Source of the DNA: a virus
Strand: one strand, 5' to 3'
DNA: 64,000 nt
IMG/VR virus record: IMGVR_UViG_3300023179_008562
Coordinates: 26,678-90,677 of that record
The position numbers were made by a program, and so were the translations under genes. A model generated the notes under the pieces. That model saw only the letters and a list, made by a program, of their open reading frames with translations, made no database searches and had not been told where the DNA came from. Below, in pieces: positions 1 through 64,000 of this stretch (position 1 is its first letter; every line of letters begins with the position of its first letter).

Positions 1-1
1 C

Positions 2-2068
2 ATAAATCGCACCAGCAGTGGTATCAGCCGCTACCTGGATGTCATTGACACCACTGGCAAATATTCCAGCACCAATATTTTTGCTCAGGATGGTATCCTG
101 TATCGAGACCCATTTGTCAAGTCATTTAGTTTCGACTTTGCCACCAGAAATGACATTTATCGTGTTATCAATAACAAAATTAAACCCATTGCTGCGGCCA
201 AGGAAACACAGCAATTTTTCTATGCATTCTACAAGAAATTTGGAATCACCGGAATCCGCTGGCACCAGTCCACCGAAATTGCCAATGGCAGTACCGGATT
301 TTTCTTCAATGATCTAAATGACGATGCCATCTACTCCCGAGATTTTGATCTGATGCTGCAATTGGGCGCGGGCGCCGCCAGTGGTAACACCAGATACATC
401 AGGCATGGGGCCATTTTGAGATTTAGTGCTGGTGAGGGAAAATATTTTGATGCCAGAAATAACATCAAAACTGGTGCACCGGTCAACAACACTGACAAAT
501 ATTATATCTATGCCGCAATTCAGCAAATCATCGGCGATGGCACCAATGGCGGCATCGGTAACCTGTTAAATGGTCAGGGCCCAGTGACAGTTAATCAGGT
601 AGTTCCCAATGGTGCACAGGTTGATCATGTGATAGCAGTCTTCAATAATGAATTTGACAATTCATTAATCAATGATATCACCAATTATATTCAGACATAT
701 TCGGATTTTGGTCTCAGATACGATGAAAATTTGTCCAAATGGCAGATCGTTAGTCCCGAGAACATCAGTATTGATTCTGAGTTCAGTCTGTCCTATGCTG
801 GCAACACCAGTGGGCGTCAGTTGGATGCCAGCTGGTTTATCCAATTTACTGCCCAGGGACAGATCTACACTGTGAGCTACCGTGGATTGGATTATGTGTT
901 TGAAAGTGTTCAAGAAACTGGGTTCTATTTTGACGGCACTACAAAAATTTATGACCCCAAGACTGGATTCACAGTTCATGATCAGATAAAGATTCTCAGA
1001 GTCAACTCACAATCCGATAGTTCTGCACCACTATTGTCAGACTACACCTGGTTCGTTCATAAGAACATTGTGGAGGTGGACGGGTACGAGAATACACAAA
1101 AAATTCTGGTGACATTCCCAGACAGTGATTCAGACGGTGTGCCGGACAACCCCGAATTATTTGAACAGCTGGTAAATCCCGACGTCAACAGCCAGAACAA
1201 GCGGGTTTATTTTCGACAGGTCATCAGTGATGACAACTTTGCCAGATTGCAATTGGTCAGACAGGAGCTGGTGTCAACTGACGCTGAAACATATTATGAT
1301 CTGCAAAAAAACATCACTCTGTATCGGGATGGGCAGATATTTTATATACCCAACATGAATAAATTCTATCAGTTGTCGGTATCGGGATCTGATTATAATA
1401 TAAATGATCTGTCGGGGTACACTGCCAAGTATGGCAGACAAGATTTATATTTCCAATACCGCCATAACAGTCCCAACAACCGAAGAATTGACCCCAGTCC
1501 CAACAACATCATTGACCTATACATACTGCCCAAACAGTATGCAGCTGACTACACTGCCTGGGTGCAGGACACTTCCAACAAGGTGACCAAACCTCGAGCG
1601 CCCACATCTGAAGAATTGAAACTGGAATTCAGCAGACTGGAAAACTACAAGACCATATCAGACACACTGATTTATAATCCTGTCAAGTTCAAACCCATTT
1701 TTGGCGCCAAGGCCGAGCCAAATCTTCAGGCCATGTTCAAAGTGGTCAAAAACCCCAATGTGGTGGTCAGCGACAATGACATCAAAACATCAGTGGTGGC
1801 CGCCATCAATCAGTACTTTGATCTGGCCAACTGGGATTTTGGCGAGACCTTCTATTTCAGTGAGCTCAATGCATACCTGCATCAGGCCCTGGCACCCAAC
1901 ATTGCCAGTGTGATCATAGTTCCCGCCAGCAAGAACAGTGTGTTCGGAAGTCTGTTACAGATAAATGCCGAATATAATGAAGTTATCATTAGTGCTGCCA
2001 CAGTGGACAATGTACAGATTATAACTGCAATTACAGCAGCACAGATCAATCAGAACGTAATAGTTTAA
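2..2068 (+). CDS. Probable baseplate wedge (gp6/baseplate-J-like) virion protein, 5' partial
   Basis: The reading frame is open from base 2 to the TAA at 2066-2068, so the gene begins upstream of the window; the first internal ATG at 353 is not the real start. The visible part is about 688 residues, acidic and rich in Asn, Asp, Tyr and Phe, with no signal peptide or membrane segment. The last 100 residues (an INQYFDLANWDFGETF stretch, then a search-and-bind type beta region ending in AATVDNVQIITAITAAQ) resemble the C-terminal part of T4 gp6/baseplate-J-type wedge proteins; this is recalled family resemblance, not a search result. Its place directly before the giant tail protein fits a baseplate role. 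Another structural function is possible. Confidence 0.5.
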   Translation: MNRTSSGISRYLDVIDTTGKYSSTNIFAQDGILYRDPFVKSFSFDFATRNDIYRVINNKIKPIAAAKETQQFFYAFYKKFGITGIRWHQSTEIANGSTGFFFNDLNDDAIYSRDFDLMLQLGAGAASGNTRYIRHGAILRFSAGEGKYFDARNNIKTGAPVNNTDKYYIYAAIQQIIGDGTNGGIGNLLNGQGPVTVNQVVPNGAQVDHVIAVFNNEFDNSLINDITNYIQTYSDFGLRYDENLSKWQIVSPENISIDSEFSLSYAGNTSGRQLDASWFIQFTAQGQIYTVSYRGLDYVFESVQETGFYFDGTTKIYDPKTGFTVHDQIKILRVNSQSDSSAPLLSDYTWFVHKNIVEVDGYENTQKILVTFPDSDSDGVPDNPELFEQLVNPDVNSQNKRVYFRQVISDDNFARLQLVRQELVSTDAETYYDLQKNITLYRDGQIFYIPNMNKFYQLSVSGSDYNINDLSGYTAKYGRQDLYFQYRHNSPNNRRIDPSPNNIIDLYILPKQYAADYTAWVQDTSNKVTKPRAPTSEELKLEFSRLENYKTISDTLIYNPVKFKPIFGAKAEPNLQAMFKVVKNPNVVVSDNDIKTSVVAAINQYFDLANWDFGETFYFSELNAYLHQALAPNIASVIIVPASKNSVFGSLLQINAEYNEVIISAATVDNVQIITAITAAQINQNVIV

Positions 2069-2098
2069 GTAGTACAATTTTTTTTAAATGAGTTAATA

Positions 2099-5000
2099 AT
2101 GGCCGCAAGAAAAAGTTCAAATTTATTGCCAGGTGTATTTCAGACCGATACCAATCAGAAATTTTTATCTGCAACTGTGGATCAGCTGATATCCGAACCC
2201 AGACTAACCAAAGTCAACGGATACATAGGCAGAAAGTTTGCGCCCACCTACAAGTCTGGTGACAACTACATCACAGAAATCAGTGCTGACAGACAAAACT
2301 ATCAACTTGAGCCCAGTCTGTTGGTCAAGGATGAGTCTGGTCAGATAACTTTCTTTGCCAGTTATGACGATTTTCTAAACAAGATAAAATACTACGGTGG
2401 TTTTACTGATAAACAAAGTCGTCTGTTTGAGCAGGAATATTATAGTTTTGATCCTGGTATCAGTTACGACGCATTTGTTAACTTTAGTCAATATTACTGG
2501 CTCCCCGACGGTCCTGAAGCAGTGTCAGTGAATACCACCACAATTGAGTTGGTGAAAAATTTCCGAGTTGTCAGAAATGTTGCCAGTGACCGATATGACT
2601 TTTATGATAACAATATTGTCAATAACAGCATTACTCTGGCACGTGGCGGCACTTACACATTTACGGTCAATCAGCCAGGTATACCTTTCTGGATACAGAC
2701 TGAACTGGGAATCGACGGAGCAATTAATGCCACACCTGCTATATCGTCACGTGACGTTTTGGGCGTGGAAAACAATGGGACTGATTCGGGTGTTATAACT
2801 TTCCGAGTGCCTCAGTCAGATGCACAGGACCGTTTTGTCAAGATGAAAACAGTCTACAATGTGGATTATGCATTCTCCATGGCATATGCCGACATACATA
2901 ATTCCCGACTGTCTGAGTTTCTAGAAAAGTTTCCAGAATATTATGGGATAACCAATCAGTTCGTTGGTAAAACCCTGGTTTTGGTTGACCAAAATCTTTT
3001 AACCAGTCGAGGTGAAGCAGCCTGGTCTGGCGATGGCATCTACGATGAGCAGAATTATAATACAAACCCATTTGATTCCAGTGACATCATACCAGAGAAT
3101 CAGAGATCCGGGGTCTGGCAAATACTTTATTCAGAATCAGGAGTTCCAGAAGATCCAATCATAAAACTGGTACCAGTTCTGGTACTCAAACAAGATCAGA
3201 AAGTTTTTGTCAAATCTGGCATTCGAGCCAGTCGGGAATTTTATCAGGACTATGATGGCCTACTGAAACCCATGCCATTGTTGAGCAATCTACAGGATAC
3301 TTTGTATTTTCAGGATGGCGACAGTGCCGGCATTTATGGATTTTTAAAAGTAGTCAATCCTGCCAATGATGTCATTGATGTTGACCGAGAGATCATTGGC
3401 AAGAAACTCTACACCAGCCCCAATGGTGTCAAATTCACCAATGGTTTGAAAGTCAGATTTGGTTCAGATGTCAGCCCTGTACAATATCAGAACCAGGAGT
3501 TTTATGTTGAACGGGTAGGGCGCGGTATACATCTGGTGCCAGTTGATATTCTGGTGCGTCCCGAAGCATACAATGATGAAATTGCCCAGAATTATTCAGA
3601 TGAAATTTTTCCTGAATACATCACTATTAATCGTGATTCCATTGATCTGAATGCCTGGTCCAGAAACAACCGATGGTTCCATATTGACGTCATAATTAAA
3701 ACTGCAGCCTATAATAATCGCCAGCCGGCGTTGGACCAGCGAGCGCGTGCACAAAGACCTATTATACAGTTTGATGTCAACTTTCAGTTGTTCAATAATG
3801 GTAGAACCGCCAAGAAGCCCATTGACATCCTGGACGTCACTACTAGTGATCCGTTTAATGCCTACGACGGTCAGATCATTGAATCAATTTTCGGTATCAA
3901 ACCTTTTGATGGAATGCGTATCCTGTTTTCAGCAGCTGAAGATCCATTGGTGAGAAATAAGATTTATGTCATTAATCTCATACAGTATGATCTAGATGAT
4001 TCTGGGTTGCCAACAGGACCACGACGTATTGCCTTGTCTATTGCCGAGGACGGAGATGCCGCTGTCTGGGATTCAGTGGTGGTCACGCAAGGGCAATATC
4101 GGGGCGTCACCTGGTGGTTCAATGGTAACCAATGGGTCCAGGGCCAGCAAAAAACACAATTGCAGCAAGAACCCCTGTTTGACATCATTGATTCAGATGG
4201 TCGTAGTTTGTCAGAGTTTTACCGCAGTACATTTAACGGAACTCGACTTTTTGGTTATGTAAGAAATGCCGCTGGGGTCACCGATAAAATTTTGGGATTT
4301 GCTCTGAAATACAGAAATTTCGGTACCCAGGGCGACATTGAATTTGAAAATTACTATGACACTGATGTGTTTAGTTATGTTGAAAATCAACTCACACAGA
4401 GTGATTTGAGAATTTCTGATTACGGATTCCTTTATGAGATTCAGTCTGACGGGGAACTTGCCCCAAGAAACAACTGGCGCACAGCAGTGGAATCCAGCCG
4501 GCAGTATCAGATTTTAAACTTTACATACGATGGCATTAATAATTCGTTTCAGCTGGATGTTGTTGCTGCGGAATCGACCAGTGTGCCCAGTCTGAAAGTA
4601 TATAAAAATAATGTTTTTCTTCAGACCAATGAATATCAACTTGTCGATAATAAATTAACTGTCACTGCGTCATTGGCGACTAATGACAAAATTGATGTAT
4701 TAATTTATAGCCGGAAACCCAGTAATATTGGATATTATGAAGTTCCCAGTAACTTAAACTTAAACGCACAGAACATAGACCTGAATCAGATATCTCTGGG
4801 GCAGGTGAGAAATCATCTGGTGGCTTTGAGCCAGAATTCCACAGAACTAGTGGGTAATATTCTGTCCACAAACAATCTCAGAGACATTGATATAACCTCA
4901 CAGGGCGGCACCATACTACAGCACAGTGCACCGGTGACATACTCCATGCTGTTTTTGATGGATAAGTCTGCAAATTTCATTGATGCATTGCGATTTGCAC

Positions 5001-8000
5001 AACTAGAGTACAGTAAGTTTAAAAATAAGTTTTTGGAATTGGCTCAGACTCTGGGTGGCATTGAATCCATGACACCCGAGGCTGGTGTTGATGCCATTAT
5101 GGTGAGTTTGACCAATATTAAAAATATATCGTTCCCCTGGTATTATAGTGATATGGTACCATATGGTACGCTCAAGAGAGTGGTCAATGGACAGGGTTAC
5201 ACAGTATTTGATCCTCTGGTTCGTTCATACGAAATCAATGGAGTGTTTAATGATCAAGTATTAAGTAGCCGTGCAGTTCTGGTCTATCTGAAAAAATACA
5301 ATCAGAATAATTTTGTGCAACTGATTAACCGTTTAGATTATACATTTGATCAAACTCGTCCAGCCGTTACTATTGAAAGTCGTGTGGAACTGGACATAGA
5401 TGATGTTATCAAAATTGTTGAATATGACAACACTGATGGCAATTATATACCCGAGACCCCCACCAAATTGGGGTTATATCCCAGATATGTGCCTGAAATT
5501 TTTCTAGACAATACCTATAGACAACCCATAAATGTCATCAGAGGTCATGATGGTAGTATTATTCCAGCATTTAACGATTATCGAGATAATCTGATATTGG
5601 AACTGGAAAAAAGAATTTACAATAATATAAAATTACCAGAGACAAATATCAACAGTGATATAATGTCATTGACTCCCGGCAAGTTCAGATCATCCGATTA
5701 TACTCTGGGCGAAGTCACACAACTGATTTCCCGAAGTTTTCTGGCCTGGGTGGGAAACAATCGATTGGACTTTTCCACCAATCAGACCTTTGCCAGCAAC
5801 GATTCATTTACCTGGAATTATTCGGGCAGTCAGGACAGAATTGACGGCGAATACATGCCTGGAAATTGGCGTGCATGTTATCAATATTATTACGACACAC
5901 AGCGACCACATCTGACACCCTGGGAAATGCTGGGATTTACTTCCCAGCCAGACTGGTGGCAGGACTATTATGGGCCTGCTCCCTACACTGGTGCCAATCA
6001 GGTGCTGTGGGATGATCTGGAAGCCGGTAGAATCAGACAGGGATTTAGAAGCCTGATAGATCAGGGGCAGGGCCCAGGCATTGATCCCACCTTTGCCAGA
6101 CCCGGTCTCAGTCAGGTAATACCTGTGGACGAACATGGAATATTACTGAGCCCAGCTCAGATTTTGGCCAGATCCACCCATCCCAAATCTGCGGCCAGTG
6201 CCTGGAAAGTGGGGGATTTTGGTCCCGTCGAATGGGCCTGGCGCAGCAGCAGTGATTATCCTTTCGCAGTTCAACGTGCCATGGCTCTGGGAAAACCAGC
6301 CAGATATTTTGGGCTGTTAATCGATACGTATGGATACAAATCAGACAGTCTGATTGATCAATATCTGACACCCAATAAAAATCACCTCAGGCAGACCGAT
6401 GTCAAATTTAACGGCGATATTACTCAGACTGGCGTAGTCAGAAGTGCCGGTTACATAAACTGGATCATTGATTATCTGAAAAACCAGGGCCTGGATCCTG
6501 TGAGCAAATTGTCATATATTCTGAAAAATTATCAGGTCAATCTGGCCTACAAGATGTCAGGGTTTACTGACAAAAAATTTATTCGGGTCCTGGCAGAGCA
6601 AAGTAGCCCCAGCAGCACCAATGACAGCATTATGATTCCTGATGAAAACTATCAGATTCATTTGCATAAATCAACCCCCATACAGAAACTCACATACAGT
6701 GCAGTGATTGTACAAAAAACAACCAATGGGTACAGTGTCAAGGGATACAATTTAAACAATCCTTTCTTTACCATTATACCCAGCCAGACCAACAATAACA
6801 GCACCAAAATACAGGTCTTAACCGAAATTGCAACTATTTTTAAAGACTATCAGAGAGTCAAACTCACTGTGCCTTATGGTTATGAATTTAAAAATCCGCA
6901 GCAAGTGGTGGATTTTCTCATAAGTTATGAGCGATATCTTCTGAGTCAGGGGTTTACATTTAATGGGCGAGATCCCGACCTCAGGCAGCCTCGTAACTGG
7001 AAACTCAGTGCGCAGGAATTTTTATTCTGGTCACAGCAGGGCTGGGGTGTTGGCAGTATTTTGGTTTTGAGTCCCACGGTCAATGATCTGGCCCTGGTGA
7101 CCAAAAATGCTGTGGTTGATGAAATTAGCAATAGCCAGATTGGGTCAAGAATTCTTGATCAGAATTTCAAACTTGTCAAGAACAACAACTACAATGTGGT
7201 GAGAACTCCCACAGATTTTAAAATATCATTGTCTGTCACCGGTAGCACAATTGGATTTGTGGAATTGGACCTGGTACAGTACGAACACGCATTAATTTTT
7301 GATAATCTCACAGTTTTTAATGACATCATTTACAAACCAGAACTGGGCAATCGACAATATCGATTAAAATTAATCGGACAGAAGACCTCAAACTGGGACG
7401 GCAGTCTGAATGCACCGGGATTCGTATACAGTTCTGATCAGATTCAAACCTGGCAGCCTGGCCGAGATTACCAGAGAGGCGAACTTGTGCAATACAAGGC
7501 ACAGTACTGGGTGGCGCTGGAATTTGTGATTGCCACCACTGATTTTGCCTGGACCAAGTGGAAACAGATTGAGCAGTCGCAAGTCCGTGTTGGTATGCTA
7601 CCAAATCTTTCTACTCTGGCGGTTAAAGGTCTGATTTCTTACGACAATTACGGGCAGATACAGGATTCAGATCAGTTGAAATACAGCTATGGGTTAATTG
7701 GATATAAACCCAGGCAGTATCTGACAGATTTGGGTCTTTCAGACGCCACACAGATTGAACTTTACAAAGGATACATTAAGCAGAAGGGCACAGAAAATGC
7801 GGTCAATCAGCTGACCAAATCCAAATTCAATAACATTAATAGCGATATCAAATATTACGAAGAGTGGGCGGTGCGTGTGGGTGAGTACGGGGCGTTAAAC
7901 ATGAATCCCTATGTGGAAATCGCTCTGGACGAAACTAATTTTGGAGTCAATCCTTCCCTGGCCAGGTTTGTTGAGGATACGTCAAGGGATCAGGGTGATG

Positions 8001-11000
8001 GTATTACAGTTTTCAATAAAACACAGTTATACGGGTCATCTGGGCACTTCAGTGGGTTTGTGGCACTAAACCGATCAGTGATCAGTGATATTAGTAATGA
8101 CATTCCCACAGCTGGGTACGTTAACATTGAAGATATAGATGCCACTTTATTTGATCTCAGCTATTATTCATACATTGGGTTAGATATAGATTACGTTGGC
8201 AGTGGTTACACCATCTGGTGTGCTCGAGATTTTGCCGGTGATTGGAACGTTTATCGAGTTACTGAAACCGACAACCACATTATCAGTGTTGCCAACAGTT
8301 TAGACAACTATGTGTCATTCACCACACAGGCACCACATCAATTAACTATTGGTGATGTGTTTTTGGTCAAAGGACTGAATTCTGCATTTGATGGGTTTTA
8401 TCGAGTTCACCAGACCCAGGGACTTGATCAGATTATTGCTCTCTATCAGGGTGATCCCGCAAATTATCAAAATTTAACTTCTCTAGACGGATTTGCCATG
8501 TTACTCAGACTGGACAGCATGCGATTCCGATACATGGAAGATGCCAGAATTTATGGTCTCAACAACCCCCTGCATGGGTGGAAAGCCGGAGATAAAATTT
8601 GGATTGATGTGGATGCGGCCACCACAACAGCAAATGGTCAAAGTCAGGACACTGAAAGTGGAACCTGGAAGGTCTACGAGAAAACCATGCCCTGGGGGCT
8701 ACAGCAGAACTTATCCAAGGCGTCTGGGGAATATGTGACCAATGATGGTTTTGGCACTTCAGTTAAAATGAATGCCGACGGGTTATACGCAGTTGTTGGG
8801 TCACCCAAATCTCTGAACACCGGCACAGTCACAGTATTCAATAAAAACGCTTCAGGAGTGTTGGTCGAAGGAGAACAATTATTACCTAAATTGGATCAGA
8901 CTCTGGATTACGGCGCCGAGGTCAGTCTGGCCACTGAAAGGCTTGCAATCGGTGCCCCTGGCAGTGTCAGTAATACGGGTAGAGTCTTTGTTTACAACCG
9001 ACCCACCGGGACCAGTACATTTTTACCAACACAGGTATTATCAGGACCAGCAAACTCTGCTGGGCGATTCGGATCCAGCCTGACATTTGATGAAGTTGGA
9101 AACTGGCTGTATGTTGGTGCTCCTGATGAAGACCGAGTATATGTGTATGGATTAAATCCCAGGGTCTCAGTCAAAACACAATCTCTGGCCATAAACTCTC
9201 CCACAAATATCATTACATTGTCCTTCAGTCCTGATGTTCCCAACAATGCCGAATCTTTGCTAATCACCGGAGTCAATCGAATATTTTTACCAGATATTGA
9301 TTATACAGTTACTGGTAGAATTATAACATTTGCATCCAATTTAAGTTCTGGTGATTATGAAATCACACAAAGAAGTTACTACACATTGGTAAAAGTGCTT
9401 ACTGGTCCTGCTGGCAGCGAATTTGGATATGCTGTCAGTGCCAGTCTGGATGGTGCGCAATTGGCAGTTGGTGCACCAAATGATTCAGTCACGGTCGATG
9501 ATGCAGCCATCCCTGGTGCTGGTGCAGTGTATGTCTATGACCGATCCATTGAAGCGTTTAACACCATCACTGATGCCACTGACACCGAAGGTGTGACTTA
9601 TCAGACACGGGGTAATATTGGGTTGATCTATCGAGTCACCATCAATAACACTGAAGTCTCTGACTATGTTGTTGCTGGTGACCATACTCTGAAATTTAAG
9701 AAAACCCCAGTTATTGGCCAGGTCATTTATGTTGAGACCAATGAATTTAAATTGTTGGAAAAATTAATTGGCATCGACAGTCTGGAGGGTGGGCTAACAG
9801 CCATACAGGAAAACTGCAGATTTGGTACAAGCCTGACCATTTGCAGCAACAACTGTGCCATCTATGTGGGTGCTCCCAATTACGATGCTGGTACACAGTA
9901 TAACACTGGTGCAGTCTGGAAATTTCATAATCGAGGCAGATTGTATGGCACCAACACTGGCAGCACACGAGACCCAGTGTTCACACCAGGTGACACCATA
10001 CGATTGGACAATTTTGAAATCACTGTCACTGGCACCAGTCTGGATGATCTGGTTCAAGACATTAACAATGCCAGCGTCTTGGGTGTGACTGCAACTAACC
10101 AAAACGGACACCTGCGTCTGGACAGTGATCGAACCGTGGCCAAAAATCTCTTGCGAATTCTCAGTGGTGAGAACAACACCGGGGATACTGACGGGGTCAG
10201 TAACGTTTATGCTGCTGCTGGCTTGTCAGTATTTGCGTTTATGCAAATTATCGTCACGCCCTATCGAAATGCCAATGAACAATTCGGTAAACGGGTTGTG
10301 CTGGCACGAAATGCCTACATGTTGGTGATTGCCAGTGATGGTGGCACCACCAGACATTATACTACTTTTGATCAGGATCAGACCTACATAGACGATCGTT
10401 CCACCGGTATATTTGATTCAGTCGTGAACAGCGGTAGTGTATACATATATGAATTATACGATGACCCCCGCAATGAGGTGGAACATCCGGGCAGATACGC
10501 ATTTGCTCAGCAGCTGGACCCTGGCCAACTCAGAGCAGGAGATCGATTTGGTGCCGCCATAGATGTTGTGGGTCGTCAGATAGTGGTCACCGCACCGACG
10601 TCTGATCTGGTAAAAACCGACGCCGGCGCAGTTTATGTATTCAACAATCCCACAGGTCACAGAGGTTGGCATCTGATCAGATATCAGGAACCCAGGGTTG
10701 ATATTGAAACTGTAAACAGAATGTATCTGTATGACACTATTTCACATACCATTTTAACTAATTTAGAATTTATTGATCCTGCCAAGGGAAAAATATTGGG
10801 CCTGGCCGAACAAGAAATTACTTTCAAAACTCCATATGACCCAGCCTATTACAATCGTGGCGCATCAACCCAGACTGATCTGGATCGCAATCTCTACTGG
10901 GGCCCATCACAGATTGGTCAGGTCTGGTGGAACCTGGACAACGTCAGATATCTGGATTACGAGCAGGGTGATTTGAGTTATAGAAGTGCCAACTGGGGCA

Positions 11001-14000
11001 GGGTATTCCCGGGATCAACAGTTGAAGTCTGTGAATGGGTGGAAAGTGACGTCCTGCCCAGTCAGTATTCTGGTGACGGCCAGGCCAAGCATGCCGACGA
11101 CAGCGCCTATGTTGAGATCATGACAGTGGATCCAGTCACCAACATAATAACCAGCAAATACTACTATTGGGTCACCGGAAAAACAGAATTAGACTATAAC
11201 ATCCCATTTAGAAAACTACCCCTGAATTCCATTCGAAATCTGATTGAAAATCCCAGAAATCAGGACATTGCATATGCTGCATTGATTCGAAATAATGCTG
11301 TGGTGTTTTACAACCTGGGAAAATATTTGTCAGCACGCAATACCATATTACACCTGGACTATGAATTACAGCCCAACGATAGTCTGATACATAGCGAATA
11401 TGACTTGTTACAGGTTGGTAATGTCAGCAGTGCCATACCTGAAAAAATTGTCAATAGGATGATTGACAGTTTATCGGGGATCAACAACACCGGAGCAAAT
11501 GTGCCTGATCCAACATTGCCTCCGGCCAATCGTTATGGTATTAGTATCAGACCCAGACAGACCATGTTTGTGGACCGATTGCAGGCCATGTCGGATCTGG
11601 TGGACTTCGTTAATTCCATATTCATCACAAAGCCCATCACCAGACAATACGATCTCAGACAACTGATGTCAGAGGAGCCCATACCAGATGTAAAATATTC
11701 AGAATATGATCATCAGGTGGAAACCAGAATTGAACTGGATTATATTGACACGGTTAAAACACCTGTGGGGTATCGGGTATTGGTCAAAATAGACACCACC
11801 CAGGATGGCTTATGGGTAATATATCAACTACGGTCAGACCGGACCTGGCAGGTGACCAGGGTTCAGAGGTATAAAACTGAACTGTATTGGGATTTCGTTG
11901 ATTGGTATGCTGAGGGCTACAACATCACTGATAAAATAGAATATGTGGTGGAAACTCTAGTGGATGCTCTGGCATTGCCTGCCAGGCCGGGTGATGAAAT
12001 ATTAATTCGAGTAAATCGGGGACTTAACAATGTCAGAGGTTGGAATTTAATTTCAGTCAGTGACAATGGTGAATTTCAGGTGGTTGGCATTGAAAATGGC
12101 ACCATACAACTGAAATCATCACTATACAATCTCACAGATAATCAATTGGGATTTGACGGTCGTGGATTTGATTCCAGCAGATATGATCAGAACCCAAATA
12201 TTGAAATTCGACAAATTTTAGCAGCACTGAAGGATGACATTTTTGTCAATGAGTTGCGCTCCGAATTCAACAATTTGTTCTTTGTCATGATAAATTATCT
12301 GATGACCGAACAAAAATATGTGGATTGGATTTTCAAAACCAGCTTCATTAGTGTGGCACACAAACTTCGTGATCTCAACCAATATCCCAATTATGTCAAA
12401 GATAATCAGACCTACTATCTGGATTACATCAACGAAATCAAACCCTACGCAACCAAGGTCAGAGAATACCTGATCAAATATGCTGGTGATGACAATTACG
12501 CTGGTGATGTCACTGACTTCGATCTGCCACCATACTATGACAGAGAACTTGGTCAGTGGAGAAGTCCGGACGGTGAGTATATTGAACAAGATCGACAACT
12601 CTGGGCCACCGGATATCTGGCTGATGGTACGCTGATTAACCCAGATTACCCACAATGGTATCAACACAGACATCATCAGATTGTTGCGATTGTCGTTGAA
12701 GATTCTGGTCAGGGATATACATCTGAGCCCACTATCACCATCGTGGGCGGTGGTGGCAATGTGATAGCTGCCCGAGCACGCGCCCGGATAGATTTTGACA
12801 CCGGGCAGGTTATTGACATTGAGATTGTTAGTTCTGGTAATGGGTATGCCAGTACGCCCACGGTGGTAATCAATGGTAGTTGTGAACGCCCAGCGCGTGC
12901 ATATGCAGTTTTAAAAAATTTACAAGTCAGAAGCTTTGATTCAACCCTGAAGTTTGACAGAATCAACTATACCAGTCTGGTTAAAGAGTGGGCAGCAAAC
13001 ACTGTTTATGCGGCGGGTGATATCCTGACTTACGCAGTGCCTGACGGTGGGACCCTGGTCAGAACGGCCTATCGTGTACTGAACAATATGGTTACTGGGG
13101 CACAATTTGACCCCACCAATCTGGAAATTTGCCCGGCGGATTACTTTACCAATGCCAATGACAGAATCATTGCCTATTATCAACCACTGACGGGCGCAGT
13201 GGGCAGAGATTTGAGAAAATTAATATCAGGTATTGATTATCCGGGGGTGGGTATTACTGGGTTGACATTTGATCGGCAGCCGGGATTTGACGGACTATTA
13301 GATGGTGAGCCCTTTGATGCAGTGGAATATGACGAGGACGGAAACCCCATACTGAGTCGGTCTGCCGTTGACACAATCATTCGCAGCAACTATCTGGATA
13401 GTAATTTAGGTCTCAGACCCGAAGACATTGATGTCGATGGCGGTGCATATGTGGATACCTATAGTAGCCACGCTCCTGAAGAACTGGTGCCAGGCATAGT
13501 ATTTGATACTTTAAATCTCAAAGTCTATACCAAGGTGGCTCTGGGAACAACACTTCTGGGGTATAGAATATTTGTTGATATGCTGGGAGTGCCTCACTAT
13601 ACCAGAATTGCATCTGCCTACTCCACCAAATTAACCAGAGATTTAAATCTAAATGATCAACGTATGTACGTGGCAGACGCCACCGTGTTGGCCAGACCTG
13701 ATCCCACCACTGCCACACCAGGCGTGGTGTTTGTCAACGCCGAACGCATCACATACTATCGAAATTATGCCACTGAAGTCAGATTCTGGGTCCCCAATGT
13801 CAGTTATCGATCCGACACTGTGTTGAGCCACGGCAATATTATTACCTTCAGTGGCCCAGTGACTGCTAACATTGGCGATACCATCCATCAACCAGATTCT
13901 GGTGCTAACATCAGAGTGGTTTCCAATGTAGTGTCCAGTCTGGAGGTTCCAGCACAATATACATTATCGCAAGGGCGAATCGTTGGTAATGTGCTGATTA

Positions 14001-15268
14001 TGGGATCGGGAACTGTACAAATAATTGCCGCGGGTCAATTAAACGCCAGTAATTTATCAGTTTACCCCACTGACACTCGTACTGGATATTACCGCTCTCT
14101 GACAGAGCTGCCAGCGGCTACCAGCCTGGATTTTGACAATGTTGAGTTCATTGATGACATTAATATTTTGACTCAGCTAAGAAGAGGCACACAGGGAACC
14201 AAAGCTGGAATTCAGAGCGCCGGGTTGGCAGTGCTGGACGCTGGTGTAGATCAGAATATTCCTGGGATCAATATAACAGCAACAACCATTACTGGTAATG
14301 TGACATATCATACAACATCGACACCGCCATACGAGTTATTACTGTCTGGTAATGTCGTACCCGAATTGGGCAGCTATATCACACAGTCCAGCAGTGGTGC
14401 AAATGTGACTGTGACTGCCATCAGTGATTCACCTGCTGACACCATTCAGTTAAGTGGGGTAATGTCTGCATTGCCGGGAGATTATATCACTCAACCCAGT
14501 ACTGGTGCCAATGCTCTGATAAGAAACTCATCAGAAAACCAGATCTATCTGGACATTGTGTATACAGCAGGGCAATTTGGAATTGGGTCCGGTAACGTTT
14601 TCATCAACGGCAAAAACACTGGAGTATATCCCACCGCAGCCAAGCAACGTGGAGCATCACGCATTACTGTGACCTATAATACACCCACACCATTCGATTT
14701 CACAGATGCCACTATAGAATTAAGTGGAAGTGTCACAGTCAACTCCGGGGACTTGATTGGTCAACTCGTTGGTGGTGCTGAGCTACGGGCGAGTCGCACT
14801 ACTATTGACTCTAATCGGATATATACAGTTTACCAGAATACCAATGACCTTGTCATTGGTCAGGGCAATATACAGATCAACGGTCAGCCGACTTCAGTTT
14901 ATCCAATAAATAGAACTTATAATTCCACAATATCTAATGAAATCACCATTGACGGTGTTCGCCAACAGTTAATTTGCCCTGTGTCAGTGTCCTTGGTTGG
15001 TGGAACTGATGCAAACGGAAATGTGACACTGACCACAGGTACAAAAGTTTTACAAGAGAAAATTTGGTATAGTCCTGGTGTAGGCACTGCTGCCAACGGT
15101 GAGGGATTTGATACAACTTCAACCGAGCAAGTTTTGTTCCTTAAACAGCGTGCTGCAGAATTACTGACCAGTTCGGAATTGTCTGATGAGGGCGATGAAG
15201 ATATAGTAAATATACTAATTACTGAAGACGGAAAAATACTGTCGGCTGAGTTCGGAGGTTATCAATGA
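2099..15268 (+). CDS. Giant virion structural protein (4,389 aa) with FG-GAP propeller
   Basis: At 13.2 kb this is by far the largest gene here. It starts 30 nt after the previous stop and overlaps the next gene by ATGA, so it belongs to the tail operon. Visible parts: a long N-terminal region of beta-rich, Tyr/Asn/Asp-rich sequence; seven FG-GAP blades at about residues 2214-2855; two SGxGYxSxPT repeats near residues 3527-3594; and C-terminal beta repeats near residues 3914-4270. No membrane segment or signal peptide stands out. It is probably a tail, baseplate or fibre component. The propeller suggests protein or glycan binding at the particle surface, which is inference. No close named family is recognised over the full length. 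Confidence 0.75.
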   Translation: MAARKSSNLLPGVFQTDTNQKFLSATVDQLISEPRLTKVNGYIGRKFAPTYKSGDNYITEISADRQNYQLEPSLLVKDESGQITFFASYDDFLNKIKYYGGFTDKQSRLFEQEYYSFDPGISYDAFVNFSQYYWLPDGPEAVSVNTTTIELVKNFRVVRNVASDRYDFYDNNIVNNSITLARGGTYTFTVNQPGIPFWIQTELGIDGAINATPAISSRDVLGVENNGTDSGVITFRVPQSDAQDRFVKMKTVYNVDYAFSMAYADIHNSRLSEFLEKFPEYYGITNQFVGKTLVLVDQNLLTSRGEAAWSGDGIYDEQNYNTNPFDSSDIIPENQRSGVWQILYSESGVPEDPIIKLVPVLVLKQDQKVFVKSGIRASREFYQDYDGLLKPMPLLSNLQDTLYFQDGDSAGIYGFLKVVNPANDVIDVDREIIGKKLYTSPNGVKFTNGLKVRFGSDVSPVQYQNQEFYVERVGRGIHLVPVDILVRPEAYNDEIAQNYSDEIFPEYITINRDSIDLNAWSRNNRWFHIDVIIKTAAYNNRQPALDQRARAQRPIIQFDVNFQLFNNGRTAKKPIDILDVTTSDPFNAYDGQIIESIFGIKPFDGMRILFSAAEDPLVRNKIYVINLIQYDLDDSGLPTGPRRIALSIAEDGDAAVWDSVVVTQGQYRGVTWWFNGNQWVQGQQKTQLQQEPLFDIIDSDGRSLSEFYRSTFNGTRLFGYVRNAAGVTDKILGFALKYRNFGTQGDIEFENYYDTDVFSYVENQLTQSDLRISDYGFLYEIQSDGELAPRNNWRTAVESSRQYQILNFTYDGINNSFQLDVVAAESTSVPSLKVYKNNVFLQTNEYQLVDNKLTVTASLATNDKIDVLIYSRKPSNIGYYEVPSNLNLNAQNIDLNQISLGQVRNHLVALSQNSTELVGNILSTNNLRDIDITSQGGTILQHSAPVTYSMLFLMDKSANFIDALRFAQLEYSKFKNKFLELAQTLGGIESMTPEAGVDAIMVSLTNIKNISFPWYYSDMVPYGTLKRVVNGQGYTVFDPLVRSYEINGVFNDQVLSSRAVLVYLKKYNQNNFVQLINRLDYTFDQTRPAVTIESRVELDIDDVIKIVEYDNTDGNYIPETPTKLGLYPRYVPEIFLDNTYRQPINVIRGHDGSIIPAFNDYRDNLILELEKRIYNNIKLPETNINSDIMSLTPGKFRSSDYTLGEVTQLISRSFLAWVGNNRLDFSTNQTFASNDSFTWNYSGSQDRIDGEYMPGNWRACYQYYYDTQRPHLTPWEMLGFTSQPDWWQDYYGPAPYTGANQVLWDDLEAGRIRQGFRSLIDQGQGPGIDPTFARPGLSQVIPVDEHGILLSPAQILARSTHPKSAASAWKVGDFGPVEWAWRSSSDYPFAVQRAMALGKPARYFGLLIDTYGYKSDSLIDQYLTPNKNHLRQTDVKFNGDITQTGVVRSAGYINWIIDYLKNQGLDPVSKLSYILKNYQVNLAYKMSGFTDKKFIRVLAEQSSPSSTNDSIMIPDENYQIHLHKSTPIQKLTYSAVIVQKTTNGYSVKGYNLNNPFFTIIPSQTNNNSTKIQVLTEIATIFKDYQRVKLTVPYGYEFKNPQQVVDFLISYERYLLSQGFTFNGRDPDLRQPRNWKLSAQEFLFWSQQGWGVGSILVLSPTVNDLALVTKNAVVDEISNSQIGSRILDQNFKLVKNNNYNVVRTPTDFKISLSVTGSTIGFVELDLVQYEHALIFDNLTVFNDIIYKPELGNRQYRLKLIGQKTSNWDGSLNAPGFVYSSDQIQTWQPGRDYQRGELVQYKAQYWVALEFVIATTDFAWTKWKQIEQSQVRVGMLPNLSTLAVKGLISYDNYGQIQDSDQLKYSYGLIGYKPRQYLTDLGLSDATQIELYKGYIKQKGTENAVNQLTKSKFNNINSDIKYYEEWAVRVGEYGALNMNPYVEIALDETNFGVNPSLARFVEDTSRDQGDGITVFNKTQLYGSSGHFSGFVALNRSVISDISNDIPTAGYVNIEDIDATLFDLSYYSYIGLDIDYVGSGYTIWCARDFAGDWNVYRVTETDNHIISVANSLDNYVSFTTQAPHQLTIGDVFLVKGLNSAFDGFYRVHQTQGLDQIIALYQGDPANYQNLTSLDGFAMLLRLDSMRFRYMEDARIYGLNNPLHGWKAGDKIWIDVDAATTTANGQSQDTESGTWKVYEKTMPWGLQQNLSKASGEYVTNDGFGTSVKMNADGLYAVVGSPKSLNTGTVTVFNKNASGVLVEGEQLLPKLDQTLDYGAEVSLATERLAIGAPGSVSNTGRVFVYNRPTGTSTFLPTQVLSGPANSAGRFGSSLTFDEVGNWLYVGAPDEDRVYVYGLNPRVSVKTQSLAINSPTNIITLSFSPDVPNNAESLLITGVNRIFLPDIDYTVTGRIITFASNLSSGDYEITQRSYYTLVKVLTGPAGSEFGYAVSASLDGAQLAVGAPNDSVTVDDAAIPGAGAVYVYDRSIEAFNTITDATDTEGVTYQTRGNIGLIYRVTINNTEVSDYVVAGDHTLKFKKTPVIGQVIYVETNEFKLLEKLIGIDSLEGGLTAIQENCRFGTSLTICSNNCAIYVGAPNYDAGTQYNTGAVWKFHNRGRLYGTNTGSTRDPVFTPGDTIRLDNFEITVTGTSLDDLVQDINNASVLGVTATNQNGHLRLDSDRTVAKNLLRILSGENNTGDTDGVSNVYAAAGLSVFAFMQIIVTPYRNANEQFGKRVVLARNAYMLVIASDGGTTRHYTTFDQDQTYIDDRSTGIFDSVVNSGSVYIYELYDDPRNEVEHPGRYAFAQQLDPGQLRAGDRFGAAIDVVGRQIVVTAPTSDLVKTDAGAVYVFNNPTGHRGWHLIRYQEPRVDIETVNRMYLYDTISHTILTNLEFIDPAKGKILGLAEQEITFKTPYDPAYYNRGASTQTDLDRNLYWGPSQIGQVWWNLDNVRYLDYEQGDLSYRSANWGRVFPGSTVEVCEWVESDVLPSQYSGDGQAKHADDSAYVEIMTVDPVTNIITSKYYYWVTGKTELDYNIPFRKLPLNSIRNLIENPRNQDIAYAALIRNNAVVFYNLGKYLSARNTILHLDYELQPNDSLIHSEYDLLQVGNVSSAIPEKIVNRMIDSLSGINNTGANVPDPTLPPANRYGISIRPRQTMFVDRLQAMSDLVDFVNSIFITKPITRQYDLRQLMSEEPIPDVKYSEYDHQVETRIELDYIDTVKTPVGYRVLVKIDTTQDGLWVIYQLRSDRTWQVTRVQRYKTELYWDFVDWYAEGYNITDKIEYVVETLVDALALPARPGDEILIRVNRGLNNVRGWNLISVSDNGEFQVVGIENGTIQLKSSLYNLTDNQLGFDGRGFDSSRYDQNPNIEIRQILAALKDDIFVNELRSEFNNLFFVMINYLMTEQKYVDWIFKTSFISVAHKLRDLNQYPNYVKDNQTYYLDYINEIKPYATKVREYLIKYAGDDNYAGDVTDFDLPPYYDRELGQWRSPDGEYIEQDRQLWATGYLADGTLINPDYPQWYQHRHHQIVAIVVEDSGQGYTSEPTITIVGGGGNVIAARARARIDFDTGQVIDIEIVSSGNGYASTPTVVINGSCERPARAYAVLKNLQVRSFDSTLKFDRINYTSLVKEWAANTVYAAGDILTYAVPDGGTLVRTAYRVLNNMVTGAQFDPTNLEICPADYFTNANDRIIAYYQPLTGAVGRDLRKLISGIDYPGVGITGLTFDRQPGFDGLLDGEPFDAVEYDEDGNPILSRSAVDTIIRSNYLDSNLGLRPEDIDVDGGAYVDTYSSHAPEELVPGIVFDTLNLKVYTKVALGTTLLGYRIFVDMLGVPHYTRIASAYSTKLTRDLNLNDQRMYVADATVLARPDPTTATPGVVFVNAERITYYRNYATEVRFWVPNVSYRSDTVLSHGNIITFSGPVTANIGDTIHQPDSGANIRVVSNVVSSLEVPAQYTLSQGRIVGNVLIMGSGTVQIIAAGQLNASNLSVYPTDTRTGYYRSLTELPAATSLDFDNVEFIDDINILTQLRRGTQGTKAGIQSAGLAVLDAGVDQNIPGINITATTITGNVTYHTTSTPPYELLLSGNVVPELGSYITQSSSGANVTVTAISDSPADTIQLSGVMSALPGDYITQPSTGANALIRNSSENQIYLDIVYTAGQFGIGSGNVFINGKNTGVYPTAAKQRGASRITVTYNTPTPFDFTDATIELSGSVTVNSGDLIGQLVGGAELRASRTTIDSNRIYTVYQNTNDLVIGQGNIQINGQPTSVYPINRTYNSTISNEITIDGVRQQLICPVSVSLVGGTDANGNVTLTTGTKVLQEKIWYSPGVGTAANGEGFDTTSTEQVLFLKQRAAELLTSSELSDEGDEDIVNILITEDGKILSAEFGGYQ
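8740..10665 (+). repeat. Seven FG-GAP (integrin-alpha-like) repeats within the giant protein
   Basis: Seven consecutive blades can be read. Each has an (F/Y)G motif, then a strand ending in VGAP or similar, then a closing strand of the type AVYVYDR. Blade openings: DGFGTSV, DYGAEVS, GRFGSSL, SEFGYAV, CRFGTSL, EQFGKRV and DRFGAAI. The matching inner motifs are VVGSP, AIGAP, YVGAP, AVGAP, YVGAP, VIASD and VVTAP. Seven is the blade number of the closed integrin-type beta propeller. Blades 6 and 7 are the most divergent. Confidence 0.8.
12679..12880 (+). repeat. Two SGxGYxSxPT repeats in the giant protein
   Basis: Two copies of the motif SGQGYTSEPTITI and SGNGYASTPTVVI lie about 45 residues apart, separated by a Gly-rich turn and an Ala/Arg-rich strand. 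Short modules of this kind are common in phage tail proteins as beta-sandwich or beta-helix units. Confidence 0.65.
13840..14905 (+). repeat. C-terminal interleaved beta repeats of the giant protein
   Basis: Two repeat types alternate. Type A is SGxVxxxxGDxIxQxxSGAN, with four copies starting near 13,846, 14,341, 14,449 and 14,722; the last ends in GGAE. Type B is IGxGNxxINGxxTxVYP, with two clear copies near 14,583 and 14,853 and a degenerate one near 13,990. The pattern suggests duplication of a compact beta domain near the C-terminal end of a fibre or baseplate protein. Confidence 0.65.
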
Positions 15269-17136
15269 CAATTAAAATTAGCCAGTTAGGAACACTGAGT
15301 ACACTGGCTGGAAACACTCTTATACCAGTGGTGGAATCCACAGGAACTGGATTTACCAGCAAAAAAATTCAGGCGTCTGCTCTGAGAAGTTTTTTTGCCA
15401 ATCTTGCCACCGGTGGAGATTCGGCAAATTTAAGAATTAATTCTGATTTAATCCCATCGGCCGCTGGGACATATAACCTGGGGTCTGCTGGCTCGCCCTA
15501 TGCTGATTTTTATCTGTCAGGAACTCTGGCTACCAGCAGTGTCATACAAAATACTTCTAATATTCAATCGCAGTCCACAACCACTGGTGCATTGGTGGTA
15601 CAGGGTGGAGTTGGGGTAACCGGCAACATCAATGCTCAAAGTGTTGCTGCAACCAGTTTGACTGGTACACTTGCCACGCCTAATCAACCCAATATCACTG
15701 GGGTTGGGGTAATTACCAGTGGTACCTGGCAAGGGATGTCCATCACTAATACATATCTGGCCAACAGCAGCCTGACAATCAACGGCACAAGTGTATCACT
15801 GGGCGGCATTGCGACCGTCACAGCCAACGCAGCAACCCTGACTGGTACCGCCCTGAACTCAACCGTTGTTGCATCGAGTTTGACATCAGTGGGTAACCTG
15901 ACTTCATTGAGTGCTCGTGGTGCAATTACCACAACCGGTAATATAAGTGCCGCGTATTTCATTGGTGACGGCAGCCAATTGACCAATGTTCCGGCCAGTG
16001 CTCTGATTGGGACTGCCTCGTCAATTGCAGTGAGCGGAAATATCACTGCAGGCAACGTTTCAGCAACTAGATTGACTGGTACATTAACTACGGCATCACA
16101 AACTAATATCACAGCAGTGGGCAATATTGTCACTGGCACCTGGTCAGCGACACCAATTCAGAACGCATACTTGGCCAATAGCAGTATTACCATCAACGGC
16201 ACAGCGGTATCATTGGGCGGCAGTGCAACTGTCACAGCCAACGCAGCCACACTGACTGGTACAACATTAAACGCAACAGTAGTTGCTTCAAGTTTGACAT
16301 CAGTTGGTAACATCACAAGTGGTACCTGGTCGGGTTCAGTAATTCAACCAGCTTACATTGCTACCCTGAACCAGAACACCACAGGAAGTGCAGCCAGCTT
16401 GACCACCTCACGTAACATCAACGGAGTGGCATTCAATGGCACAGCTGACATCACTGTCACAGCCAATGCGGCTACCCTGACTGGTACAACATTGAACTCA
16501 ACAGTTGTGGCATCAAGTTTGACCTCAGTGGGCAACCTGACTGCACTGAGTGCCAGTGGCAATATTAGTACTACCGGTAACGTTATTGCTGCCAAATACT
16601 ACGGCGACGGTAGCAGCCTAACTGGAGTAGTGGCCACTGGTATCGGTAACCTGACGTCAATCACAGTGGGAAATATCACTAATGCCAATACCAATGGTGT
16701 TGGGAATATTGGGTCATCCACAAATAGTTTTAATACTATATTTGCTCGAGCAACGTCTGCACAATACGCGGATATTGCCGAATGTTATTTGGCAGATGCT
16801 GCGTATACACCAGGCACAGTTCTGGAATTTGGTGGCAAATTTGAAGTCACTGAATCCACTGATGAGTCTCAGAGAATTGCTGGTGTGGTGTCCACCAATC
16901 CTGCATACGTCATGAATGATCAATTACAAGGTCAGCACGTGGTGCAAGTGGCACTATTGGGCCGTGTGCCCTGTCGAGTTCGTGGAAAAATATTCAAAGG
17001 TGACTTCATGGTGGCAGGCGGCAGCGGCTATGCCAGGCCCACTGCCTATCCCAAATTTGGCACTGTGATTGGCAAGGCACTGGAAGATTTTGATGGTGTT
17101 GATGGTATTATTGAAATCGTGGTGGGTAGGCTCTGA
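15265..17136 (+). CDS. Repetitive tail-fibre-like protein with YADIAE C-terminal domain
   Basis: 623 residues; the start overlaps the giant gene's stop by four bases (ATGA). The middle is low-complexity Thr/Ser/Gly/Ala-rich sequence with repeated units of the type NAATLTGT..LNSTVVASSLTSVGN and ITSGTW, at least three copies, typical of trimeric fibre shafts. The last 120 residues form a distinct domain beginning YADIAECYLAD, with PGTVLEFGG and a GRVPCRV core, that recurs in the protein starting at 19,292. Phage fibre C-terminal domains of this sort often help trimerisation and may be cleaved off, but no catalytic residues were assigned. Probable role: receptor-facing or decorating fibre. Confidence 0.65.
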   Translation: MTIKISQLGTLSTLAGNTLIPVVESTGTGFTSKKIQASALRSFFANLATGGDSANLRINSDLIPSAAGTYNLGSAGSPYADFYLSGTLATSSVIQNTSNIQSQSTTTGALVVQGGVGVTGNINAQSVAATSLTGTLATPNQPNITGVGVITSGTWQGMSITNTYLANSSLTINGTSVSLGGIATVTANAATLTGTALNSTVVASSLTSVGNLTSLSARGAITTTGNISAAYFIGDGSQLTNVPASALIGTASSIAVSGNITAGNVSATRLTGTLTTASQTNITAVGNIVTGTWSATPIQNAYLANSSITINGTAVSLGGSATVTANAATLTGTTLNATVVASSLTSVGNITSGTWSGSVIQPAYIATLNQNTTGSAASLTTSRNINGVAFNGTADITVTANAATLTGTTLNSTVVASSLTSVGNLTALSASGNISTTGNVIAAKYYGDGSSLTGVVATGIGNLTSITVGNITNANTNGVGNIGSSTNSFNTIFARATSAQYADIAECYLADAAYTPGTVLEFGGKFEVTESTDESQRIAGVVSTNPAYVMNDQLQGQHVVQVALLGRVPCRVRGKIFKGDFMVAGGSGYARPTAYPKFGTVIGKALEDFDGVDGIIEIVVGRL

Positions 17137-17137
17137 A

Positions 17138-17830
17138 ATGCATACTCGGACCGAAATAAATAATGATATGAATAACATAAATCAACAATCATCAGAAATT
17201 CAGACACCTGAAAAGACCCCCGACGAACGTGGCGGAGTGCACATTCAGGGTCATATCAAGATTTTTGATCCTGTGACACAGGAAGTTTTTGTGGACAAAA
17301 GAAATGCCATTCATTATGAGAATATGAGTGAGGCATTGGCATTGAGTGTAGCCAACAAAGGCAACTCGTTTATCAGCGAAATGCATTTTGGAAATGGTGG
17401 TACCACAGTGGATCCCACTGGCGTTATCACATATCTGCCCACAAACACCAATGTACAGAATGCCAATTTATACAGTCCCCAGTACTATAAAATTGTTGAT
17501 GACACCAACGCTGCCAACGGTGACCCTTCCAGAAACAGAATGGAAGTCACACACATTCCTGGCCAGATATACACTGATATTGTTGTCAGATGTCTGCTGG
17601 ACTACGGTGAGCCCAGTGGGCAGGCAGCCTTTGATAACAGCCAGGACCTGAACGGTCAGTTTGTATTCGATGAATTGGGACTCAAGGGGTATAGTTTAAA
17701 CGGCCCTGGTCAGGGAAAATTACTGACACACGTAATTTTTAGTCCAGTTCAAAAATCACTCAACAGATTGATACAAATTGATTATACAGTTCGCATACAG
17801 ACACTGACTAATTTGAGCACAAACGCATAA
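17138..17830 (+). CDS. Phage structural protein, function unknown
   Basis: About 230 residues. The open frame extends upstream, but the ATG at 17,138 lies one base after the previous stop and is preceded by GGTAGG; an alternative ATG lies at 17,168. The N-terminal 40 residues are hydrophilic, followed by HIQGHIKIFDP and MHFGNGGTTVDPTG, then beta-rich sequence ending in VQKSLNRLIQIDYTVRI. There is no cysteine-rich, membrane or enzymatic signature. Position between fibre genes makes a virion role likely, perhaps a small tail or fibre-associated protein. Not assigned to a named family. Confidence 0.6.
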   Translation: MHTRTEINNDMNNINQQSSEIQTPEKTPDERGGVHIQGHIKIFDPVTQEVFVDKRNAIHYENMSEALALSVANKGNSFISEMHFGNGGTTVDPTGVITYLPTNTNVQNANLYSPQYYKIVDDTNAANGDPSRNRMEVTHIPGQIYTDIVVRCLLDYGEPSGQAAFDNSQDLNGQFVFDELGLKGYSLNGPGQGKLLTHVIFSPVQKSLNRLIQIDYTVRIQTLTNLSTNA

Positions 17831-17843
17831 CTAGGAAAAGATC

Positions 17844-19250
17844 ATGTCATATATTATAAGAAAAACCAACGGCACAACACTAGGCACCATCCTGGATGGC
17901 ACCATTGATGACAGATCCAAGACCAGTCTGCGGCTAGTGGGCAGAAATTACAGCAATTACGGTCAGATCATAGCCGACGATCTGGTGAGTTTACTGGAAA
18001 ACTTTGCCTATGGCATTGCCCCACCAAATCCTCTGGCGGGACAACTCTGGTGGAACACTGACGATCAGAGATTACGTGTTTACAATGGATCTGCATTTAA
18101 AATTGTCAGTAGTTGTACCGCACAAGACACTGGTCCTGTGACCACCACTGCTGGTGACCTGTGGTGGGATTCAGTCAACAAACAATTGTATGTTTATGAC
18201 GGAACTACCCCCTACAATTTGTCCGGCTGGCGTCTGATAGGCCCACAGAGAAATGGCAGTGGTGCCGTCTGGGAACAGATTGCTGATACTACGCAGACTG
18301 TCCACGACGTTGTTTCCATATATCTGAACAGAGTTCGAGTTGGTATCATCTGTCTGGATACTGAGTTTACTCCAGCAACTCCCATTGCAGGATTCAGTAC
18401 CATTAAGCCGGGGCATAATCTCAACAGTTCGGGAATATTCAATGGCACCTCTGTTGATAGTCGGAAGTTGGCTGGAGTCGCAGCAGAAAACTATCTGAGA
18501 AGCGATGTCAATGGTACCACCACAGGATCACTGACCATATCAAATAATTTGGGTCTGACCATTGGTAAATCAGCCAATCTGCAAATTACCACCAGTTCCA
18601 TAGGTGATGTCAGTATAAAGAACACCAGACTCAATGGCAGAATCAGCTTGTATTCCAATACCCAGGGCTCAAATACCGAATCATTTTACATTGATGGCGG
18701 CACCGGTAAGACAGTGATGAACTCAGCGGCAGTGGGCGACATTACCACATCCACATCCACCACCACTGGTGCATTGGTTGTTGCTGGTGGGGTAGGCATT
18801 TCTGGTGGTTTGAATGTAGGCGGAGTCGCAAACTTTTTGGGATCAGCAACTGCTGTGACTATGCCCACAGGAACTGCCAACACCAGCGTGGCCACCACCG
18901 AGTTTGTTATCAGTAGTTCGGGATTTTTGAAAAATAAAATTTATGTGGGTTCAGAAACATATGTGGCGGTTGAAGACTTTGGTGTGGGTAATATGTCCGT
19001 GGTTGTTGATGGTGTCACTGTGGTGACTGCTAGTCGAGACGGACTGAATTTAGCAAGTGGTGCCACCGCCGTCACCCAACCCGACGCCCACAACAGCGCA
19101 GGCAATGCCAGAGTTGCAACCACCCAGTTTGTCAAAACAGCTACCCAATGGTGGGGCGGCAGTGCAAAATTTGTTAGTCCCCAATCCCCCAACCCCGGAG
19201 TTAATGATACGGGTTCTCGGGATGGTGATTTTTGGTTTCAGTACATTTGA
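17844..19250 (+). CDS. Tail-fibre-like structural protein, paralogue of the protein at 19,292
   Basis: 468 residues with an AGGAAAAG ribosome site before ATG 17,844. The N-terminal 90 residues (MSYIIRKTNGTT, then TSLRLVGRNYSNYG and LLENFAYGIAPPNPLAGQLWW) align by eye with the start of the 19,292 protein. Tandem GxLWWxT and GDLWWDS units follow, then a conserved AGFSTIKPGHNL block. The C-terminal half has fibre-like repeats with two copies of an (V/A)(A)TTxFV motif, and lacks the YADLAE domain found in its paralogue, ending instead with a short Trp-rich tail. Probably a fibre or baseplate-attached protein. Confidence 0.65.
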   Translation: MSYIIRKTNGTTLGTILDGTIDDRSKTSLRLVGRNYSNYGQIIADDLVSLLENFAYGIAPPNPLAGQLWWNTDDQRLRVYNGSAFKIVSSCTAQDTGPVTTTAGDLWWDSVNKQLYVYDGTTPYNLSGWRLIGPQRNGSGAVWEQIADTTQTVHDVVSIYLNRVRVGIICLDTEFTPATPIAGFSTIKPGHNLNSSGIFNGTSVDSRKLAGVAAENYLRSDVNGTTTGSLTISNNLGLTIGKSANLQITTSSIGDVSIKNTRLNGRISLYSNTQGSNTESFYIDGGTGKTVMNSAAVGDITTSTSTTTGALVVAGGVGISGGLNVGGVANFLGSATAVTMPTGTANTSVATTEFVISSSGFLKNKIYVGSETYVAVEDFGVGNMSVVVDGVTVVTASRDGLNLASGATAVTQPDAHNSAGNARVATTQFVKTATQWWGGSAKFVSPQSPNPGVNDTGSRDGDFWFQYI

Positions 19251-19260
19251 TCAGGTTTCG

Positions 19261-19268
19261 AATAAATA
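19261..19268 (+). promoter_or_regulatory. Late-promoter-like AATAAATA
   Basis: AATAAATA matches the NATAAATA form of the T4-like late promoter. It lies 11 bases after the previous stop and 24 bases before the ATG at 19,292, so a start about 6-8 bases downstream would give a short leader. AT-rich sequence around it makes chance matches possible. Confidence 0.35.
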
Positions 19269-19291
19269 TATACTATTATAGGTCATAAACG

Positions 19292-20770
19292 ATGTCATAC
19301 ACAATTACTACCACTTCGGGCACCACAATTGCAACTGTTGCAGACGGGACCGTTAATAATTCCAACACCAGTTTGACTCTAATTGGTAAAAACTATGCTG
19401 GTTACGGGGTCTTTTTAAATGAAAACTTTGTAAAACTATTAGAAAACTTTTCTTACGGTACTCCCCCAGCCACTCCGCTAACTGGACAAATTTGGTATGA
19501 CACCAGCGTTGGGGTTTTGAAGGTCTACACTGGATCAAACTGGAAGGCAATTAGTAGCTCTGCATCTGGTGCCACCTCCCCAGTAAACCCAGTCATTGGT
19601 GATTTGTGGTGGGATTCAACAAATTCACAATTAAAAGTCTGGAGTGGCACCACCTGGGTCATCATTGGGCCATCCTATACTTCTACATCAGGCACCAGTG
19701 GTGCTCTGGTGGAAACCATACTGGACACATCCAGCGTCAGCCACGTCATTGTAAAATTTTATATTTCCAACACAGTTGTGGGAATACTGAGTAAAGACGC
19801 AGTATTTACTCCACAAACCAGCATTGCTGGGTTCAGTACAATCAAACCAGGTTTTAACCTGGTAAGTACCAGTGCCATCACTGGATCACAGTTTTCAGGG
19901 GATGCCAGTAACGCTTTGTCACTACAGGGCATCACGGCCAACCAATTACTGCGTAGTGATCAGAACACCAGCACCAGTTACAACATAACAGCCGGTGGGC
20001 TGACCATTGGATCAGATTTAAGTATCTCTTCAGTTTCAGCGTCAGAAGTCGGCATTGTCAACACCACACTGAACAAAGATTTGAATTTGTATGTCAATGC
20101 CGGCGGGGTTCAGACCCGAGCCATTGGTGTTTTTGGTGGCAACGCAGCAGTGTTTCTCAATGGGGCGTCCCTGTCAGTTGCTGGCAACGCCAGAGTCACT
20201 GGTGCATTGACTGCAGCATCAAATCTAACAGTGTCCGGAACAGCAACATTTAACCAGACAGTCACAATTGGTGGACAAATTTTACCTAACAGCACAAACA
20301 CAATTGAAATCGGGTCGAATAGCAATAAGTTTGCCAATGTTTGGGCAACTACCTTTAGAGGTACTGCAATAACTGCCAACTACGCTGACTTGGCAGAACG
20401 CTTTGCTGCAGATCAGCCCTACACTGCTGGCACAGTAGTGGCACTGGGTGGCACACGAGAAGTCACTGCAGTATCAGAAGATTTGAGTGAGGATGTATTT
20501 GGGGTAGTCAGTGAGCGTGCTGGATTTTTGATGAATGGTGCTGCTGGTGATGATTCAACACACCCCCCAATTGCAGTCAGTGGTAGAGTTCCGGTCAGAG
20601 TCATTGGCCGAGTTAAAAAAGGCGACAGATTGGTCGCAGCGGGCAATGGGCTTGCAAGATCTGCCAGACGGGACGAGATGACCGCGTTCAATGTCATTGG
20701 TAGATCTCTTGAAAATAAAGAAAAAGACGGCGAAGGCGTGGTAGAAGCCATCGTCAAACTAAATAGTTAA
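19292..20770 (+). CDS. Tail-fibre-like structural protein with YADLAE C-terminal domain
   Basis: 492 residues. The N-terminal half is paralogous to the protein at 17,844 (MSYTITTTSGTTIAT, NYAGYG, LLENFSYGTPPATPLTGQ, GDLWWDS, AGFSTIKPGFNL). Its C-terminal 130 residues are paralogous to the protein at 15,265 (YADLAERFAADQPYTAGTVV, then GRVPVRVIGRVKKGD). It is therefore a chimera of the two neighbouring fibre types. Thr/Ser-rich shaft repeats lie between. Probable trimeric fibre or appendage; whether the C-terminal domain is an autoproteolytic chaperone is not decidable here. Confidence 0.65.
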   Translation: MSYTITTTSGTTIATVADGTVNNSNTSLTLIGKNYAGYGVFLNENFVKLLENFSYGTPPATPLTGQIWYDTSVGVLKVYTGSNWKAISSSASGATSPVNPVIGDLWWDSTNSQLKVWSGTTWVIIGPSYTSTSGTSGALVETILDTSSVSHVIVKFYISNTVVGILSKDAVFTPQTSIAGFSTIKPGFNLVSTSAITGSQFSGDASNALSLQGITANQLLRSDQNTSTSYNITAGGLTIGSDLSISSVSASEVGIVNTTLNKDLNLYVNAGGVQTRAIGVFGGNAAVFLNGASLSVAGNARVTGALTAASNLTVSGTATFNQTVTIGGQILPNSTNTIEIGSNSNKFANVWATTFRGTAITANYADLAERFAADQPYTAGTVVALGGTREVTAVSEDLSEDVFGVVSERAGFLMNGAAGDDSTHPPIAVSGRVPVRVIGRVKKGDRLVAAGNGLARSARRDEMTAFNVIGRSLENKEKDGEGVVEAIVKLNS

Positions 20771-20783
20771 AAGGAACTAAAAA

Positions 20784-21725
20784 ATGGCTTATCAGACCGG
20801 TGACTTGATCCTACGCGATCACTACAATACATTTGCAACAGGCAATGCCGATGGCACTGCCAACAATGCAGTAGCAAACATTAACACAGTATGGGGCGTG
20901 GGCTCAGGCGACAAGGGATATGGTCAGAGCACCACATTGTCGGCAGTGGCCACAGGTGATACTGTGACTGCCACACAATGGTCAACCTTGTTGGCAAGAT
21001 TAAACAGCGTCCTGACACACCAAGCGGGCACTGGTTCAGGTATCACCAACCCAACTGCTGGTAGTATAATCACTGCCTTGAGTACACTTCAAACCAACGT
21101 TACCAACGCATTCAATAACCGCGCAAACTTTAACAGTACACGCGGTACACCAGCAACCACCAGTTTGGCTGGAACCTGGAACGTTGCAAGCCCAACAACA
21201 TTCCAACAAGTTCGCACAGTGACATTTGCCAGCAGTGATCAGGCCAGATATTTCTTCAACGCCGGTGGCAGAATCGCATTGAGTTTTAGTGTGACCAACG
21301 GTGCAGACAATGCCAAAGAGTCAGCCTGGACCGCATTGTTGGGCACTAAATTGGCCACACTGAACTTTGATTTCACCACCAGTGGCCGTACCGGTACTGG
21401 CGGTACATTAACCACCGACGGCAGTGCAATTGGTTTCTGGGATCTGACAACATCAGATCAGACACTGATCAAATTAACAGATACCACTGCTGCTTACACC
21501 ACCAACTATGTGGAAGTGCTGGCCAAAATTTCAGGTACTGCAGGCAGCAATGGTGGGTTGGGTAACGTTATCACCTTTACCATTAACTATAATGATGCTG
21601 CAACTGATACATTTGATGATGCAATCAATATGATTATCAATGCCAACGTGGTTGTTACTCCACCAGAAACCACCAATCTTACCAACACCTGGGGCACAGT
21701 AACACCCGCCGCAACAGTAAACTAA
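20784..21725 (+). CDS. Conserved phage structural protein, last gene of tail operon
   Basis: 313 residues, preceded by AAAAGGAACT, a good ribosome site. The N-terminal MAYQTGDLILRDHYNTFATG and a TATQWSTLLARLNSVLTHQ block are of a type often seen in virion proteins of T4-like aquatic phages (recalled resemblance). The rest is Thr/Asn/Gly-rich and beta-prone, without cysteine. Its stop is followed 31 bases later by a strong terminator, so it ends the tail transcription unit. Function is not known beyond a likely role on the particle. Confidence 0.6.
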   Translation: MAYQTGDLILRDHYNTFATGNADGTANNAVANINTVWGVGSGDKGYGQSTTLSAVATGDTVTATQWSTLLARLNSVLTHQAGTGSGITNPTAGSIITALSTLQTNVTNAFNNRANFNSTRGTPATTSLAGTWNVASPTTFQQVRTVTFASSDQARYFFNAGGRIALSFSVTNGADNAKESAWTALLGTKLATLNFDFTTSGRTGTGGTLTTDGSAIGFWDLTTSDQTLIKLTDTTAAYTTNYVEVLAKISGTAGSNGGLGNVITFTINYNDAATDTFDDAINMIINANVVVTPPETTNLTNTWGTVTPAATVN

Positions 21726-21755
21726 TTTGATTTTAATCGGTTAAGTTTGTATAAT

Positions 21756-21784
21756 AAAAGCACTGCTAGTCAGTGCTTTTATTT
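21756..21784 (+). terminator. Intrinsic terminator after the tail operon
   Basis: A perfect 10-bp stem, AAAAGCACTG (21,756-21,765) and CAGTGCTTTT (21,771-21,780), with a five-base loop CTAGT, is followed by ATTTT. The A-rich left arm means it could also work from the other strand, but only plus-strand genes flank it. Confidence 0.85.
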
Positions 21785-21815
21785 TGACACCACACTTTCG
21801 TAGATAATTACAAGT

Positions 21816-22133
21816 ATGACCACCACCACTGAAAATATTATCAATCAGGTTAAACAAGCCACCGATTTTCAAATCAACAAACGTGCATTGCAGGAACGAA
21901 TTAAAATTGACCTGCACCTGGCCCACAATGGTGGGCTATTTTTAGTTGATCAAACTTTGCTGGCCTTTTTGTCCACCTGGCCCACAGATGAATTGTTTAT
22001 TGAGGATGTCTATGGCAATCCCATCTGTTGTGACCGATCAGAACTTTTGGCTCAGGCCCGGGAGTGTTATCAGACTGCAATGAATTCCTGGCATATTCAA
22101 CATGAAGAACTGCGACGTGTTAGAAAAATCTAA
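21816..22133 (+). CDS. Conserved phage hypothetical protein (105 aa)
   Basis: A small, mostly helical protein: MTTTTENIINQVKQATDFQI, a central FIEDVYGNPI motif and a C-terminal QARECYQTAMNSWHIQHEEL helix. It has no strong ribosome site. It opens the dense plus-strand gene array after the terminator and overlaps the next gene by 32 bases. I recall similar small proteins in T4-like phages but no function. Confidence 0.6.
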   Translation: MTTTTENIINQVKQATDFQINKRALQERIKIDLHLAHNGGLFLVDQTLLAFLSTWPTDELFIEDVYGNPICCDRSELLAQARECYQTAMNSWHIQHEELRRVRKI

Positions 22134-22878
22134 AGGCGTATTGATCTTTGCCAACAACACTGGTTATATAGATTACACCACAATTGCCGCCAGAGCCCAA
22201 ACCCTTGCAGAACATTATCTTAAACTGCCAGTGACCATTGTCACGGGTCAGGATTTTGCCAATAAAAGATATAATATTGACTCGGGGAATTTTGAAGCGT
22301 GGCACAATGGTGGCAGATATCTGGCCTATGAGTTGAGCCCCTACGATCAGACTATTCTGATAGACAGCGATTACTTTGTTTTTGATGACAATCTACTGAA
22401 AATTTTAGACGTGGTAAATGATTATCAGATCACAAAAACAAATAATTATGTCTGCAGTCAACACAGCAATCAGATGGGACAATATAGCCTGGACACACTC
22501 TGGGCAACCGTGATTGTGTTTAATAAAACTCCCAAGACCCGAATGTTATTTGATCTGGTGGGCGTAATTGAGCGCAATTATCAATATTACAGAGACCTCT
22601 ACAACATCGAGGCCAGAAATTTCAGAAATGATTATGCATTTACCATTGCCGACAATATCATAAATGGATATTGTCCCAATCAGGAAAACTATTTACCCTG
22701 GCCTATTGTCAGCGTGCCTGGGCCCATTGATAGTCTGGAATTAAAAGATTTCAAGTTTTACCTGAAAACCTCAGGTCAGGCCCTGGTATTACCAAAGCAA
22801 AGTATTCATCTGATGAGCAAGGCCTGGTTATTATCTGATTCCTGCAAGCAATTAATCGAGGCAGCGACTAATGCGTGA
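22102..22878 (+). CDS. Putative GT-A-type glycosyltransferase
   Basis: 258 residues from ATG 22,102; a GTG at 22,117 is an alternative start with GAAGAA in front. PYDQTILIDSDYFVFDDN (DSD at residues 88-90) looks like the metal-binding DxD of family-8-like glycosyltransferases, preceded by a Rossmann-like GVLIFANNTG start. The equivalent stretch in the next gene is PFKETIKLESDLLF, so the two are distant paralogues. No membrane segment, so a cytoplasmic enzyme acting on a soluble or membrane-surface acceptor. The acceptor is unknown; context suggests glycan or particle modification. Confidence 0.55.
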   Translation: MKNCDVLEKSKGVLIFANNTGYIDYTTIAARAQTLAEHYLKLPVTIVTGQDFANKRYNIDSGNFEAWHNGGRYLAYELSPYDQTILIDSDYFVFDDNLLKILDVVNDYQITKTNNYVCSQHSNQMGQYSLDTLWATVIVFNKTPKTRMLFDLVGVIERNYQYYRDLYNIEARNFRNDYAFTIADNIINGYCPNQENYLPWPIVSVPGPIDSLELKDFKFYLKTSGQALVLPKQSIHLMSKAWLLSDSCKQLIEAATNA

Positions 22879-23689
22879 ATTTAAAAGTCAATTTGGGTTC
22901 TTGACCATTGCACAAAATAACGACAACACTGATTATCTGGAGTTGGCGTATCAGCAAGCACTGAACGTCAAGGCAACACAAAAACAAAATCAATTTGCGG
23001 TACTGGTGGATGCTGACACTGCCAAATTCATCACTGATCAGCATCGTGAGATTTTTGATTATATTATTGAATTCTCGACTGACCATGCTAAAAATGAACA
23101 CTGGAAGATGAGCAATGAATGGCAGGTATTCCATCTGACCCCTTTCAAAGAAACCATTAAACTTGAAAGTGATTTGTTATTCACGCGGGACATCACACAT
23201 TGGTTAGACGGGCTAAGACTCAGAGACATCTGCTTTAGTTTGCACTGTAAAAATCTCCAGTCTGAGAATATTACATCGAGTCCCTACAGAAAGATTTTTA
23301 AAGAAAACGACTTGCCGGACATCTACACTGGCATGTATTATTTTAGATACAGTCAGACGAGTGCGGACTTTTTTAGAACGGTGCGTGATGTTTATGCTGG
23401 TTGGGATACAGTAAAAAATCATCTGGCGTTGATCAATGAACCGCCCACTACAGACCTTGCATTTGCAGTGGCGGTAAAAATCGTCGGGTCTGATATCTGC
23501 ACCATTCCTACCCAGGATTTTTTTAACTTTGTTCATCTAAAACCACAAATTCAGGGCTGGAATGAAACTCAAGCAGTGACTGATCATACAAATATTGAAT
23601 GGCAGAACGATATAGTAAGAATCAACAATCGCAATCAGTATTACCCAGTACATTATTACGAGAAGGGGTTTGTTCATGCTACCAGGTGA
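22871..23689 (+). CDS. Putative glycosyltransferase-like protein
   Basis: 272 residues, overlapping the previous gene by eight bases. LGFLTIAQNN-like start (FGFLTIAQNNDNTDYLELAY) and IKLESDLLFTRDITHWLDGL with an E/D-S-D motif at residues 99-101 parallel the preceding gene. The first DxD Asp is Glu, so metal binding may be altered. Later blocks (DIYTGMYYFRYS, TTDLAFAVAV) fit the acceptor side of family-8-like folds. Likely works with its neighbours. Confidence is limited because the similarity was judged by eye. Confidence 0.5.
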   Translation: MREFKSQFGFLTIAQNNDNTDYLELAYQQALNVKATQKQNQFAVLVDADTAKFITDQHREIFDYIIEFSTDHAKNEHWKMSNEWQVFHLTPFKETIKLESDLLFTRDITHWLDGLRLRDICFSLHCKNLQSENITSSPYRKIFKENDLPDIYTGMYYFRYSQTSADFFRTVRDVYAGWDTVKNHLALINEPPTTDLAFAVAVKIVGSDICTIPTQDFFNFVHLKPQIQGWNETQAVTDHTNIEWQNDIVRINNRNQYYPVHYYEKGFVHATR

Positions 23690-24032
23690 GTCTGAATTTT
23701 TGCAGGCATTGTCGTCGGCTATATCAGCGACACCGGCGGTTGAAGAATACCGTGCATATTATGACGCGGATGGCTGGGTCACAGGATTTTCGGGCAGTGG
23801 ATTTCCTGACAATGACAATTGGATAAACATCAGCAGAGAAATGTATGTGACACATGATTGGAGTTGCATGCGAGTAGTTGATGGAAAAATTTGTCGAGTC
23901 GAACCTGTATATTTTCATCATTTTGCTTTGACTCGCAGCAACAAGGGTGTTAAAGTAGTAAAAGATCATGCTGGAATTGTTGTAGAAGATGACTATTTAG
24001 AGACGGAATATTATGAGCGTAGAAATCGTTGA
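23676..24032 (+). CDS. Hypothetical protein (118 aa)
   Basis: The ATG at 23,676 is chosen because AGAAGGGG ends seven bases before it; a TTG six bases earlier is the only longer option. The protein is acidic and aromatic-rich, with DGWVTGFSGSGFPDNDNWI and an MRVVDGKICRVEP strand pair, and looks like a small beta domain. Overlaps both neighbours, so it is translated as part of the array. No family recognised. Confidence 0.6.
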   Translation: MLPGESEFLQALSSAISATPAVEEYRAYYDADGWVTGFSGSGFPDNDNWINISREMYVTHDWSCMRVVDGKICRVEPVYFHHFALTRSNKGVKVVKDHAGIVVEDDYLETEYYERRNR

Positions 24033-24909
24033 TGTTGCAGATTTAGATTGTATTTTTCTCACCTATGACGAGCCAAAAAAAGAAGAATTCTGGATTAAAA
24101 TTCAGAACATGGTGCCCTGGGCCCGACGTGTAGATGGAGTCAAAGGGTCGGATGCAGCACACAAAGCCGCTGCTGACGCCAGCGATACTGACCGCTTCGT
24201 GCTGATTGACGGTGACAATTTACCAGATCCAGAATTTTTTAATCTGCAGTTGAAGCTGGATACAACCAATCGGGACTGTGTGTTTCGCTGGAAAGCCAGA
24301 AACATCATTAATGGCCTGCAATATGGTAATGGTGGCATGAGCTGCTGGACCAAGGACTTTGTCCGCAACATGAAGACTCATGAAGCCAGTGACGGTTTAG
24401 CAGCCAACGATGTGGAATTCTGCTTCTACCCCAACTATTGGTCCATGAACGATTGTTACAGTGCAACCTATCCCAATGCCACACCTTTCCAGGCCTGGCG
24501 AGCTGGGTTCCGCGAGGGTGTCAAAATGTGTCTGGATCGTGGCGCCCGACCCAATATTGAACAATTCAAAGACCGTATTGTCAGTAGAAATTATGACAAT
24601 CTCTGCATCTGGCAGACGGTGGGGGCAGATGTGGAAAATGGCTTCTGGGCCATCTATGGTGCCAGACTGGGCACACAACTAACCATGCTGCAGGACTGGG
24701 ATTACCGGCAGGTACAGTGGTTTGATGCATTGTCTGAACTGTGGCAAAATTACAAAGATCACGAGCCTGATCATTGCACTGCTGTGGGCGATGAACTACG
24801 TCAGAGATTGGGGTTGAAAATTGTCGACATGGATCCCGACGCCAGTGCATTTTTCAAGCATCATTACCGGAGCAATTTTCAGAACAAAGGACCAATGATT
24901 CGTGAGTAA
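24013..24909 (+). CDS. Glycosyltransferase-like protein with IDGD motif
   Basis: 298 residues. RFVLIDGDNLPDPEFF carries a DGD at residues 66-68 typical of a GT-A metal site, followed by FRWKARNIINGLQYGNGGM. The same order of blocks (IDG, AAAELSDT, SRNPVNGLEYGHMG, WRTAFREVVKL) appears near the C-terminus of the 1,142-residue protein at 38,675, so the two share a domain. There it has lost the DxD, here it is intact. The C-terminal third is rich in Trp, Tyr and His. Substrate unknown. It lies immediately upstream of the first radical SAM gene and overlaps it by eight bases. Confidence 0.55.
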   Translation: MSVEIVDVADLDCIFLTYDEPKKEEFWIKIQNMVPWARRVDGVKGSDAAHKAAADASDTDRFVLIDGDNLPDPEFFNLQLKLDTTNRDCVFRWKARNIINGLQYGNGGMSCWTKDFVRNMKTHEASDGLAANDVEFCFYPNYWSMNDCYSATYPNATPFQAWRAGFREGVKMCLDRGARPNIEQFKDRIVSRNYDNLCIWQTVGADVENGFWAIYGARLGTQLTMLQDWDYRQVQWFDALSELWQNYKDHEPDHCTAVGDELRQRLGLKIVDMDPDASAFFKHHYRSNFQNKGPMIRE

Positions 24910-26293
24910 GAGCAAGTTCATGGGTACTGCTGAGGAAATGCGTGAAAAATTAGGTCATGCACTGTGCCTGGCCAAATGGCAGCAGGTTAGTTTACATTTG
25001 CCCACTGGGTTAACCAATAGTTGCTATCATCCTCCCTTGCATGAAATTGATGCTGCACCACTGACGTTTAATCCCGGTGCACTGCACAATACTGCACACA
25101 AGAAAGCGCAACGTAAGTTGATGCTAGAGCAGCAACGTCCGTCGGAGTGTGCCTATTGCTGGTCAGCTGAAGACAACGGCCAACTTAGTGACAGGCATTA
25201 TCGCAGTGGCGAACCTTGGGCAGCAGAACACTATGAAGAAATAGCCCATGGCTCTTGGGATCAGGATGCCACACCCAGTTATGTGGAAGTTAACTTTAGT
25301 CATGGCTGCAACCTAGCTTGTAGTTATTGTAGCCCACAGTTCAGTACCGAGTGGGGCAAAGAAATTGATCGCTGGGGGGCCTATCCCACCACCACACCGC
25401 ACAATGACCCCATACACTTTCAGGGACGCCGCAAACCCATTCCGGTTCGTGAAGAAAATCCCTATGTGGACGCCTTCTGGCGCTGGTGGCCAGAATTGTA
25501 TCCCCACCTCAAGCATTTTCGCATGACTGGTGGTGAGCCACTCATGGACAAAAACACTCACCGAGTGTTTGATTACATCCTGGCCCTGCCCAAAAGCGAT
25601 TTGCATGTGGACGTCACCAGCAATTTTAGTGTGGATGATGCACTGTTTGAAAAATACATGCACAAGGTTGAGCAACTGTGTCAGGGCACAAAAATTGAAC
25701 ACTTCATGCAGTATGTGAGTTTGGATTCGGGTATTAAAGAGCAGAGTGAGTACATACGCGGTGGGCTCAATCTAGACAAGTGTCTGCATAATACTGAAGA
25801 ATTTCTAACCAGAGTGCCCTATCGTAACAGTCTGACTTATATCATTACCATGAGCAACCTCAATATTCTAGGTCTGCGAAAGTTATTGGAAATCATTCTG
25901 GAACAACGTAAAAAACACAGTCTGACTTATCAGCGTGTCTGGTTTGATACTCCCCTGCTGCGACAGCCCACCTGGCAGAGTCTGCAAATTTTGCCAGCTA
26001 GTTATGTTAGAATATTAGAAGATGTTGCTGATTGGATGGAGTCCCATCAACTACCCGAAGGTGTTGATAGATTTGATGGATTCAAAGATTATGAAGTTCA
26101 ACGCATGCGCAGAAATATTGCCTGGATGAAAAATGGGCGGGATCTAGATCCTGAATATATACAACAACAACGTGCAGATTTTTATAGATTTTTTAACGAA
26201 TACGACAAGCGTCGAGGATTTAGTTTTATTAGCAGCTTCCCCACAATGAAGGAATTCTGGCAAGAGTGCCGATATTATGCCGAAAATACATAA
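24902..26293 (+). CDS. Twitch-domain radical SAM protein 1
   Basis: 463 residues from GTG 24,902; ATG 24,920 is an alternative. The radical SAM cluster motif CNLACSYC (C136, C140, C143; CX3CX2C) is followed by an MTGGEPL strand that contacts S-adenosylmethionine. The N-terminal 90 residues carry C22, C41 and CAYC (C83, C86), a set expected to bind an auxiliary iron-sulphur cluster as in twitch/SPASM proteins. A conserved HNTAHKKAQRKLM stretch is shared with the next gene, marking subclass A. Such enzymes generate a 5'-deoxyadenosyl radical; the substrate is unknown. Five homologues lie within 8 kb. Confidence 0.8.
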   Translation: MSKSKFMGTAEEMREKLGHALCLAKWQQVSLHLPTGLTNSCYHPPLHEIDAAPLTFNPGALHNTAHKKAQRKLMLEQQRPSECAYCWSAEDNGQLSDRHYRSGEPWAAEHYEEIAHGSWDQDATPSYVEVNFSHGCNLACSYCSPQFSTEWGKEIDRWGAYPTTTPHNDPIHFQGRRKPIPVREENPYVDAFWRWWPELYPHLKHFRMTGGEPLMDKNTHRVFDYILALPKSDLHVDVTSNFSVDDALFEKYMHKVEQLCQGTKIEHFMQYVSLDSGIKEQSEYIRGGLNLDKCLHNTEEFLTRVPYRNSLTYIITMSNLNILGLRKLLEIILEQRKKHSLTYQRVWFDTPLLRQPTWQSLQILPASYVRILEDVADWMESHQLPEGVDRFDGFKDYEVQRMRRNIAWMKNGRDLDPEYIQQQRADFYRFFNEYDKRRGFSFISSFPTMKEFWQECRYYAENT

Positions 26294-27629
26294 CGAAACA
26301 GATTTAGAATATAGACGTAGAGTAATCGACATCAAGTCTGAAAGTTTCTGTGCCGCCAAATGGTACAATGCCACTATCTGGCTGGGGTCGGGTATGACCA
26401 CTAGTTGTCATCACCCATTACCACATAAAGTTTCAGTCCAAGAGGTAGAGGCCAACCCCAGAGCTCTGCATAATACGCCACGCAAAAAGCAAGAACGTCA
26501 TCAGATGCAACAGGGAGAAAGACCTACCGGCTGTGAGTATTGCTGGAAAATTGAAGACATGGGCGTGGATGCCATAAGCGATAGAGTATATAAAACTGTA
26601 ATTTATAAAGACGAGGACCTGGATCTTGCATACAACACTGATTGGAATTCGGACATTAATCTTAAAACTTTGGAAATCGCATTTGATAGAACTTGCCAGT
26701 TGGCCTGCAGCTATTGTAATCCTGCTTTCAGCACTAGCTGGGTACGCGATATTCACCGAAATGGAGCATACATCAATCTGGTCAGCGATGGTCGTAACCA
26801 TTTCACTCATGAGCATGATAGTGCTCAACTTTATAAACTCGGTGAAACTAATCCGTATGTGGAAGCATTCTTCAAATGGTGGGAAACCGACCTCCACCAG
26901 ACCCTGACTGAACTCAGAATCACCGGCGGTGAACCGCTCATGAGCGGGTATACAAAACGTCTGTTGGATTGGTTCAAGAATAATCGTGGAGCTAGTACGA
27001 CCAGACTGGCCATTAATAGCAACCTGTGCTTTGACCAATCAGTGCTGGAAGAATTACTAGACAGTACCCAAGGCATCGAACTTGATCTGTATACCAGCAA
27101 TGAAAGTCTGGGCGCTCATGCAGAATACATTCGCGATGGGCTTGAATGGCAGCAGTGGACGGATAACATGTGGTTCTTGATGCGCAGCGGTCGGTTGCGT
27201 AGCTTGCATGTCATGTGCACAATTAATGCTCTTTGCCTGGAAAGTTTGCCAGAATTTCTAACCATGCTCATGGAATGGAAAAGTCAATGGGGTCGAAATA
27301 ACCCCAACTTTACATTAAACATTCTGCGTTTTCCCAGTTTTCAGAGTCCATTGGTGCTGCCTGATGATATTCGTATGAAACATCGACAGAGACTGGTGGA
27401 TTGGTTAAATAGATTTAATGATCATTGCATGCTTCATGAGCATGAAAAGAATCATGTGCAACGTCTGATTGATTATTTGGATATTGTTAAAACTCCACAC
27501 AGTGATGCGTTTGACTTGCCAGCATTACATAACGATTTCAAACAGTTTCATCAACAATATGATCAGCGTCGTGACAAGGATTTTAAAACAACATTCCCAC
27601 AACTGGCCGATTGGTACACAACACTATGA
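26277..27629 (+). CDS. Twitch-domain radical SAM protein 2
   Basis: 450 residues, overlapping the previous gene by 17 bases. Radical SAM motif CQLACSYC at C140, C144 and C147; ITGGEPLMSG follows. The N-terminal auxiliary-cluster cysteines are C25, C44 and CEYC (C86, C89), with the HNTPRKKQERHQM stretch that pairs it with the preceding gene (subclass A). Both share an NPYVEAF/NPYVDAF block ahead of the GGEP motif. It is clearly a duplicate of its neighbour, but divergent enough to suggest a different substrate or a heteromeric pair. Confidence 0.8.
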   Translation: MPKIHNETDLEYRRRVIDIKSESFCAAKWYNATIWLGSGMTTSCHHPLPHKVSVQEVEANPRALHNTPRKKQERHQMQQGERPTGCEYCWKIEDMGVDAISDRVYKTVIYKDEDLDLAYNTDWNSDINLKTLEIAFDRTCQLACSYCNPAFSTSWVRDIHRNGAYINLVSDGRNHFTHEHDSAQLYKLGETNPYVEAFFKWWETDLHQTLTELRITGGEPLMSGYTKRLLDWFKNNRGASTTRLAINSNLCFDQSVLEELLDSTQGIELDLYTSNESLGAHAEYIRDGLEWQQWTDNMWFLMRSGRLRSLHVMCTINALCLESLPEFLTMLMEWKSQWGRNNPNFTLNILRFPSFQSPLVLPDDIRMKHRQRLVDWLNRFNDHCMLHEHEKNHVQRLIDYLDIVKTPHSDAFDLPALHNDFKQFHQQYDQRRDKDFKTTFPQLADWYTTL

Positions 27630-28969
27630 GCGATTCAAACGATATTAAAAGTTTTTATAATAAAGGCTACAGTTACACGGCCAGAGCACCATATTTTGCT
27701 GATCTGGAAAGTTTAACAGAGAGACAAAAAGAATTGCTTTTGGAGAGCAAGACATTTTGTATGTTGCCCTGGGTGCACATGCATGCATTTCCTGATGGAA
27801 GAGTTTATCCTTGTTGTTTGGCAGACTACTGGCATCCCCTGGGGGATTTACGTAAAGACGACATGGTGACTGTGTGGAATCAAGATGCCTATAAACAGTT
27901 GCGTCAAAACATGCTGACTGAGAAGCCTAGTAAGGAATGCAACAAATGCTATGAACAAGAGAAAAGTGGATTTTTCAGCATGCGGTATGATGCCAACAGA
28001 AATTATGGTCATCATATTGCAGAAGTAGAACAGACTCTTGAAGATGGTGAGCATCCAGAATTCAATATTAGATACTGGGATGTGAGATTCAGTAATCTCT
28101 GCAATTTCCGTTGCAGAACCTGTGGGCCTATCTTTAGCAGTAATTGGTATAGTGATCACATTAAACTTTATAATAGAAACCCAGATGTTTTGGGTAGGGA
28201 AATGACCACAGTGGAGTACGCTGGCCGCCATGAGATGGATATCTGGGAGCAAATGCAACCACACATCCCGCATTTGGAACAAGTTTATTTTGCTGGTGGC
28301 GAACCTTTGATCATGAAAGAGCATTACCTGTTACTGGAAAAATTGATCGAGTTGGGCAAGACTGATGTCAGACTCATGTACAATACCAATTTTAGTGAGC
28401 TCAGATATAAAAATAAACATGTGTTTGAGTACTGGAAGCATTTTAAAACTGTTAACGTTGGTGCTAGTCTGGATGCCAGTGGTTCCCGCGCAGAAATCCT
28501 ACGTAAAGGCACTGATTGGCAGCAAACGGTGGAGAATCGCGAGCGTATGATGCGTGAAGTCCCACACGCTGATTTTTATATCAGCGCAACTGTTAGTGCC
28601 GCTAATGTGTTGCATGTATTGGATTTTCACCGTGAATGGACTGAGTTGGGCCTAATAAAAGCTAAAGATTTTAATGTTAACATTTGTCAGAGTCCTGAAT
28701 GGCACAGAATTGATGTATTACCAGAACAATTTAAACGAGAAGTGGTTGAGCCAGCATATCGTAAACATCTGGAATGGTTGCGCCCGCAGGACGATTTAAA
28801 ACGAGCTACAAATGGTTTTGAAAGTGCCATCAACTTTATGATGGCCAAGGACAACAGCCAACACTGGAATAAGTTTGTTGCGGAGACCGCCAAACTTGAT
28901 CGAGTCAGAAATGAAGATTTCTGGCAAGTATTTACTGAATTGAGCTCTTTACCACATGACATTACCTAA
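27626..28969 (+). CDS. Twitch-domain radical SAM protein 3
   Basis: The ATG at 27,626 overlaps the previous TGA (ATGA) and is preferred to an upstream TTG; 447 residues. Radical SAM motif CNFRCRTC (C149, C153, C156) and FAGGEPLIMKEHY. The N-terminal half has FCMLPWVHMHAFPDG, a CC pair (C63, C64) and CNKC (C105, C108): the PW/CC type, subclass B, shared with the proteins at 28,956 and 31,239. This cysteine layout is expected to hold an auxiliary cluster. Substrate unknown. Confidence 0.8.
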   Translation: MSDSNDIKSFYNKGYSYTARAPYFADLESLTERQKELLLESKTFCMLPWVHMHAFPDGRVYPCCLADYWHPLGDLRKDDMVTVWNQDAYKQLRQNMLTEKPSKECNKCYEQEKSGFFSMRYDANRNYGHHIAEVEQTLEDGEHPEFNIRYWDVRFSNLCNFRCRTCGPIFSSNWYSDHIKLYNRNPDVLGREMTTVEYAGRHEMDIWEQMQPHIPHLEQVYFAGGEPLIMKEHYLLLEKLIELGKTDVRLMYNTNFSELRYKNKHVFEYWKHFKTVNVGASLDASGSRAEILRKGTDWQQTVENRERMMREVPHADFYISATVSAANVLHVLDFHREWTELGLIKAKDFNVNICQSPEWHRIDVLPEQFKREVVEPAYRKHLEWLRPQDDLKRATNGFESAINFMMAKDNSQHWNKFVAETAKLDRVRNEDFWQVFTELSSLPHDIT

Positions 28970-30155
28970 TAGCATTTGCATATTGCCCTGGATTAGTGTT
29001 GAGACCAGCCCTGTTGGAACAGTGCGACCCTGTTGTTTAGCCAAAGATGAAATAACCAAACCATCGGGCGAAAAATACTTGCTTAAAGAGCATAATCTGG
29101 AAGAGATTTATCAGAGCAAGTACATGCAACGTCTCAGACAGGAATTTTTATCAGGAAATAAACCCCCCACTTGCGATCGTTGCTGGGAAGAGGAAGCTGC
29201 AGGTCGAACCAGCAAAAGAATCAACAGTCGAGTTCGTCTTAAGGAGTATTATGATCAAGTGGATTGGCACAACGTCAATCCTGACCAATTGTGGTTCATT
29301 GATCTTAAATTGGGCAATATTTGCAATCTCAAATGTCGTATTTGCGGCAGCTGGAGCAGCAGCAAGTGGGTCCAGGAAGAAATTGATTATGTGCCAGGTC
29401 TTGTCAACAGAAAAGAACATCTGGCTTATAAGTTTTTGCAGCAGGGCGCTTGGCCCAGAGAAAGTCCTGATTTCTGGGAAAATTTAAAAAGTCTGTTGCC
29501 CAACATCAAATATTTTGAGTTTACGGGCGGAGAACCTTTTCTAATTCAACAACATTTTGATTTGTTGGAGTATGCTGCAGAACATGGCCACAGTCAGCAT
29601 ATTGATATTCATTACAATACCAATGGCACTGTGTTTCCCGACGCTGCTGAATTATGGAACAAGTTCAATCGTGTGGAAATTGCTTTCAGCATAGACAACG
29701 TTGGCGAGAGATTCGAGCTGGAACGTTATGGTGCTGACTGGTCAGAAGTACAGGAAAATTTAAATAAATTTTCGGCCATGCGCAGCAAGAAAATCACCAC
29801 GCAACTCTGCACCACCATGAATGCTCAGAATGTCTATTATTTGCCAGAAATTTGTGATTGGGCCAGTACTCAAGATTTTGACTACATATATTTCAATATG
29901 CTGCATGATCCCTGGCACATGAATATTGGTCGTATGACTCCTGCAGCACAACAGTTGGTGATTGAACGATTAACCAATCACAAGTTTCACACCAAATATC
30001 GTGCAGAGATTGAACGTATTATTCAGTTTATTCGTAATGGGTCTGGCAGTGATGGTCAGAAATTTCTAACAACAATGAAATTGGCCGACCAATACAGAAA
30101 ACAAAGTTTTGCTGAAACGCATCCTGAAATTGCCAAGGCCATGGGGTATGATTGA
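28956..30155 (+). CDS. Twitch-domain radical SAM protein 4
   Basis: 399 residues, shorter at the N-terminus than its neighbours and overlapping the previous gene by 14 bases. Radical SAM motif CNLKCRIC (C123, C127, C130) with FTGGEPFLIQQHF. Auxiliary cysteines C8, C26-C27 and CDRC (C73, C76), with ICILPWISVETSP, place it in subclass B. The C-terminal 60 residues are charged and helical. Cytosolic, oxygen-sensitive chemistry is expected. Confidence 0.8.
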   Translation: MTLPNSICILPWISVETSPVGTVRPCCLAKDEITKPSGEKYLLKEHNLEEIYQSKYMQRLRQEFLSGNKPPTCDRCWEEEAAGRTSKRINSRVRLKEYYDQVDWHNVNPDQLWFIDLKLGNICNLKCRICGSWSSSKWVQEEIDYVPGLVNRKEHLAYKFLQQGAWPRESPDFWENLKSLLPNIKYFEFTGGEPFLIQQHFDLLEYAAEHGHSQHIDIHYNTNGTVFPDAAELWNKFNRVEIAFSIDNVGERFELERYGADWSEVQENLNKFSAMRSKKITTQLCTTMNAQNVYYLPEICDWASTQDFDYIYFNMLHDPWHMNIGRMTPAAQQLVIERLTNHKFHTKYRAEIERIIQFIRNGSGSDGQKFLTTMKLADQYRKQSFAETHPEIAKAMGYD

Positions 30156-31242
30156 TTATTTACCGACTGATGTTTGCGGGCCCTGGAAAGATGTTAACTC
30201 AAACAACATCTTTCAAACGGTGTATCAACAATTTAAATTGTTACAATGGGGGCAGATTTATTTTGTTTTAAATGTGCAAGACATTACAAGAATTTCCATA
30301 CCTAAAAATTATAAAAATATATTAATTAGTTTTCATACTGAATTTTATCATTATGACAAGTTGATACATTTTTTTAATTTACATGCTGACTGTGACTTTT
30401 TGTTAATTTGTGATGGTGATGCCAATGAAAATATATGGCCAGATCATGTAACATATTGTCCCTGGGTCACCTGGCACCAACAATTATCAATGGTTGTTGA
30501 TCGGTACGGATACAATCAGGAAAAACGATCCCCAACAAAACGACTGAGTGCATTAAGTCGGCGCAATGATTTTAATCGCGCAGCAATTATTGCATATCTA
30601 ATGAATGAATATGATCTAACAGACTGTATTGTTAGTTGGCATAATATAGACTATGGAATTTCACCCTGGTATTTTGATGCATCTGCCGGTGTGCCTGACA
30701 GAATCTGGCGATATCTAAGTAGTGAAAAATTTAGCCAACTCACCAATCTTTTTGCTGACGGCCCACTTGTGTTGCCCAACTTGCCAATCACCAATGGTGA
30801 TTGGAGAAAATCTGCGTATTTGGATGCAATTTTAAATCTTACCAATGAAGGGGTTTATGGAACAATGTTCAATCAGGATAAATGTTATACTACTCCTTAT
30901 TTAACAGAAAAAACTTGGAAACCTCTGATTGCCAGACAACCCTTTTTGCCAATAGGGCAGTTTAATACACTGACGCATCTTTCTAAATTGGGTATGAATT
31001 TTGACTATGGATTCAATTTGGATTTTGATCAGTGCAAACATGATTTTGATCGAATGATCAAAATATATGAGTTGCTTGAACATATTAAAAATATGGATTT
31101 TAATTCTTTGTTGAATGATTCCCAACCGTCAGCTGATCATAATTTAGAAATTATTATTAACGGCGAATTTTCAAAAAAATGTCAGGAACATAATAATGAA
31201 AATTTTGATTTGGTTGACAACTGGGTCTCAAGACACAGATGA
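30148..31242 (+). CDS. Putative glycosyltransferase (EKTWKP type)
   Basis: The ATG at 30,148 overlaps the previous stop and is preferred to an upstream in-frame start; 364 residues. Residues around 110-150 give CPWVTWHQQ and RLSALSRRNDFNRAAIIAYL; residues near 253 give the block YLTEKTWKPLIARQPFLPIG, followed by LTHLSKLGMNFDYGFNLDFD and a helical tail. The EKTWKP..PF..G..LG(F/M) block occurs in glycosyltransferase-like proteins of phages and viruses (recalled). It sits between two radical SAM genes and is markedly AT-rich compared with them, perhaps a later arrival. Acceptor unknown. Confidence 0.5.
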   Translation: MIDYLPTDVCGPWKDVNSNNIFQTVYQQFKLLQWGQIYFVLNVQDITRISIPKNYKNILISFHTEFYHYDKLIHFFNLHADCDFLLICDGDANENIWPDHVTYCPWVTWHQQLSMVVDRYGYNQEKRSPTKRLSALSRRNDFNRAAIIAYLMNEYDLTDCIVSWHNIDYGISPWYFDASAGVPDRIWRYLSSEKFSQLTNLFADGPLVLPNLPITNGDWRKSAYLDAILNLTNEGVYGTMFNQDKCYTTPYLTEKTWKPLIARQPFLPIGQFNTLTHLSKLGMNFDYGFNLDFDQCKHDFDRMIKIYELLEHIKNMDFNSLLNDSQPSADHNLEIIINGEFSKKCQEHNNENFDLVDNWVSRHR

Positions 31243-32561
31243 AATTAGAGAAATCAGAAATTGCTTTTCACAAAAAGCCACCAACACTTTGTATGGCCCC
31301 CTGGGCACACACCTATCTGAGTCCGCAGACTGAGAGAAGAATGTGCTGTGCTAGTCGTGAGCCGGCACAAAACTTTCAACAGTATATTGATACTCGGGCC
31401 GGCACAGGCAAGTACATTCCCATCACACTAGAGCAGCATTGGAATAGCGAGCACATGAAGTCGGTGCGCCGGCGTATGATGGCAGGAGAAACATTGCCTG
31501 AGTGCGAAGTCTGCAATAATAAGCTACTAAATACCGACGTATACCGCAGCTATTTTAATCAGTTGTTCGGACATAAGTACAATAGCATATGGGAAACCAC
31601 AGATGAATCGGGGTATACTACCATGCAACCTGTCAGCTGGGATTATCGTTTCAGTAATCTCTGCAACTTCAAATGCCGTACGTGCGGCGACATGTTGAGC
31701 AGTGCCTGGGAAACCGAACAACGGCAGCACAACATGATCAACTGGCATGACTCCAAGAATAATTGGCAGCGTCCAGAAATAAAAAAACAAATCGAATATT
31801 TTCAAGAAACACAGATTGAACAAGAGTTCGCTCAAGCAGTCGAGAACCATCAAGTTGAGGAGGTATATTGGGTAGGCGGTGAGCCTCTGATGTACGAACA
31901 GCACTGGCGTTATATGCGGCGCATTGTTGAACTGGGAGATGGTAAAAATGTTTACGCTAGATACAACACAAACCTTAGTCGCATCAATTATCGCGGCATC
32001 AATCTCTATAGCGATATTTTGGCTGGGCTACGCGACTGGCAAATATGTGCAAGCATCGATGGTACGGGCCGAGTTGGAGAGTATATACGAACAGGTCTCG
32101 ATTATGCAACGTGGCTTGAAAACTTTAAGGCTGGTGTTCGAGTCGCTACGCATCGTCGTCAGATGAGAATTGATTTCACACTTACCCTGCCGGGTATGTT
32201 TGAAATAGCGAATATTCAAAAGTTAGCAGATGAACTGGGGGTGGATATCCTGGCCAAAGTGGTGTTTAGCTTCGGTCCGGATATCCTGCTTTCACCTCTG
32301 GCTTTACCTCGAGACATATTACATACTTGGATAGATGAATTGCTACCAGAGACTCAGGGAGCATTGCGGGATATATTGGTACAACTCAAAACTCGACCCA
32401 CCTTCGCCGAGCAATGGCCCAACGAGTATACTGCGGGATTATGCGAAGGTAAAGCCAGAATTTTAAAATTGGAATCTATTCGCAAGGATACATATACATT
32501 AGCAGATATTCTTAGTCAGAGGCCCCAAGTTCATGAGTGGTACAAATCCATCGACAGTTAA
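31239..32561 (+). CDS. Twitch-domain radical SAM protein 5
   Basis: 440 residues; ATGA overlap with the preceding gene. Radical SAM motif CNFKCRTC (C142, C146, C149) and WVGGEPLMYEQHW. N-terminal LCMAPWAHTYLSP, CC (C36, C37) and CEVC (C89, C92) make it subclass B, closest by layout to the protein at 27,626. It is separated from the other four by the putative glycosyltransferase, so the cluster is interleaved rather than a simple tandem array. Confidence 0.8.
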   Translation: MKLEKSEIAFHKKPPTLCMAPWAHTYLSPQTERRMCCASREPAQNFQQYIDTRAGTGKYIPITLEQHWNSEHMKSVRRRMMAGETLPECEVCNNKLLNTDVYRSYFNQLFGHKYNSIWETTDESGYTTMQPVSWDYRFSNLCNFKCRTCGDMLSSAWETEQRQHNMINWHDSKNNWQRPEIKKQIEYFQETQIEQEFAQAVENHQVEEVYWVGGEPLMYEQHWRYMRRIVELGDGKNVYARYNTNLSRINYRGINLYSDILAGLRDWQICASIDGTGRVGEYIRTGLDYATWLENFKAGVRVATHRRQMRIDFTLTLPGMFEIANIQKLADELGVDILAKVVFSFGPDILLSPLALPRDILHTWIDELLPETQGALRDILVQLKTRPTFAEQWPNEYTAGLCEGKARILKLESIRKDTYTLADILSQRPQVHEWYKSIDS

Positions 32562-33684
32562 AGTCACTTTAAGAAATCCCGTCAATAAGTCAGAGACCTG
32601 GGATTACTGGATCATTCCAGACCACCATCAACTGGCCCAGGATTGGGTAGTTGCACTTAGAGAATTGTTAAAGTCTGGCAGACCATTGGAAAAAAATTAT
32701 TGTTTTATGGGATTTCCAGACACTGCTAGAAATTTAGAATATTTGTGTAACGAGCTCAATCGACACATTAAAACCATCAATCTTTTTAATCGAACAAAGG
32801 TCTGGCAAAATGCAGGGTTAGAATCATATGTCATTGAGGATTACTTTACTCCTGATGTTGTGAGATTTGGTAGTGACTATTCCGTTGGCTGGGACGATGA
32901 AAACCTGGGGCTCAGTGTCAAACACGAAGTAATGAACCGTCTGCATAATCATTTTGAAGTATTGCAGGGAGTTGCCTGGGACCTCAGCAGCTATTATAAA
33001 TTAGCGGATTATGATACCAAATACGCCATCAGGCAATTAAACAATATTTGTCATGAAATTGAAACTCTGATTCTGAGTCAGCGTAAACGGGCAGTTTTAC
33101 CAGACTGGGTGCGCCCCAGTCAGATTACCACATTCCTGCAAGCCCAACGATATGAATTAACGCCCGAGCACAGACAGTTATTTTTGACCAATGGTTATGA
33201 TCGAGAATTTGGTAGAGTCTACATGCATTGGACACAGATTGGAAAAACTCTGTTTGAAGTCTTTCGTGACGAACATGCTCCCAGACTGACTGACACAATT
33301 TGTGAAGCCATCACTGAGCTCAAATACTACAGTGGCGAATTTGACATTGAGTGGGGCAATAATGTCACCTATGGTCGGGGATTCAAATGGCACGATCAGG
33401 AACAGGATCAGTTCCGCCAATGGTTGATAGATAACGGTCGTGACCCTGGGGATACCAATCTGAGTCTGGGATATTTGCCTATTGGGCAAGTTGATCTAAT
33501 TAAAAGTTTTAATACCCAAAACCCGATTAAAATCAGAGAAATTTTGGGGAAGTATTTGGACATATATCAGATACAAATTGACGATGTCATTGGGGTCTAT
33601 GATAATTGTTGGTCGGATGATGACCACCAACAGCAGCAAATTAATGCAATGATGGCTGGTTATGATTTTAGTAGCCGGGGGTGA
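32533..33684 (+). CDS. Hypothetical protein in radical SAM cluster (383 aa)
   Basis: Starts 29 bases inside the previous gene. Blocks: ETWDYWIIPDHHQLAQDWV near the start, YCFMGFPDTARNLEYLCNEL, and a C-terminal NLSLGYLPIGQVDLI followed by KIREILGKYLDIYQI. It has no cysteine motif, P-loop or membrane segment; His, Trp and Tyr are frequent. The amphipathic helical middle suggests a folded soluble protein. No named family is recognised. Being embedded between radical SAM and SGNH genes, it may be a partner or substrate-handling protein, which is inference. Confidence 0.6.
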   Translation: MSGTNPSTVKVTLRNPVNKSETWDYWIIPDHHQLAQDWVVALRELLKSGRPLEKNYCFMGFPDTARNLEYLCNELNRHIKTINLFNRTKVWQNAGLESYVIEDYFTPDVVRFGSDYSVGWDDENLGLSVKHEVMNRLHNHFEVLQGVAWDLSSYYKLADYDTKYAIRQLNNICHEIETLILSQRKRAVLPDWVRPSQITTFLQAQRYELTPEHRQLFLTNGYDREFGRVYMHWTQIGKTLFEVFRDEHAPRLTDTICEAITELKYYSGEFDIEWGNNVTYGRGFKWHDQEQDQFRQWLIDNGRDPGDTNLSLGYLPIGQVDLIKSFNTQNPIKIREILGKYLDIYQIQIDDVIGVYDNCWSDDDHQQQQINAMMAGYDFSSRG

Positions 33685-34483
33685 CAGCCTAATTTTTGGG
33701 TCGGAGTTATCTGATCAGATTAATCAAACACCTAGTGAAAAGACGTTTTCTGCTCAACTAGCTAGACTTGCTGGTCTGGAATATGTATCAACTGCCTTTC
33801 CTGGTAATGCTAACTCGGCTATTTCCAGAACAACTCTAAGAAAATGTCAGGACCTACAACGTCAGGGAAAGAAATTTGCTGTACTAATAATGTGGAGTTT
33901 TGTTTCCAGATTTGAATTTAGATTTAATTATCAGACACATCAACGAAATAGTCCCTGGTATAGCATAAATCCCTGGACCATTGAATCAGACTTAAAGAAA
34001 ATTTCTGACAATTATTTTACTCCCAATTCTGATATTGAACAACGACAACTCAACAATATATTAACTGCCAGAACCACTGGAGTCGCAGATTTTGCATCAG
34101 TATTTTACAAACATGTAGGCAACAGTGAATATTATGAAATGTATTCCAGTTTTAGAGAATTTATTTTCATGCAAGATTATCTAAAATTAAATGGGATCCC
34201 CTATATTTTCCTGACAGCTGGTAATACATTTTATCAACATGAAAATTATATTAGGAGTCAGGATCACTGGCTATCTGATTTATATCAACTGATTGACTGG
34301 GACCAATGGTTTTTCTTTCCTGCAACATCGGTCAGTTTGACCCAGGAACCCAAAGGATTTTTTCACTGGGCGACAGAAAATAAATACCCAATGGGCACTA
34401 CACACCCGCTCGAGGCAGCACACGATGATGCTGCTAATTTGATTAGGGAAAAATTCAATGAATTGGTTACGAAAAATTTATGA
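33662..34483 (+). CDS. SGNH-hydrolase-like protein A
   Basis: 273 residues, overlapping the previous gene by 23 bases. The N-terminal MILVAGGDSLIFGSEL holds a G-D-S nucleophile block, AFPGNANSAISRTTL fits the second (Gly/Asn) block, and THPLEAAHDDAANLI near the C-terminus supplies a candidate catalytic His, though its Asp partner position is unusual. SGNH enzymes are esterases or acyl/acetyl transferases on carbohydrates and lipids. It is the first of three in this array. Function as an active hydrolase is probable, not shown. Confidence 0.6.
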   Translation: MILVAGGDSLIFGSELSDQINQTPSEKTFSAQLARLAGLEYVSTAFPGNANSAISRTTLRKCQDLQRQGKKFAVLIMWSFVSRFEFRFNYQTHQRNSPWYSINPWTIESDLKKISDNYFTPNSDIEQRQLNNILTARTTGVADFASVFYKHVGNSEYYEMYSSFREFIFMQDYLKLNGIPYIFLTAGNTFYQHENYIRSQDHWLSDLYQLIDWDQWFFFPATSVSLTQEPKGFFHWATENKYPMGTTHPLEAAHDDAANLIREKFNELVTKNL

Positions 34484-34559
34484 TCGTATTGTTTTAGAAA
34501 TTACCTACCGTAAGAGACTCCGAGAGTTGCGTAAACGTGATCCATTCATCTACAAATGA
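34458..34559 (+). CDS. Small basic protein (33 aa)
   Basis: A short frame overlaps the end of the SGNH gene by 26 bases and the next start by ATGA. It encodes MNWLRKIYDRIVLEITYRKR and ends RKRDPFIYK. Nine Arg/Lys in 33 residues, an amphipathic helix, and the conserved-looking RDPFIY tail recall small proteins of T4-like phages. Perfect spacing within the operon supports translation. Confidence 0.6.
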   Translation: MNWLRKIYDRIVLEITYRKRLRELRKRDPFIYK

Positions 34560-35107
34560 TATTGGTCAACGGCTGTAGTTTTACATCGGGCGAAGAATCT
34601 CCCATTGCTTGGCCTCGCCTGCTAGATTTCGATGTAGTCAACATTGCGACTGCTGGTGCCAGCAATGATTATATTTTAAGAAGTACGGTGGATTTTGTGG
34701 ATAACCATCGAGTGGACAGGGTCATTATTGCCTGGACCAGCCCCCATAGAATAGAAATTTCAAATAAACATTTGACTTCAGGTAGTTTTAGAAAATACGG
34801 AAAAATTGTTGAAGAAGTTTTCAAAGATTGGGATGAACAATGGGCATACTTAAAATTTTTAACGCAGATTAAATTACTTGATAACTATCTTAAGGACATA
34901 CCACATGTCTTTGTCAGTGCATTTGATATACAGAAATATGCTTCTGGTGTTGGGTTAGATTGTTATTTGGGCTGGCCCAAGCAAGGTTTGGTGGAGTGGA
35001 TGGGAGATTGTAGTTTGGGCCCTGGCGGGCACCCATTGGAAGTTGGACATCAATTAATAGCAGATCGAATCAATGAACATATTAGGAATCTCGGCTGGAT
35101 TTCATGA
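34556..35107 (+). CDS. SGNH-hydrolase-like protein B
   Basis: 183 residues. MILVNGCSFTSGEESPIAW has G-C-S in place of G-D-S, then NIATAGASNDYI (Gly/Asn block) and PGGHPLEVGHQLIADRI near the C-terminus as the His block. Replacement of Asp in the first block is common in phage members and does not remove the nucleophile Ser. It overlaps the carbamoyltransferase start by 35 bases, so translation is coupled. Likely acts on an acylated or acetylated product of the cluster. Confidence 0.6.
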   Translation: MILVNGCSFTSGEESPIAWPRLLDFDVVNIATAGASNDYILRSTVDFVDNHRVDRVIIAWTSPHRIEISNKHLTSGSFRKYGKIVEEVFKDWDEQWAYLKFLTQIKLLDNYLKDIPHVFVSAFDIQKYASGVGLDCYLGWPKQGLVEWMGDCSLGPGGHPLEVGHQLIADRINEHIRNLGWIS

Positions 35108-36545
35108 CGCAGGTGCTACAGTAGTTGATGGTAGCACCGGTGACATCCTATTTGCGGCACACAGTGAAAGATACAGCAAGCAAAAAAACGATGCCGACCT
35201 CTGTCAGGGCATAGCAGAAGCTGCGTTGGCACATGGGCCCATTGGCACAATTGCCTATTATGAAACTCCCTGGCTGAAGCAACTGCGACAGCTATACAGC
35301 GGTCAGGGCATCGAATGGGATAAACTAAATACCAAAAAAATCATAACAGACCAGTTGGGATTCAAAATCTCAGTCCCTGTCAGGACTTATCAGCATCATC
35401 TGAGTCATGCCGCTGCGGGATTTCAGACCAGCCCATTCGATCGGGCCACCGTGGTGGTGATTGATGCCATCGGTGAATGGGACACCATAACCATCTGGGC
35501 CGCAGAATACGTCAATGGTCAGGCCCAATATAACAAACTCTGGGGTCAGAAATATCCACACAGTCTGGGGCTGTTTTATTCAGCCATGACTCAACGTGCA
35601 GGGTTGCGGCCATTGGATGAAGAATACATTCTCATGGGTATGGCAGCTTATGGCACTGCTGATCCTAGCATGCTAGCGGATTTCGTTCAGAATTTGGACA
35701 CTCTGGAGTTTCGACGGAATCTCCATGCGGGTGCTGATGATTATCGTCCAGACATGAGTGATTTTGATATCGCGGCCAGTGCCCAGCAGACTCTGGAAAC
35801 TTGTCTGGCCAGTGTGATGACACGAGCCAGGGCATTCGGCTGGAGCACGAATTTGGTCTATATGGGTGGAGTCGCTTTAAATTGTTCAGCAAACGCCAGA
35901 CTGGGACAATATTTCGACGACATCTGGATCATGCCCAACCCTGGTGATTGCGGCAGCAGTCTGGGGGCCGCGGCTCTGGCTTATAGTGGTCGAATAAACT
36001 GGCAACATCCCTATCTGGGCACAGAAATTCCAGGACCATATCCTCTGGCTGGTCTGATGAATGAACTACTGACTCGTCAGATTGTGGGGGTGGCCAGTGG
36101 TCGAGCAGAGTTTGGTCCCAGGGCCCTGGGCAACCGTAGTCTGTTAGCAGATCCACGGGGTCCTGAAATTAAAGACCGAGTTAACGAAATCAAACGCAGA
36201 CAAAAGTTCAGACCATTTGCCCCGGTGATTTTACAAGAGCACGCCAACGACTATTTTGAAATGCCAGTGGGCTTTGCCACCAGCCCATATATGCAGGTCA
36301 TAGCCAAATGTCGGCATCCTGAACAATTTCCTGCTATAATACATGTGGACGGCACCAGTCGAGTGCAGACCGTGTCTGAAAATTGTGGTAGCGGCATCAG
36401 ACAATTGTTGGAATCCTGGTATGCACAGACTGGCTGTCCCATGTTGTTGAACACCAGTCTGAACATACGCGGAGAACCCATGGTCAACAATCGTGCAGAT
36501 GCCGACAGGTTTGAACAGTTGTATAATGTAAAGGTCATGTCATGA
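35073..36545 (+). CDS. NodU/TobZ-family carbamoyltransferase
   Basis: 490 residues, near full family length. MNILGISAGFHDAGATVVDG opens the Kae1-like domain, HHLSHA (residues 108-113) is the metal-binding pair with YMGGVALNC and GDCGSSLGAA downstream; GRAEFGPRALGNRSLLADPR near residue 350 starts the YrdC-like part conserved in the family. These enzymes make carbamoyladenylate from carbamoyl phosphate and ATP and move the carbamoyl group to a hydroxyl, as in antibiotic sugars or Nod factors; some phage members carbamoylate hydroxymethylated DNA bases. The genes around it favour a glycan or natural-product-like acceptor, but DNA cannot be excluded. Confidence 0.88.
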   Translation: MNILGISAGFHDAGATVVDGSTGDILFAAHSERYSKQKNDADLCQGIAEAALAHGPIGTIAYYETPWLKQLRQLYSGQGIEWDKLNTKKIITDQLGFKISVPVRTYQHHLSHAAAGFQTSPFDRATVVVIDAIGEWDTITIWAAEYVNGQAQYNKLWGQKYPHSLGLFYSAMTQRAGLRPLDEEYILMGMAAYGTADPSMLADFVQNLDTLEFRRNLHAGADDYRPDMSDFDIAASAQQTLETCLASVMTRARAFGWSTNLVYMGGVALNCSANARLGQYFDDIWIMPNPGDCGSSLGAAALAYSGRINWQHPYLGTEIPGPYPLAGLMNELLTRQIVGVASGRAEFGPRALGNRSLLADPRGPEIKDRVNEIKRRQKFRPFAPVILQEHANDYFEMPVGFATSPYMQVIAKCRHPEQFPAIIHVDGTSRVQTVSENCGSGIRQLLESWYAQTGCPMLLNTSLNIRGEPMVNNRADADRFEQLYNVKVMS

Positions 36546-37276
36546 AGAATCTTATTGTTGTTGGTGATAGTTTTTGTGCTAGCCGAAATGTAAACAATGA
36601 TAACTTAAATCACCCCCCCTGCTGGCCAAATCTTTTGGCCCAGGAGTTAAAATTAAATTTATTGGGTGAAGGCATTGGTGGTGCTGGATGGTGGTCCACA
36701 AGACAATCGTTAAGAAAATTAACACCAGAACAGATCAATAACACTGAATGCATGGTTTTTTGTCATTCAGATGCCAATCGTTTATTAAATCACAACCTAA
36801 ATCAAAATCATCTAGATAAACATGATCCAAATCCTGCTAATGAAGAACATTTAGCAGTAAAGTTATACTACAAATATATTTTAGATATGGAATTTGCAAA
36901 CTGGGCTCAATAGATGTGGCTTAGGGAAATTTCAGACATATATGGGCATTTAAAATTGATTCACTTGCATTGTTTTCCTTGGTCAGTAGAAAAATTAACA
37001 ATTTCTCCCACTGAGGTTTCTGTTTCACCTGCACTTGCATCAGTATCTCTTAACGAATTTGAACTTGGGTTATTTGACAGCAAAAATACAATTGTTGAGA
37101 AATTAAGGCACGACACGAGGCATAATCATCTGAGTGAATTTAATAATATTGAATTGGCCAGACAATTGGCTGAGATTATAAGAAATTACTCAGTAAAAAA
37201 TTCAAGCCTTGATGTTGGTAAATTTCAAACCAAATCTATTAAGTGGTTTGACATTGACTTTTGGGACATTAAATAA
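36542..37276 (+). pseudogene. SGNH-hydrolase-like gene split by an in-frame TAG
   Basis: Frame 36,542-36,913 (123 aa, LIVVGDSFCASRN start, GGAGWWSTRQSL second block) ends at TAG 36,911-36,913; the same frame continues at once with ATG to 37,276 (120 aa), carrying RHDTRHNHLSEFNN as the His block. Together they give a normal-sized SGNH protein of about 244 residues. TAG is used as an ordinary stop elsewhere in this window (55,561 and 57,566), so general recoding is unlikely. Options: nonsense mutation, sequencing error, amber suppression, or reinitiation at the ATG that follows the stop directly. Confidence 0.7.
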
Positions 37277-37707
37277 TGAAGAAGATATTAATCATGGGGT
37301 TGCCGGGCAGTGGCAAAACCACTCTGGCACAAGCATTACAAAATAAACTTGTTGAATTGGGTCGAACTTCCGACTGGTACAATGCTGATCAGATCAGGGA
37401 GCAACATAATGATTGGGACTTCAGTGAAGCTGGTAGACTCAGGCAAGCAAGCCGCATGAAACAGTTGGCCGACACTTCTGAATCAGATTTTGTCATATGC
37501 GATTTTGTAGCACCCACACAGCAGTTGCGTGATGAATTTGCAGCTGACTATGTGATCTGGATGGATACCATAACAGAGAGTAGATTTGCTGATACCAATC
37601 AGCTGTTTGAGTCTCCCAGTCAGTTTAATATTCAGGTATCTGTGCAAAATTCAGAATTTTGGGCCGACTATATTGCAGAACAGCTTATTTCCGCTGACGG
37701 TTCCTGA
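37276..37707 (+). CDS. APS-kinase-like P-loop nucleotide kinase
   Basis: 143 residues, start overlapping the previous TAA (TAATG). MKKILIMGLPGSGKTTLAQA is a Walker A loop, followed by DWYNADQIREQHNDWDFS, like the NAD..R block of adenylylsulphate kinase (CysC) and related small phosphotransferases, and a short lid region. Shorter than bacterial CysC (about 200 aa). It could phosphorylate APS or another small molecule; in this cluster it may activate a sugar or a precursor. Sulphate activation itself is not supported by other genes here. Confidence 0.6.
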   Translation: MKKILIMGLPGSGKTTLAQALQNKLVELGRTSDWYNADQIREQHNDWDFSEAGRLRQASRMKQLADTSESDFVICDFVAPTQQLRDEFAADYVIWMDTITESRFADTNQLFESPSQFNIQVSVQNSEFWADYIAEQLISADGS

Positions 37708-38183
37708 TGTCTAAAAAATCCAATCGTGCCAAAGGCAGGGAAAGTTATGACGCCAACGTAGGTAACTCTCTGGTGGAATTTTTCAACAGAAATATCACCC
37801 CATACCCCACTGATGTGGGTGGTCCTGCGTTTGATTTGGTTCCTGTGACCAAACAAAAAGATGTCATGGTCAATGCTGCCAGAATGCATGGCATGCAGGA
37901 GTACAACCGCATCATGGATTTGGTGTCAGTGTTACAAAAACAAGCAGCTGATCTTAAACGCCGGCTGGATATCACCGACATGGTGCATCAGGCTCATTAT
38001 GAATTTCGGACCTATCACGGGCAGAAATACTGGCTTGTGTATGATACAAAAAAACAGTATACTAGATTGTGTCACCAGGGACCCACCGGCTGGAGTTGCG
38101 GTGCTCCAGAGGAATACAACTATATCTGTCAGATCAAATGGTTGGGTGATTATACCTGGATGGAAGTCACGGATGAAGAATAA
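37707..38183 (+). CDS. DUF2452-like conserved phage protein
   Basis: 158 residues; starts on the last base of the previous stop. NITPYPTDVGGPAFDLVPV, a helix ending in LKRRLDITDMVHQAHYEF, and C-terminal YICQIKWLGDYTWMEV are strongly conserved-looking blocks that I associate with DUF2452 proteins in phages and bacteria. Basic N-terminus. Function unknown. Probably unrelated to the biosynthetic cluster despite its place in it. Confidence 0.6.
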   Translation: MSKKSNRAKGRESYDANVGNSLVEFFNRNITPYPTDVGGPAFDLVPVTKQKDVMVNAARMHGMQEYNRIMDLVSVLQKQAADLKRRLDITDMVHQAHYEFRTYHGQKYWLVYDTKKQYTRLCHQGPTGWSCGAPEEYNYICQIKWLGDYTWMEVTDEE

Positions 38184-38682
38184 ACACATACAGGCACATA
38201 TGCGAGCTGCGCATATCTATGCTGAATGTAGTACAGCCAGAAGGCTTAAAGTTGGCGCATTGGTAGTTAAAGATGATAGAATTATCAGTATTGGCTACAA
38301 TGGCATGCCGGCCGGCTGGGATAACAATTGCGAATTCTGGGAGAAAAAAATAGAATGGGACGACCCAAGTCAGGTTTACAAATTGCTAGGAGAGGGCTGG
38401 GAATGGCACGAAGACGAGGATGGTGGCAGTTATCTCAGGCGGTTAAAAACCAGACCCGAAGTACTCCACGCTGAATCAAATGCAGTTTCAAAACTGGCTC
38501 GTTCCAGCGAAAGCGGTGCTGGCGCCAGCATGTTTATCACTCATAGCCCCTGTATTGACTGTGCCAAATTAATTTATCAGAGTGGCGTTGTTGCAGTCTA
38601 CTATACAGTGGATTATCGATGCTCATCTGGCATCGAATTTCTAAAACGCTGCGGAATCAAAGTAGAAAAAATCCATGTTTGA
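38173..38682 (+). CDS. dCMP deaminase
   Basis: ATG 38,173 is preceded by GGAAG at good spacing; 169 residues. Zinc and catalytic motifs HAE (99-101) and PCIDC (C127, C130) with VGALVVKDDRIISIGYNGMP upstream are those of deoxycytidylate deaminases. It turns dCMP into dUMP, the substrate of the thymidylate synthase encoded at 45,365. A roughly 45-residue insertion between the NGMP and HAE blocks (residues 46-95) fits phage-type enzymes with extra zinc or regulatory sites. Confidence 0.88.
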   Translation: MKNKHIQAHMRAAHIYAECSTARRLKVGALVVKDDRIISIGYNGMPAGWDNNCEFWEKKIEWDDPSQVYKLLGEGWEWHEDEDGGSYLRRLKTRPEVLHAESNAVSKLARSSESGAGASMFITHSPCIDCAKLIYQSGVVAVYYTVDYRCSSGIEFLKRCGIKVEKIHV

Positions 38683-41600
38683 TGTATTTTATCAGGGACC
38701 CAAGCCCGGCCTTTTTCCATTTGAGCAACCGGCTCGAGATTTAGACGCTGCTGCCCGACTAAGTCGGACCAAATTCTTTTGGTTTATTGATGGCAACAAC
38801 GATTATAGCAAATTTGATTTTGATCAACGTCCGGTGCCCTGGCAGAGTGAGTTTGTTCATGTCTGGCCCAGTCAGTGGCAGACATGTGGTGGTACCTACC
38901 TTGCCAATAAACACACTGTAAAAAATAGACATTGGCATTTCAGAGATAACGCAGTTGTGCCAAGACAGGAATCATTAGAAAACTGGCATGTACCTGAGAA
39001 CATTATCAGTAATACGGTAGACTACACCTGGCATCCCAACCCCCTGGATCCACCTTACATCTACTGTTTTCCTAGTCAACATCAGAGCGCCAGTGGTGTA
39101 ATATATACGGTACCTGGTGCAACCGAAATTAAATTATCAGATTCATTCGTGGTCAAATCATTACCCAGAACAGATAACTGGCATATATTTGATAATATAG
39201 ATAGGGATTCTTTTGATTTTACCTGGCACCCAAATCCACTGGATCCACCTTATACATACCGATTTGGTAATCAGTGGAATCCACCTGAATACAAGTCCAG
39301 TCTGGAATATGTGGTTCCAGGAGCCACAGAAACAAAGTATATGACTGAGATCAGGGCACGTAAATTGCCAACCCCTGATGAATTTACCATCAACATTCCT
39401 GTGAGTGATTTTGATTTCAGCTGGGAGCCTAACCCATTTGACCCCCCATACATATACGTGTTTGGTAATCAGTGGAATCCTGGTGTGTTGGAACCCACAG
39501 TTGTTTATACTGTGCCAGGGGCCACTGAAGTCAAATATGTGGATGACATGGTGGCCACGGTGGCACCAGATGCCGCGAAATTTCTAATACTGGACAACAT
39601 TGAATACTTTGACTACAGTTGGAGACCCAACCCCAAGGATCCGGCCTACATCTATGTGTTTGGTAACCAATGGATGTCGCCTGAACTCAGACCAGCCCTG
39701 CAATACCAGGTCTCAGGTGCCACTGAAATAAAATATATGATGGAGCCCAGAGCTCGACGTGTTGGTGAACCTGAAAAATTCATCACACATTATGCCTGTG
39801 ACTTTGATTATAGCTGGGAACCCGACCCTGGCAGTCCGCCATATAACTATATCTTTGGTAATCAGCACTGGCCCGCAGAAGTCATGCCCACTGTGGAATA
39901 TTCCATGATCGGCGCCACTGACACCAAATACATGGAAATGCCACAGGCAAAACTGCTGGCCACCGACACGCACTGGCAGGCACAGACTGATCTGCCATTC
40001 GAGTTTGATCGTAGCTGGTGTCCGGATCCCGGTGACCCTCCCTACATTTATGTTTTTGGCAATCAATGGTATCCTGCCACAGAAATGCCCACCATGGAGT
40101 ATCAGGTACCTGGTGCACAGGAACGCAAGTTTATGGATCATCCACTGGCTCGTATGTTGCCTGTGATGGATCGATGGCACGTGCCTGAAGAAGTGGATCA
40201 GACACAAATTGACTTTGCTTGGGTTCCGCACCCCAAAGACTTGCCCTATGTCTATCATTTTGGTACAGAGTTTCAGCAAAGTGTTGGGCTGACCTACACG
40301 GTGCCTGGTGCCACCGATTTAAAGTTTCAGGGAGAAATTCCACTGATTCAGACGGTTGCCCAGGATCAGAAAACGTCTCTACAGGTGCTGGACATCTTCT
40401 TTATTGATAAAAACAATGCCAGTGCCAAGACGCGCTATGCGCGCCTACAAGAGCGTTATCCTGACATACACAGGGTCAGATATGCCAACAGCATCATGGA
40501 CACTATTCGACGCTGTCTGACCAGGAGTAAAACCGGCAAATTCTGGGTTATCAGCAGCGAAAACGTCTACGACGATTTCGATTTCACCTGGCATGCCCAG
40601 CCCTGGCAAAGTTATATGACTCATGTGTTTGGGTCACAGTGGCAGAAATGGTCAGATACTTTCTTAATCAATCGCTACGAATTCGAACGACATACTCAGT
40701 GGGCTGGTAGCATTGAACAATTCCCCAATCTGAATTTTGTTAAAGATCAGCCAGTCATGATACCCGATGACCTGCATGACATCTACTGGGTCAGTCACGG
40801 CAACGCCACTGATCAGTATCAGCAACTCAGTCAGAAATACCCTGATATTCGGAGCACCAGATTCGTTGACAGTTATCTGGAAACTCTGCGTCGTATCATG
40901 GCCACAGTGACCACTGAGTATGTCTGGGTCATCAGCAGTCTGTGCGACTACACCAGATTTGATTTCAGTTGGCAACCTGAACCCTGGCAACGTGAAATGA
41001 TGCACGTATTCCCCAGTGGTAAACAAATTCGTGGAGACACATTTTATATACACGTGCCGAGTTTTCAGAAACAAATGCAACAACTGGTGTTGCTGGACTG
41101 GTTTGACACGGTGAACTACTGTTCAGAACAGACAGTTCCCAGATTACCTATACCGGTGGTTCGTTATACCACTGACTCGGCAGTTGATGTGCTTAAAAAT
41201 CATAATTTTGAAAACCCCTACACCTGGTTCGTGCCCAATCATGAGTTCGTTCAAGATCATGCACTAGTATACGAACCTGCAATTTGGTATGCCAAAGACA
41301 AGAAAATTCACACTTTTTCGCGTGGAAATAGTGTGATTTTGGCTCCCAGAGACGTGAAAATTCACATTAATACACAAGCCTATGATTATCCCTATATCGA
41401 CAAGCAACGAACCATAAAAGAACCCGATCTGGATATCATCTACATCAGCAATGGTGAACCCGATGCAGAACGCTGGTATGAGCATTTGTGTAACATTGCA
41501 GGCAGACCCATCAAACGTGTTCAGAACATCGATGGGCGTGCCAATGCCTATCGAGCCGCAGCTGAACTCAGCGACACTGCCTGGTTCTTCACAGTGTTTG

Positions 41601-42103
41601 CTAAACTGGAGGTGGTCGAGAATTTTGACTGGAGTTGGCAACCCGACCGGTTACAAGAAGCCAAACACTATATCTTCCACAGCCGGAATCCAGTCAACGG
41701 TCTGGAATACGGTCATATGGGCATCATTGCCTACAATCGACAACTGGTGTTGGAGACAGATGCTCCTGGCCTGGACTTTACCCTGAGTAAACCTCACGCC
41801 GTGGTGCCGGTGTTGAGTGCGGTGGCACATTACAACACCACTCCCGAACTGACCTGGCGCACTGCATTCAGAGAAGTTGTTAAACTCAGGGATCATGTGG
41901 AAAAAACCGACAGCATCGAAAGTCGCTATAGACTGAACCTCTGGTTGTCTGAGGCCCAGGGCCAGCACGCCGAATGGAGCGTGCAGGGCGCAGCAGATGC
42001 TGTCAAGTACTATGACACAGTGGCCGGCGACTACCAGCAGCTACTCAAGACTTTTGAGTGGGCCTGGCTCAGGAATTTCTGGCTGAGTCAACACTCAGTC
42101 TGA
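38675..42103 (+). CDS. 1,142-residue repeat protein related to a GT-like domain
   Basis: Three parts. Residues 1-115 contain FWFIDGNNDYSKFDF and HVWPSQWQ. Residues 115-560 are seven tandem copies of a 65-68-residue unit, FDFxWxPxPxxPPYIYxFGNQWxP, then VPGATExKYM. The rest has three more diverged units, each preceded by a strand and helix ending (V/I)ISS..YDD-like, and a final domain (residues about 910-1,080: YISNGEPDAERWYEHL to WRTAFREVVKL) matching the protein at 24,013. DxD motifs are degenerate, so it is probably a binding scaffold rather than an enzyme. No signal peptide. It ends the plus-strand array and overlaps the convergent aminotransferase by 35 bp. Confidence 0.65.
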   Translation: MFDVFYQGPKPGLFPFEQPARDLDAAARLSRTKFFWFIDGNNDYSKFDFDQRPVPWQSEFVHVWPSQWQTCGGTYLANKHTVKNRHWHFRDNAVVPRQESLENWHVPENIISNTVDYTWHPNPLDPPYIYCFPSQHQSASGVIYTVPGATEIKLSDSFVVKSLPRTDNWHIFDNIDRDSFDFTWHPNPLDPPYTYRFGNQWNPPEYKSSLEYVVPGATETKYMTEIRARKLPTPDEFTINIPVSDFDFSWEPNPFDPPYIYVFGNQWNPGVLEPTVVYTVPGATEVKYVDDMVATVAPDAAKFLILDNIEYFDYSWRPNPKDPAYIYVFGNQWMSPELRPALQYQVSGATEIKYMMEPRARRVGEPEKFITHYACDFDYSWEPDPGSPPYNYIFGNQHWPAEVMPTVEYSMIGATDTKYMEMPQAKLLATDTHWQAQTDLPFEFDRSWCPDPGDPPYIYVFGNQWYPATEMPTMEYQVPGAQERKFMDHPLARMLPVMDRWHVPEEVDQTQIDFAWVPHPKDLPYVYHFGTEFQQSVGLTYTVPGATDLKFQGEIPLIQTVAQDQKTSLQVLDIFFIDKNNASAKTRYARLQERYPDIHRVRYANSIMDTIRRCLTRSKTGKFWVISSENVYDDFDFTWHAQPWQSYMTHVFGSQWQKWSDTFLINRYEFERHTQWAGSIEQFPNLNFVKDQPVMIPDDLHDIYWVSHGNATDQYQQLSQKYPDIRSTRFVDSYLETLRRIMATVTTEYVWVISSLCDYTRFDFSWQPEPWQREMMHVFPSGKQIRGDTFYIHVPSFQKQMQQLVLLDWFDTVNYCSEQTVPRLPIPVVRYTTDSAVDVLKNHNFENPYTWFVPNHEFVQDHALVYEPAIWYAKDKKIHTFSRGNSVILAPRDVKIHINTQAYDYPYIDKQRTIKEPDLDIIYISNGEPDAERWYEHLCNIAGRPIKRVQNIDGRANAYRAAAELSDTAWFFTVFAKLEVVENFDWSWQPDRLQEAKHYIFHSRNPVNGLEYGHMGIIAYNRQLVLETDAPGLDFTLSKPHAVVPVLSAVAHYNTTPELTWRTAFREVVKLRDHVEKTDSIESRYRLNLWLSEAQGQHAEWSVQGAADAVKYYDTVAGDYQQLLKTFEWAWLRNFWLSQHSV
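39018..40335 (+). repeat. Seven tandem 65-68-residue protein repeats
   Basis: Units begin near 39,018, 39,212, 39,410, 39,608, 39,800, 40,003 and 40,208. Most share W-x-P-(N/D)-P, PPYIYVFGNQW and the PGATE(T/V/I)KYM closing motif. Units 2-6 keep FGNQ; units 1 and 7 are more diverged (FPSQ, FGTE), as expected for the edges of an array grown by internal duplication. Confidence 0.8.
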
Positions 42104-43193
42104 CCTGATCCACCACTGTCTCCACTTCCACATCAGTGAGCTCAGGGTAGATGGGCAGGCTCAGACAGGTGCGTCCAAATTCTTCAGCACCTTCTGTAGC
42201 CAACAGTCCCCGATCATAGGCAAAGCCGATGCTGTTGAGATTGAGTGGTCGACTGTAGTGAACCCTGGTCTCAATGCCGGCATTTTCCAGAGACTTTCTG
42301 ATTCTGGTACGATGTGCGGAATGTATGACAAATTTGTGCCAGGCTGGCTCAACTCTGGCATCTATGGGCGGCACAGTCACATATCCTGTGAGTTGATCTG
42401 AATAATATTCAGCAATTTCACGACGTCGGGCCTGCCAGCCATCAAAATATTGCAATTTAACCAGCAGCTGAGCTGCGTCGGCCTCGCTGATTTTGCTGTT
42501 GGTACCTGACACAGTGTGATCATGATATTTGCCATTGTCTCGGAGACTGAGACAGTTCTCAAATATATCAACATCATCAGTCAGTACCATGCCACCACTG
42601 CCATAAGCTGGTAAATTTTTTGTGGGATCAAAACTCAGACAACTGACATCGCCCAGTTTACCACTGGGTATTCCCGAATAACTGGCACCAAAACTCTGTG
42701 CAGCATCTTCAATTATATGAACACCGTTGTCAGCAAAAATCTCCTGATAGGTCCGGAGTTTATCGTAGTCCACGATGTTGCCAAACAAGTTCACATACAT
42801 GATGGCATTGATTTCATTATAGTTGACCATGATTCGACTGAGGTCAATCAACCCAGTTATGGGGTTGACATCACAAAATACTGGCTCTAGTCCTGCTTCC
42901 ATGACTGAATTCAATGTGGCTACAAAACTTTGGGTGGGGATCAGTACACGGTCAGATCTGATTTGATCCACCGATCTCAGAGCAAATATCAGTGCCTGAG
43001 TGCAACTATTGACAGCCACTGCAAACCGTCGCTGGGTTCTGATGGCCATGGCTTGTTCAAATTTTCGTGTGTATTCGCCATCCAGAACTTGTCCGGTTCG
43101 ATAGACTTCATCGGTGACGGCCAATATTTCGTCACGCAGTAGTGCGTATTGTCTGTCAAGACCAAAGAAGGGGATTTTCTTTGTACCACTCAT
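42069..43193 (-). CDS. DegT/DnrJ/EryC1/StrS-family sugar aminotransferase
   Basis: ATG 43,193 (374 aa) is preferred to longer in-frame starts because MSGTKKIPFFGLDRQY begins the conserved family fold. PLP features: NSCTQALIFAL near residue 62, IIEDAAQSFGA with Asp163 contacting the pyridine, and the Schiff-base lysine K192 in SFDPTKNLPAYGSGG. These enzymes aminate keto-sugars on nucleotide carriers. It overlaps the epimerase stop by 38 bases, and the two would make an amino or branched sugar for the glycosyltransferases on the other strand. Product identity cannot be told. Confidence 0.88.
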   Translation of the reverse strand: MSGTKKIPFFGLDRQYALLRDEILAVTDEVYRTGQVLDGEYTRKFEQAMAIRTQRRFAVAVNSCTQALIFALRSVDQIRSDRVLIPTQSFVATLNSVMEAGLEPVFCDVNPITGLIDLSRIMVNYNEINAIMYVNLFGNIVDYDKLRTYQEIFADNGVHIIEDAAQSFGASYSGIPSGKLGDVSCLSFDPTKNLPAYGSGGMVLTDDVDIFENCLSLRDNGKYHDHTVSGTNSKISEADAAQLLVKLQYFDGWQARRREIAEYYSDQLTGYVTVPPIDARVEPAWHKFVIHSAHRTRIRKSLENAGIETRVHYSRPLNLNSIGFAYDRGLLATEGAEEFGRTCLSLPIYPELTDVEVETVVDQVRLSVDSARNS

Positions 43194-44118
43194 AATATCT
43201 GGTAAAACCTTCTGTAATATCAACTTTGGGATCGTACCCCAGATCGGTTCGGGCCTGGGTGATATCCAGATGTCCTCGGCGTGGGAACCTGGCATCACGA
43301 TCTGCCACTACAATTTCACCCTGTCCTGCGATGTCTACAATCAATTTTGCTGCATCAAGCAATGTGGATTCCTGATCAGCCGATCTGGTGATGTTATAGA
43401 TTTTACCAGAACTCTGATCGCTGACAGCCGCCAGTGCTATGCCCTGTGCGGTGTCAGATACATGAGTGAAATCCAGGACCTCACTGGCTCCGTGAACGGT
43501 GATGGGCTCGCCACGCAGCGCACGAGTTATAAACTTACTTATGACTCGATCTTCCACGTCCCATTCTCCGTAAACTGCACTGGGTCTGACGATGGTGGAG
43601 TCGAAAAAACCCAGGCGATGGTAATCCTGTACCAGCCACTCGCCTGCAAGTTTCAATATACCGTAACTGCCCTGTGGTTGACAGGGCGCCAGTTCATGGG
43701 TTCCTGAAGCGAAGTCACCGTAGACCATGGAACTACTGATATACACAAACTTTTTTACGTTGTGGTGTCGGGCACTTTCCAACAGATTGGTCAGCCCAGC
43801 GATCATGACCTCACTGGCTATTCGGGGATTCTTTTCTGCAGCTTTCTGTCTGGGAAAACTGGCCAGGTGTATGACAACGTCTGGTTTAAAATCCGCCATC
43901 AGCTTCTCAATGGCCGCACAGTCTCGAATATCTATATTACAGTGTCTAGCGGCGACCTGGCTCAGTCGATGTTTAGACAGGTATGTCAATTCTCGGGCAT
44001 CTAAAATGCCATAGTCAGTCAGATTATCAACGATCACGCATTGGTGTTGTTGAGATTCCAGTATCCGGACAACATTGTGACCAATGAAACCGGCTCCACC
44101 GGTCACCAGAAACTTCAT
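43156..44118 (-). CDS. NAD-dependent nucleotide-sugar epimerase/dehydratase
   Basis: 320 residues, an extended short-chain dehydrogenase. GGAGFIG (7-13) binds NAD; IHLASFPRQKA, SSSMVYGD and SYGILKLAGE supply the Ser, Tyr and Lys of the catalytic set; RPSAVYGEWD and a substrate domain follow. UDP-glucose 4-epimerase and GDP- or dTDP-sugar dehydratases share this layout. Coupled to the aminotransferase downstream and to a small basic protein upstream (stop and ATG overlap). Reaction not decidable. Confidence 0.88.
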   Translation of the reverse strand: MKFLVTGGAGFIGHNVVRILESQQHQCVIVDNLTDYGILDARELTYLSKHRLSQVAARHCNIDIRDCAAIEKLMADFKPDVVIHLASFPRQKAAEKNPRIASEVMIAGLTNLLESARHHNVKKFVYISSSMVYGDFASGTHELAPCQPQGSYGILKLAGEWLVQDYHRLGFFDSTIVRPSAVYGEWDVEDRVISKFITRALRGEPITVHGASEVLDFTHVSDTAQGIALAAVSDQSSGKIYNITRSADQESTLLDAAKLIVDIAGQGEIVVADRDARFPRRGHLDITQARTDLGYDPKVDITEGFTRYYEWYKENPLLWS

Positions 44119-44270
44119 CGACCTCGACCCGCAGATTTCTTTGCTGGTTTGTTGATGCTGACCTGACTCTTGACGCCAGATTCCTTGGCATCAGATTTGC
44201 TGTGTTTGCTGCCAGTTGGATTTTGTGAATTCTTTTTGGCCAATGCTGCTTTTAGAAAATCTGTTTTCAT
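44115..44270 (-). CDS. Small basic conserved protein (51 aa)
   Basis: Short frame not reaching 60 aa: MKTDFLKAALAKKNSQNPTG, then a Lys/Ser-rich linker, ending KKSAGRGR. Its TGA overlaps the epimerase ATG, indicating coupled translation. The disordered, positively charged composition suggests nucleic-acid binding; small proteins with a GRGR tail occur in related phages (recalled). Confidence 0.6.
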   Translation of the reverse strand: MKTDFLKAALAKKNSQNPTGSKHSKSDAKESGVKSQVSINKPAKKSAGRGR

Positions 44271-44273
44271 AGT

Positions 44274-44933
44274 TCAATTCCACAATGCTCGGAAATATTT
44301 ACCGAATAAACGCAGACCCAGATCAATTTGATCACTGTGAGCCCGAAAGCCTTCTGCATCAAATCGGGCAGTGTGATTGGGGCCATGTTTCATCTCGCTG
44401 AGTCCTTCCATTTTATTGGTAATGGGATTAAATGAAGTTTCTCCAGTCTTTTCAAAATAGAAATCGTGTTCACCAGAATGAAACTGTTCTTCCCAATCTG
44501 AGTTGAGTTGTTCAAAACTCCAGATCATCTGATCCAGGACCCAGGTCCAGCGATCATGCCACAGTTCGTCAGTGTCCCATTCGTCGGCTTTGGGAGGTGA
44601 CGCAGTTGAACGCAGATGCTCTGGTACGTCTTCATCTGCCACATGTGGTGATCCCTGCTTGGTTGATTGCAGTTGTCGGAGCATGGGCAGAATAATGGGA
44701 GTCAGTGCGCTGTCCATGTTCCAGGTGTCCCAGCGATCAATCTTTACATAGCGAATCTCAGGGTGCACCCAGTCCAGAATCTTTTGTAGAACTTCACACA
44801 CAGGCTCCAGAATACGATTCGCAGTTTTTACCCAGGGCTCGTCATAATCGATTTCACGCCACCAGCAGACACGTTCACAGATGGTGTAGGGGCTAATCCA
44901 GTGATTGCGATATTTGCTCAAGTAAACTTTCAT
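44274..44933 (-). CDS. Conserved phage protein (219 aa), function unknown
   Basis: ATG overlaps the upstream stop (ATGA). Highly aromatic: MKVYLSKYRNHWISPYTICE, a VKIDRWDTWNMDSALTPIIL block, and a DRWTWVLDQMIWSFEQL helix. The RWDTW.MD block is one I recall from many large phages without a function. About 8% Trp/Tyr, no cysteine pair, no membrane segment. It lies in a run of phage-core hypotheticals. Confidence 0.7.
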   Translation of the reverse strand: MKVYLSKYRNHWISPYTICERVCWWREIDYDEPWVKTANRILEPVCEVLQKILDWVHPEIRYVKIDRWDTWNMDSALTPIILPMLRQLQSTKQGSPHVADEDVPEHLRSTASPPKADEWDTDELWHDRWTWVLDQMIWSFEQLNSDWEEQFHSGEHDFYFEKTGETSFNPITNKMEGLSEMKHGPNHTARFDAEGFRAHSDQIDLGLRLFGKYFRALWN

Positions 44934-45091
44934 TCTTCTGCCTTTTTAGTCAGCGACCAGGTGCCATTTTTATTGTCAGTCCAGATAAGAACATCATCCA
45001 TGTTCCAACCCAGTTCTGTCATAATTTCTTCTGGCAATGGCAACACCAGATCATCGCCGTCTTCAATGAGTTCCACGGTATACTTTTTCAT
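44930..45091 (-). CDS. AbrB/MazE-like small protein (53 aa)
   Basis: Below the usual length cutoff but clear: MKKYTVELIEDGDDLVLPLP, then EEIMTELGWNMDDVLIW and a closing WSLTKK strand. The swapped-hairpin pattern of LPLPEEIMxELGWxxxDxL is that of AbrB/MazE DNA-binding domains, so it may be a transcription regulator. Overlaps the next gene by ATGA. Confidence 0.6.
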   Translation of the reverse strand: MKKYTVELIEDGDDLVLPLPEEIMTELGWNMDDVLIWTDNKNGTWSLTKKAEE

Positions 45092-45102
45092 AATAGTATA
45101 TA

Positions 45103-45405
45103 TTACAGAAATCTCAGAGCATAGTCAATGTATTGTCTTTCTGTCAGATCACCGTAAAAAACCACCTGCTTGTGCCAGGCCAGCACATTGCTGTCTTCAG
45201 CCCACTGCAAGGCCACAGCATTGTCTTCCACCCAGGCATATTCCCTGGTGTCTTTAAAATGTCCGGCCGCTTCCCAGAATAATTGATGGGTGTTCATCTT
45301 CAGGGTTTCTTCAAAATGCAGCTTGGCAGTGTAGAATATCACACGACGTCTGTGATGGGTTTCGTCAGACTGCCATTGCTGCGACAATTGGTCCATGGTG
45401 TTCAT
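45103..45405 (-). CDS. Hypothetical protein (100 aa)
   Basis: ATG 45,405 has GGAGAACT in front and lies 41 bases inside the end of the thyA frame. Helical, His/Trp-rich: HHRRRVIFYTAKLHFEETL, VEDNAVALQWAEDSNVLAWH. Tetratrico-like helix pairs are possible. No family recognised; tight coupling to thyA is the best argument that it is real. Confidence 0.55.
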   Translation of the reverse strand: MNTMDQLSQQWQSDETHHRRRVIFYTAKLHFEETLKMNTHQLFWEAAGHFKDTREYAWVEDNAVALQWAEDSNVLAWHKQVVFYGDLTERQYIDYALRFL

Positions 45406-46195
45406 AGTTCTCCAGACTGATGTCTTCTAGTGTAAATTGGAATATGTCATTGACGCTGGGGTTCAGATACAATTTGGGTAGAGGTAGGGGAGATCTGGAC
45501 AGTTGCTCCTGGACCTGATTCAGGTGGTTGGTATAAATGTGCGCATCGCCTATGCAGTGTATGAACTCTCCCACGCCCAGATCACACACCTGTGCAATCA
45601 TATGAGTCAACAGACTATAACTAGCAATATTAAATGGAGCGCCCAAGAACATGTCAGAACTGCGCTGATATAATTGACAACTGAGTCGCCAGTCTCGAGT
45701 GACATAGAATTGGGCCATGACATGGCAGGGAGGCAAGGCCATGACATCAATCTCGGGGGGATTCCAGGCGGTTAATATGTGCCTACGGCTCAGAGGATCC
45801 TGTTTGATGTTCCGAATCAATTCTGCAATTTGATCCACGCCACCAAAATCTCTCCACTGCACACCGTAGATGCGTCCCACATCGCCTGTGAATTTGGCTC
45901 GAGGTTGCCAATAAGGTGCCAGGGAGTTGGGAGTCCAGATGGTGGCGACACCTTCTCTGGTGCCGTGCGTGATTTCTGCTAGTCGACGTTCATCATTGCT
46001 GCCTTCCAGAAACCACAGCAACTCAGCCGCGCAGCTTCGGAAAGCCAATTTTTTGGTAGTTACTGCTGGAAACCCCTGTCTGAGGTCATAACGCATTTGT
46101 AGACCAAATGTGCCAATGGTGCCAACACCAGTGCGATCATCTCGTGCTTCCCCGTGTGTTAGCACATGTTCGAGTGCGTCCAGATAAGTTTTCAT
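45365..46195 (-). CDS. thyA: Thymidylate synthase (ThyA type)
   Basis: 276 residues. DDRTGVGT, the nucleophile in LPPCH (C157), SRRHILTAWNP, and FNIASYS with Asn189, the residue that selects dUMP over dCMP, identify a methylating thymidylate synthase rather than a dCMP hydroxymethylase. It makes dTMP from dUMP and methylenetetrahydrofolate. The dihydrofolate reductase upstream regenerates the cofactor, and the dCMP deaminase at 38,173 supplies dUMP. Confidence 0.93.
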   Translation of the reverse strand: MKTYLDALEHVLTHGEARDDRTGVGTIGTFGLQMRYDLRQGFPAVTTKKLAFRSCAAELLWFLEGSNDERRLAEITHGTREGVATIWTPNSLAPYWQPRAKFTGDVGRIYGVQWRDFGGVDQIAELIRNIKQDPLSRRHILTAWNPPEIDVMALPPCHVMAQFYVTRDWRLSCQLYQRSSDMFLGAPFNIASYSLLTHMIAQVCDLGVGEFIHCIGDAHIYTNHLNQVQEQLSRSPLPLPKLYLNPSVNDIFQFTLEDISLENYEHHGPIVAAMAV

Positions 46196-46215
46196 TTAAT
46201 AATTATACAGGATTT

Positions 46216-46731
46216 TCAGTCTGATGCCTGGGAGTTGGGCTTAATTCTTTCCCAGACTTCGTAGGTGCAATCAGTGGTGGGTCGGACTGATCTGCATTGG
46301 AATTCAGACATCCATTGGGATAAATTAAGTCTAACGTCGGTGCGATAATTACTTTTGATTCTGGTAAAATAGATTCGTTCAATGATGGGCTCACATGACT
46401 CAAATAATTGTTGGCCACCAATTATGAACACTGTTTTGTCAGGATGCTCCTGACTTATTTTCAGAATATTTTCCACAGGATTCCCTGGAATCCATTTGAT
46501 TAACCCACGATATTTGGTCTCTGGCAGAACAGAACTGACCAAATAATTGAATCTGTTGGGCAAGGGTTTGGGCATGGCAGGGTCTTCCCAGGTATTGCGG
46601 CCCATGATGACAATCTGATGTTCAGTGTGGTGTTTGAACCATTTCAGATCTTCAGAGTTTTTGGGCCAGGGCAAGGTACCATTAAATCCAATGCCACCTG
46701 TGGGTGTGGCTGCTAAAATTGCTGCAATCAT
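46216..46731 (-). CDS. folA: Dihydrofolate reductase
   Basis: 171 residues, typical length. MIAAILAATPTGGIGFNGTL, PWPKNSEDLKWFK, VIMGRNTWEDPAMPKPLPNR and FIIGGQQLFE are the standard substrate and NADPH blocks. It reduces dihydrofolate to tetrahydrofolate, needed because thymidylate synthase consumes it. ATGA overlap with the upstream gene; thyA follows after 20 bases. Confidence 0.93.
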   Translation of the reverse strand: MIAAILAATPTGGIGFNGTLPWPKNSEDLKWFKHHTEHQIVIMGRNTWEDPAMPKPLPNRFNYLVSSVLPETKYRGLIKWIPGNPVENILKISQEHPDKTVFIIGGQQLFESCEPIIERIYFTRIKSNYRTDVRLNLSQWMSEFQCRSVRPTTDCTYEVWERIKPNSQASD

Positions 46732-47069
46732 AGATTCTTTAATACTCGGTCAGTCTCGGGTTGAACCGTGTCCACCACAGCATCGATATCCACGAAAAAA
46801 TCAACATTCTGAATGTATTCGTCCAGTTGAGTAAATTTTTCATCCAGCAAATTTTGGATATCGTGAGGATCGTAACCTTCCAGGATGAGTTCTTTGACAT
46901 TGATGGTAACTTCAGTCCCGTCAACTAATTCAACTGAAATCTGTTGAAGTATGCTGACGGGAATTTCATTCTTTTCAACGCTATTAACAATTTCTTGCCA
47001 ACTCTTTCTTTTGTTTAAGACGAGTTTTTTTGCCTTTTTACGCCGTGGTTTTTTTGGTTGCTCTGACAT
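46728..47069 (-). CDS. Conserved phage hypothetical protein (113 aa)
   Basis: The first 22 residues are very basic (MSEQPKKPRRKKAKKLVLNK), followed by an acidic helical and strand domain with VELVDGTEVTINVKEL and a C-terminal FFVDIDAVVDTVQPETDRVL. The basic tail and acidic body suggest nucleic-acid or protein binding. Overlaps both neighbours. Function unknown. Confidence 0.6.
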   Translation of the reverse strand: MSEQPKKPRRKKAKKLVLNKRKSWQEIVNSVEKNEIPVSILQQISVELVDGTEVTINVKELILEGYDPHDIQNLLDEKFTQLDEYIQNVDFFVDIDAVVDTVQPETDRVLKNL

Positions 47070-47754
47070 TGGACACTTTCTTTGTGGCTGCTGCTGGTGC
47101 CTTCTTAGTCACAGTTTTCTTAACTGCGGGTTCTGGTTTGGCTGGCATGAATTGCTGGGCTTCTGCCTTGAGACGGCGTGCTTCTGCCATGAGGGTTTTG
47201 GCCTGTGTTTCCAACTGTCGGGCCTGATCCAGGTTGATTTTAGCCAAATCAGCGTCTGTCAAGACCCCAGCTGGGGATGTTGCAGCAGACTTATCAGCGA
47301 TTACAGGATCACCCACATCTCTGCTGGTGGTATTGGCGGAGTTCTTGGTGGGATCAGCAAAACCGCGACCAGCGTCAATGTCAGCCATGCGTTTGACGGC
47401 CTCTTGACCCTGTGCCATCTCGGCTAGAATCTTATTTAACTCATCCAGTCTCACAGTGGTCTTGGCATTGGGAGTCAGGATGATCTGCTTGGTCTGTACC
47501 TTCTTCAGATACCCACCAGTGTGCAAGCTGGTCAGGGTGTTGGTGCCGTCTGGCATGATGTTTCTGTGCAGAGCTTCAGCCAGGTCCTTGGCAGTCTGAC
47601 CAGCAGGGCTTTCCAAAACCTTCATGACTTCGTCGTGCATCATGGATGGTAGACTGTCGCTATAAGCAACCAATGCCATGTGATCTTCACTTGGCACTGT
47701 GTTGAAGACCACTACGATCTTTCTTTCACCGTGCCTTCCAATATGTTTGATCAT
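47038..47754 (-). CDS. Conserved T4-like-phage protein with Lys/Ala-rich tail
   Basis: 238 residues. The N-terminal 90 residues (MIKHIGRHGERKIVVVFNTV, EDHMALVAYSDSLPSMMHDE, VLESPAGQTAKDLAEAL) match a hypothetical family I recall from T4-like cyanophages. After a heptad-like LDQARQLETQAKTLMAEA coiled coil comes a histone-H1-like tail (KKTVTKKAPAAATKK, RATKKTTA). A DNA-associated role is likely but unproven. Confidence 0.65.
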   Translation of the reverse strand: MIKHIGRHGERKIVVVFNTVPSEDHMALVAYSDSLPSMMHDEVMKVLESPAGQTAKDLAEALHRNIMPDGTNTLTSLHTGGYLKKVQTKQIILTPNAKTTVRLDELNKILAEMAQGQEAVKRMADIDAGRGFADPTKNSANTTSRDVGDPVIADKSAATSPAGVLTDADLAKINLDQARQLETQAKTLMAEARRLKAEAQQFMPAKPEPAVKKTVTKKAPAAATKKVSNVRATKKTTA

Positions 47755-47755
47755 T

Positions 47756-48070
47756 TTAGTTCTCGGTTTCGGTGGGTGCTGTTTCAGCTACTGGTTCTTC
47801 TGCAGCAACTTCTTCGTTGGTGGATTCTGGTGCAGCTTCTGTTCTGGTTACAGCGCCAGCGCCTTCCAGGAATTTGACCAGCTTGTTGTATAGTTCACCA
47901 ATGGTGGCCATTTCTTCAGCCTTGAATGCACCGCGTTGGGTGGTCACTTGAATGATATTGCCCATCAGGATCAGGTCATTCAGAGTCAATGCCTGATTCA
48001 GATTTTGTGGTGGGGTGTCGGTTGTTTGAACTTCTGGGCTGTTGCCAACTTCATTAGATTCGATAGTCAT
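47756..48070 (-). CDS. Conserved T4-like-phage protein (104 aa)
   Basis: ATG 48,070 has AAGGAG exactly seven bases ahead, deciding this start over a longer frame. Core LNDLILMGNIIQVTTQRGAF then KAEEMATIGELYNKLVKFL, with an acidic, low-complexity C-terminus of Ala/Glu/Thr. The RGAF..EE...G..Y..L..FL pattern is familiar from T4-like phages as a hypothetical. It heads a five-gene unit ending in thyA. Confidence 0.65.
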   Translation of the reverse strand: MTIESNEVGNSPEVQTTDTPPQNLNQALTLNDLILMGNIIQVTTQRGAFKAEEMATIGELYNKLVKFLEGAGAVTRTEAAPESTNEEVAAEEPVAETAPTETEN

Positions 48071-48117
48071 CGTAAGTCTCCTTGATAAATTGTGACGTAT
48101 AAATTTATTTAACAACT

Positions 48118-48123
48118 ATTATA
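48118..48123 (-). promoter_or_regulatory. Candidate -10 element upstream of 48,070 gene
   Basis: TATAAT on the minus strand lies in the only sizeable gap (68 bases) of this region, about 47 bases upstream of the ATG. No convincing -35 is seen at 17 bases (TTAATT). AT-rich context lowers confidence. Confidence 0.35.
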
Positions 48124-48138
48124 ATGGTTGAAAAATTT

Positions 48139-48876
48139 TTAATTAAATGTCAGTTTAAAGTTTTTAGACAGTAACCCATGTGAAATTTCTTCAAATTTGA
48201 AATTCAATGTCTGAGAATTTTCAGAAACCCATGACTGCCAGGCCAGGGGTATTTCTTTCTCATCAATGCCCCAGTCATCAAATAAAAAATATACAGGGTC
48301 AGAACGATTCTGCAGATGGGGTTTGACTAGATTCAACGCCTGCGTGGTGCTGGATCCCAGATCTGCGTCAAAATGCACCAGTGATATTGAATTGGTGCTG
48401 TTGTTTAAATTTTCTGAAACTGATGCATCATTGAACCAGCCTGATATAATTTTCCAGGACAGAGCAGTATTTACTGGCATGAAATTCTGCATGTTCTTAC
48501 AACACTCATCATATGAGGTATTATTAAACATTCCCTGGACCCATTCGCCCGATGATTCAGGGAGTCCCTGGAAACTATCGATGCCTATAAAACATCTGTT
48601 CTGTCTGCTGCGTTCAAAACACTGTGCTAACATCAGCAAGCCCAGGCCTTTAAATGTACCGAATTCAACGATGTCTCCGGAATAATTGTTTTCGATAATT
48701 TCATTAGCAATACCTTGCATACAAATATACCTGCTGTATTGATGTTCTAATTCAGCATCGTCAACGATTTGTGCCAATATGGTGCCATTGATCAGTCTGA
48801 GTTGGTCCAGGGATTGTTTTGTGACTGGCTGATGCATTTTCCATGTTGGGTATTGCTCTTCAATCTTAGAAATCAT
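48139..48876 (-). CDS. TylF/MycF-like class I SAM methyltransferase
   Basis: 245 residues. GDIVEFGTFKGLGLLMLAQ is the SAM-binding glycine loop, CFIGIDSFQGLPESSGEW the second strand with acidic residue, and SLVHFDADLGSSTTQALNLV with VYFLFDDWG provides the metal-binding aspartates of the TylF/MycF sugar O-methyltransferase family. A sugar or related hydroxyl is the likely acceptor, fitting the aminotransferase/epimerase and glycosyltransferase genes nearby. ATGA overlap with the upstream small gene. Confidence 0.75.
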   Translation of the reverse strand: MISKIEEQYPTWKMHQPVTKQSLDQLRLINGTILAQIVDDAELEHQYSRYICMQGIANEIIENNYSGDIVEFGTFKGLGLLMLAQCFERSRQNRCFIGIDSFQGLPESSGEWVQGMFNNTSYDECCKNMQNFMPVNTALSWKIISGWFNDASVSENLNNSTNSISLVHFDADLGSSTTQALNLVKPHLQNRSDPVYFLFDDWGIDEKEIPLAWQSWVSENSQTLNFKFEEISHGLLSKNFKLTFN

Positions 48877-49169
48877 AGGGCGTTTTTTAATAGATTGGGT
48901 AAAAACAGACCGAAATAACTGGCCTCGTTGGGAATTTCAAATGCAATCTGAGTTTTTCGGACAGCAAATTTTTTTGCATTTTCTCCAGTGGCATCTACAT
49001 CAATGGGGCCCAGATAGAATCTGCCAGATAAATTTTCGTATAACCAGTCACTCAGGGTTTTTTGTGGAATGATGTTGTCAATGATCACGCTGGTAAAATG
49101 CGGCGGGCACCAATCCAACTGTCTGAGATTGTGCACATTTAAGGGATTGGGTTGGCCGTTTTTTAGCAT
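48873..49169 (-). CDS. Hypothetical protein (98 aa)
   Basis: ATG 49,169 chosen; a GTG at 49,193 would add eight residues by overlapping the upstream stop. MLKNGQPNPLNVHNLRQLDW then CPPHFTSVII; ends NEASYFGLFLPNLLKNAL. A small mixed domain, no motif. Coupled to the methyltransferase. Confidence 0.5.
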   Translation of the reverse strand: MLKNGQPNPLNVHNLRQLDWCPPHFTSVIIDNIIPQKTLSDWLYENLSGRFYLGPIDVDATGENAKKFAVRKTQIAFEIPNEASYFGLFLPNLLKNAL

Positions 49170-49180
49170 TTGTGTGTTAT

Positions 49181-49303
49181 TTACTCTTGGCACTGACAGT
49201 CAACCAGATATCTGATCAGAGACCAGATCGCATTACAAGATAGCAGTAAAATTGCGGCAGCAACCAATAATTTACCCAGTCGTTCTTCGTGAAAAAAATT
49301 CAT
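49181..49303 (-). CDS. Small single-pass membrane protein (40 aa)
   Basis: Short frame with ATGA overlap to the upstream gene: MNFFHEERLGKLLVAAAILL followed by LSCNAIWSLIRYLVDCQCQE. One hydrophobic segment of about 17 residues after a short basic/acidic N-terminus. Translational coupling supports it. Confidence 0.55.
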   Translation of the reverse strand: MNFFHEERLGKLLVAAAILLLSCNAIWSLIRYLVDCQCQE

Positions 49304-49527
49304 GACCACCTCAATACAAACAAACTCAAAGTTTTTTCGTCAGCAAAGTCCACGGTCATGCCATGAACGTCGCCGCCATGCGCCAGACACCAGTTGGTTA
49401 AATCTTCATAGTTGCCAATCCAGAATTCCAGGTCGGTCAGAACCATGGTAAATTCAGCGTCGCCCAATGCAGGGTCCGCCAACACAAATCTGGAGGTTTT
49501 CCAATCGGCCAGTATATCGGTGTTCAT
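49300..49527 (-). CDS. Small protein of the FxL(K/R)WS pair, copy 2
   Basis: ATG 49,527 overlaps the previous TGA (ATGA); 75 residues. Acidic, with FEFWIGNYEDLTNW-like aromatic strands (LEFWIGNYEDLTNW) and ends LSLFVLRWS. The end matches that of the next upstream gene (WFALKWS), so the two are tandem paralogues. Function unknown. Confidence 0.55.
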   Translation of the reverse strand: MNTDILADWKTSRFVLADPALGDAEFTMVLTDLEFWIGNYEDLTNWCLAHGGDVHGMTVDFADEKTLSLFVLRWS

Positions 49528-49733
49528 GACCATTTCAATGCAAACCAGGTGGCATCCTGCTGTCTGGCAAAATGCACAACTGAATGCAGAACTTCATCTA
49601 CTTCGGTGGTGGGGTCCATCTGGTATTCAATCCGGTGTTCAATACCATTGTTCTTGAGCCAGACATAGGCGTCTACTGATAATGAATATGAAGTGGGTAC
49701 GGAATAGGGATATTTAGTCTGATCAGCCGGCAT
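49524..49733 (-). CDS. Small protein of the FxL(K/R)WS pair, copy 1
   Basis: ATG 49,733 gives 69 residues (MPADQTKYPYSVPTSYSLSV), overlapping the upstream stop by 11 bases; longer starts are less likely. Ends QQDATWFALKWS. A short alpha-beta fold with YVWLKNNGIEHRIEYQM is plausible. Paralogous to the downstream gene. Confidence 0.55.
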   Translation of the reverse strand: MPADQTKYPYSVPTSYSLSVDAYVWLKNNGIEHRIEYQMDPTTEVDEVLHSVVHFARQQDATWFALKWS

Positions 49734-50196
49734 TGTAACAAAGTTTAGCCACGGTGATAAAATGTTCGTAGGCCTCACGAACTGCTGTGTGCTGCATTAA
49801 TTTCATGGCTTCTTCCTGCATGGCCTTTACTCCTTCTTCGGCGACTTCTGCTGTACTGGGCCATTCTAACTGTCGAGCACTATCCCCAAACTCCTTGACC
49901 AGATTATCCCAAGCGGCTTTTTGTGCTGGCGTAAGTTCTCTTGAGCGATCCTTGCTCTGCATACGGATCTCACCAGCGTTTACCAATGCTGTTCTCACTG
50001 CATCTTCTGCTACAACACCAGCCGCAATCATGGCTGCATAGTTGGGATCAATGTTAAACCGTGTGCTACGCCCACTCGGAACACAAACCACCAGATGAGC
50101 ACCTTTGGGAAAACTATCCATGAGTGTCTGATCATATTCAGCCACCGGCTTGTACTGACGACCTACTTTTCGGTAAAAAATAGTTTTTTCACTCAC
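49723..50196 (-). CDS. Conserved phage hypothetical protein (157 aa)
   Basis: GTG start at 50,196 with GAGG upstream. MSEKTIFYRKVGRQYKPVAE begins a pattern I recall from T4-like phage proteins; then VVCVPSGRSTRFNIDPNYAA and a helical, charged C-terminal half (DSARQLEWPSTAEVAEEGV). No enzymatic motif seen. Confidence 0.6.
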   Translation of the reverse strand: MSEKTIFYRKVGRQYKPVAEYDQTLMDSFPKGAHLVVCVPSGRSTRFNIDPNYAAMIAAGVVAEDAVRTALVNAGEIRMQSKDRSRELTPAQKAAWDNLVKEFGDSARQLEWPSTAEVAEEGVKAMQEEAMKLMQHTAVREAYEHFITVAKLCYNAG

Positions 50197-50214
50197 GACA
50201 TGTGCCTCGCTTGT

Positions 50215-50445
50215 CTATTTGAAATATTTCTGCAATTTGGTTTTGACTTCTGTCAGAGCTATTTGCCAGCCCAGATGAGTGTCCATGTTCCATTTAATTT
50301 CACCAAATTCGTTGTTCTCAATATCTTCCAGAGTCTTAACCAGATCGTTCAGCATGAGTCTGCCAAATACTTCGGCAAACTGTTCAGGGCTACGAACAGT
50401 GACTTTTTCAGCAGCAGTTTTAAGTTGAGCCAAGCGTTCGTTCAT
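50215..50445 (-). CDS. Small helical hypothetical protein (76 aa)
   Basis: MNERLAQLKTAAEKVTVRSP, then EQFAEVFGRLMLNDLVKTLE: almost wholly helical with heptad-like spacing. AGGAG lies about nine bases upstream. Placed between the metallopeptidase and phage hypotheticals; function unknown. Confidence 0.6.
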   Translation of the reverse strand: MNERLAQLKTAAEKVTVRSPEQFAEVFGRLMLNDLVKTLEDIENNEFGEIKWNMDTHLGWQIALTEVKTKLQKYFK

Positions 50446-50469
50446 TGTCTAGGTCTCCTGTCACGGTGA

Positions 50470-51738
50470 TTACTGCTTCTTGCCCAGTTCATAATAAGTG
50501 GTGATACCAAACGGTGCCTGAATACTGGTGCTGCCGTGAATCACAAACATGGTGTCGCAGTAGTTCTCATCACCCCAACTGCTATTGGGATACCCGTCAG
50601 TGAACATCACAAAGAACTTGGGCTGAATGTCATGCTCCAGCATGTATTCCCAATTGCATTCAAATGTGGTGCCACCACCACCCTGCAGATCGTATTCCAG
50701 AATGTCTTCCAGATTGTCTGGAGTAAACACCTGAGCATTGTAAACCTGTGTATCAAAGCTCCAGAGATGCAGACGGAAGTTCTGAAAACTGTCCATGATG
50801 CCCTTGATTTCGCTGACAATGTCTTTGAGCATTTCGTCAGTCATGCTGCCAGATGCATCGATACTGACACAAATATCGATATCCTGGTCGTAGTTGCTGC
50901 CAGGCATCACTGCTTCAGTGTGCCAGCCTTTTCGGCTGGAACGATTCCAGGTGTAGTCATACTTGATGACACTCTGAACCTGCTGCGGCAGCAGCTCACG
51001 CCAGCTGAGTTGGGGACTGGTCAGATTCTTGATCATGCGGCGCACACCAGCAGGCACATTGCCAGCGCCTGTGGTCTGTGCGGCACTGATCATGGCTTCT
51101 TTGATCTCGTCACGGATCTGCTTGCGTTCTTCGTCAGACAGTCTGGGACGCCCGGAACCCTGACCCTTGCCCTGGCTGTCGCCATCACCTTCGCCATCTT
51201 CACCGTCCAGATGCATGTCCAGGATCATCTTGCCCAGCTCGCCCAGATCAATCTTTTCGGCATTTTCGTAGAGATCGTCGTAGACCTGCTCATAACTCCA
51301 GCCCACATATTTGGTGTTGTATAGTCCCACTGGAATCTTTTCACCAATCTTCTGTTCCAGCAGGTCAGCGTTAACACAATAGTCAGCAGCCACGTTGCTG
51401 AGCATGGGATCACGATCTTCGCGACGCGCCATGTGATCGTAGACCACGTGCAGAACTTCGTGACCAAACAGGAATTCGATCTGCCGCTGCGGCAGGCCAC
51501 CGATAAATTCACTGTTGTAGTAGAAATTACGCCCGTCGGTAGCAGCCGTGCCACACCACTCGTCAGCGTTAATTAATTTTAGGCGAGTGGCCAGATTACC
51601 GAAAAACGGTGCCTTGAGCAACAGTGCAATCCGTGCAGCAACCAGTTTTTCTCGAGCCTGTGCATCAATTCGGGAATCAGTTTTGATACCCACTAGACTC
51701 TTGTGTTCTTTGTTCTGAGTAGTAGTTTTTGTGGACAT
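50470..51738 (-). CDS. VWA-like putative metallopeptidase
   Basis: 422 residues. HEVLH (93-97) with a downstream helix and Asp/Glu-rich residues is a gluzincin-type zinc site; DASGSM (294-299) is the MIDAS metal site of a von Willebrand A-like domain. An acidic low-complexity linker (DGEDGEGDGDSQGKGQGSG, 178-196) separates them. This is the DUF2201-type partner normally paired with a MoxR AAA+ ATPase, which is encoded at 54,264. In T4-like cyanophages comparable ATPases are labelled CobS. Has its own strong promoter. Role may be remodelling or processing of a target complex. Confidence 0.8.
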   Translation of the reverse strand: MSTKTTTQNKEHKSLVGIKTDSRIDAQAREKLVAARIALLLKAPFFGNLATRLKLINADEWCGTAATDGRNFYYNSEFIGGLPQRQIEFLFGHEVLHVVYDHMARREDRDPMLSNVAADYCVNADLLEQKIGEKIPVGLYNTKYVGWSYEQVYDDLYENAEKIDLGELGKMILDMHLDGEDGEGDGDSQGKGQGSGRPRLSDEERKQIRDEIKEAMISAAQTTGAGNVPAGVRRMIKNLTSPQLSWRELLPQQVQSVIKYDYTWNRSSRKGWHTEAVMPGSNYDQDIDICVSIDASGSMTDEMLKDIVSEIKGIMDSFQNFRLHLWSFDTQVYNAQVFTPDNLEDILEYDLQGGGGTTFECNWEYMLEHDIQPKFFVMFTDGYPNSSWGDENYCDTMFVIHGSTSIQAPFGITTYYELGKKQ

Positions 51739-51766
51739 CTAATACTCCTTAAGTGTTAGTCTTCAC

Positions 51767-51795
51767 ATTATACCACAATACTGACCAAAAGTCAA
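51767..51795 (-). promoter_or_regulatory. Sigma70-type promoter for the VWA gene, with palindrome
   Basis: Minus strand: TTGACT (51,790-51,795), 17 bases, TATAAT (51,767-51,772). The -35 is overlapped by the perfect palindrome GTCAATATTGAC (51,791-51,802), a candidate operator. AAGGAG lies seven bases before the ATG at 51,738. Confidence 0.85.
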
Positions 51796-51825
51796 TATTG
51801 ACGTTCCGCCTAATTGTCCGAGCTA

Positions 51826-52524
51826 TTAATTTATAAAATGTTGATTTTTTAAAGTTTTTCCCTGCGAAAGCAGAACAGTGTTCTTGGGTATGGATTTTAC
51901 TACTGTAACCCCTGGGGCAACAATAACATTGTCTTCTATTGTGGTATTTGATTTTCCTCTTCGACTGATAGTTGTTCCTGGGCCCAAAAAAACATTTTTT
52001 CCGATGTCAACATTTCCCACCGACACTGTGTTAATTAGTGTACAAAAATCCCCAATGTTGACATGGTGCCCGAGGCCGCAATTGTACCCAAAATAATTAA
52101 AATTGCCTATAGTGCAATAGCCCCCAAAATAACTGCCCCACCCGATGTATATATTTTCCCCCAAGGTACAGGTGGGATCTACGAAAGAGTTTGCATGTTG
52201 TATATTAATGAGATTTAAGTTTGCCTGCGTGGCGATTTCTGCTCTACTGTTCCTCAGCAACCAATTATTTTCGTTTTCTACCCTGGTATTTGTGATTCCA
52301 GTGAAAATCGTTGAAACAAACCAATCGTAGTTGTCTTTATCCTGGTAAATTTTGCTCTTGTGGTCTAACAAGTCTAATTCACTTGCAATCACAGGCAATT
52401 GATCAATTGTCTGCCCCACATAAAACTTGTCTAAAAACCCCGCCACTGTCCTGCCTTGTGATTCGGCAGCGGCAATTAATGATCGATTGTCCTGTCTGAC
52501 TCCTATCAAAATTATGGGCTTCAT
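51826..52524 (-). CDS. NeuD/PglD-like sugar O- or N-acyltransferase
   Basis: 232 residues. The first 75 residues are a Rossmann-like PglD domain (MKPIILIGVRQDNRSLIAAA, FLDKFYVGQ); residues 110-225 form a left-handed beta-helix with hexapeptide repeats (TLGENIYIG, CTIGNFNYFG, HVNIGDF, NVDIGKNVF, ATTIEDN-like). HH in GLGHHVNIG is the usual catalytic His position. These enzymes acetylate amino sugars. It would fit the aminotransferase at 42,069. Confidence 0.8.
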   Translation of the reverse strand: MKPIILIGVRQDNRSLIAAAESQGRTVAGFLDKFYVGQTIDQLPVIASELDLLDHKSKIYQDKDNYDWFVSTIFTGITNTRVENENNWLLRNSRAEIATQANLNLINIQHANSFVDPTCTLGENIYIGWGSYFGGYCTIGNFNYFGYNCGLGHHVNIGDFCTLINTVSVGNVDIGKNVFLGPGTTISRRGKSNTTIEDNVIVAPGVTVVKSIPKNTVLLSQGKTLKNQHFIN

Positions 52525-52533
52525 GTGTGATGT

Positions 52534-53343
52534 TTAAAATTTGTAAATTTTGGACTGATTTTTTTCCAACAAAAACTTTTCTATAAAATCACCGGCAGGA
52601 TCAACATCGTTTGGTGCTAATTTTAAATGATATGCACCAGGGTAGGCGTGGTGGTTGTTGTGCATTCCCTGACCCAGACAAAACCAGGAATACCACCTGC
52701 GATTCTGACTGCAATCATCAGTGTCAAAATTTCTATAACTTCCTGAGGTTTTGATGTGCATCAGTGTATTGGTTAGAAAAATTTCCAAATATCCTTTACT
52801 TGCCGGAGCAAGAATTAAAAATAGCAAGGCTTTCCAGGAAATTATCGAACCAACTACAATGATCATCAGCCAGAGATGATAATACCAAACGTCTAAAAAT
52901 TTGTTCAATGGGTCACTTAACAGGTCTCTGACACTTAATTTGATATCTCGATCAATGATGGGTATCAGATCTCGAGTCATCCAAATGAATCCTGACTCGA
53001 TAATTCCCTGATTCTTTGGGCAATGTACATCTTTGTCTTTGTCAGAGTGTCTGTGATGATGGCGGTGCACACAGGCGTAATGTATGGCACTGCCTTGGCC
53101 AGACACAAATGCAGCCAATGACATTAAAATGTGTTTGAATTTGGTGGTCTGAAAACTCCGATGTGTGAGATACCGGTGAAGTGCAATATCAGCACCAAAC
53201 CCGCCACCAACGATGGGGATCATCAACAATGTGCCCAATAACCAATACCACTCCTGATGCATGATTCCATATATCAATGCAAATGGTCCTGAAACATACA
53301 TAATTACCCAGAGTAATCTGAATGCCCATTTCTTCCATGACAT
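52534..53343 (-). CDS. Acyl-lipid/acyl-CoA fatty acid desaturase 1
   Basis: 269 residues. The three histidine boxes of membrane desaturases are present: HRYLTH (56-61), HRHHH (93-97) and HNNHH (228-232). Hydrophobic segments near residues 9-29 and 33-50 and two near 165-200 give the expected four-helix topology with the di-iron site on the cytoplasmic side. The box spacing is that of delta-9-type bacterial enzymes. Acts on membrane lipid or acyl-CoA chains. Five bases separate it from the second copy. Confidence 0.88.
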   Translation of the reverse strand: MSWKKWAFRLLWVIMYVSGPFALIYGIMHQEWYWLLGTLLMIPIVGGGFGADIALHRYLTHRSFQTTKFKHILMSLAAFVSGQGSAIHYACVHRHHHRHSDKDKDVHCPKNQGIIESGFIWMTRDLIPIIDRDIKLSVRDLLSDPLNKFLDVWYYHLWLMIIVVGSIISWKALLFLILAPASKGYLEIFLTNTLMHIKTSGSYRNFDTDDCSQNRRWYSWFCLGQGMHNNHHAYPGAYHLKLAPNDVDPAGDFIEKFLLEKNQSKIYKF

Positions 53344-53347
53344 TGAG

Positions 53348-54136
53348 TTACTTCTCCTTGATCATAATGAATTTTTCAATGGTCCAGGCGGTAAAGTCGA
53401 ATTCATCGGGCTTAATAGCTTTGTTGTATCTACCAGGATATTTATGGTGATTGTTGTGTAGCCCATCGCCCATGGTCCAAATCTGTGCCCATCGGTTATT
53501 ATATGCATCCTTGGATTCTGGGAAGTTCTGATATCCCCATTTCCCCCAGGCATGCCCCAGGTAAACCAGGAATAAATTGACGTCAAAATAATTAAACACT
53601 GCACCAAGACAGAATACAAATACCGCTATTTTCCAGTTTATCAGGAATGTCACAGCCAAAAGTGCTGCCCAAAGGTGATAGTAGTATCTAGTGGCATTGT
53701 GACAGATGGGATCACGGAAGCAATCTTTAATAGGAACCCGGTGTCCTGGGTTGTCTTCCCATTGAATGATCCACAATCCCAGAATTGCTCGTAATACCCC
53801 ATCTTTGGGATTGTGTGGGTCTAGATCAGTATCACTGTATTTGTGATGCAGTCTGTGCAAATAGACATAGTGTATGGGGGGACTGATTCCACAGAAAACA
53901 CTAAAAAATGCAATAACATATTCCCAGGGTTTGGATGTCTTAAAACTACGATGTGTATAAAACCTATGTATTCCTATGTTGTGCCCAAACAATTGAGAAA
54001 TCTTAGCCCAGACCGCACCCAATATTATCCACCATACAGATACTTCACCAACAATCACTGAATATAACCCATAAAGAGTTACGATTATGAGTGTGGCCAT
54101 AAACAACACAAAGGGGTTTCGACGGATAAAGTTCAA
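53348..54136 (-). CDS. Fatty acid desaturase 2
   Basis: TTG 54,136 start (262 aa, GAGAG just upstream); an ATG at 54,100 is the alternative. Boxes HRFYTH (57-62), HRLHH (94-98) and HNNHH (227-231), with membrane segments near 10-30, 34-50 and 155-190. Clearly homologous to the next gene but different in most positions, so an old duplication. Two desaturases with different regiospecificity would allow polyunsaturation. A late-like motif lies 26 bases upstream. Confidence 0.85.
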   Translation of the reverse strand: MNFIRRNPFVLFMATLIIVTLYGLYSVIVGEVSVWWIILGAVWAKISQLFGHNIGIHRFYTHRSFKTSKPWEYVIAFFSVFCGISPPIHYVYLHRLHHKYSDTDLDPHNPKDGVLRAILGLWIIQWEDNPGHRVPIKDCFRDPICHNATRYYYHLWAALLAVTFLINWKIAVFVFCLGAVFNYFDVNLFLVYLGHAWGKWGYQNFPESKDAYNNRWAQIWTMGDGLHNNHHKYPGRYNKAIKPDEFDFTAWTIEKFIMIKEK

Positions 54137-54161
54137 TGAGCTCTCGGGATATTTCTACTGG

Positions 54162-54169
54162 TATTTATT
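54162..54169 (-). promoter_or_regulatory. Late-promoter-like AATAAATA before desaturase pair
   Basis: AATAAATA on the minus strand, 26 bases upstream of the TTG at 54,136, in the gap after the MoxR-side terminator. Matches NATAAATA. AT-rich setting. Confidence 0.4.
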
Positions 54170-54215
54170 TGCTGTTTATTTAAGTATCTAAAATTCAGGT
54201 ATAATCCATAGATAA

Positions 54216-54240
54216 AGACAGGCGGCCAGGCCGCCTGTCT
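54216..54240 (-). terminator. Strong hairpin terminator of the moxR transcript
   Basis: Perfect 11-bp arms, AGACAGGCGGC (54,216-54,226) and GCCGCCTGTCT (54,230-54,240), closing a three-base loop. Read from the minus strand it is followed by TTTATC, so it would terminate the MoxR gene ending at 54,264 before the desaturases. Confidence 0.75.
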
Positions 54241-54263
54241 CGCCTATCGGGTATTATAGCAAA

Positions 54264-55361
54264 TTAGCTCACAGCCGCCACAATATACTTGCCATAACGC
54301 TTGTGGAATTCATCAAACGTCTTGAGCTTGCCCGGAACAAACGGCAGGTTGTACACCGTCAGTGCAGTACGTGCGCCCATGACCGTCAACTCAGTGGTGA
54401 AGTTATCCATCATGAACTGGAAGAAGTTGTCGACCTTGGCGTGCCAGTCGTCGGTCTTGCCCACTTCCTTGTTCTTGGCATGGATGTCCTTGAGCTCATA
54501 GCACATGCTGGTGACCAGACTGTACATGGCACTAACTTCCTTGACCTTGAGTTCTTTGACCTTGCCATTCAGGATGTCGGTGGGGTTGGGCATCTGTGCC
54601 GACACCTTGCGGTGTGCCATGAACTTCACAGCCAGGCCATCGCCCACAGTGCCTGCTACCAGGTCGGTCTCGATGTTGCTGGGCAGGTTGTCTGCCAGCA
54701 GGTCGCTGACAAAAGTCCAGCTGCGCGGAGTAGCGAAGCTGCGGCTGGCACTCTTGGGATCGTGATCAAACAGGTCCTGCTTGGCAAAGCTGATGTAACC
54801 CACCACATCCTTGTGAATGTTGTTCCGGACCGCCCAACGCTGCCAGGAGTCGAAGTCCACACGCATCTCCAGATGTACAAAGCGATTGGCCAGGGGAGCC
54901 GGCTGGCGATACGTAACCCCACGATCGCCTTCACGGTTACCAGCAGCCACAATCACCACATTCTTGGGCATGACATAGCGGCCAATGCGACGGTTCAGCA
55001 CCAACTGATATGCAGCAGCCTGAACGCTGGGCGGGGCCGAGTTCATTTCGTCCAGGAACAGCACCACGATGGGATACTGACTGGCCAGTTCTTCGTCCGG
55101 CAGGTCAATGGGCGGAGCCCAGTCCATGACGCCCTTGTCCTTGTTGTAGAAAGGAATGCCGCGCAGGTCAGTGGGATCCATCTGACCCAATCGCAGGTCA
55201 ATCATTAGGCCGCCCATCTCTTCAGCAATGCCAGCCACCAGCTCGCTCTTGCCAATGCCCGGGGGGCCCCACAGGAACACCGGACGCTGACGCTTAAAAC
55301 ACTGCATCACGCTTTCTCGGGCTTCTTCACTAGTAACGGTACGGGTTTCAGTCAGGCTCAT
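54264..55361 (-). CDS. MoxR/CobS-like AAA+ ATPase
   Basis: 365 residues. Walker A GPPGIGKS (32-39), Walker B VVLFLDEMNS (99-108), sensor-type AAGNREGD and an arginine in PLANRF define the MoxR-type AAA+ fold; the C-terminal third is helical. It is a chaperone-like motor, expected to work on or with the VWA/metallopeptidase at 50,470, from which it is separated by the terminator, lipid genes and acyltransferase. The gene looks clearly GC-richer than its neighbours. AAGGAG precedes the ATG. Confidence 0.85.
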   Translation of the reverse strand: MSLTETRTVTSEEARESVMQCFKRQRPVFLWGPPGIGKSELVAGIAEEMGGLMIDLRLGQMDPTDLRGIPFYNKDKGVMDWAPPIDLPDEELASQYPIVVLFLDEMNSAPPSVQAAAYQLVLNRRIGRYVMPKNVVIVAAGNREGDRGVTYRQPAPLANRFVHLEMRVDFDSWQRWAVRNNIHKDVVGYISFAKQDLFDHDPKSASRSFATPRSWTFVSDLLADNLPSNIETDLVAGTVGDGLAVKFMAHRKVSAQMPNPTDILNGKVKELKVKEVSAMYSLVTSMCYELKDIHAKNKEVGKTDDWHAKVDNFFQFMMDNFTTELTVMGARTALTVYNLPFVPGKLKTFDEFHKRYGKYIVAAVS

Positions 55362-55409
55362 GGTGTGGCTCCTTGCACAAGTTGGGTGTAATTAACTACT
55401 ACAGATATA

Positions 55410-55438
55410 AGTATACAGTAACCAATGGTGATTGTCAA
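55410..55438 (-). promoter_or_regulatory. Sigma70-type promoter for the MoxR gene
   Basis: Minus strand: TTGACA (55,433-55,438), 17 bases, TATACT (55,410-55,415), followed by a 49-base untranslated leader to the ATG at 55,361. The best-matched promoter type in the region. Confidence 0.85.
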
Positions 55439-55454
55439 TGCCCGATCAGGCTGC

Positions 55455-55571
55455 TGATGGAATAGTAGACACATCGCATCCAGCGAACCCATCTGCTGGC
55501 TTAGTTATTAGTCGATACAGGACTCCGGAATCCTTCTCTGGGGCGTCAGCGATGTGTCTACTATTCCATCA
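55455..55571 (-). repeat. 23-bp perfect inverted repeat around a 71-base structured loop
   Basis: Left arm 55,455-55,477 and right arm 55,549-55,571 are exact reverse complements. The right arm holds the 3' end and TAG stop of the small gene ending at 55,561. Within the loop, CCAGC/GCTGG and GGATT/AGTCC form smaller hairpins. On RNA the whole element folds into a long branched stem. No T-run follows, and it is not a tRNA. Confidence 0.85.
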
Positions 55572-55773
55572 TTTCGCTCAGGATGAACTTGGCAATGTTC
55601 ATCTGCTTGCGGGCGGCTTCTTTGCGATCCATTTCCAGCAGTTCTTGTGCATCACTCAGCACACCCATTGCAACCATTTCAAGTCCGGAGAACTTGGCAG
55701 TGATGCTGTTCATGTATTCTTCGCGGATATCTGCTTCGGACATACCGTAACAGTTCTTTTCCCATTCAGTCAT
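55561..55773 (-). CDS. Small acidic-helical protein (70 aa)
   Basis: ATG 55,773 with AAGGAG at six bases. MTEWEKNCYGMSEADIREEY opens; helices follow (LEMVAMGVLSDAQELLEM, AARKQMNIAKFILSEMME). Ends with TAG, which is rare here. Own consensus promoter at 55,804. Likely an early host-interaction or regulatory protein; no family recognised. Confidence 0.6.
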   Translation of the reverse strand: MTEWEKNCYGMSEADIREEYMNSITAKFSGLEMVAMGVLSDAQELLEMDRKEAARKQMNIAKFILSEMME

Positions 55774-55803
55774 CGCTGGCTCCTTGTTGTTCACTGTGCC
55801 GCC

Positions 55804-55832
55804 ATTGTACTATCGTTTGTTCAAGTTGTCAA
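55804..55832 (-). promoter_or_regulatory. Sigma70-type promoter with cassette leader (copy b)
   Basis: TTGACA (55,827-55,832), 17 bases, TACAAT (55,804-55,809). The leader GGCGGCACAGTGAAC then AACAAGGAGC is shared with other promoters in this region. Confidence 0.85.
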
Positions 55833-55846
55833 CTGGAAAAGGACGC

Positions 55847-56053
55847 TCAATAATTGCTCTGATACTCTTCCACAATGTCATCCATGACCACATCTTTCAG
55901 CAACTGTTGAAAGTCGCGACGCCACTTGCGTTCACTGTAGATGGTGGTTTCTTTCCAATGCAGGGCTTCTTCCAATTGCTCGACCTTTTCCTTGAGACTT
56001 TTGATTTGAGTCTCAAGACGTTTAATCTTGCGTTCTTCTGCGGTTTGTGCCAT
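55847..56053 (-). CDS. Small coiled-coil protein (68 aa)
   Basis: ATG 56,053, AAGGAG at six bases. MAQTAEERKIKRLETQIKSL and KEKVEQLEEALHWKETTIYS form a long charged coiled coil. It has the cassette leader but a truncated promoter (TTGACG joined directly to the leader), so it is probably read from the upstream promoter. Confidence 0.6.
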   Translation of the reverse strand: MAQTAEERKIKRLETQIKSLKEKVEQLEEALHWKETTIYSERKWRRDFQQLLKDVVMDDIVEEYQSNY

Positions 56054-56086
56054 CGCTTGCTCCTTGTTACGTTCACTGTATGGCCG

Positions 56087-56287
56087 TCAAGCCCGAACCA
56101 CATCAAAGATGCTTTGTTTCAACCAGCTGACTTCTTCCTGGGACACATAGAAGTCAGTGCAGGGGTCCCAGTATTCCCCAGCTTGAGCATCGTAGTAAAG
56201 AACTCGACCATTGGGGTAATTGAAAGGACCTTCCAGACCCTGACGCGGGCCGTATTGGGGATTGTGTTGGAAAACAGTGTAGGCCAC
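56087..56287 (-). CDS. Small protein (66 aa), GTG start
   Basis: GTG 56,287 has AAGGAG six bases upstream, which decides it over a longer frame. MAYTVFQHNPQYGPRQGLEG, NGRVLYYDAQAGEYWDPCTD: Tyr-rich and soluble, function unknown. The upstream stop TAAGGAG overlaps its ribosome site. Confidence 0.6.
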   Translation of the reverse strand: MAYTVFQHNPQYGPRQGLEGPFNYPNGRVLYYDAQAGEYWDPCTDFYVSQEEVSWLKQSIFDVVRA

Positions 56288-56297
56288 GGCGGTCTCC

Positions 56298-56387
56298 TTA
56301 GTGAAAAAACTTGCCCAGGACAATGTACATGTCGTGCAGAGTATAACCAACCACAGCACAGACTACAAAGAAAGTAATGTTGTTCAC
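56298..56387 (-). CDS. Micro membrane protein (29 aa), GTG start
   Basis: GTG 56,387 with CGAGGAG upstream: MNNITFFVVCAVVGYTLHDM, then YIVLGKFFH and TAA. A single hydrophobic helix at residues 4-16. First gene after promoter copy e; too short for standard calling, but site, stop and spacing all fit. Confidence 0.55.
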   Translation of the reverse strand: MNNITFFVVCAVVGYTLHDMYIVLGKFFH

Positions 56388-56419
56388 GGCGGGCTCCTCG
56401 TTGCGTTCACTGTACCGCC

Positions 56420-56448
56420 ATTATACGATCTTAGGCAGTGGTTGTCAA
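56420..56448 (-). promoter_or_regulatory. Sigma70-type promoter with cassette leader (copy e)
   Basis: TTGACA (56,443-56,448), 17 bases, TATAAT (56,420-56,425): consensus. Leader GGCGGTACAGTGAACGCAAC, then GAGGAGC. Confidence 0.9.
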
Positions 56449-56452
56449 GTAA

Positions 56453-56605
56453 TTAGACAGCAAAAAAGTCAGCTCGTCCTCCTGGGCCACCCAGGTGTGC
56501 ATAGTCCTGATAAATCTCGTGCATGAAAGTTCCGGAAACTGAAGTATACTCTTTGCGGAACACTTCTTGGTTCTGGGCATTGTAAACCACTAGTACATAA
56601 TCCAT
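56453..56605 (-). CDS. Small protein (50 aa)
   Basis: MDYVLVVYNAQNQEVFRKEY, then a Gly-rich HLGGPGGRADFFAV end; AAGGAGC upstream. A short beta hairpin plus helix. Sits between promoters copies e and f; the stop lies five bases before the -35 of copy e. Unknown function. Confidence 0.6.
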   Translation of the reverse strand: MDYVLVVYNAQNQEVFRKEYTSVSGTFMHEIYQDYAHLGGPGGRADFFAV

Positions 56606-56636
56606 CTTGTGCTCCTTGTTTGTTTACTGTATTGTC

Positions 56637-56665
56637 ATTATGCCATCTTTTGGTCGAGTTGTCAA
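56637..56665 (-). promoter_or_regulatory. Sigma70-type promoter with cassette leader (copy f)
   Basis: TTGACA (56,660-56,665), 17 bases, CATAAT (56,637-56,642). Leader ACAGTAAACAAACAAGGAGC. Confidence 0.85.
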
Positions 56666-56667
56666 GC

Positions 56668-56859
56668 TCAGAATGCAAACTCTCGCACCCACTCAAATCG
56701 AGTGGTGGCAGGAATCCACTGGAAGTTCATCTGCCGGCAAGGGTCCTGACCAACCTCGGTGGTGATCAGGATCCACCCCTGCTCTTGAGAGAACTCCACG
56801 CGATCTCTCACCGCGTGGATCTCCACCAATCGGTCATTCAATTTGGCCAGTGTTCTCAT
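56668..56859 (-). CDS. Small hypothetical protein (63 aa)
   Basis: MRTLAKLNDRLVEIHAVRDR, a GWILITTE strand and QWIPATTRFEWVREF. Its TGA abuts the -35 of copy f. No clear ribosome site before the ATG, which lowers confidence, but it fills the gap in the same pattern as its neighbours. Confidence 0.5.
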   Translation of the reverse strand: MRTLAKLNDRLVEIHAVRDRVEFSQEQGWILITTEVGQDPCRQMNFQWIPATTRFEWVREFAF

Positions 56860-56920
56860 GTGTTGTTTTAGTATTGTCAGACGCTGTTCTATGATCTTCG
56901 ATTATTGCCGCCAACCAAAA

Positions 56921-57460
56921 TTATCTGGTAATACGATAAAATTTACGGCCGGGAGTTTTGCTGTCACCATTAACCAGAGTTTTGTAAGCATGGCAACAAC
57001 TGCATAGAGTTTGAAAATTTTCTACATTGTTATTGTTTGGGTTTCCATCAATGTGGTCCACATCCAACCATCCATCAAAAACCTTGCCATTGGGCAGAGT
57101 TTTGGGTATAGTTGTGGTACAGACGAACCCCAACCGACCATCTACGTTTTCGCAATAGGGCTTTCGATATTTGCGACTAGGATGACTCCTATTTCTGTAT
57201 TGGGTTTCACTAATGCCCAGACGGCTAGCAGTGATTTGAGCAATTCTTTCGTAACCGTATTTGGATGCAGTTCGTTGGCTGTGGTGAGCATCGCAAACGT
57301 GGCGATACCTTGGTCGACCATCCACACAGGTTTGCTGGATTGCCCGAGGCCTATTGCAACCAGAAACACCGCATCTGGGGCGGGCATCCTTGTGGGGTAT
57401 CATTGGATTGACACCATATCGGGTAGTTTTCAAATAATCCGGTTTTGTTGCTTTTGTCAT
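56921..57460 (-). CDS. HNH homing-type endonuclease
   Basis: ATG 57,460 (AAGGAG at seven bases) gives 179 residues. GWLDVDHIDGNPNNNNVEN and LCSCCHAYKTLVNGD are the beta-beta-alpha metal site (D-H, N, and H) with a CxxC-type knuckle; the N-terminal part has another zinc-like set (RCGVSGCNRP, HVCDAHH). Such genes spread by cutting phage DNA. It has its own promoter in an otherwise short-gene region, and could be an insertion. Confidence 0.85.
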   Translation of the reverse strand: MTKATKPDYLKTTRYGVNPMIPHKDARPRCGVSGCNRPRAIQQTCVDGRPRYRHVCDAHHSQRTASKYGYERIAQITASRLGISETQYRNRSHPSRKYRKPYCENVDGRLGFVCTTTIPKTLPNGKVFDGWLDVDHIDGNPNNNNVENFQTLCSCCHAYKTLVNGDSKTPGRKFYRITR

Positions 57461-57536
57461 GGAAGTGCTCCTTGATTGTTGCAGAGTCAATGGCGGATGG
57501 ATTTGCTGAATTTTTTAGTTGCGCTAATATTCTGTA

Positions 57537-57565
57537 ATTATAAAATCATTGTTTAGATGTGTCAA
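57537..57565 (-). promoter_or_regulatory. Sigma70-type promoter for the HNH gene
   Basis: TTGACA (57,560-57,565), 17 bases, TATAAT (57,537-57,542): consensus. Its -35 directly follows the TAG of the small gene upstream. The leader (about 77 bases) lacks the cassette sequence. Confidence 0.9.
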
Positions 57566-57676
57566 CTAGATTTTTCCCTGAGATTTCAGATGGTGCAGAT
57601 ACCAGACCACTGCTCCACCAAATGCTGCTCCCAGAGTAAAACTTTCTGCATAACAGAGTACGTATTCAATAAACAT
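57566..57676 (-). CDS. Micro membrane protein (36 aa)
   Basis: MFIEYVLCYAESFTLGAAFG, then GAVVWYLHHLKSQGKI and TAG. AAGGAG upstream. One hydrophobic segment of about 18 residues with a small-residue (GAAFGGA) face, as in small phage membrane proteins. One of two genes here ending in TAG. Confidence 0.6.
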   Translation of the reverse strand: MFIEYVLCYAESFTLGAAFGGAVVWYLHHLKSQGKI

Positions 57677-57694
57677 CTGATTCTCCTTGATCGG

Positions 57695-58087
57695 TTAACT
57701 GCTTAAATTATCCAGATACTGCTGTAGATTGTTGCCGTGCAGGGCCAGCATCATGACTTCAGTTTCTCCAAATAGCACAATTGATCTGCCTGAAACAATA
57801 TAATACGGCCCAGTAAAATGTCGTTCCAATTGTAGCAGAGTTTTTGGTAATATCGTCTGATCCAAGTTGAATTTGTAAGATTTTATATCTGGAGATTTTC
57901 TTATGACATTATATGCCACCGCAGTGAGTCTGAGGCTCTGGGGGTTTAGTGGGTTATACCACCAGTTTTCGGGTCGGTCCAGTCTCTGATACGATAGCGT
58001 TTTTTGGTCAGATACGAAAGGATTCAGATGATATTCCTGAAATCGTGCTTGCCAAATGTTCTGAGGACAACTGGCATCACGTGACAT
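57695..58087 (-). CDS. Conserved phage hypothetical protein (130 aa)
   Basis: Follows the next gene's stop by two bases. QARFQEYHLNPFVSDQKTLS, YNPLNPQSLRLTAVAYNV and a C-terminal strand pair (YYIVSGRSIVLFGETE). No catalytic motif. Of a kind often found in T4-like phages (recalled). Confidence 0.6.
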   Translation of the reverse strand: MSRDASCPQNIWQARFQEYHLNPFVSDQKTLSYQRLDRPENWWYNPLNPQSLRLTAVAYNVIRKSPDIKSYKFNLDQTILPKTLLQLERHFTGPYYIVSGRSIVLFGETEVMMLALHGNNLQQYLDNLSS

Positions 58088-58089
58088 GG

Positions 58090-58377
58090 TCAGGGGAAAA
58101 TTTGATCGCCTTGTCGGAGCAGCACCACAGTGAACTTGTCAGTTTTAAACAATGTGTTGAGCTTCTTGGCAAGGTTGATGGCGTGGCCGGGATTACTGAA
58201 ACTGGTTTTCTTGTACTTGGGGCCTGGATAGGAAACCAGAATATTCTGTGTTTTGAGATTGATGGGTTGATTGTCGTAGAATACGGCCCAGATGCCTTCA
58301 CTACTCAGAATCTGATCGCTCTTGTAGTTGGTTTTGTTTACGTGCTCAATCAATACTGTGGGCTTGGGTCTGGACAT
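58090..58377 (-). CDS. Conserved phage hypothetical protein (95 aa)
   Basis: MSRPKPTVLIEHVNKTNYKS, GIWAVFYDNQPINLKTQNIL and HAINLAKKLNTLFKTDKFTV: a compact alpha-beta protein well conserved in related phages (recalled). A long Lys-rich, AAGAAAG leader precedes it, with a late-like motif further up. Confidence 0.65.
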   Translation of the reverse strand: MSRPKPTVLIEHVNKTNYKSDQILSSEGIWAVFYDNQPINLKTQNILVSYPGPKYKKTSFSNPGHAINLAKKLNTLFKTDKFTVVLLRQGDQIFP

Positions 58378-58408
58378 AATGTGTACTTTCTTTCTTATTG
58401 TTACACAT

Positions 58409-58416
58409 TATTTATG
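58409..58416 (-). promoter_or_regulatory. Late-promoter-like CATAAATA
   Basis: CATAAATA on the minus strand, 32 bases upstream of the ATG at 58,377, in a gap of 65 bases. Matches NATAAATA. The best-placed of the three late-like motifs listed. Confidence 0.5.
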
Positions 58417-58441
58417 CTTGATAACCAATTAACTACGCGTA

Positions 58442-58663
58442 TTAAAATCCCCCACCATCGAAGTCCACATTCACCGTGGCTTCGGCTTGTTTTTGCTCCT
58501 GGATTTTAGTAAGCTCAGCAATCTGTGTCAGCAGTTCAAAAATGTCTGCTTGCAAATTTTGTGCTTCAAGTTTGGTCAGGGTCAGATCTCTGGCATTGGT
58601 CTGATTCATGACCTTGATGCGATTGTTGAATGCCTTGATGTGTAAACTAAACTGAGATTCCAT
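58442..58663 (-). CDS. Conserved T4-like-phage protein (73 aa)
   Basis: MESQFSLHIKAFNNRIKVMN, then QTNARDLTLTKLEAQNLQAD and a coiled tail ending VNVDFDGGGF. Helical, well conserved in related phages (recalled). Overlaps the next gene upstream by 17 bases. Function unknown. Confidence 0.65.
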   Translation of the reverse strand: MESQFSLHIKAFNNRIKVMNQTNARDLTLTKLEAQNLQADIFELLTQIAELTKIQEQKQAEATVNVDFDGGGF

Positions 58664-59135
58664 GATCCGCCTCGTGTTGTTGTACCAGTGCTGCCTGCAT
58701 CTGTTCCGGAGTCTTAAATGGGCCCTGGAAAGGATAGCGATTTAAGGTGATTAGTTTGGGACAGAATGCCCCTTCCCAGATGTTGTTTAGTTTTACTATA
58801 TAGTATCCAGCACAGAAGAAACTTTTCGATTTCTGATCCCTGGTGTAAAGTGGCAACTTTTTCTGAACTTCCCAGAGTATGTTACGTGCCCGGCCCTGAC
58901 AAGGGTATCCGTATACATCAGAAGTGGTTGTATTATTGGTCCGGGCAGGAGCGGCAGAATCCAGGACGATGTTATAACGATCCTCCAGCATTTTCAGGTT
59001 GGAAAACCGTTCACGCTGGTTACCGTGCACCAACACAACCTCGTAGTCGTTGGCCAGAATTGACCCGTATTTTTCACCGTCTTTTTCAACCACCCAGCAT
59101 TTGTTTTTAACCACAGGTTTGGCTAGCAGAGTCAT
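58647..59135 (-). CDS. Conserved T4-like-phage protein (162 aa)
   Basis: LLAKPVVKNKCWVVEKDGEK, a VYGYPCQGRARNILWEVQKK block and FFCAGYYIVKLNNIWEGAFC: mixed alpha-beta, aromatic-rich. A hypothetical family recalled from cyanophages. Three bases separate it from QueD. Confidence 0.65.
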   Translation of the reverse strand: MTLLAKPVVKNKCWVVEKDGEKYGSILANDYEVVLVHGNQRERFSNLKMLEDRYNIVLDSAAPARTNNTTTSDVYGYPCQGRARNILWEVQKKLPLYTRDQKSKSFFCAGYYIVKLNNIWEGAFCPKLITLNRYPFQGPFKTPEQMQAALVQQHEADHGISV

Positions 59136-59138
59136 TGA

Positions 59139-59624
59139 TTATCCCTCGTAAGTGGCCGAGTTGGCACCGTGTTCAAATACTTCAACTGATTTGACTTTTA
59201 CAGTTGGATTAATTGGGTAGCGCATTTCGCCGGAAGCCAAAAGTTCTGCCATTTTATCGTAACACATTTTGGCAAACATTTCACAGCCTACGCCGGGCAC
59301 AATGCGTAGATTGCACAGTCCGCTGTCTTCGAACCCGCCAGTAATAGCGTTCAGCTTTTGGAATGTGTCCAGATGAGGATCGTCTTCTGCAATTACTAGA
59401 GTGTGATCAAACATATAGTCTGCCCATGCTTTGAATTCTTTAAGGCCGCCAAAGTCCATACACCAGTTTTTGTCGTCTAGTGTGTCACATTCAAATATCA
59501 GCTTAATGCCGATTGAGTATCCATGTAGTGTTGAGCAGTGGCTATGTGTGGCACGCCATTGTCTAAAACAGCATGATAAGCCACGGTCGTTTCCGTAAGT
59601 TTTTGTTGAGTAGAATTTTGCCAT
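59139..59624 (-). CDS. queD: QueD-like 6-carboxytetrahydropterin synthase
   Basis: ATG 59,624 with AAAGGAAAAATC in front; 161 residues. THSHCSTLHGYSIG has the catalytic Cys30 and His residues; the usual third zinc ligand of HGH is Tyr (HGY), which I recall as normal in phage members. DFGGLKEFKAWADYMFDHTL and the C-terminal SVEVFEHGANSA complete the fold. It makes 6-carboxytetrahydropterin, the substrate of QueE at 62,879, for preQ0-type 7-deazaguanine. Confidence 0.82.
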   Translation of the reverse strand: MAKFYSTKTYGNDRGLSCCFRQWRATHSHCSTLHGYSIGIKLIFECDTLDDKNWCMDFGGLKEFKAWADYMFDHTLVIAEDDPHLDTFQKLNAITGGFEDSGLCNLRIVPGVGCEMFAKMCYDKMAELLASGEMRYPINPTVKVKSVEVFEHGANSATYEG

Positions 59625-59634
59625 GATTTTTCCT

Positions 59635-60645
59635 TTATGCTGATTGTTGGGCTGCTGAATCTGGATAACTTGCGCCCAGCCATTCTGCAAAACTGCTGGC
59701 ATTTTCACTGAGTTTGACCAGATCGTAACGACCACAAAATTTCAAAAACTGTGCCCCCACCATGGGTGTATTCTTGGTCAGACTGGCCTGAGCAATTGTT
59801 TCTGCAATCATAACTTTGACATGATCGGGCTGCGCAGTCAAATCCACCAAAGTGCGGTTGCGTTCGTAATCATCCAGCACACGATGTTCCTGTCCATTGT
59901 GGTCAGTCCAGCGTTGCAACATCAGGTTATTCCAGGCATAGCCCTGCCGGTCTCTGTCGGCATATGCTTCTTCCAACCCCACCTTGTTCTTGGTGCCACG
60001 GGTTCTGACTCCAGGGTATGCGCTAAAGATGTTGTCGGTGGCATCACCCCGCATGCACTTTTCAAACAAAATAAATTTGGGATCGGGAATTTTTTTAGGT
60101 TCATTGGTCTTTTTATCAATCACCAGTCGACCCCGCTTGTCGAAGATGCCTTCCAGTGTGTGCAGTTCATCAGTGATGCCGTTGTACTGATTTACATTTT
60201 TCGCCAGTAACTGATAGTAGTCAGTATCGCTACTGATAATAGTATGATGATCTGCTGGATGACTGGCGATGAAGCCAGCAATGAGATCATCCGCTTCCAG
60301 CGACGGATGCTGTAGTACAGTGCAATTCGTTTTTTCCTGGATAAAAGTCTTAAGTGCATCAAATGTCTCCCAGAACAGTCGATCCTCCTCGGCCTCGGAC
60401 TCAGTCAGGGCGGCTCTGGCCACTGCTCGATTCTTCTTGTAGGGTTCGTAATAGTCCTTGCGCCAACTACGGCCCTCCAGACAGAACACCACGTGATCGG
60501 CTCGCTGATCCCTCCAGCTTTTATTGATGCTGGCCAGAGTCATATGCACAGCGAACCCCAGTTTATCCCAGGTGTCACTCTGGCGATGTGCTGAATGACG
60601 GGCACGGAAGAAAGTGTTGGCAGTGTCTACAAGTAGGTATCTCAT
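59635..60645 (-). CDS. 5'-3' exonuclease (T4 RNase H/flap endonuclease type)
   Basis: 336 residues. Acidic clusters LLVDTANTFFRA, SLEADDLIAG, IISSDTDYYQL and FEKCMRGDATDNIFSAYPGV are the metal-binding set of FEN-1-like phage nucleases. It removes RNA primers and flaps during replication. ATGA-like overlap with the SGNH gene upstream. Confidence 0.88.
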   Translation of the reverse strand: MRYLLVDTANTFFRARHSAHRQSDTWDKLGFAVHMTLASINKSWRDQRADHVVFCLEGRSWRKDYYEPYKKNRAVARAALTESEAEEDRLFWETFDALKTFIQEKTNCTVLQHPSLEADDLIAGFIASHPADHHTIISSDTDYYQLLAKNVNQYNGITDELHTLEGIFDKRGRLVIDKKTNEPKKIPDPKFILFEKCMRGDATDNIFSAYPGVRTRGTKNKVGLEEAYADRDRQGYAWNNLMLQRWTDHNGQEHRVLDDYERNRTLVDLTAQPDHVKVMIAETIAQASLTKNTPMVGAQFLKFCGRYDLVKLSENASSFAEWLGASYPDSAAQQSA

Positions 60646-61307
60646 TTGTTAAGTTTACTAGATTCTAACTCTGCTGTCAAATATGGATACAAAAAGTCTG
60701 CCCAGGCTGCCTGACCATCTGCACCGTAATGGTAAAATTTAGGATTGCTGGGCTGATAGCCTTGATTTTCCAACCAAAAATAGTAGGTGAAATTTTCATT
60801 ATATGGGTTAATGTATTCACTGCCCCATTCATATTTGGGTTTTCCGTAAGCAATTATGTGTTTGAAATTACTGTAACAGTTGAAAAAGACGAATGGAATA
60901 TTATGACTTTTTATTTCATTATAGAAATTCCATAATTCTTCGTGTGATTGAAACGTATTATTGAGAAAATTGTTTGATCTATCAATAACAAATTTTTTGT
61001 ATTGTTCTTTGACTTCTTCGGGCCAATATGGTCTAATTTGACTACCGCCGGTGAATTGATAATATTCGTTGTCATACAAATACTCGGTTCTTTCCCAGGT
61101 GCTCCAGCCGATTATGATTGCATCAGGTCTATTTGTTTTCAGATACTCTCTGGTGGTTCGTATGATTTTGTCATTACTTGCTGCGGGAGTCGCATCCAGA
61201 TGCAATGCTGCACCTAATCGATCGGCTAATATTTTTCCGTAACAAAAATCGGGCCCCCCAGCGTCATCGCCGTATGAGTGACTATCGCCATTGACATACA
61301 GTATCAT
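60642..61307 (-). CDS. SGNH-hydrolase-like protein C
   Basis: 221 residues. MILYVNGDSHSYGDDAGGPD has the G-D-S nucleophile block, ATPAASNDKIIRTTREYL the Asn block, and FYHYGADGQAAWADFL near the C-terminus the Asp/His block in a variant order. AT-rich and Tyr/Asn/Phe-rich, unlike the neighbouring exonuclease. The fourth SGNH protein of the window, far from the other three. Confidence 0.6.
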   Translation of the reverse strand: MILYVNGDSHSYGDDAGGPDFCYGKILADRLGAALHLDATPAASNDKIIRTTREYLKTNRPDAIIIGWSTWERTEYLYDNEYYQFTGGSQIRPYWPEEVKEQYKKFVIDRSNNFLNNTFQSHEELWNFYNEIKSHNIPFVFFNCYSNFKHIIAYGKPKYEWGSEYINPYNENFTYYFWLENQGYQPSNPKFYHYGADGQAAWADFLYPYLTAELESSKLNK

Positions 61308-61744
61308 GAAATTTCAGTCCTGCCGTTGCCCAAATTACGTCGATTACTGGACCTCTTTTCGGGATCGGCCATTTCTTGTTCGTAGGTTTCCATTAAGACA
61401 TTTCTACAAACAGTACGGAACCAATTGTCCACAATGTCCTGATCAGTCTTGCCCTGATATCCGGCTTTGATCAGTCTGGCCACAAAGATGTCATTCCAGT
61501 CCAACTCAAATGCACCTTGACCAGGATCATTGACATCAACATCAATACTCAGGATATCAATATATGGTTCCCCCGCAGCATTGGCCTGATCTTTGGCAGA
61601 AATATTTTCGAGTCGGCCACTTTGTTTTGCAGATTTTTTTTCTCTGGGCTTGCGCGGGGATTTGGCTTTGGGCTCAGAGTCGACTTTTTTAGTCTTAAAC
61701 AAGTCTGCCGACATTTGTCTTGGTGCATCACTATTGTCAATCAT
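61304..61744 (-). CDS. Conserved T4-like-phage protein (146 aa)
   Basis: Basic first half (KSPRKPREKKSAKQSGRLEN), then FELDWNDIFVARLIKAGYQG and DQDIVDNWFRTVCRNVLMET, an end GRTEIS. The second half is a pattern familiar from T4-like cyanophages (recalled) of unknown function. Lies between the SGNH gene and metK. Confidence 0.65.
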   Translation of the reverse strand: MIDNSDAPRQMSADLFKTKKVDSEPKAKSPRKPREKKSAKQSGRLENISAKDQANAAGEPYIDILSIDVDVNDPGQGAFELDWNDIFVARLIKAGYQGKTDQDIVDNWFRTVCRNVLMETYEQEMADPEKRSSNRRNLGNGRTEIS

Positions 61745-61753
61745 ATCAGATCC

Positions 61754-62857
61754 TCAGAATAAATCAACTTTTTCCCAGGGCAAGTGATTTTTGCCGAAAT
61801 GCCCGTAATTTACAGTATTGTGATAGATGGGTCGAAACAAGTCAAATCGATCGATAATGCCAGCTGGAGTCAAATCAACGTTGGACTGAATCCATTGCGT
61901 CAGTCCCTGACTATCTCCATTGCTTTCGATATAAAAGCTCATGGGTTCTTCTACACCAATAGCATAACTGATCTGGCAAGTAGCCCAATCTGCTCGACCT
62001 GATGCCACAATATTTTTGGCAATATAACGCATCATGTATGCGGCTGAACGGTCAACCTTGGTGGGGTCTTTGCCTGAAAATGCGCCACCACCGTGTGGAG
62101 CATATCCACCGTAGGTGTCCACGATGATCTTTCGACCAGTGACACCACAATCGCCGTCAGGACCACCAATGACAAATCTACCAGTGGGGTTGATCAGAAA
62201 CTCAGTATTGCCATCAATCAGATCTGGCATGAGTTGTTGGATGACCTCCTGAACTCGTGCTCGGACTGTCTGAATATCTACGGTGTCGGCATGCTGTGTG
62301 GAGCATACAATTTTGGTGGCGCGCTGTGGCACATCCAATCCCGACACTGATACATATTCCAGGGTTACCTGTGCCTTGGCATCCGGACCCAGCCAGGCAT
62401 ATTCAGCAGAACTTTTACGCAGTTCTGCCAGTCTCTCTACAATTTTGTGACTGTAAAAGATGGCAGCCGGCATGAACTCTGCGGTTTCTCGGCAGGCATA
62501 ACCAAACATCAGCCCTTGATCGCCGGCACCAAATGTGTCTGTGCCCAGGGCAATGTCTGCGCTCTGTCCGTGCATGAGGTTGGTAAATTCCAACTTGGAC
62601 CAATCAAATCCCGATTGTTCATATCCAATCTCTCTGACACATTCTCGAATTCGGTGTTCTACTACCTTGGCGTCGAAATCACCTTTATACTCTCCAGCAA
62701 TGATCACTCGATTGGTGGTGACCATGGTCTCACAAGCGCAGCGTTGTGACTTATCCTGCCGTTCCATAAAATAATCCACCACAGTGTCACTGATGGCATC
62801 TGCCACCTTGTCTGGGTGCCCTTCACTTACTGATTCCGATGTAAACAAATAACTCAT
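61754..62857 (-). CDS. metK: S-adenosylmethionine synthetase
   Basis: 367 residues. SEGHPDKVADAISD, GAGDQGLMFGYA, GGPDGDCGVTGRKIIVDTYG and GGGAFSGKDPTKVDRS are the methionine, ATP and pyrophosphate motifs. It makes SAM from methionine and ATP. A phage copy is consistent with at least six radical SAM proteins and a methyltransferase in this window. Confidence 0.93.
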   Translation of the reverse strand: MSYLFTSESVSEGHPDKVADAISDTVVDYFMERQDKSQRCACETMVTTNRVIIAGEYKGDFDAKVVEHRIRECVREIGYEQSGFDWSKLEFTNLMHGQSADIALGTDTFGAGDQGLMFGYACRETAEFMPAAIFYSHKIVERLAELRKSSAEYAWLGPDAKAQVTLEYVSVSGLDVPQRATKIVCSTQHADTVDIQTVRARVQEVIQQLMPDLIDGNTEFLINPTGRFVIGGPDGDCGVTGRKIIVDTYGGYAPHGGGAFSGKDPTKVDRSAAYMMRYIAKNIVASGRADWATCQISYAIGVEEPMSFYIESNGDSQGLTQWIQSNVDLTPAGIIDRFDLFRPIYHNTVNYGHFGKNHLPWEKVDLF

Positions 62858-62878
62858 ACTTTCCTTTAATATTAACTC

Positions 62879-63727
62879 TTACTTGCCCCAGCTATTGCCC
62901 CACAAGTCCACATGAAGTCTGGGACTGTAGTAATAGCCACGACGCATGGCTTCGTCTGCCACGTTAAATTTATTGCCATTGTACACACTCACTACGCCGC
63001 CCACTGGCATGACATATACAGAACCCTGAAATCCATGATCCAGATACTCTTCCACCACATCATCAACTTCTGCAAAGTCTTCAGGAGTGGCCACAACAAA
63101 CTTCAGGTAAGTGTGCCCCACCTCCTGATAACTCTTGACGATTTCGGGTCGGATCGCAGCCTCACGTGTTTCTCCACTGGTACTGAGTTTGGCACTGACA
63201 CTGAATGTCACTTCTGGACCTTCCCGTTGCCAGGCTTCAAGAGTTTCTCTAAAATTGTCGTGCAGCTCTTGTGTGCCATTGGTTTCAAATGTCAGATTCC
63301 ACAGGTCCAACATCTTGTGATGTTCCAGCAATTCAGTATAGGCACGTTGCCAGCCCAGCAAGGGCTCACCACCTGTGATTACCAGATGGACGTCGTTGCC
63401 ATTGCTGCACATCCAGCGTTTTTGCGGAGTCAGATCAACCATGCGATTGACCACTTCATCAACGTCCAGGGTTGGGCTCAGATGCTTGAACCTGGGATCC
63501 CAGCTGGCATAACTGTCGCAACCTGTATTGACCAGCGGCAGATCTTCATACCTTTCGTATAGTTCTACTCGGACATCATCGCGTTCGGTGCTGCAACTAC
63601 CCGCCGGCATACCAAATCCGCCACAGGTAAAATTACAGCCAAAAGTCCTTAAAAACACACTGGGGACGCCAACAAAGCGCCCCTCGCCCTGTGCACTATA
63701 AAATATTTCACTTACTTTTAGTTTCAT
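62879..63727 (-). CDS. queE: QueE-like 7-carboxy-7-deazaguanine synthase
   Basis: ATG 63,727 (282 aa) opens MKLKVSEIFYSAQGEGRFVG, the family start. Radical SAM cysteines C31, C35 and most likely C70 (in GCDSYASWDPRF), a CX3CX34C loop instead of the common CX3CX2C. GGEPLLGW, TNGTQ and SAKLS-type motifs follow. It converts 6-carboxytetrahydropterin to carboxydeazaguanine. QueC is not in the window. Confidence 0.85.
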   Translation of the reverse strand: MKLKVSEIFYSAQGEGRFVGVPSVFLRTFGCNFTCGGFGMPAGSCSTERDDVRVELYERYEDLPLVNTGCDSYASWDPRFKHLSPTLDVDEVVNRMVDLTPQKRWMCSNGNDVHLVITGGEPLLGWQRAYTELLEHHKMLDLWNLTFETNGTQELHDNFRETLEAWQREGPEVTFSVSAKLSTSGETREAAIRPEIVKSYQEVGHTYLKFVVATPEDFAEVDDVVEEYLDHGFQGSVYVMPVGGVVSVYNGNKFNVADEAMRRGYYYSPRLHVDLWGNSWGK

Positions 63728-63753
63728 TTGATTACGATCACTTCGCCTTAGAT

Positions 63754-63996
63754 TTAATTCAAAATCCTGTACAATGTACCTGCACAATAAATGGCAATTA
63801 GCCCAGCGTTAATGACCACCAGGCTCCATTCTTTTATACGAATACTCCATATCAGATATAGTGTAGCACCTATGTTCAGCAAATAAACATTATACGGGTC
63901 TAACCCAGCACTGGTCAACCCTGCGGCAATCAATGTCACGCAGCAAGCCAACCATTTTAGCCACCAGTTGAAGTCAGTTTTGATATGATATTCCAT
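63754..63996 (-). CDS. Small multi-pass membrane protein (80 aa)
   Basis: Hydrophobic segments near residues 13-30, 38-51 and 58-73, with short polar loops (KTDFNWW at the start, RILN at the end). Related small membrane proteins occur in T4-like phages (recalled). It lies 27 bases before queE. Function unknown; a PnuC-like role was considered but the length is far too short. Confidence 0.6.
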   Translation of the reverse strand: MEYHIKTDFNWWLKWLACCVTLIAAGLTSAGLDPYNVYLLNIGATLYLIWSIRIKEWSLVVINAGLIAIYCAGTLYRILN

Positions 63997-64000
63997 TAGG

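What the first reader, a model, noticed from the sequence alone, without database searches (positions are those of the whole stretch)
21816..44118. A phage-borne biosynthetic cluster built on five radical SAM proteins
Seen: five twitch radical SAM genes, four glycosyltransferase-like genes, three SGNH-like genes, a carbamoyltransferase, an APS-kinase-like protein, and a sugar aminotransferase plus epimerase on the opposite strand. Established: these families act on sugars, lipids or peptides. Inference: together they could make a modified glycan, a particle or DNA decoration, or a small molecule. No RiPP precursor peptide was recognised.
Basis: partly seen in the sequence, partly recalled or inferred. 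Interest (0 to 1): 0.85.

Follow-up and report, generated by a model that had tools for sequence, protein, structure and literature searches.

The report
Phage cassette of five radical-SAM enzymes
A large freshwater-type virus of bacteria carries, right behind its tail-fibre genes, a fixed-order set of sugar-type enzymes that includes five different radical-chemistry enzymes also found together in Bdellovibrio-like bacteria; it probably builds an unusual sugar tag, most likely on the virus's own fibres.

Summary
Five radical-SAM proteins (24902-32561) all exceed the N_Twi_rSAM cut-off and keep their cysteines. They sit in a near-gapless operon with glycosyltransferase-like, SGNH-like and carbamoyltransferase genes directly behind the tail fibre of a T4-related phage. 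The 90.7-kb record looks like a fragment of a jumbo-phage genome.

Among IMG/VR loci anchored on a non-rSAM cassette gene, 30 of 44 (gtA) and 40 of 44 (h_32533) hold all five rSAM families, in nearly invariant order. The convergent aminotransferase and SDR pair follows in 41 of 45. The rSAMs, gtA and the carbamoyltransferase are conserved about as well as the portal, whereas fibre and accessory genes vary.

Two additions: the five rSAMs are separate clades, each with Bdellovibrionota relatives, where they cluster mostly without glycosyltransferases; and the cassette encodes almost no membrane proteins (7 of 1037 ORFs; 215 of 979 in bacterial control loci).

Best reading: cytosolic synthesis and tailoring of an amino-sugar glycan, probably for virion fibres; host-surface remodelling is the main rival. 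Glycan islands and rSAM genes behind tail fibres are known, so this is a new variant of a known kind. Target and chemistry are inferred, not shown.

The parts
19292..20770 (+). tail-fibre-like protein with Peptidase_G2 autocleavage domain (fib); anchor upstream of the cassette
   Evidence: PF11962 and PHROG tail-fibre matches; present in 44/44 full gtA-anchored loci
20784..21725 (+). h_20784, conserved 313-aa protein of unknown function next to the fibre; candidate acceptor or fibre partner
   Evidence: 44/44 gtA-anchored loci; 41% mean pairwise identity
21816..22133 (+). h_21816, conserved 105-aa protein, unknown
   Evidence: 44/44 gtA-anchored loci
22102..22878 (+). gt1, glycosyltransferase-like (LSPYxxT..DxDY motif)
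   Evidence: motif D.DY in 40/41 members; no Pfam or PDB hit
22871..23689 (+). gt2, glycosyltransferase-like, weakly GT8/glycogenin-like
   Evidence: profile vs glycogenin E 0.007; motif TPFKETIKLExDLL
23670..24032 (+). h_23670, small variable protein, unknown
   Evidence: 44/44 gtA-anchored loci
24013..24909 (+). gtA, GT-A-like protein (LIDGDN)
   Evidence: AF2 pLDDT 81; weak fold matches include many GT-A and nucleotidyltransferase structures, top 2p73; IDGD in 41/44
24902..26293 (+). rS1, twitch radical SAM
   Evidence: NF033640 287 bits; CxxxCxxC in 50/51; own clade
26277..27629 (+). rS2, twitch radical SAM
   Evidence: NF033640 290 bits; 60/60 CxxxCxxC; own clade
27611..28969 (+). rS3, twitch radical SAM
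   Evidence: NF033640 400 bits; 71/71 CxxxCxxC; own clade
28956..30155 (+). rS4, twitch radical SAM
   Evidence: NF033640 354 bits; 78/78 CxxxCxxC; own clade
30109..31242 (+). gtB, variable glycosyltransferase-like protein with TEK..P...PF motif
   Evidence: TEK in 43/48; accessory, 24/44 and 28/44 loci; no PDB hit
31239..32561 (+). rS5, twitch radical SAM, most conserved
   Evidence: NF033640 289 bits; 47/47 CxxxCxxC; 73% mean identity
32533..33684 (+). h_32533, conserved phage-only protein; confident model without a PDB fold match
   Evidence: AF2 pLDDT 86, pTM 0.84; no PDB match below E 0.3; viral matches E down to 1.6e-22, incl. Atu_ph07
33662..34483 (+). sgnh1, SGNH-like hydrolase or acyltransferase (DUF6071-related)
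   Evidence: PF19547 1.8e-5; motif in 25/28
34556..35107 (+). sgnh2, SGNH-like (DUF6071)
   Evidence: PF19547 30.6 bits, cut-off 27
35073..36545 (+). O-carbamoyltransferase (NodU/TobZ type)
   Evidence: PF16861 and PF02543; HHxSHA in 39/42; 64% mean identity
36542..37276 (+). sgnh3, SGNH-like, interrupted by in-frame TAG at 36911-36913
   Evidence: uninterrupted ORFs of this family in L015 and L026
37276..37707 (+). small P-loop kinase-like protein (APS-kinase-like N-terminus)
   Evidence: PF01583 1.7e-11; below apsK cut-off; P-loop 27/27
38675..42103 (+). rep, 1142-aa repeat protein: tandem units of about 66 aa and a C-terminal gtA-like domain without IDGD
   Evidence: in 44/44 h_32533-anchored loci; DGD in only 2/27
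42069..43298 (-). DegT/DnrJ-type sugar aminotransferase
   Evidence: PF01041 279 bits; 41/45 loci
43156..44118 (-). SDR nucleotide-sugar epimerase/4,6-dehydratase-like
   Evidence: PF01370 171 bits; best NCBIfam match TIGR01181, below cut-off; 41/45 loci

Best explanation
A cytosolic glycan-synthesis-and-tailoring cassette placed directly behind, and probably read with, the tail-fibre genes. The SDR and DegT pair makes an NDP-linked (4-)amino-deoxy sugar. The five twitch radical-SAM enzymes act in series on sugar carbons (epimerisation, dehydrogenation or deamination, as in BtrN, NeoN or DesII). The glycosyltransferase-like proteins gt1, gt2 and gtA assemble the sugars on an acceptor. Carbamoyltransferase, SGNH proteins, gtB and the small kinase are accessory decorators that vary between phages. 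The acceptor is most likely a virion protein, the fibre or its neighbour h_20784. Shown: gene content, fixed order, motif conservation, purifying selection, shared ancestry of the rSAM set with Bdellovibrionota, and lack of membrane proteins. Inferred: sugar as the substrate (about 0.7), virion as the target (about 0.4), and the order of steps. The confidence given is for the whole statement.
For: Fixed order fib-h_20784-h_21816-gt1-gt2-h_23670-gtA-rS1-rS2-rS3-rS4-rS5-h_32533-[variable]-rep, with DegT and SDR convergent behind it. Genes overlap or abut from 21816 to 42103 except one 72-bp gap. NDP-aminosugar enzyme pair. Carbamoyltransferase. GT-like motifs and weak GT-A/GT8 similarity. The rSAM twitch region is closest to the BtrN twitch domain among solved structures (E 3e-5); BtrN oxidises an aminocyclitol (own knowledge). 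Some bacterial relatives lie near sugar genes: glmU-rS5-glmS in L166, GT2 and nucleotidyltransferase genes near the L162 and L168 clusters; a GT2-rSAM fusion in L131. TPR-rSAM and Sel1-rSAM fusions suggest protein partners. Only 7 of 1037 cassette ORFs have a strong hydrophobic segment, against 215 of 979 in bacterial loci. Core enzymes (64-73% mean identity) are about as constant as the portal (69-72% to this phage in most relatives), while fibre, h_20784, gt1 and gtB vary (34-47%); this fits a constant chemistry better than a host-specific surface glycan.
Against: No GT-like protein passes a Pfam cut-off, and the gtA fold match is weak (prob 0.60). rSAM clusters in several Bdellovibrionota lack glycosyltransferases next to them (L163, L164, L169), so the rSAM set may act on something other than a glycan. 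GT families were not enriched near bacterial rS3 relatives (2 of 102 near, 2 of 102 far). Most SPASM/twitch rSAM enzymes of known function modify peptides (own knowledge). No acceptor has been identified. glmU-rS5-glmS was seen in one of eight regions examined.
Confidence: 0.42

Rival explanations
1. Host-surface remodelling. The cassette modifies host lipopolysaccharide or capsule precursors in the cytosol during infection, to exclude competing phages or to free progeny from receptors, as proposed for cyanophage and pelagimyophage glycan islands.
For: Pelagimyophage host-recognition clusters hold tail fibres, glycosyltransferases and radical-SAM cassettes, and O-chain modification was proposed (PMC7029224). 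Jumbo cyanophage LPS clusters with epimerases, GTs and carbamoyltransferases were read the same way (PMC7824862).
Against: No flippase, polymerase, initiating transferase or membrane GT was seen; only 7 of 1037 cassette ORFs have a strong hydrophobic segment. Core enzymes are unusually constant. The operon continues the structural module rather than an early region (position only, expression not measured).
Confidence: 0.25
2. Protein-modifying relay. The rSAM enzymes modify amino-acid side chains or backbone of a virion protein (cross-links, epimers, thioethers), and the GT-like proteins add sugars to the same protein.
For: TPR-rSAM and Sel1-rSAM fusions in bacteria. rSAM sets without adjacent GTs in Bdellovibrionota. 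SPASM/twitch enzymes are often peptide modifiers (own knowledge). Fibre-adjacent position.
Against: No dedicated small precursor gene: the operon has one 72-bp gap. NDP-aminosugar enzymes travel with it. The closest solved twitch domain is BtrN, not a peptide maturase.
Confidence: 0.18
3. Small-molecule or nucleotide route: a secreted carbamoylated amino-sugar compound, or hypermodified phage DNA using the nearby dCMP deaminase, thymidylate synthase and DHFR.
For: Carbamoyltransferase and DegT/SDR resemble antibiotic-sugar pathways; ThyA, DHFR and dCMP deaminase lie next door.
Against: No exporter or membrane protein. ThyA, DHFR and dCMP deaminase match ordinary nucleotide-metabolism families; ThyA and DHFR are found downstream in only part of the loci (25 and 18).
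Confidence: 0.1
4. No joint function: an island of unrelated moron genes that stay together only because the phages are related.
For: Core conservation partly tracks phage kinship (portal 69-72% in the same records); accessory genes come and go.
Against: Order and motifs persist at 50-70% protein identity. Marine relatives binned in MAGs keep the set with rS4 and rS5 swapped (L072, L073). The rSAM set also clusters in Bdellovibrionota. dN/dS is 0.01-0.16 in nearly all close pairs.
Confidence: 0.05

Closest known systems
Pelagimyophage host recognition cluster (PMC7029224)
   Same: T4-like phages with glycosyltransferases and radical-SAM cassettes next to tail fibres.
   Different: There the island is described as hypervariable and non-syntenic; here the core order is nearly invariant and holds five distinct rSAM families plus h_32533 and rep.
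Jumbo cyanophage LPS / carbamoyltransferase clusters (PMC7824862)
   Same: GTs, epimerase/dehydratase and carbamoyltransferase in jumbo phages.
   Different: No radical SAM described there; those clusters include sugar kinases, a halogenase and 2OG oxygenases not found here.
Aeromonas phage 332-Vera (PMC12390700)
   Same: Eight radical-SAM genes inside the tail-fibre/structural gene cluster of a cultured jumbo phage.
   Different: Belongs to Chimallinviridae, not a T4-like phage; its genes could not be compared because the record is not held.
Moraphages (PMC12619734)
   Same: Large aquatic, mostly freshwater phages with T4-like genes and four core glycosyltransferase orthogroups; plausibly the same lineage.
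   Different: Identity not tested because the genomes are not held; the word 'radical' does not occur in the paper's main text.
N_Twi_rSAM clusters of Bdellovibrionota chromosomes (this work)
   Same: rS1-rS5 relatives clustered, e.g. L084/L168 with all five.
   Different: Mostly no adjacent GT-like genes, and none of the phage-type gtA or rep; h_32533 only as one marginal hit.

Membership tests
N_Twi_rSAM (NF033640) | score over curated cut-off | tested here: met
   all five, 287-400 bits against 170
N_Twi_rSAM (NF033640) | CxxxCxxC cluster motif and N-terminal twitch cysteines | tested here: met
N_Twi_rSAM (NF033640) | two [4Fe-4S] clusters and SAM cleavage | not testable with these tools
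   needs biochemistry
O-carbamoyltransferase (NodU/TobZ) | N- and C-terminal Pfam domains and HHxxHA motif | tested here: met
Adenylylsulfate kinase | full-length match over apsK cut-off | tested here: not met
   37.7 of 138.7 bits, N-terminal part only
Self-contained O-antigen/capsule locus or phage seroconversion (Gtr) cassette | membrane flippase, polymerase, initiating transferase or membrane GT | tested here: not met
   no strong hydrophobic segment in the window cassette; 7 of 1037 ORFs in relatives; crude hydropathy test
RiPP cluster | small precursor-peptide gene in the operon | tested here: not met
   no room between genes, one 72-bp gap; h_21816 and h_23670 are the only small conserved ORFs. 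A larger protein substrate is not excluded
Glycosyltransferase (gt1, gt2, gtA, gtB, rep) | curated family score, GT fold, DxD-type site | tested here: inconclusive
   motifs kept in gt1, gt2, gtA and gtB, lost in rep; fold and profile support weak
Pelagimyophage host recognition cluster | lies between VrlC and neck gene gp14 | not tested
   VrlC and gp14 were not identified in this record

The most novel reading that the evidence does not exclude
The five twitch rSAM families form a portable multi-enzyme relay exchanged between a widespread jumbo-phage lineage and Bdellovibrionota. In the phage it performs radical chemistry on a virion glycan or fibre protein, which would be a kind of virion modification not described before as far as the searched library shows, and the shared ancestry points to Bdellovibrionota as hosts.
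Probability: 0.25. Interest if true: 0.85.

Novelty: new variant of a known kind. Interest (0 to 1): 0.66.

Why it matters
A five-enzyme radical-SAM set conserved about as well as the portal protein, in phages found by the hundred in IMG/VR, implies a product that matters for infection. Radical chemistry on a virion glycan or fibre would be a new kind of phage decoration and a source of new carbohydrate or protein chemistry. The shared rSAM set gives a testable lead to the hosts of an uncultivated jumbo-phage lineage, and gives five linked families to study in Bdellovibrionota, where single genomes carry up to 33 such genes.

Tried and rejected
First genome scan with the rS5 protein alone found nothing; the rS3 alignment found 78 loci. 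An early reading that DegT and SDR are not part of the unit (1 of 57) was wrong: most of those loci ended before the pair; with longer flanks it is 41 of 45. T4 late promoter TATAAATA: no match. Promoter and terminator scans were close to the shuffled level. TAG recoding was considered because of the split sgnh3 and rejected, since TAG ends 3 of 55 ORFs and no other clear gene of the cassette is interrupted. Neighbour-family enrichment around bacterial rS3 relatives was weak: other rSAM 7 against 2, GDSL 5 against at most 2, GT2 2 against 2. glmU-rS5-glmS was seen in one of eight regions examined; three further genomes with an rS5 relative were not examined. PDB profile searches with gt1, gtB, h_32533 and sgnh1 gave no hit. 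Phage 332-Vera could not be fetched.
Full report
SETTING. The window is bases 26678-90677 of a 90,677-base virus record. Its portal (PHROG 213) is about 49-50% identical to PA5oct-type jumbo phages and 47-51% to Atu_ph07 and Phosso. Viral records with 69-72% identical portals reach 289 and 354 kb. The record is therefore read as a fragment of a T4-related jumbo-phage genome (inference).

OBSERVATION. All five rSAM genes match N_Twi_rSAM over its cut-off and carry one CxxxCxxC each; across viral relatives the motif is kept in 50/51, 60/60, 71/71, 78/78 and 47/47. Carbamoyltransferase, DegT and SDR are firm. The GT-like and SGNH-like calls rest on motifs and weak profile or fold matches. The 'APS kinase' is only a small P-loop protein. 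sgnh3 is interrupted by one in-frame TAG; longer uninterrupted ORFs of that family exist in L015 and L026. From 21816 to 42103 the genes overlap or abut except for one 72-bp gap.

CO-OCCURRENCE. A viral-contig scan with rS3 gave 57 loci, nearly all syntenic. Among full-length loci: gtA-anchored (44), fib, h_20784, h_21816, gt1, gt2, h_23670 and rS1 in 44, rS2 and rS3 in 43, all five rSAM families in 30 (limited by the 10-kb flank); h_32533-anchored (44), rS2, rS3, rS5 and rep in 44, all five in 40. Carbamoyltransferase (37), gtB (28) and the kinase (25) are accessory in the second set. DegT and SDR follow rep in 41 of 45 loci with enough sequence. The kept 80 loci per scan are the closest relatives, so these rates describe this lineage, not all phages with a gtA or h_32533 relative.

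CONSTRAINT. dN/dS to the close relatives in L010 and L011 is 0.01-0.16 in nearly all measurable pairs, the exception being the fibre against L011 at 0.27. Mean pairwise identity over up to 17 phages is 66-73% for the rSAMs, 67% for gtA and 64% for the carbamoyltransferase, against 47% for the fibre, 41% for h_20784, 45% for gt1 and 34% for gtB.

THE rSAM SET. In a 144-row tree (quick method, SH-aLRT support, several long branches flagged) rS1, rS2, rS4 and rS5 of the phages each group with Bdellovibrionota sequences at 99-100% for the joint clade; for rS3 the phage clade is at 100% and its wider grouping with Bdellovibrionota and Elusimicrobia sequences at 98%. Bacteriovoracaceae UBA6144 carries all five in one cluster of eight, next to chromosomal housekeeping genes such as Obg and RsfS. 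Of 291 Bdellovibrionota genomes, 12 have an rS5 relative at E below 1e-60; several have rS2-rS5-rS4-type clusters. Only one of eight regions examined shows glmU-rS5-glmS. Fusions include TPR-rSAM and Sel1-rSAM in Elusimicrobia-type MAGs, GT2-rSAM, and rS1-rS3 in a phage. Direction of transfer and host are not shown.

MEMBRANE TEST. No window cassette protein has a 19-residue hydropathy mean above 1.6. In relatives 7 of 1037 cassette ORFs reach 1.9, against 215 of 979 ORFs in the bacterial loci. This is a crude hydropathy test, not a topology predictor, but it argues against a self-contained O-antigen or Gtr-type system.

UNKNOWNS. h_32533 gives a confident model (pLDDT 86, pTM 0.84) with no PDB fold match and ten phage matches below E 0.001: a phage-specific family, possibly a new fold. 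rep consists of units of about 66 aa and a gtA-like end whose IDGD is lost.

PRIOR ART. Pelagimyophage host-recognition clusters with GTs and rSAM cassettes (PMC7029224), jumbo cyanophage glycan and carbamoyltransferase clusters (PMC7824862), eight rSAM genes in the structural cluster of Aeromonas phage 332-Vera (PMC12390700) and the GT-rich moraphages (PMC12619734) mean that glycan islands and rSAM genes behind tail fibres are known. The fixed five-family rSAM set, its Bdellovibrionota relatives and the order with h_32533 and rep were not found in the papers read; most subscription papers and all bioRxiv preprints are outside the library.

VERDICT. Real, conserved and under selection; most likely a glycan cassette for the virion, with the target unproven. 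New variant of a known kind.

Noticed in passing
L008:8895-9770 (-), L008:10397-11521 (-), window 62879-63787 (-): Three further radical-SAM-like genes elsewhere in the record; those in L008 lie beside the SbcC-like gene. They match the general radical-SAM family rather than standing in the cassette.
   Followed up: partly
window 2099-15268: A single ORF of 4389 aa upstream of the fibre genes, not identified.
   Followed up: no
window 36911-36913: In-frame TAG inside the third SGNH-like gene; TAG ends only 3 of 55 ORFs in the window. Read as a broken accessory gene, or a sequencing error.
   Followed up: yes
window 37861-38682: The listed ORF of the dCMP deaminase begins inside the DUF2452-like gene in another frame; the deaminase match covers only residues 110-248, so the true start probably lies near the end of that gene.
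   Followed up: partly
L088, L117, L077 (Elusimicrobia-type MAGs); genome G059: N_Twi_rSAM genes are fused to long TPR arrays, and one genome has 42 matches, many in ORFs of 600-1200 aa.
   Followed up: partly
L072-L076, L114, L146, L149: Contigs binned as Rickettsiales, Pelagibacter, Verrucomicrobia and others; most carry the phage fibre-GT-rSAM order (L076 is a short rSAM-only piece), so they are probably misbinned phage contigs.
   Followed up: partly
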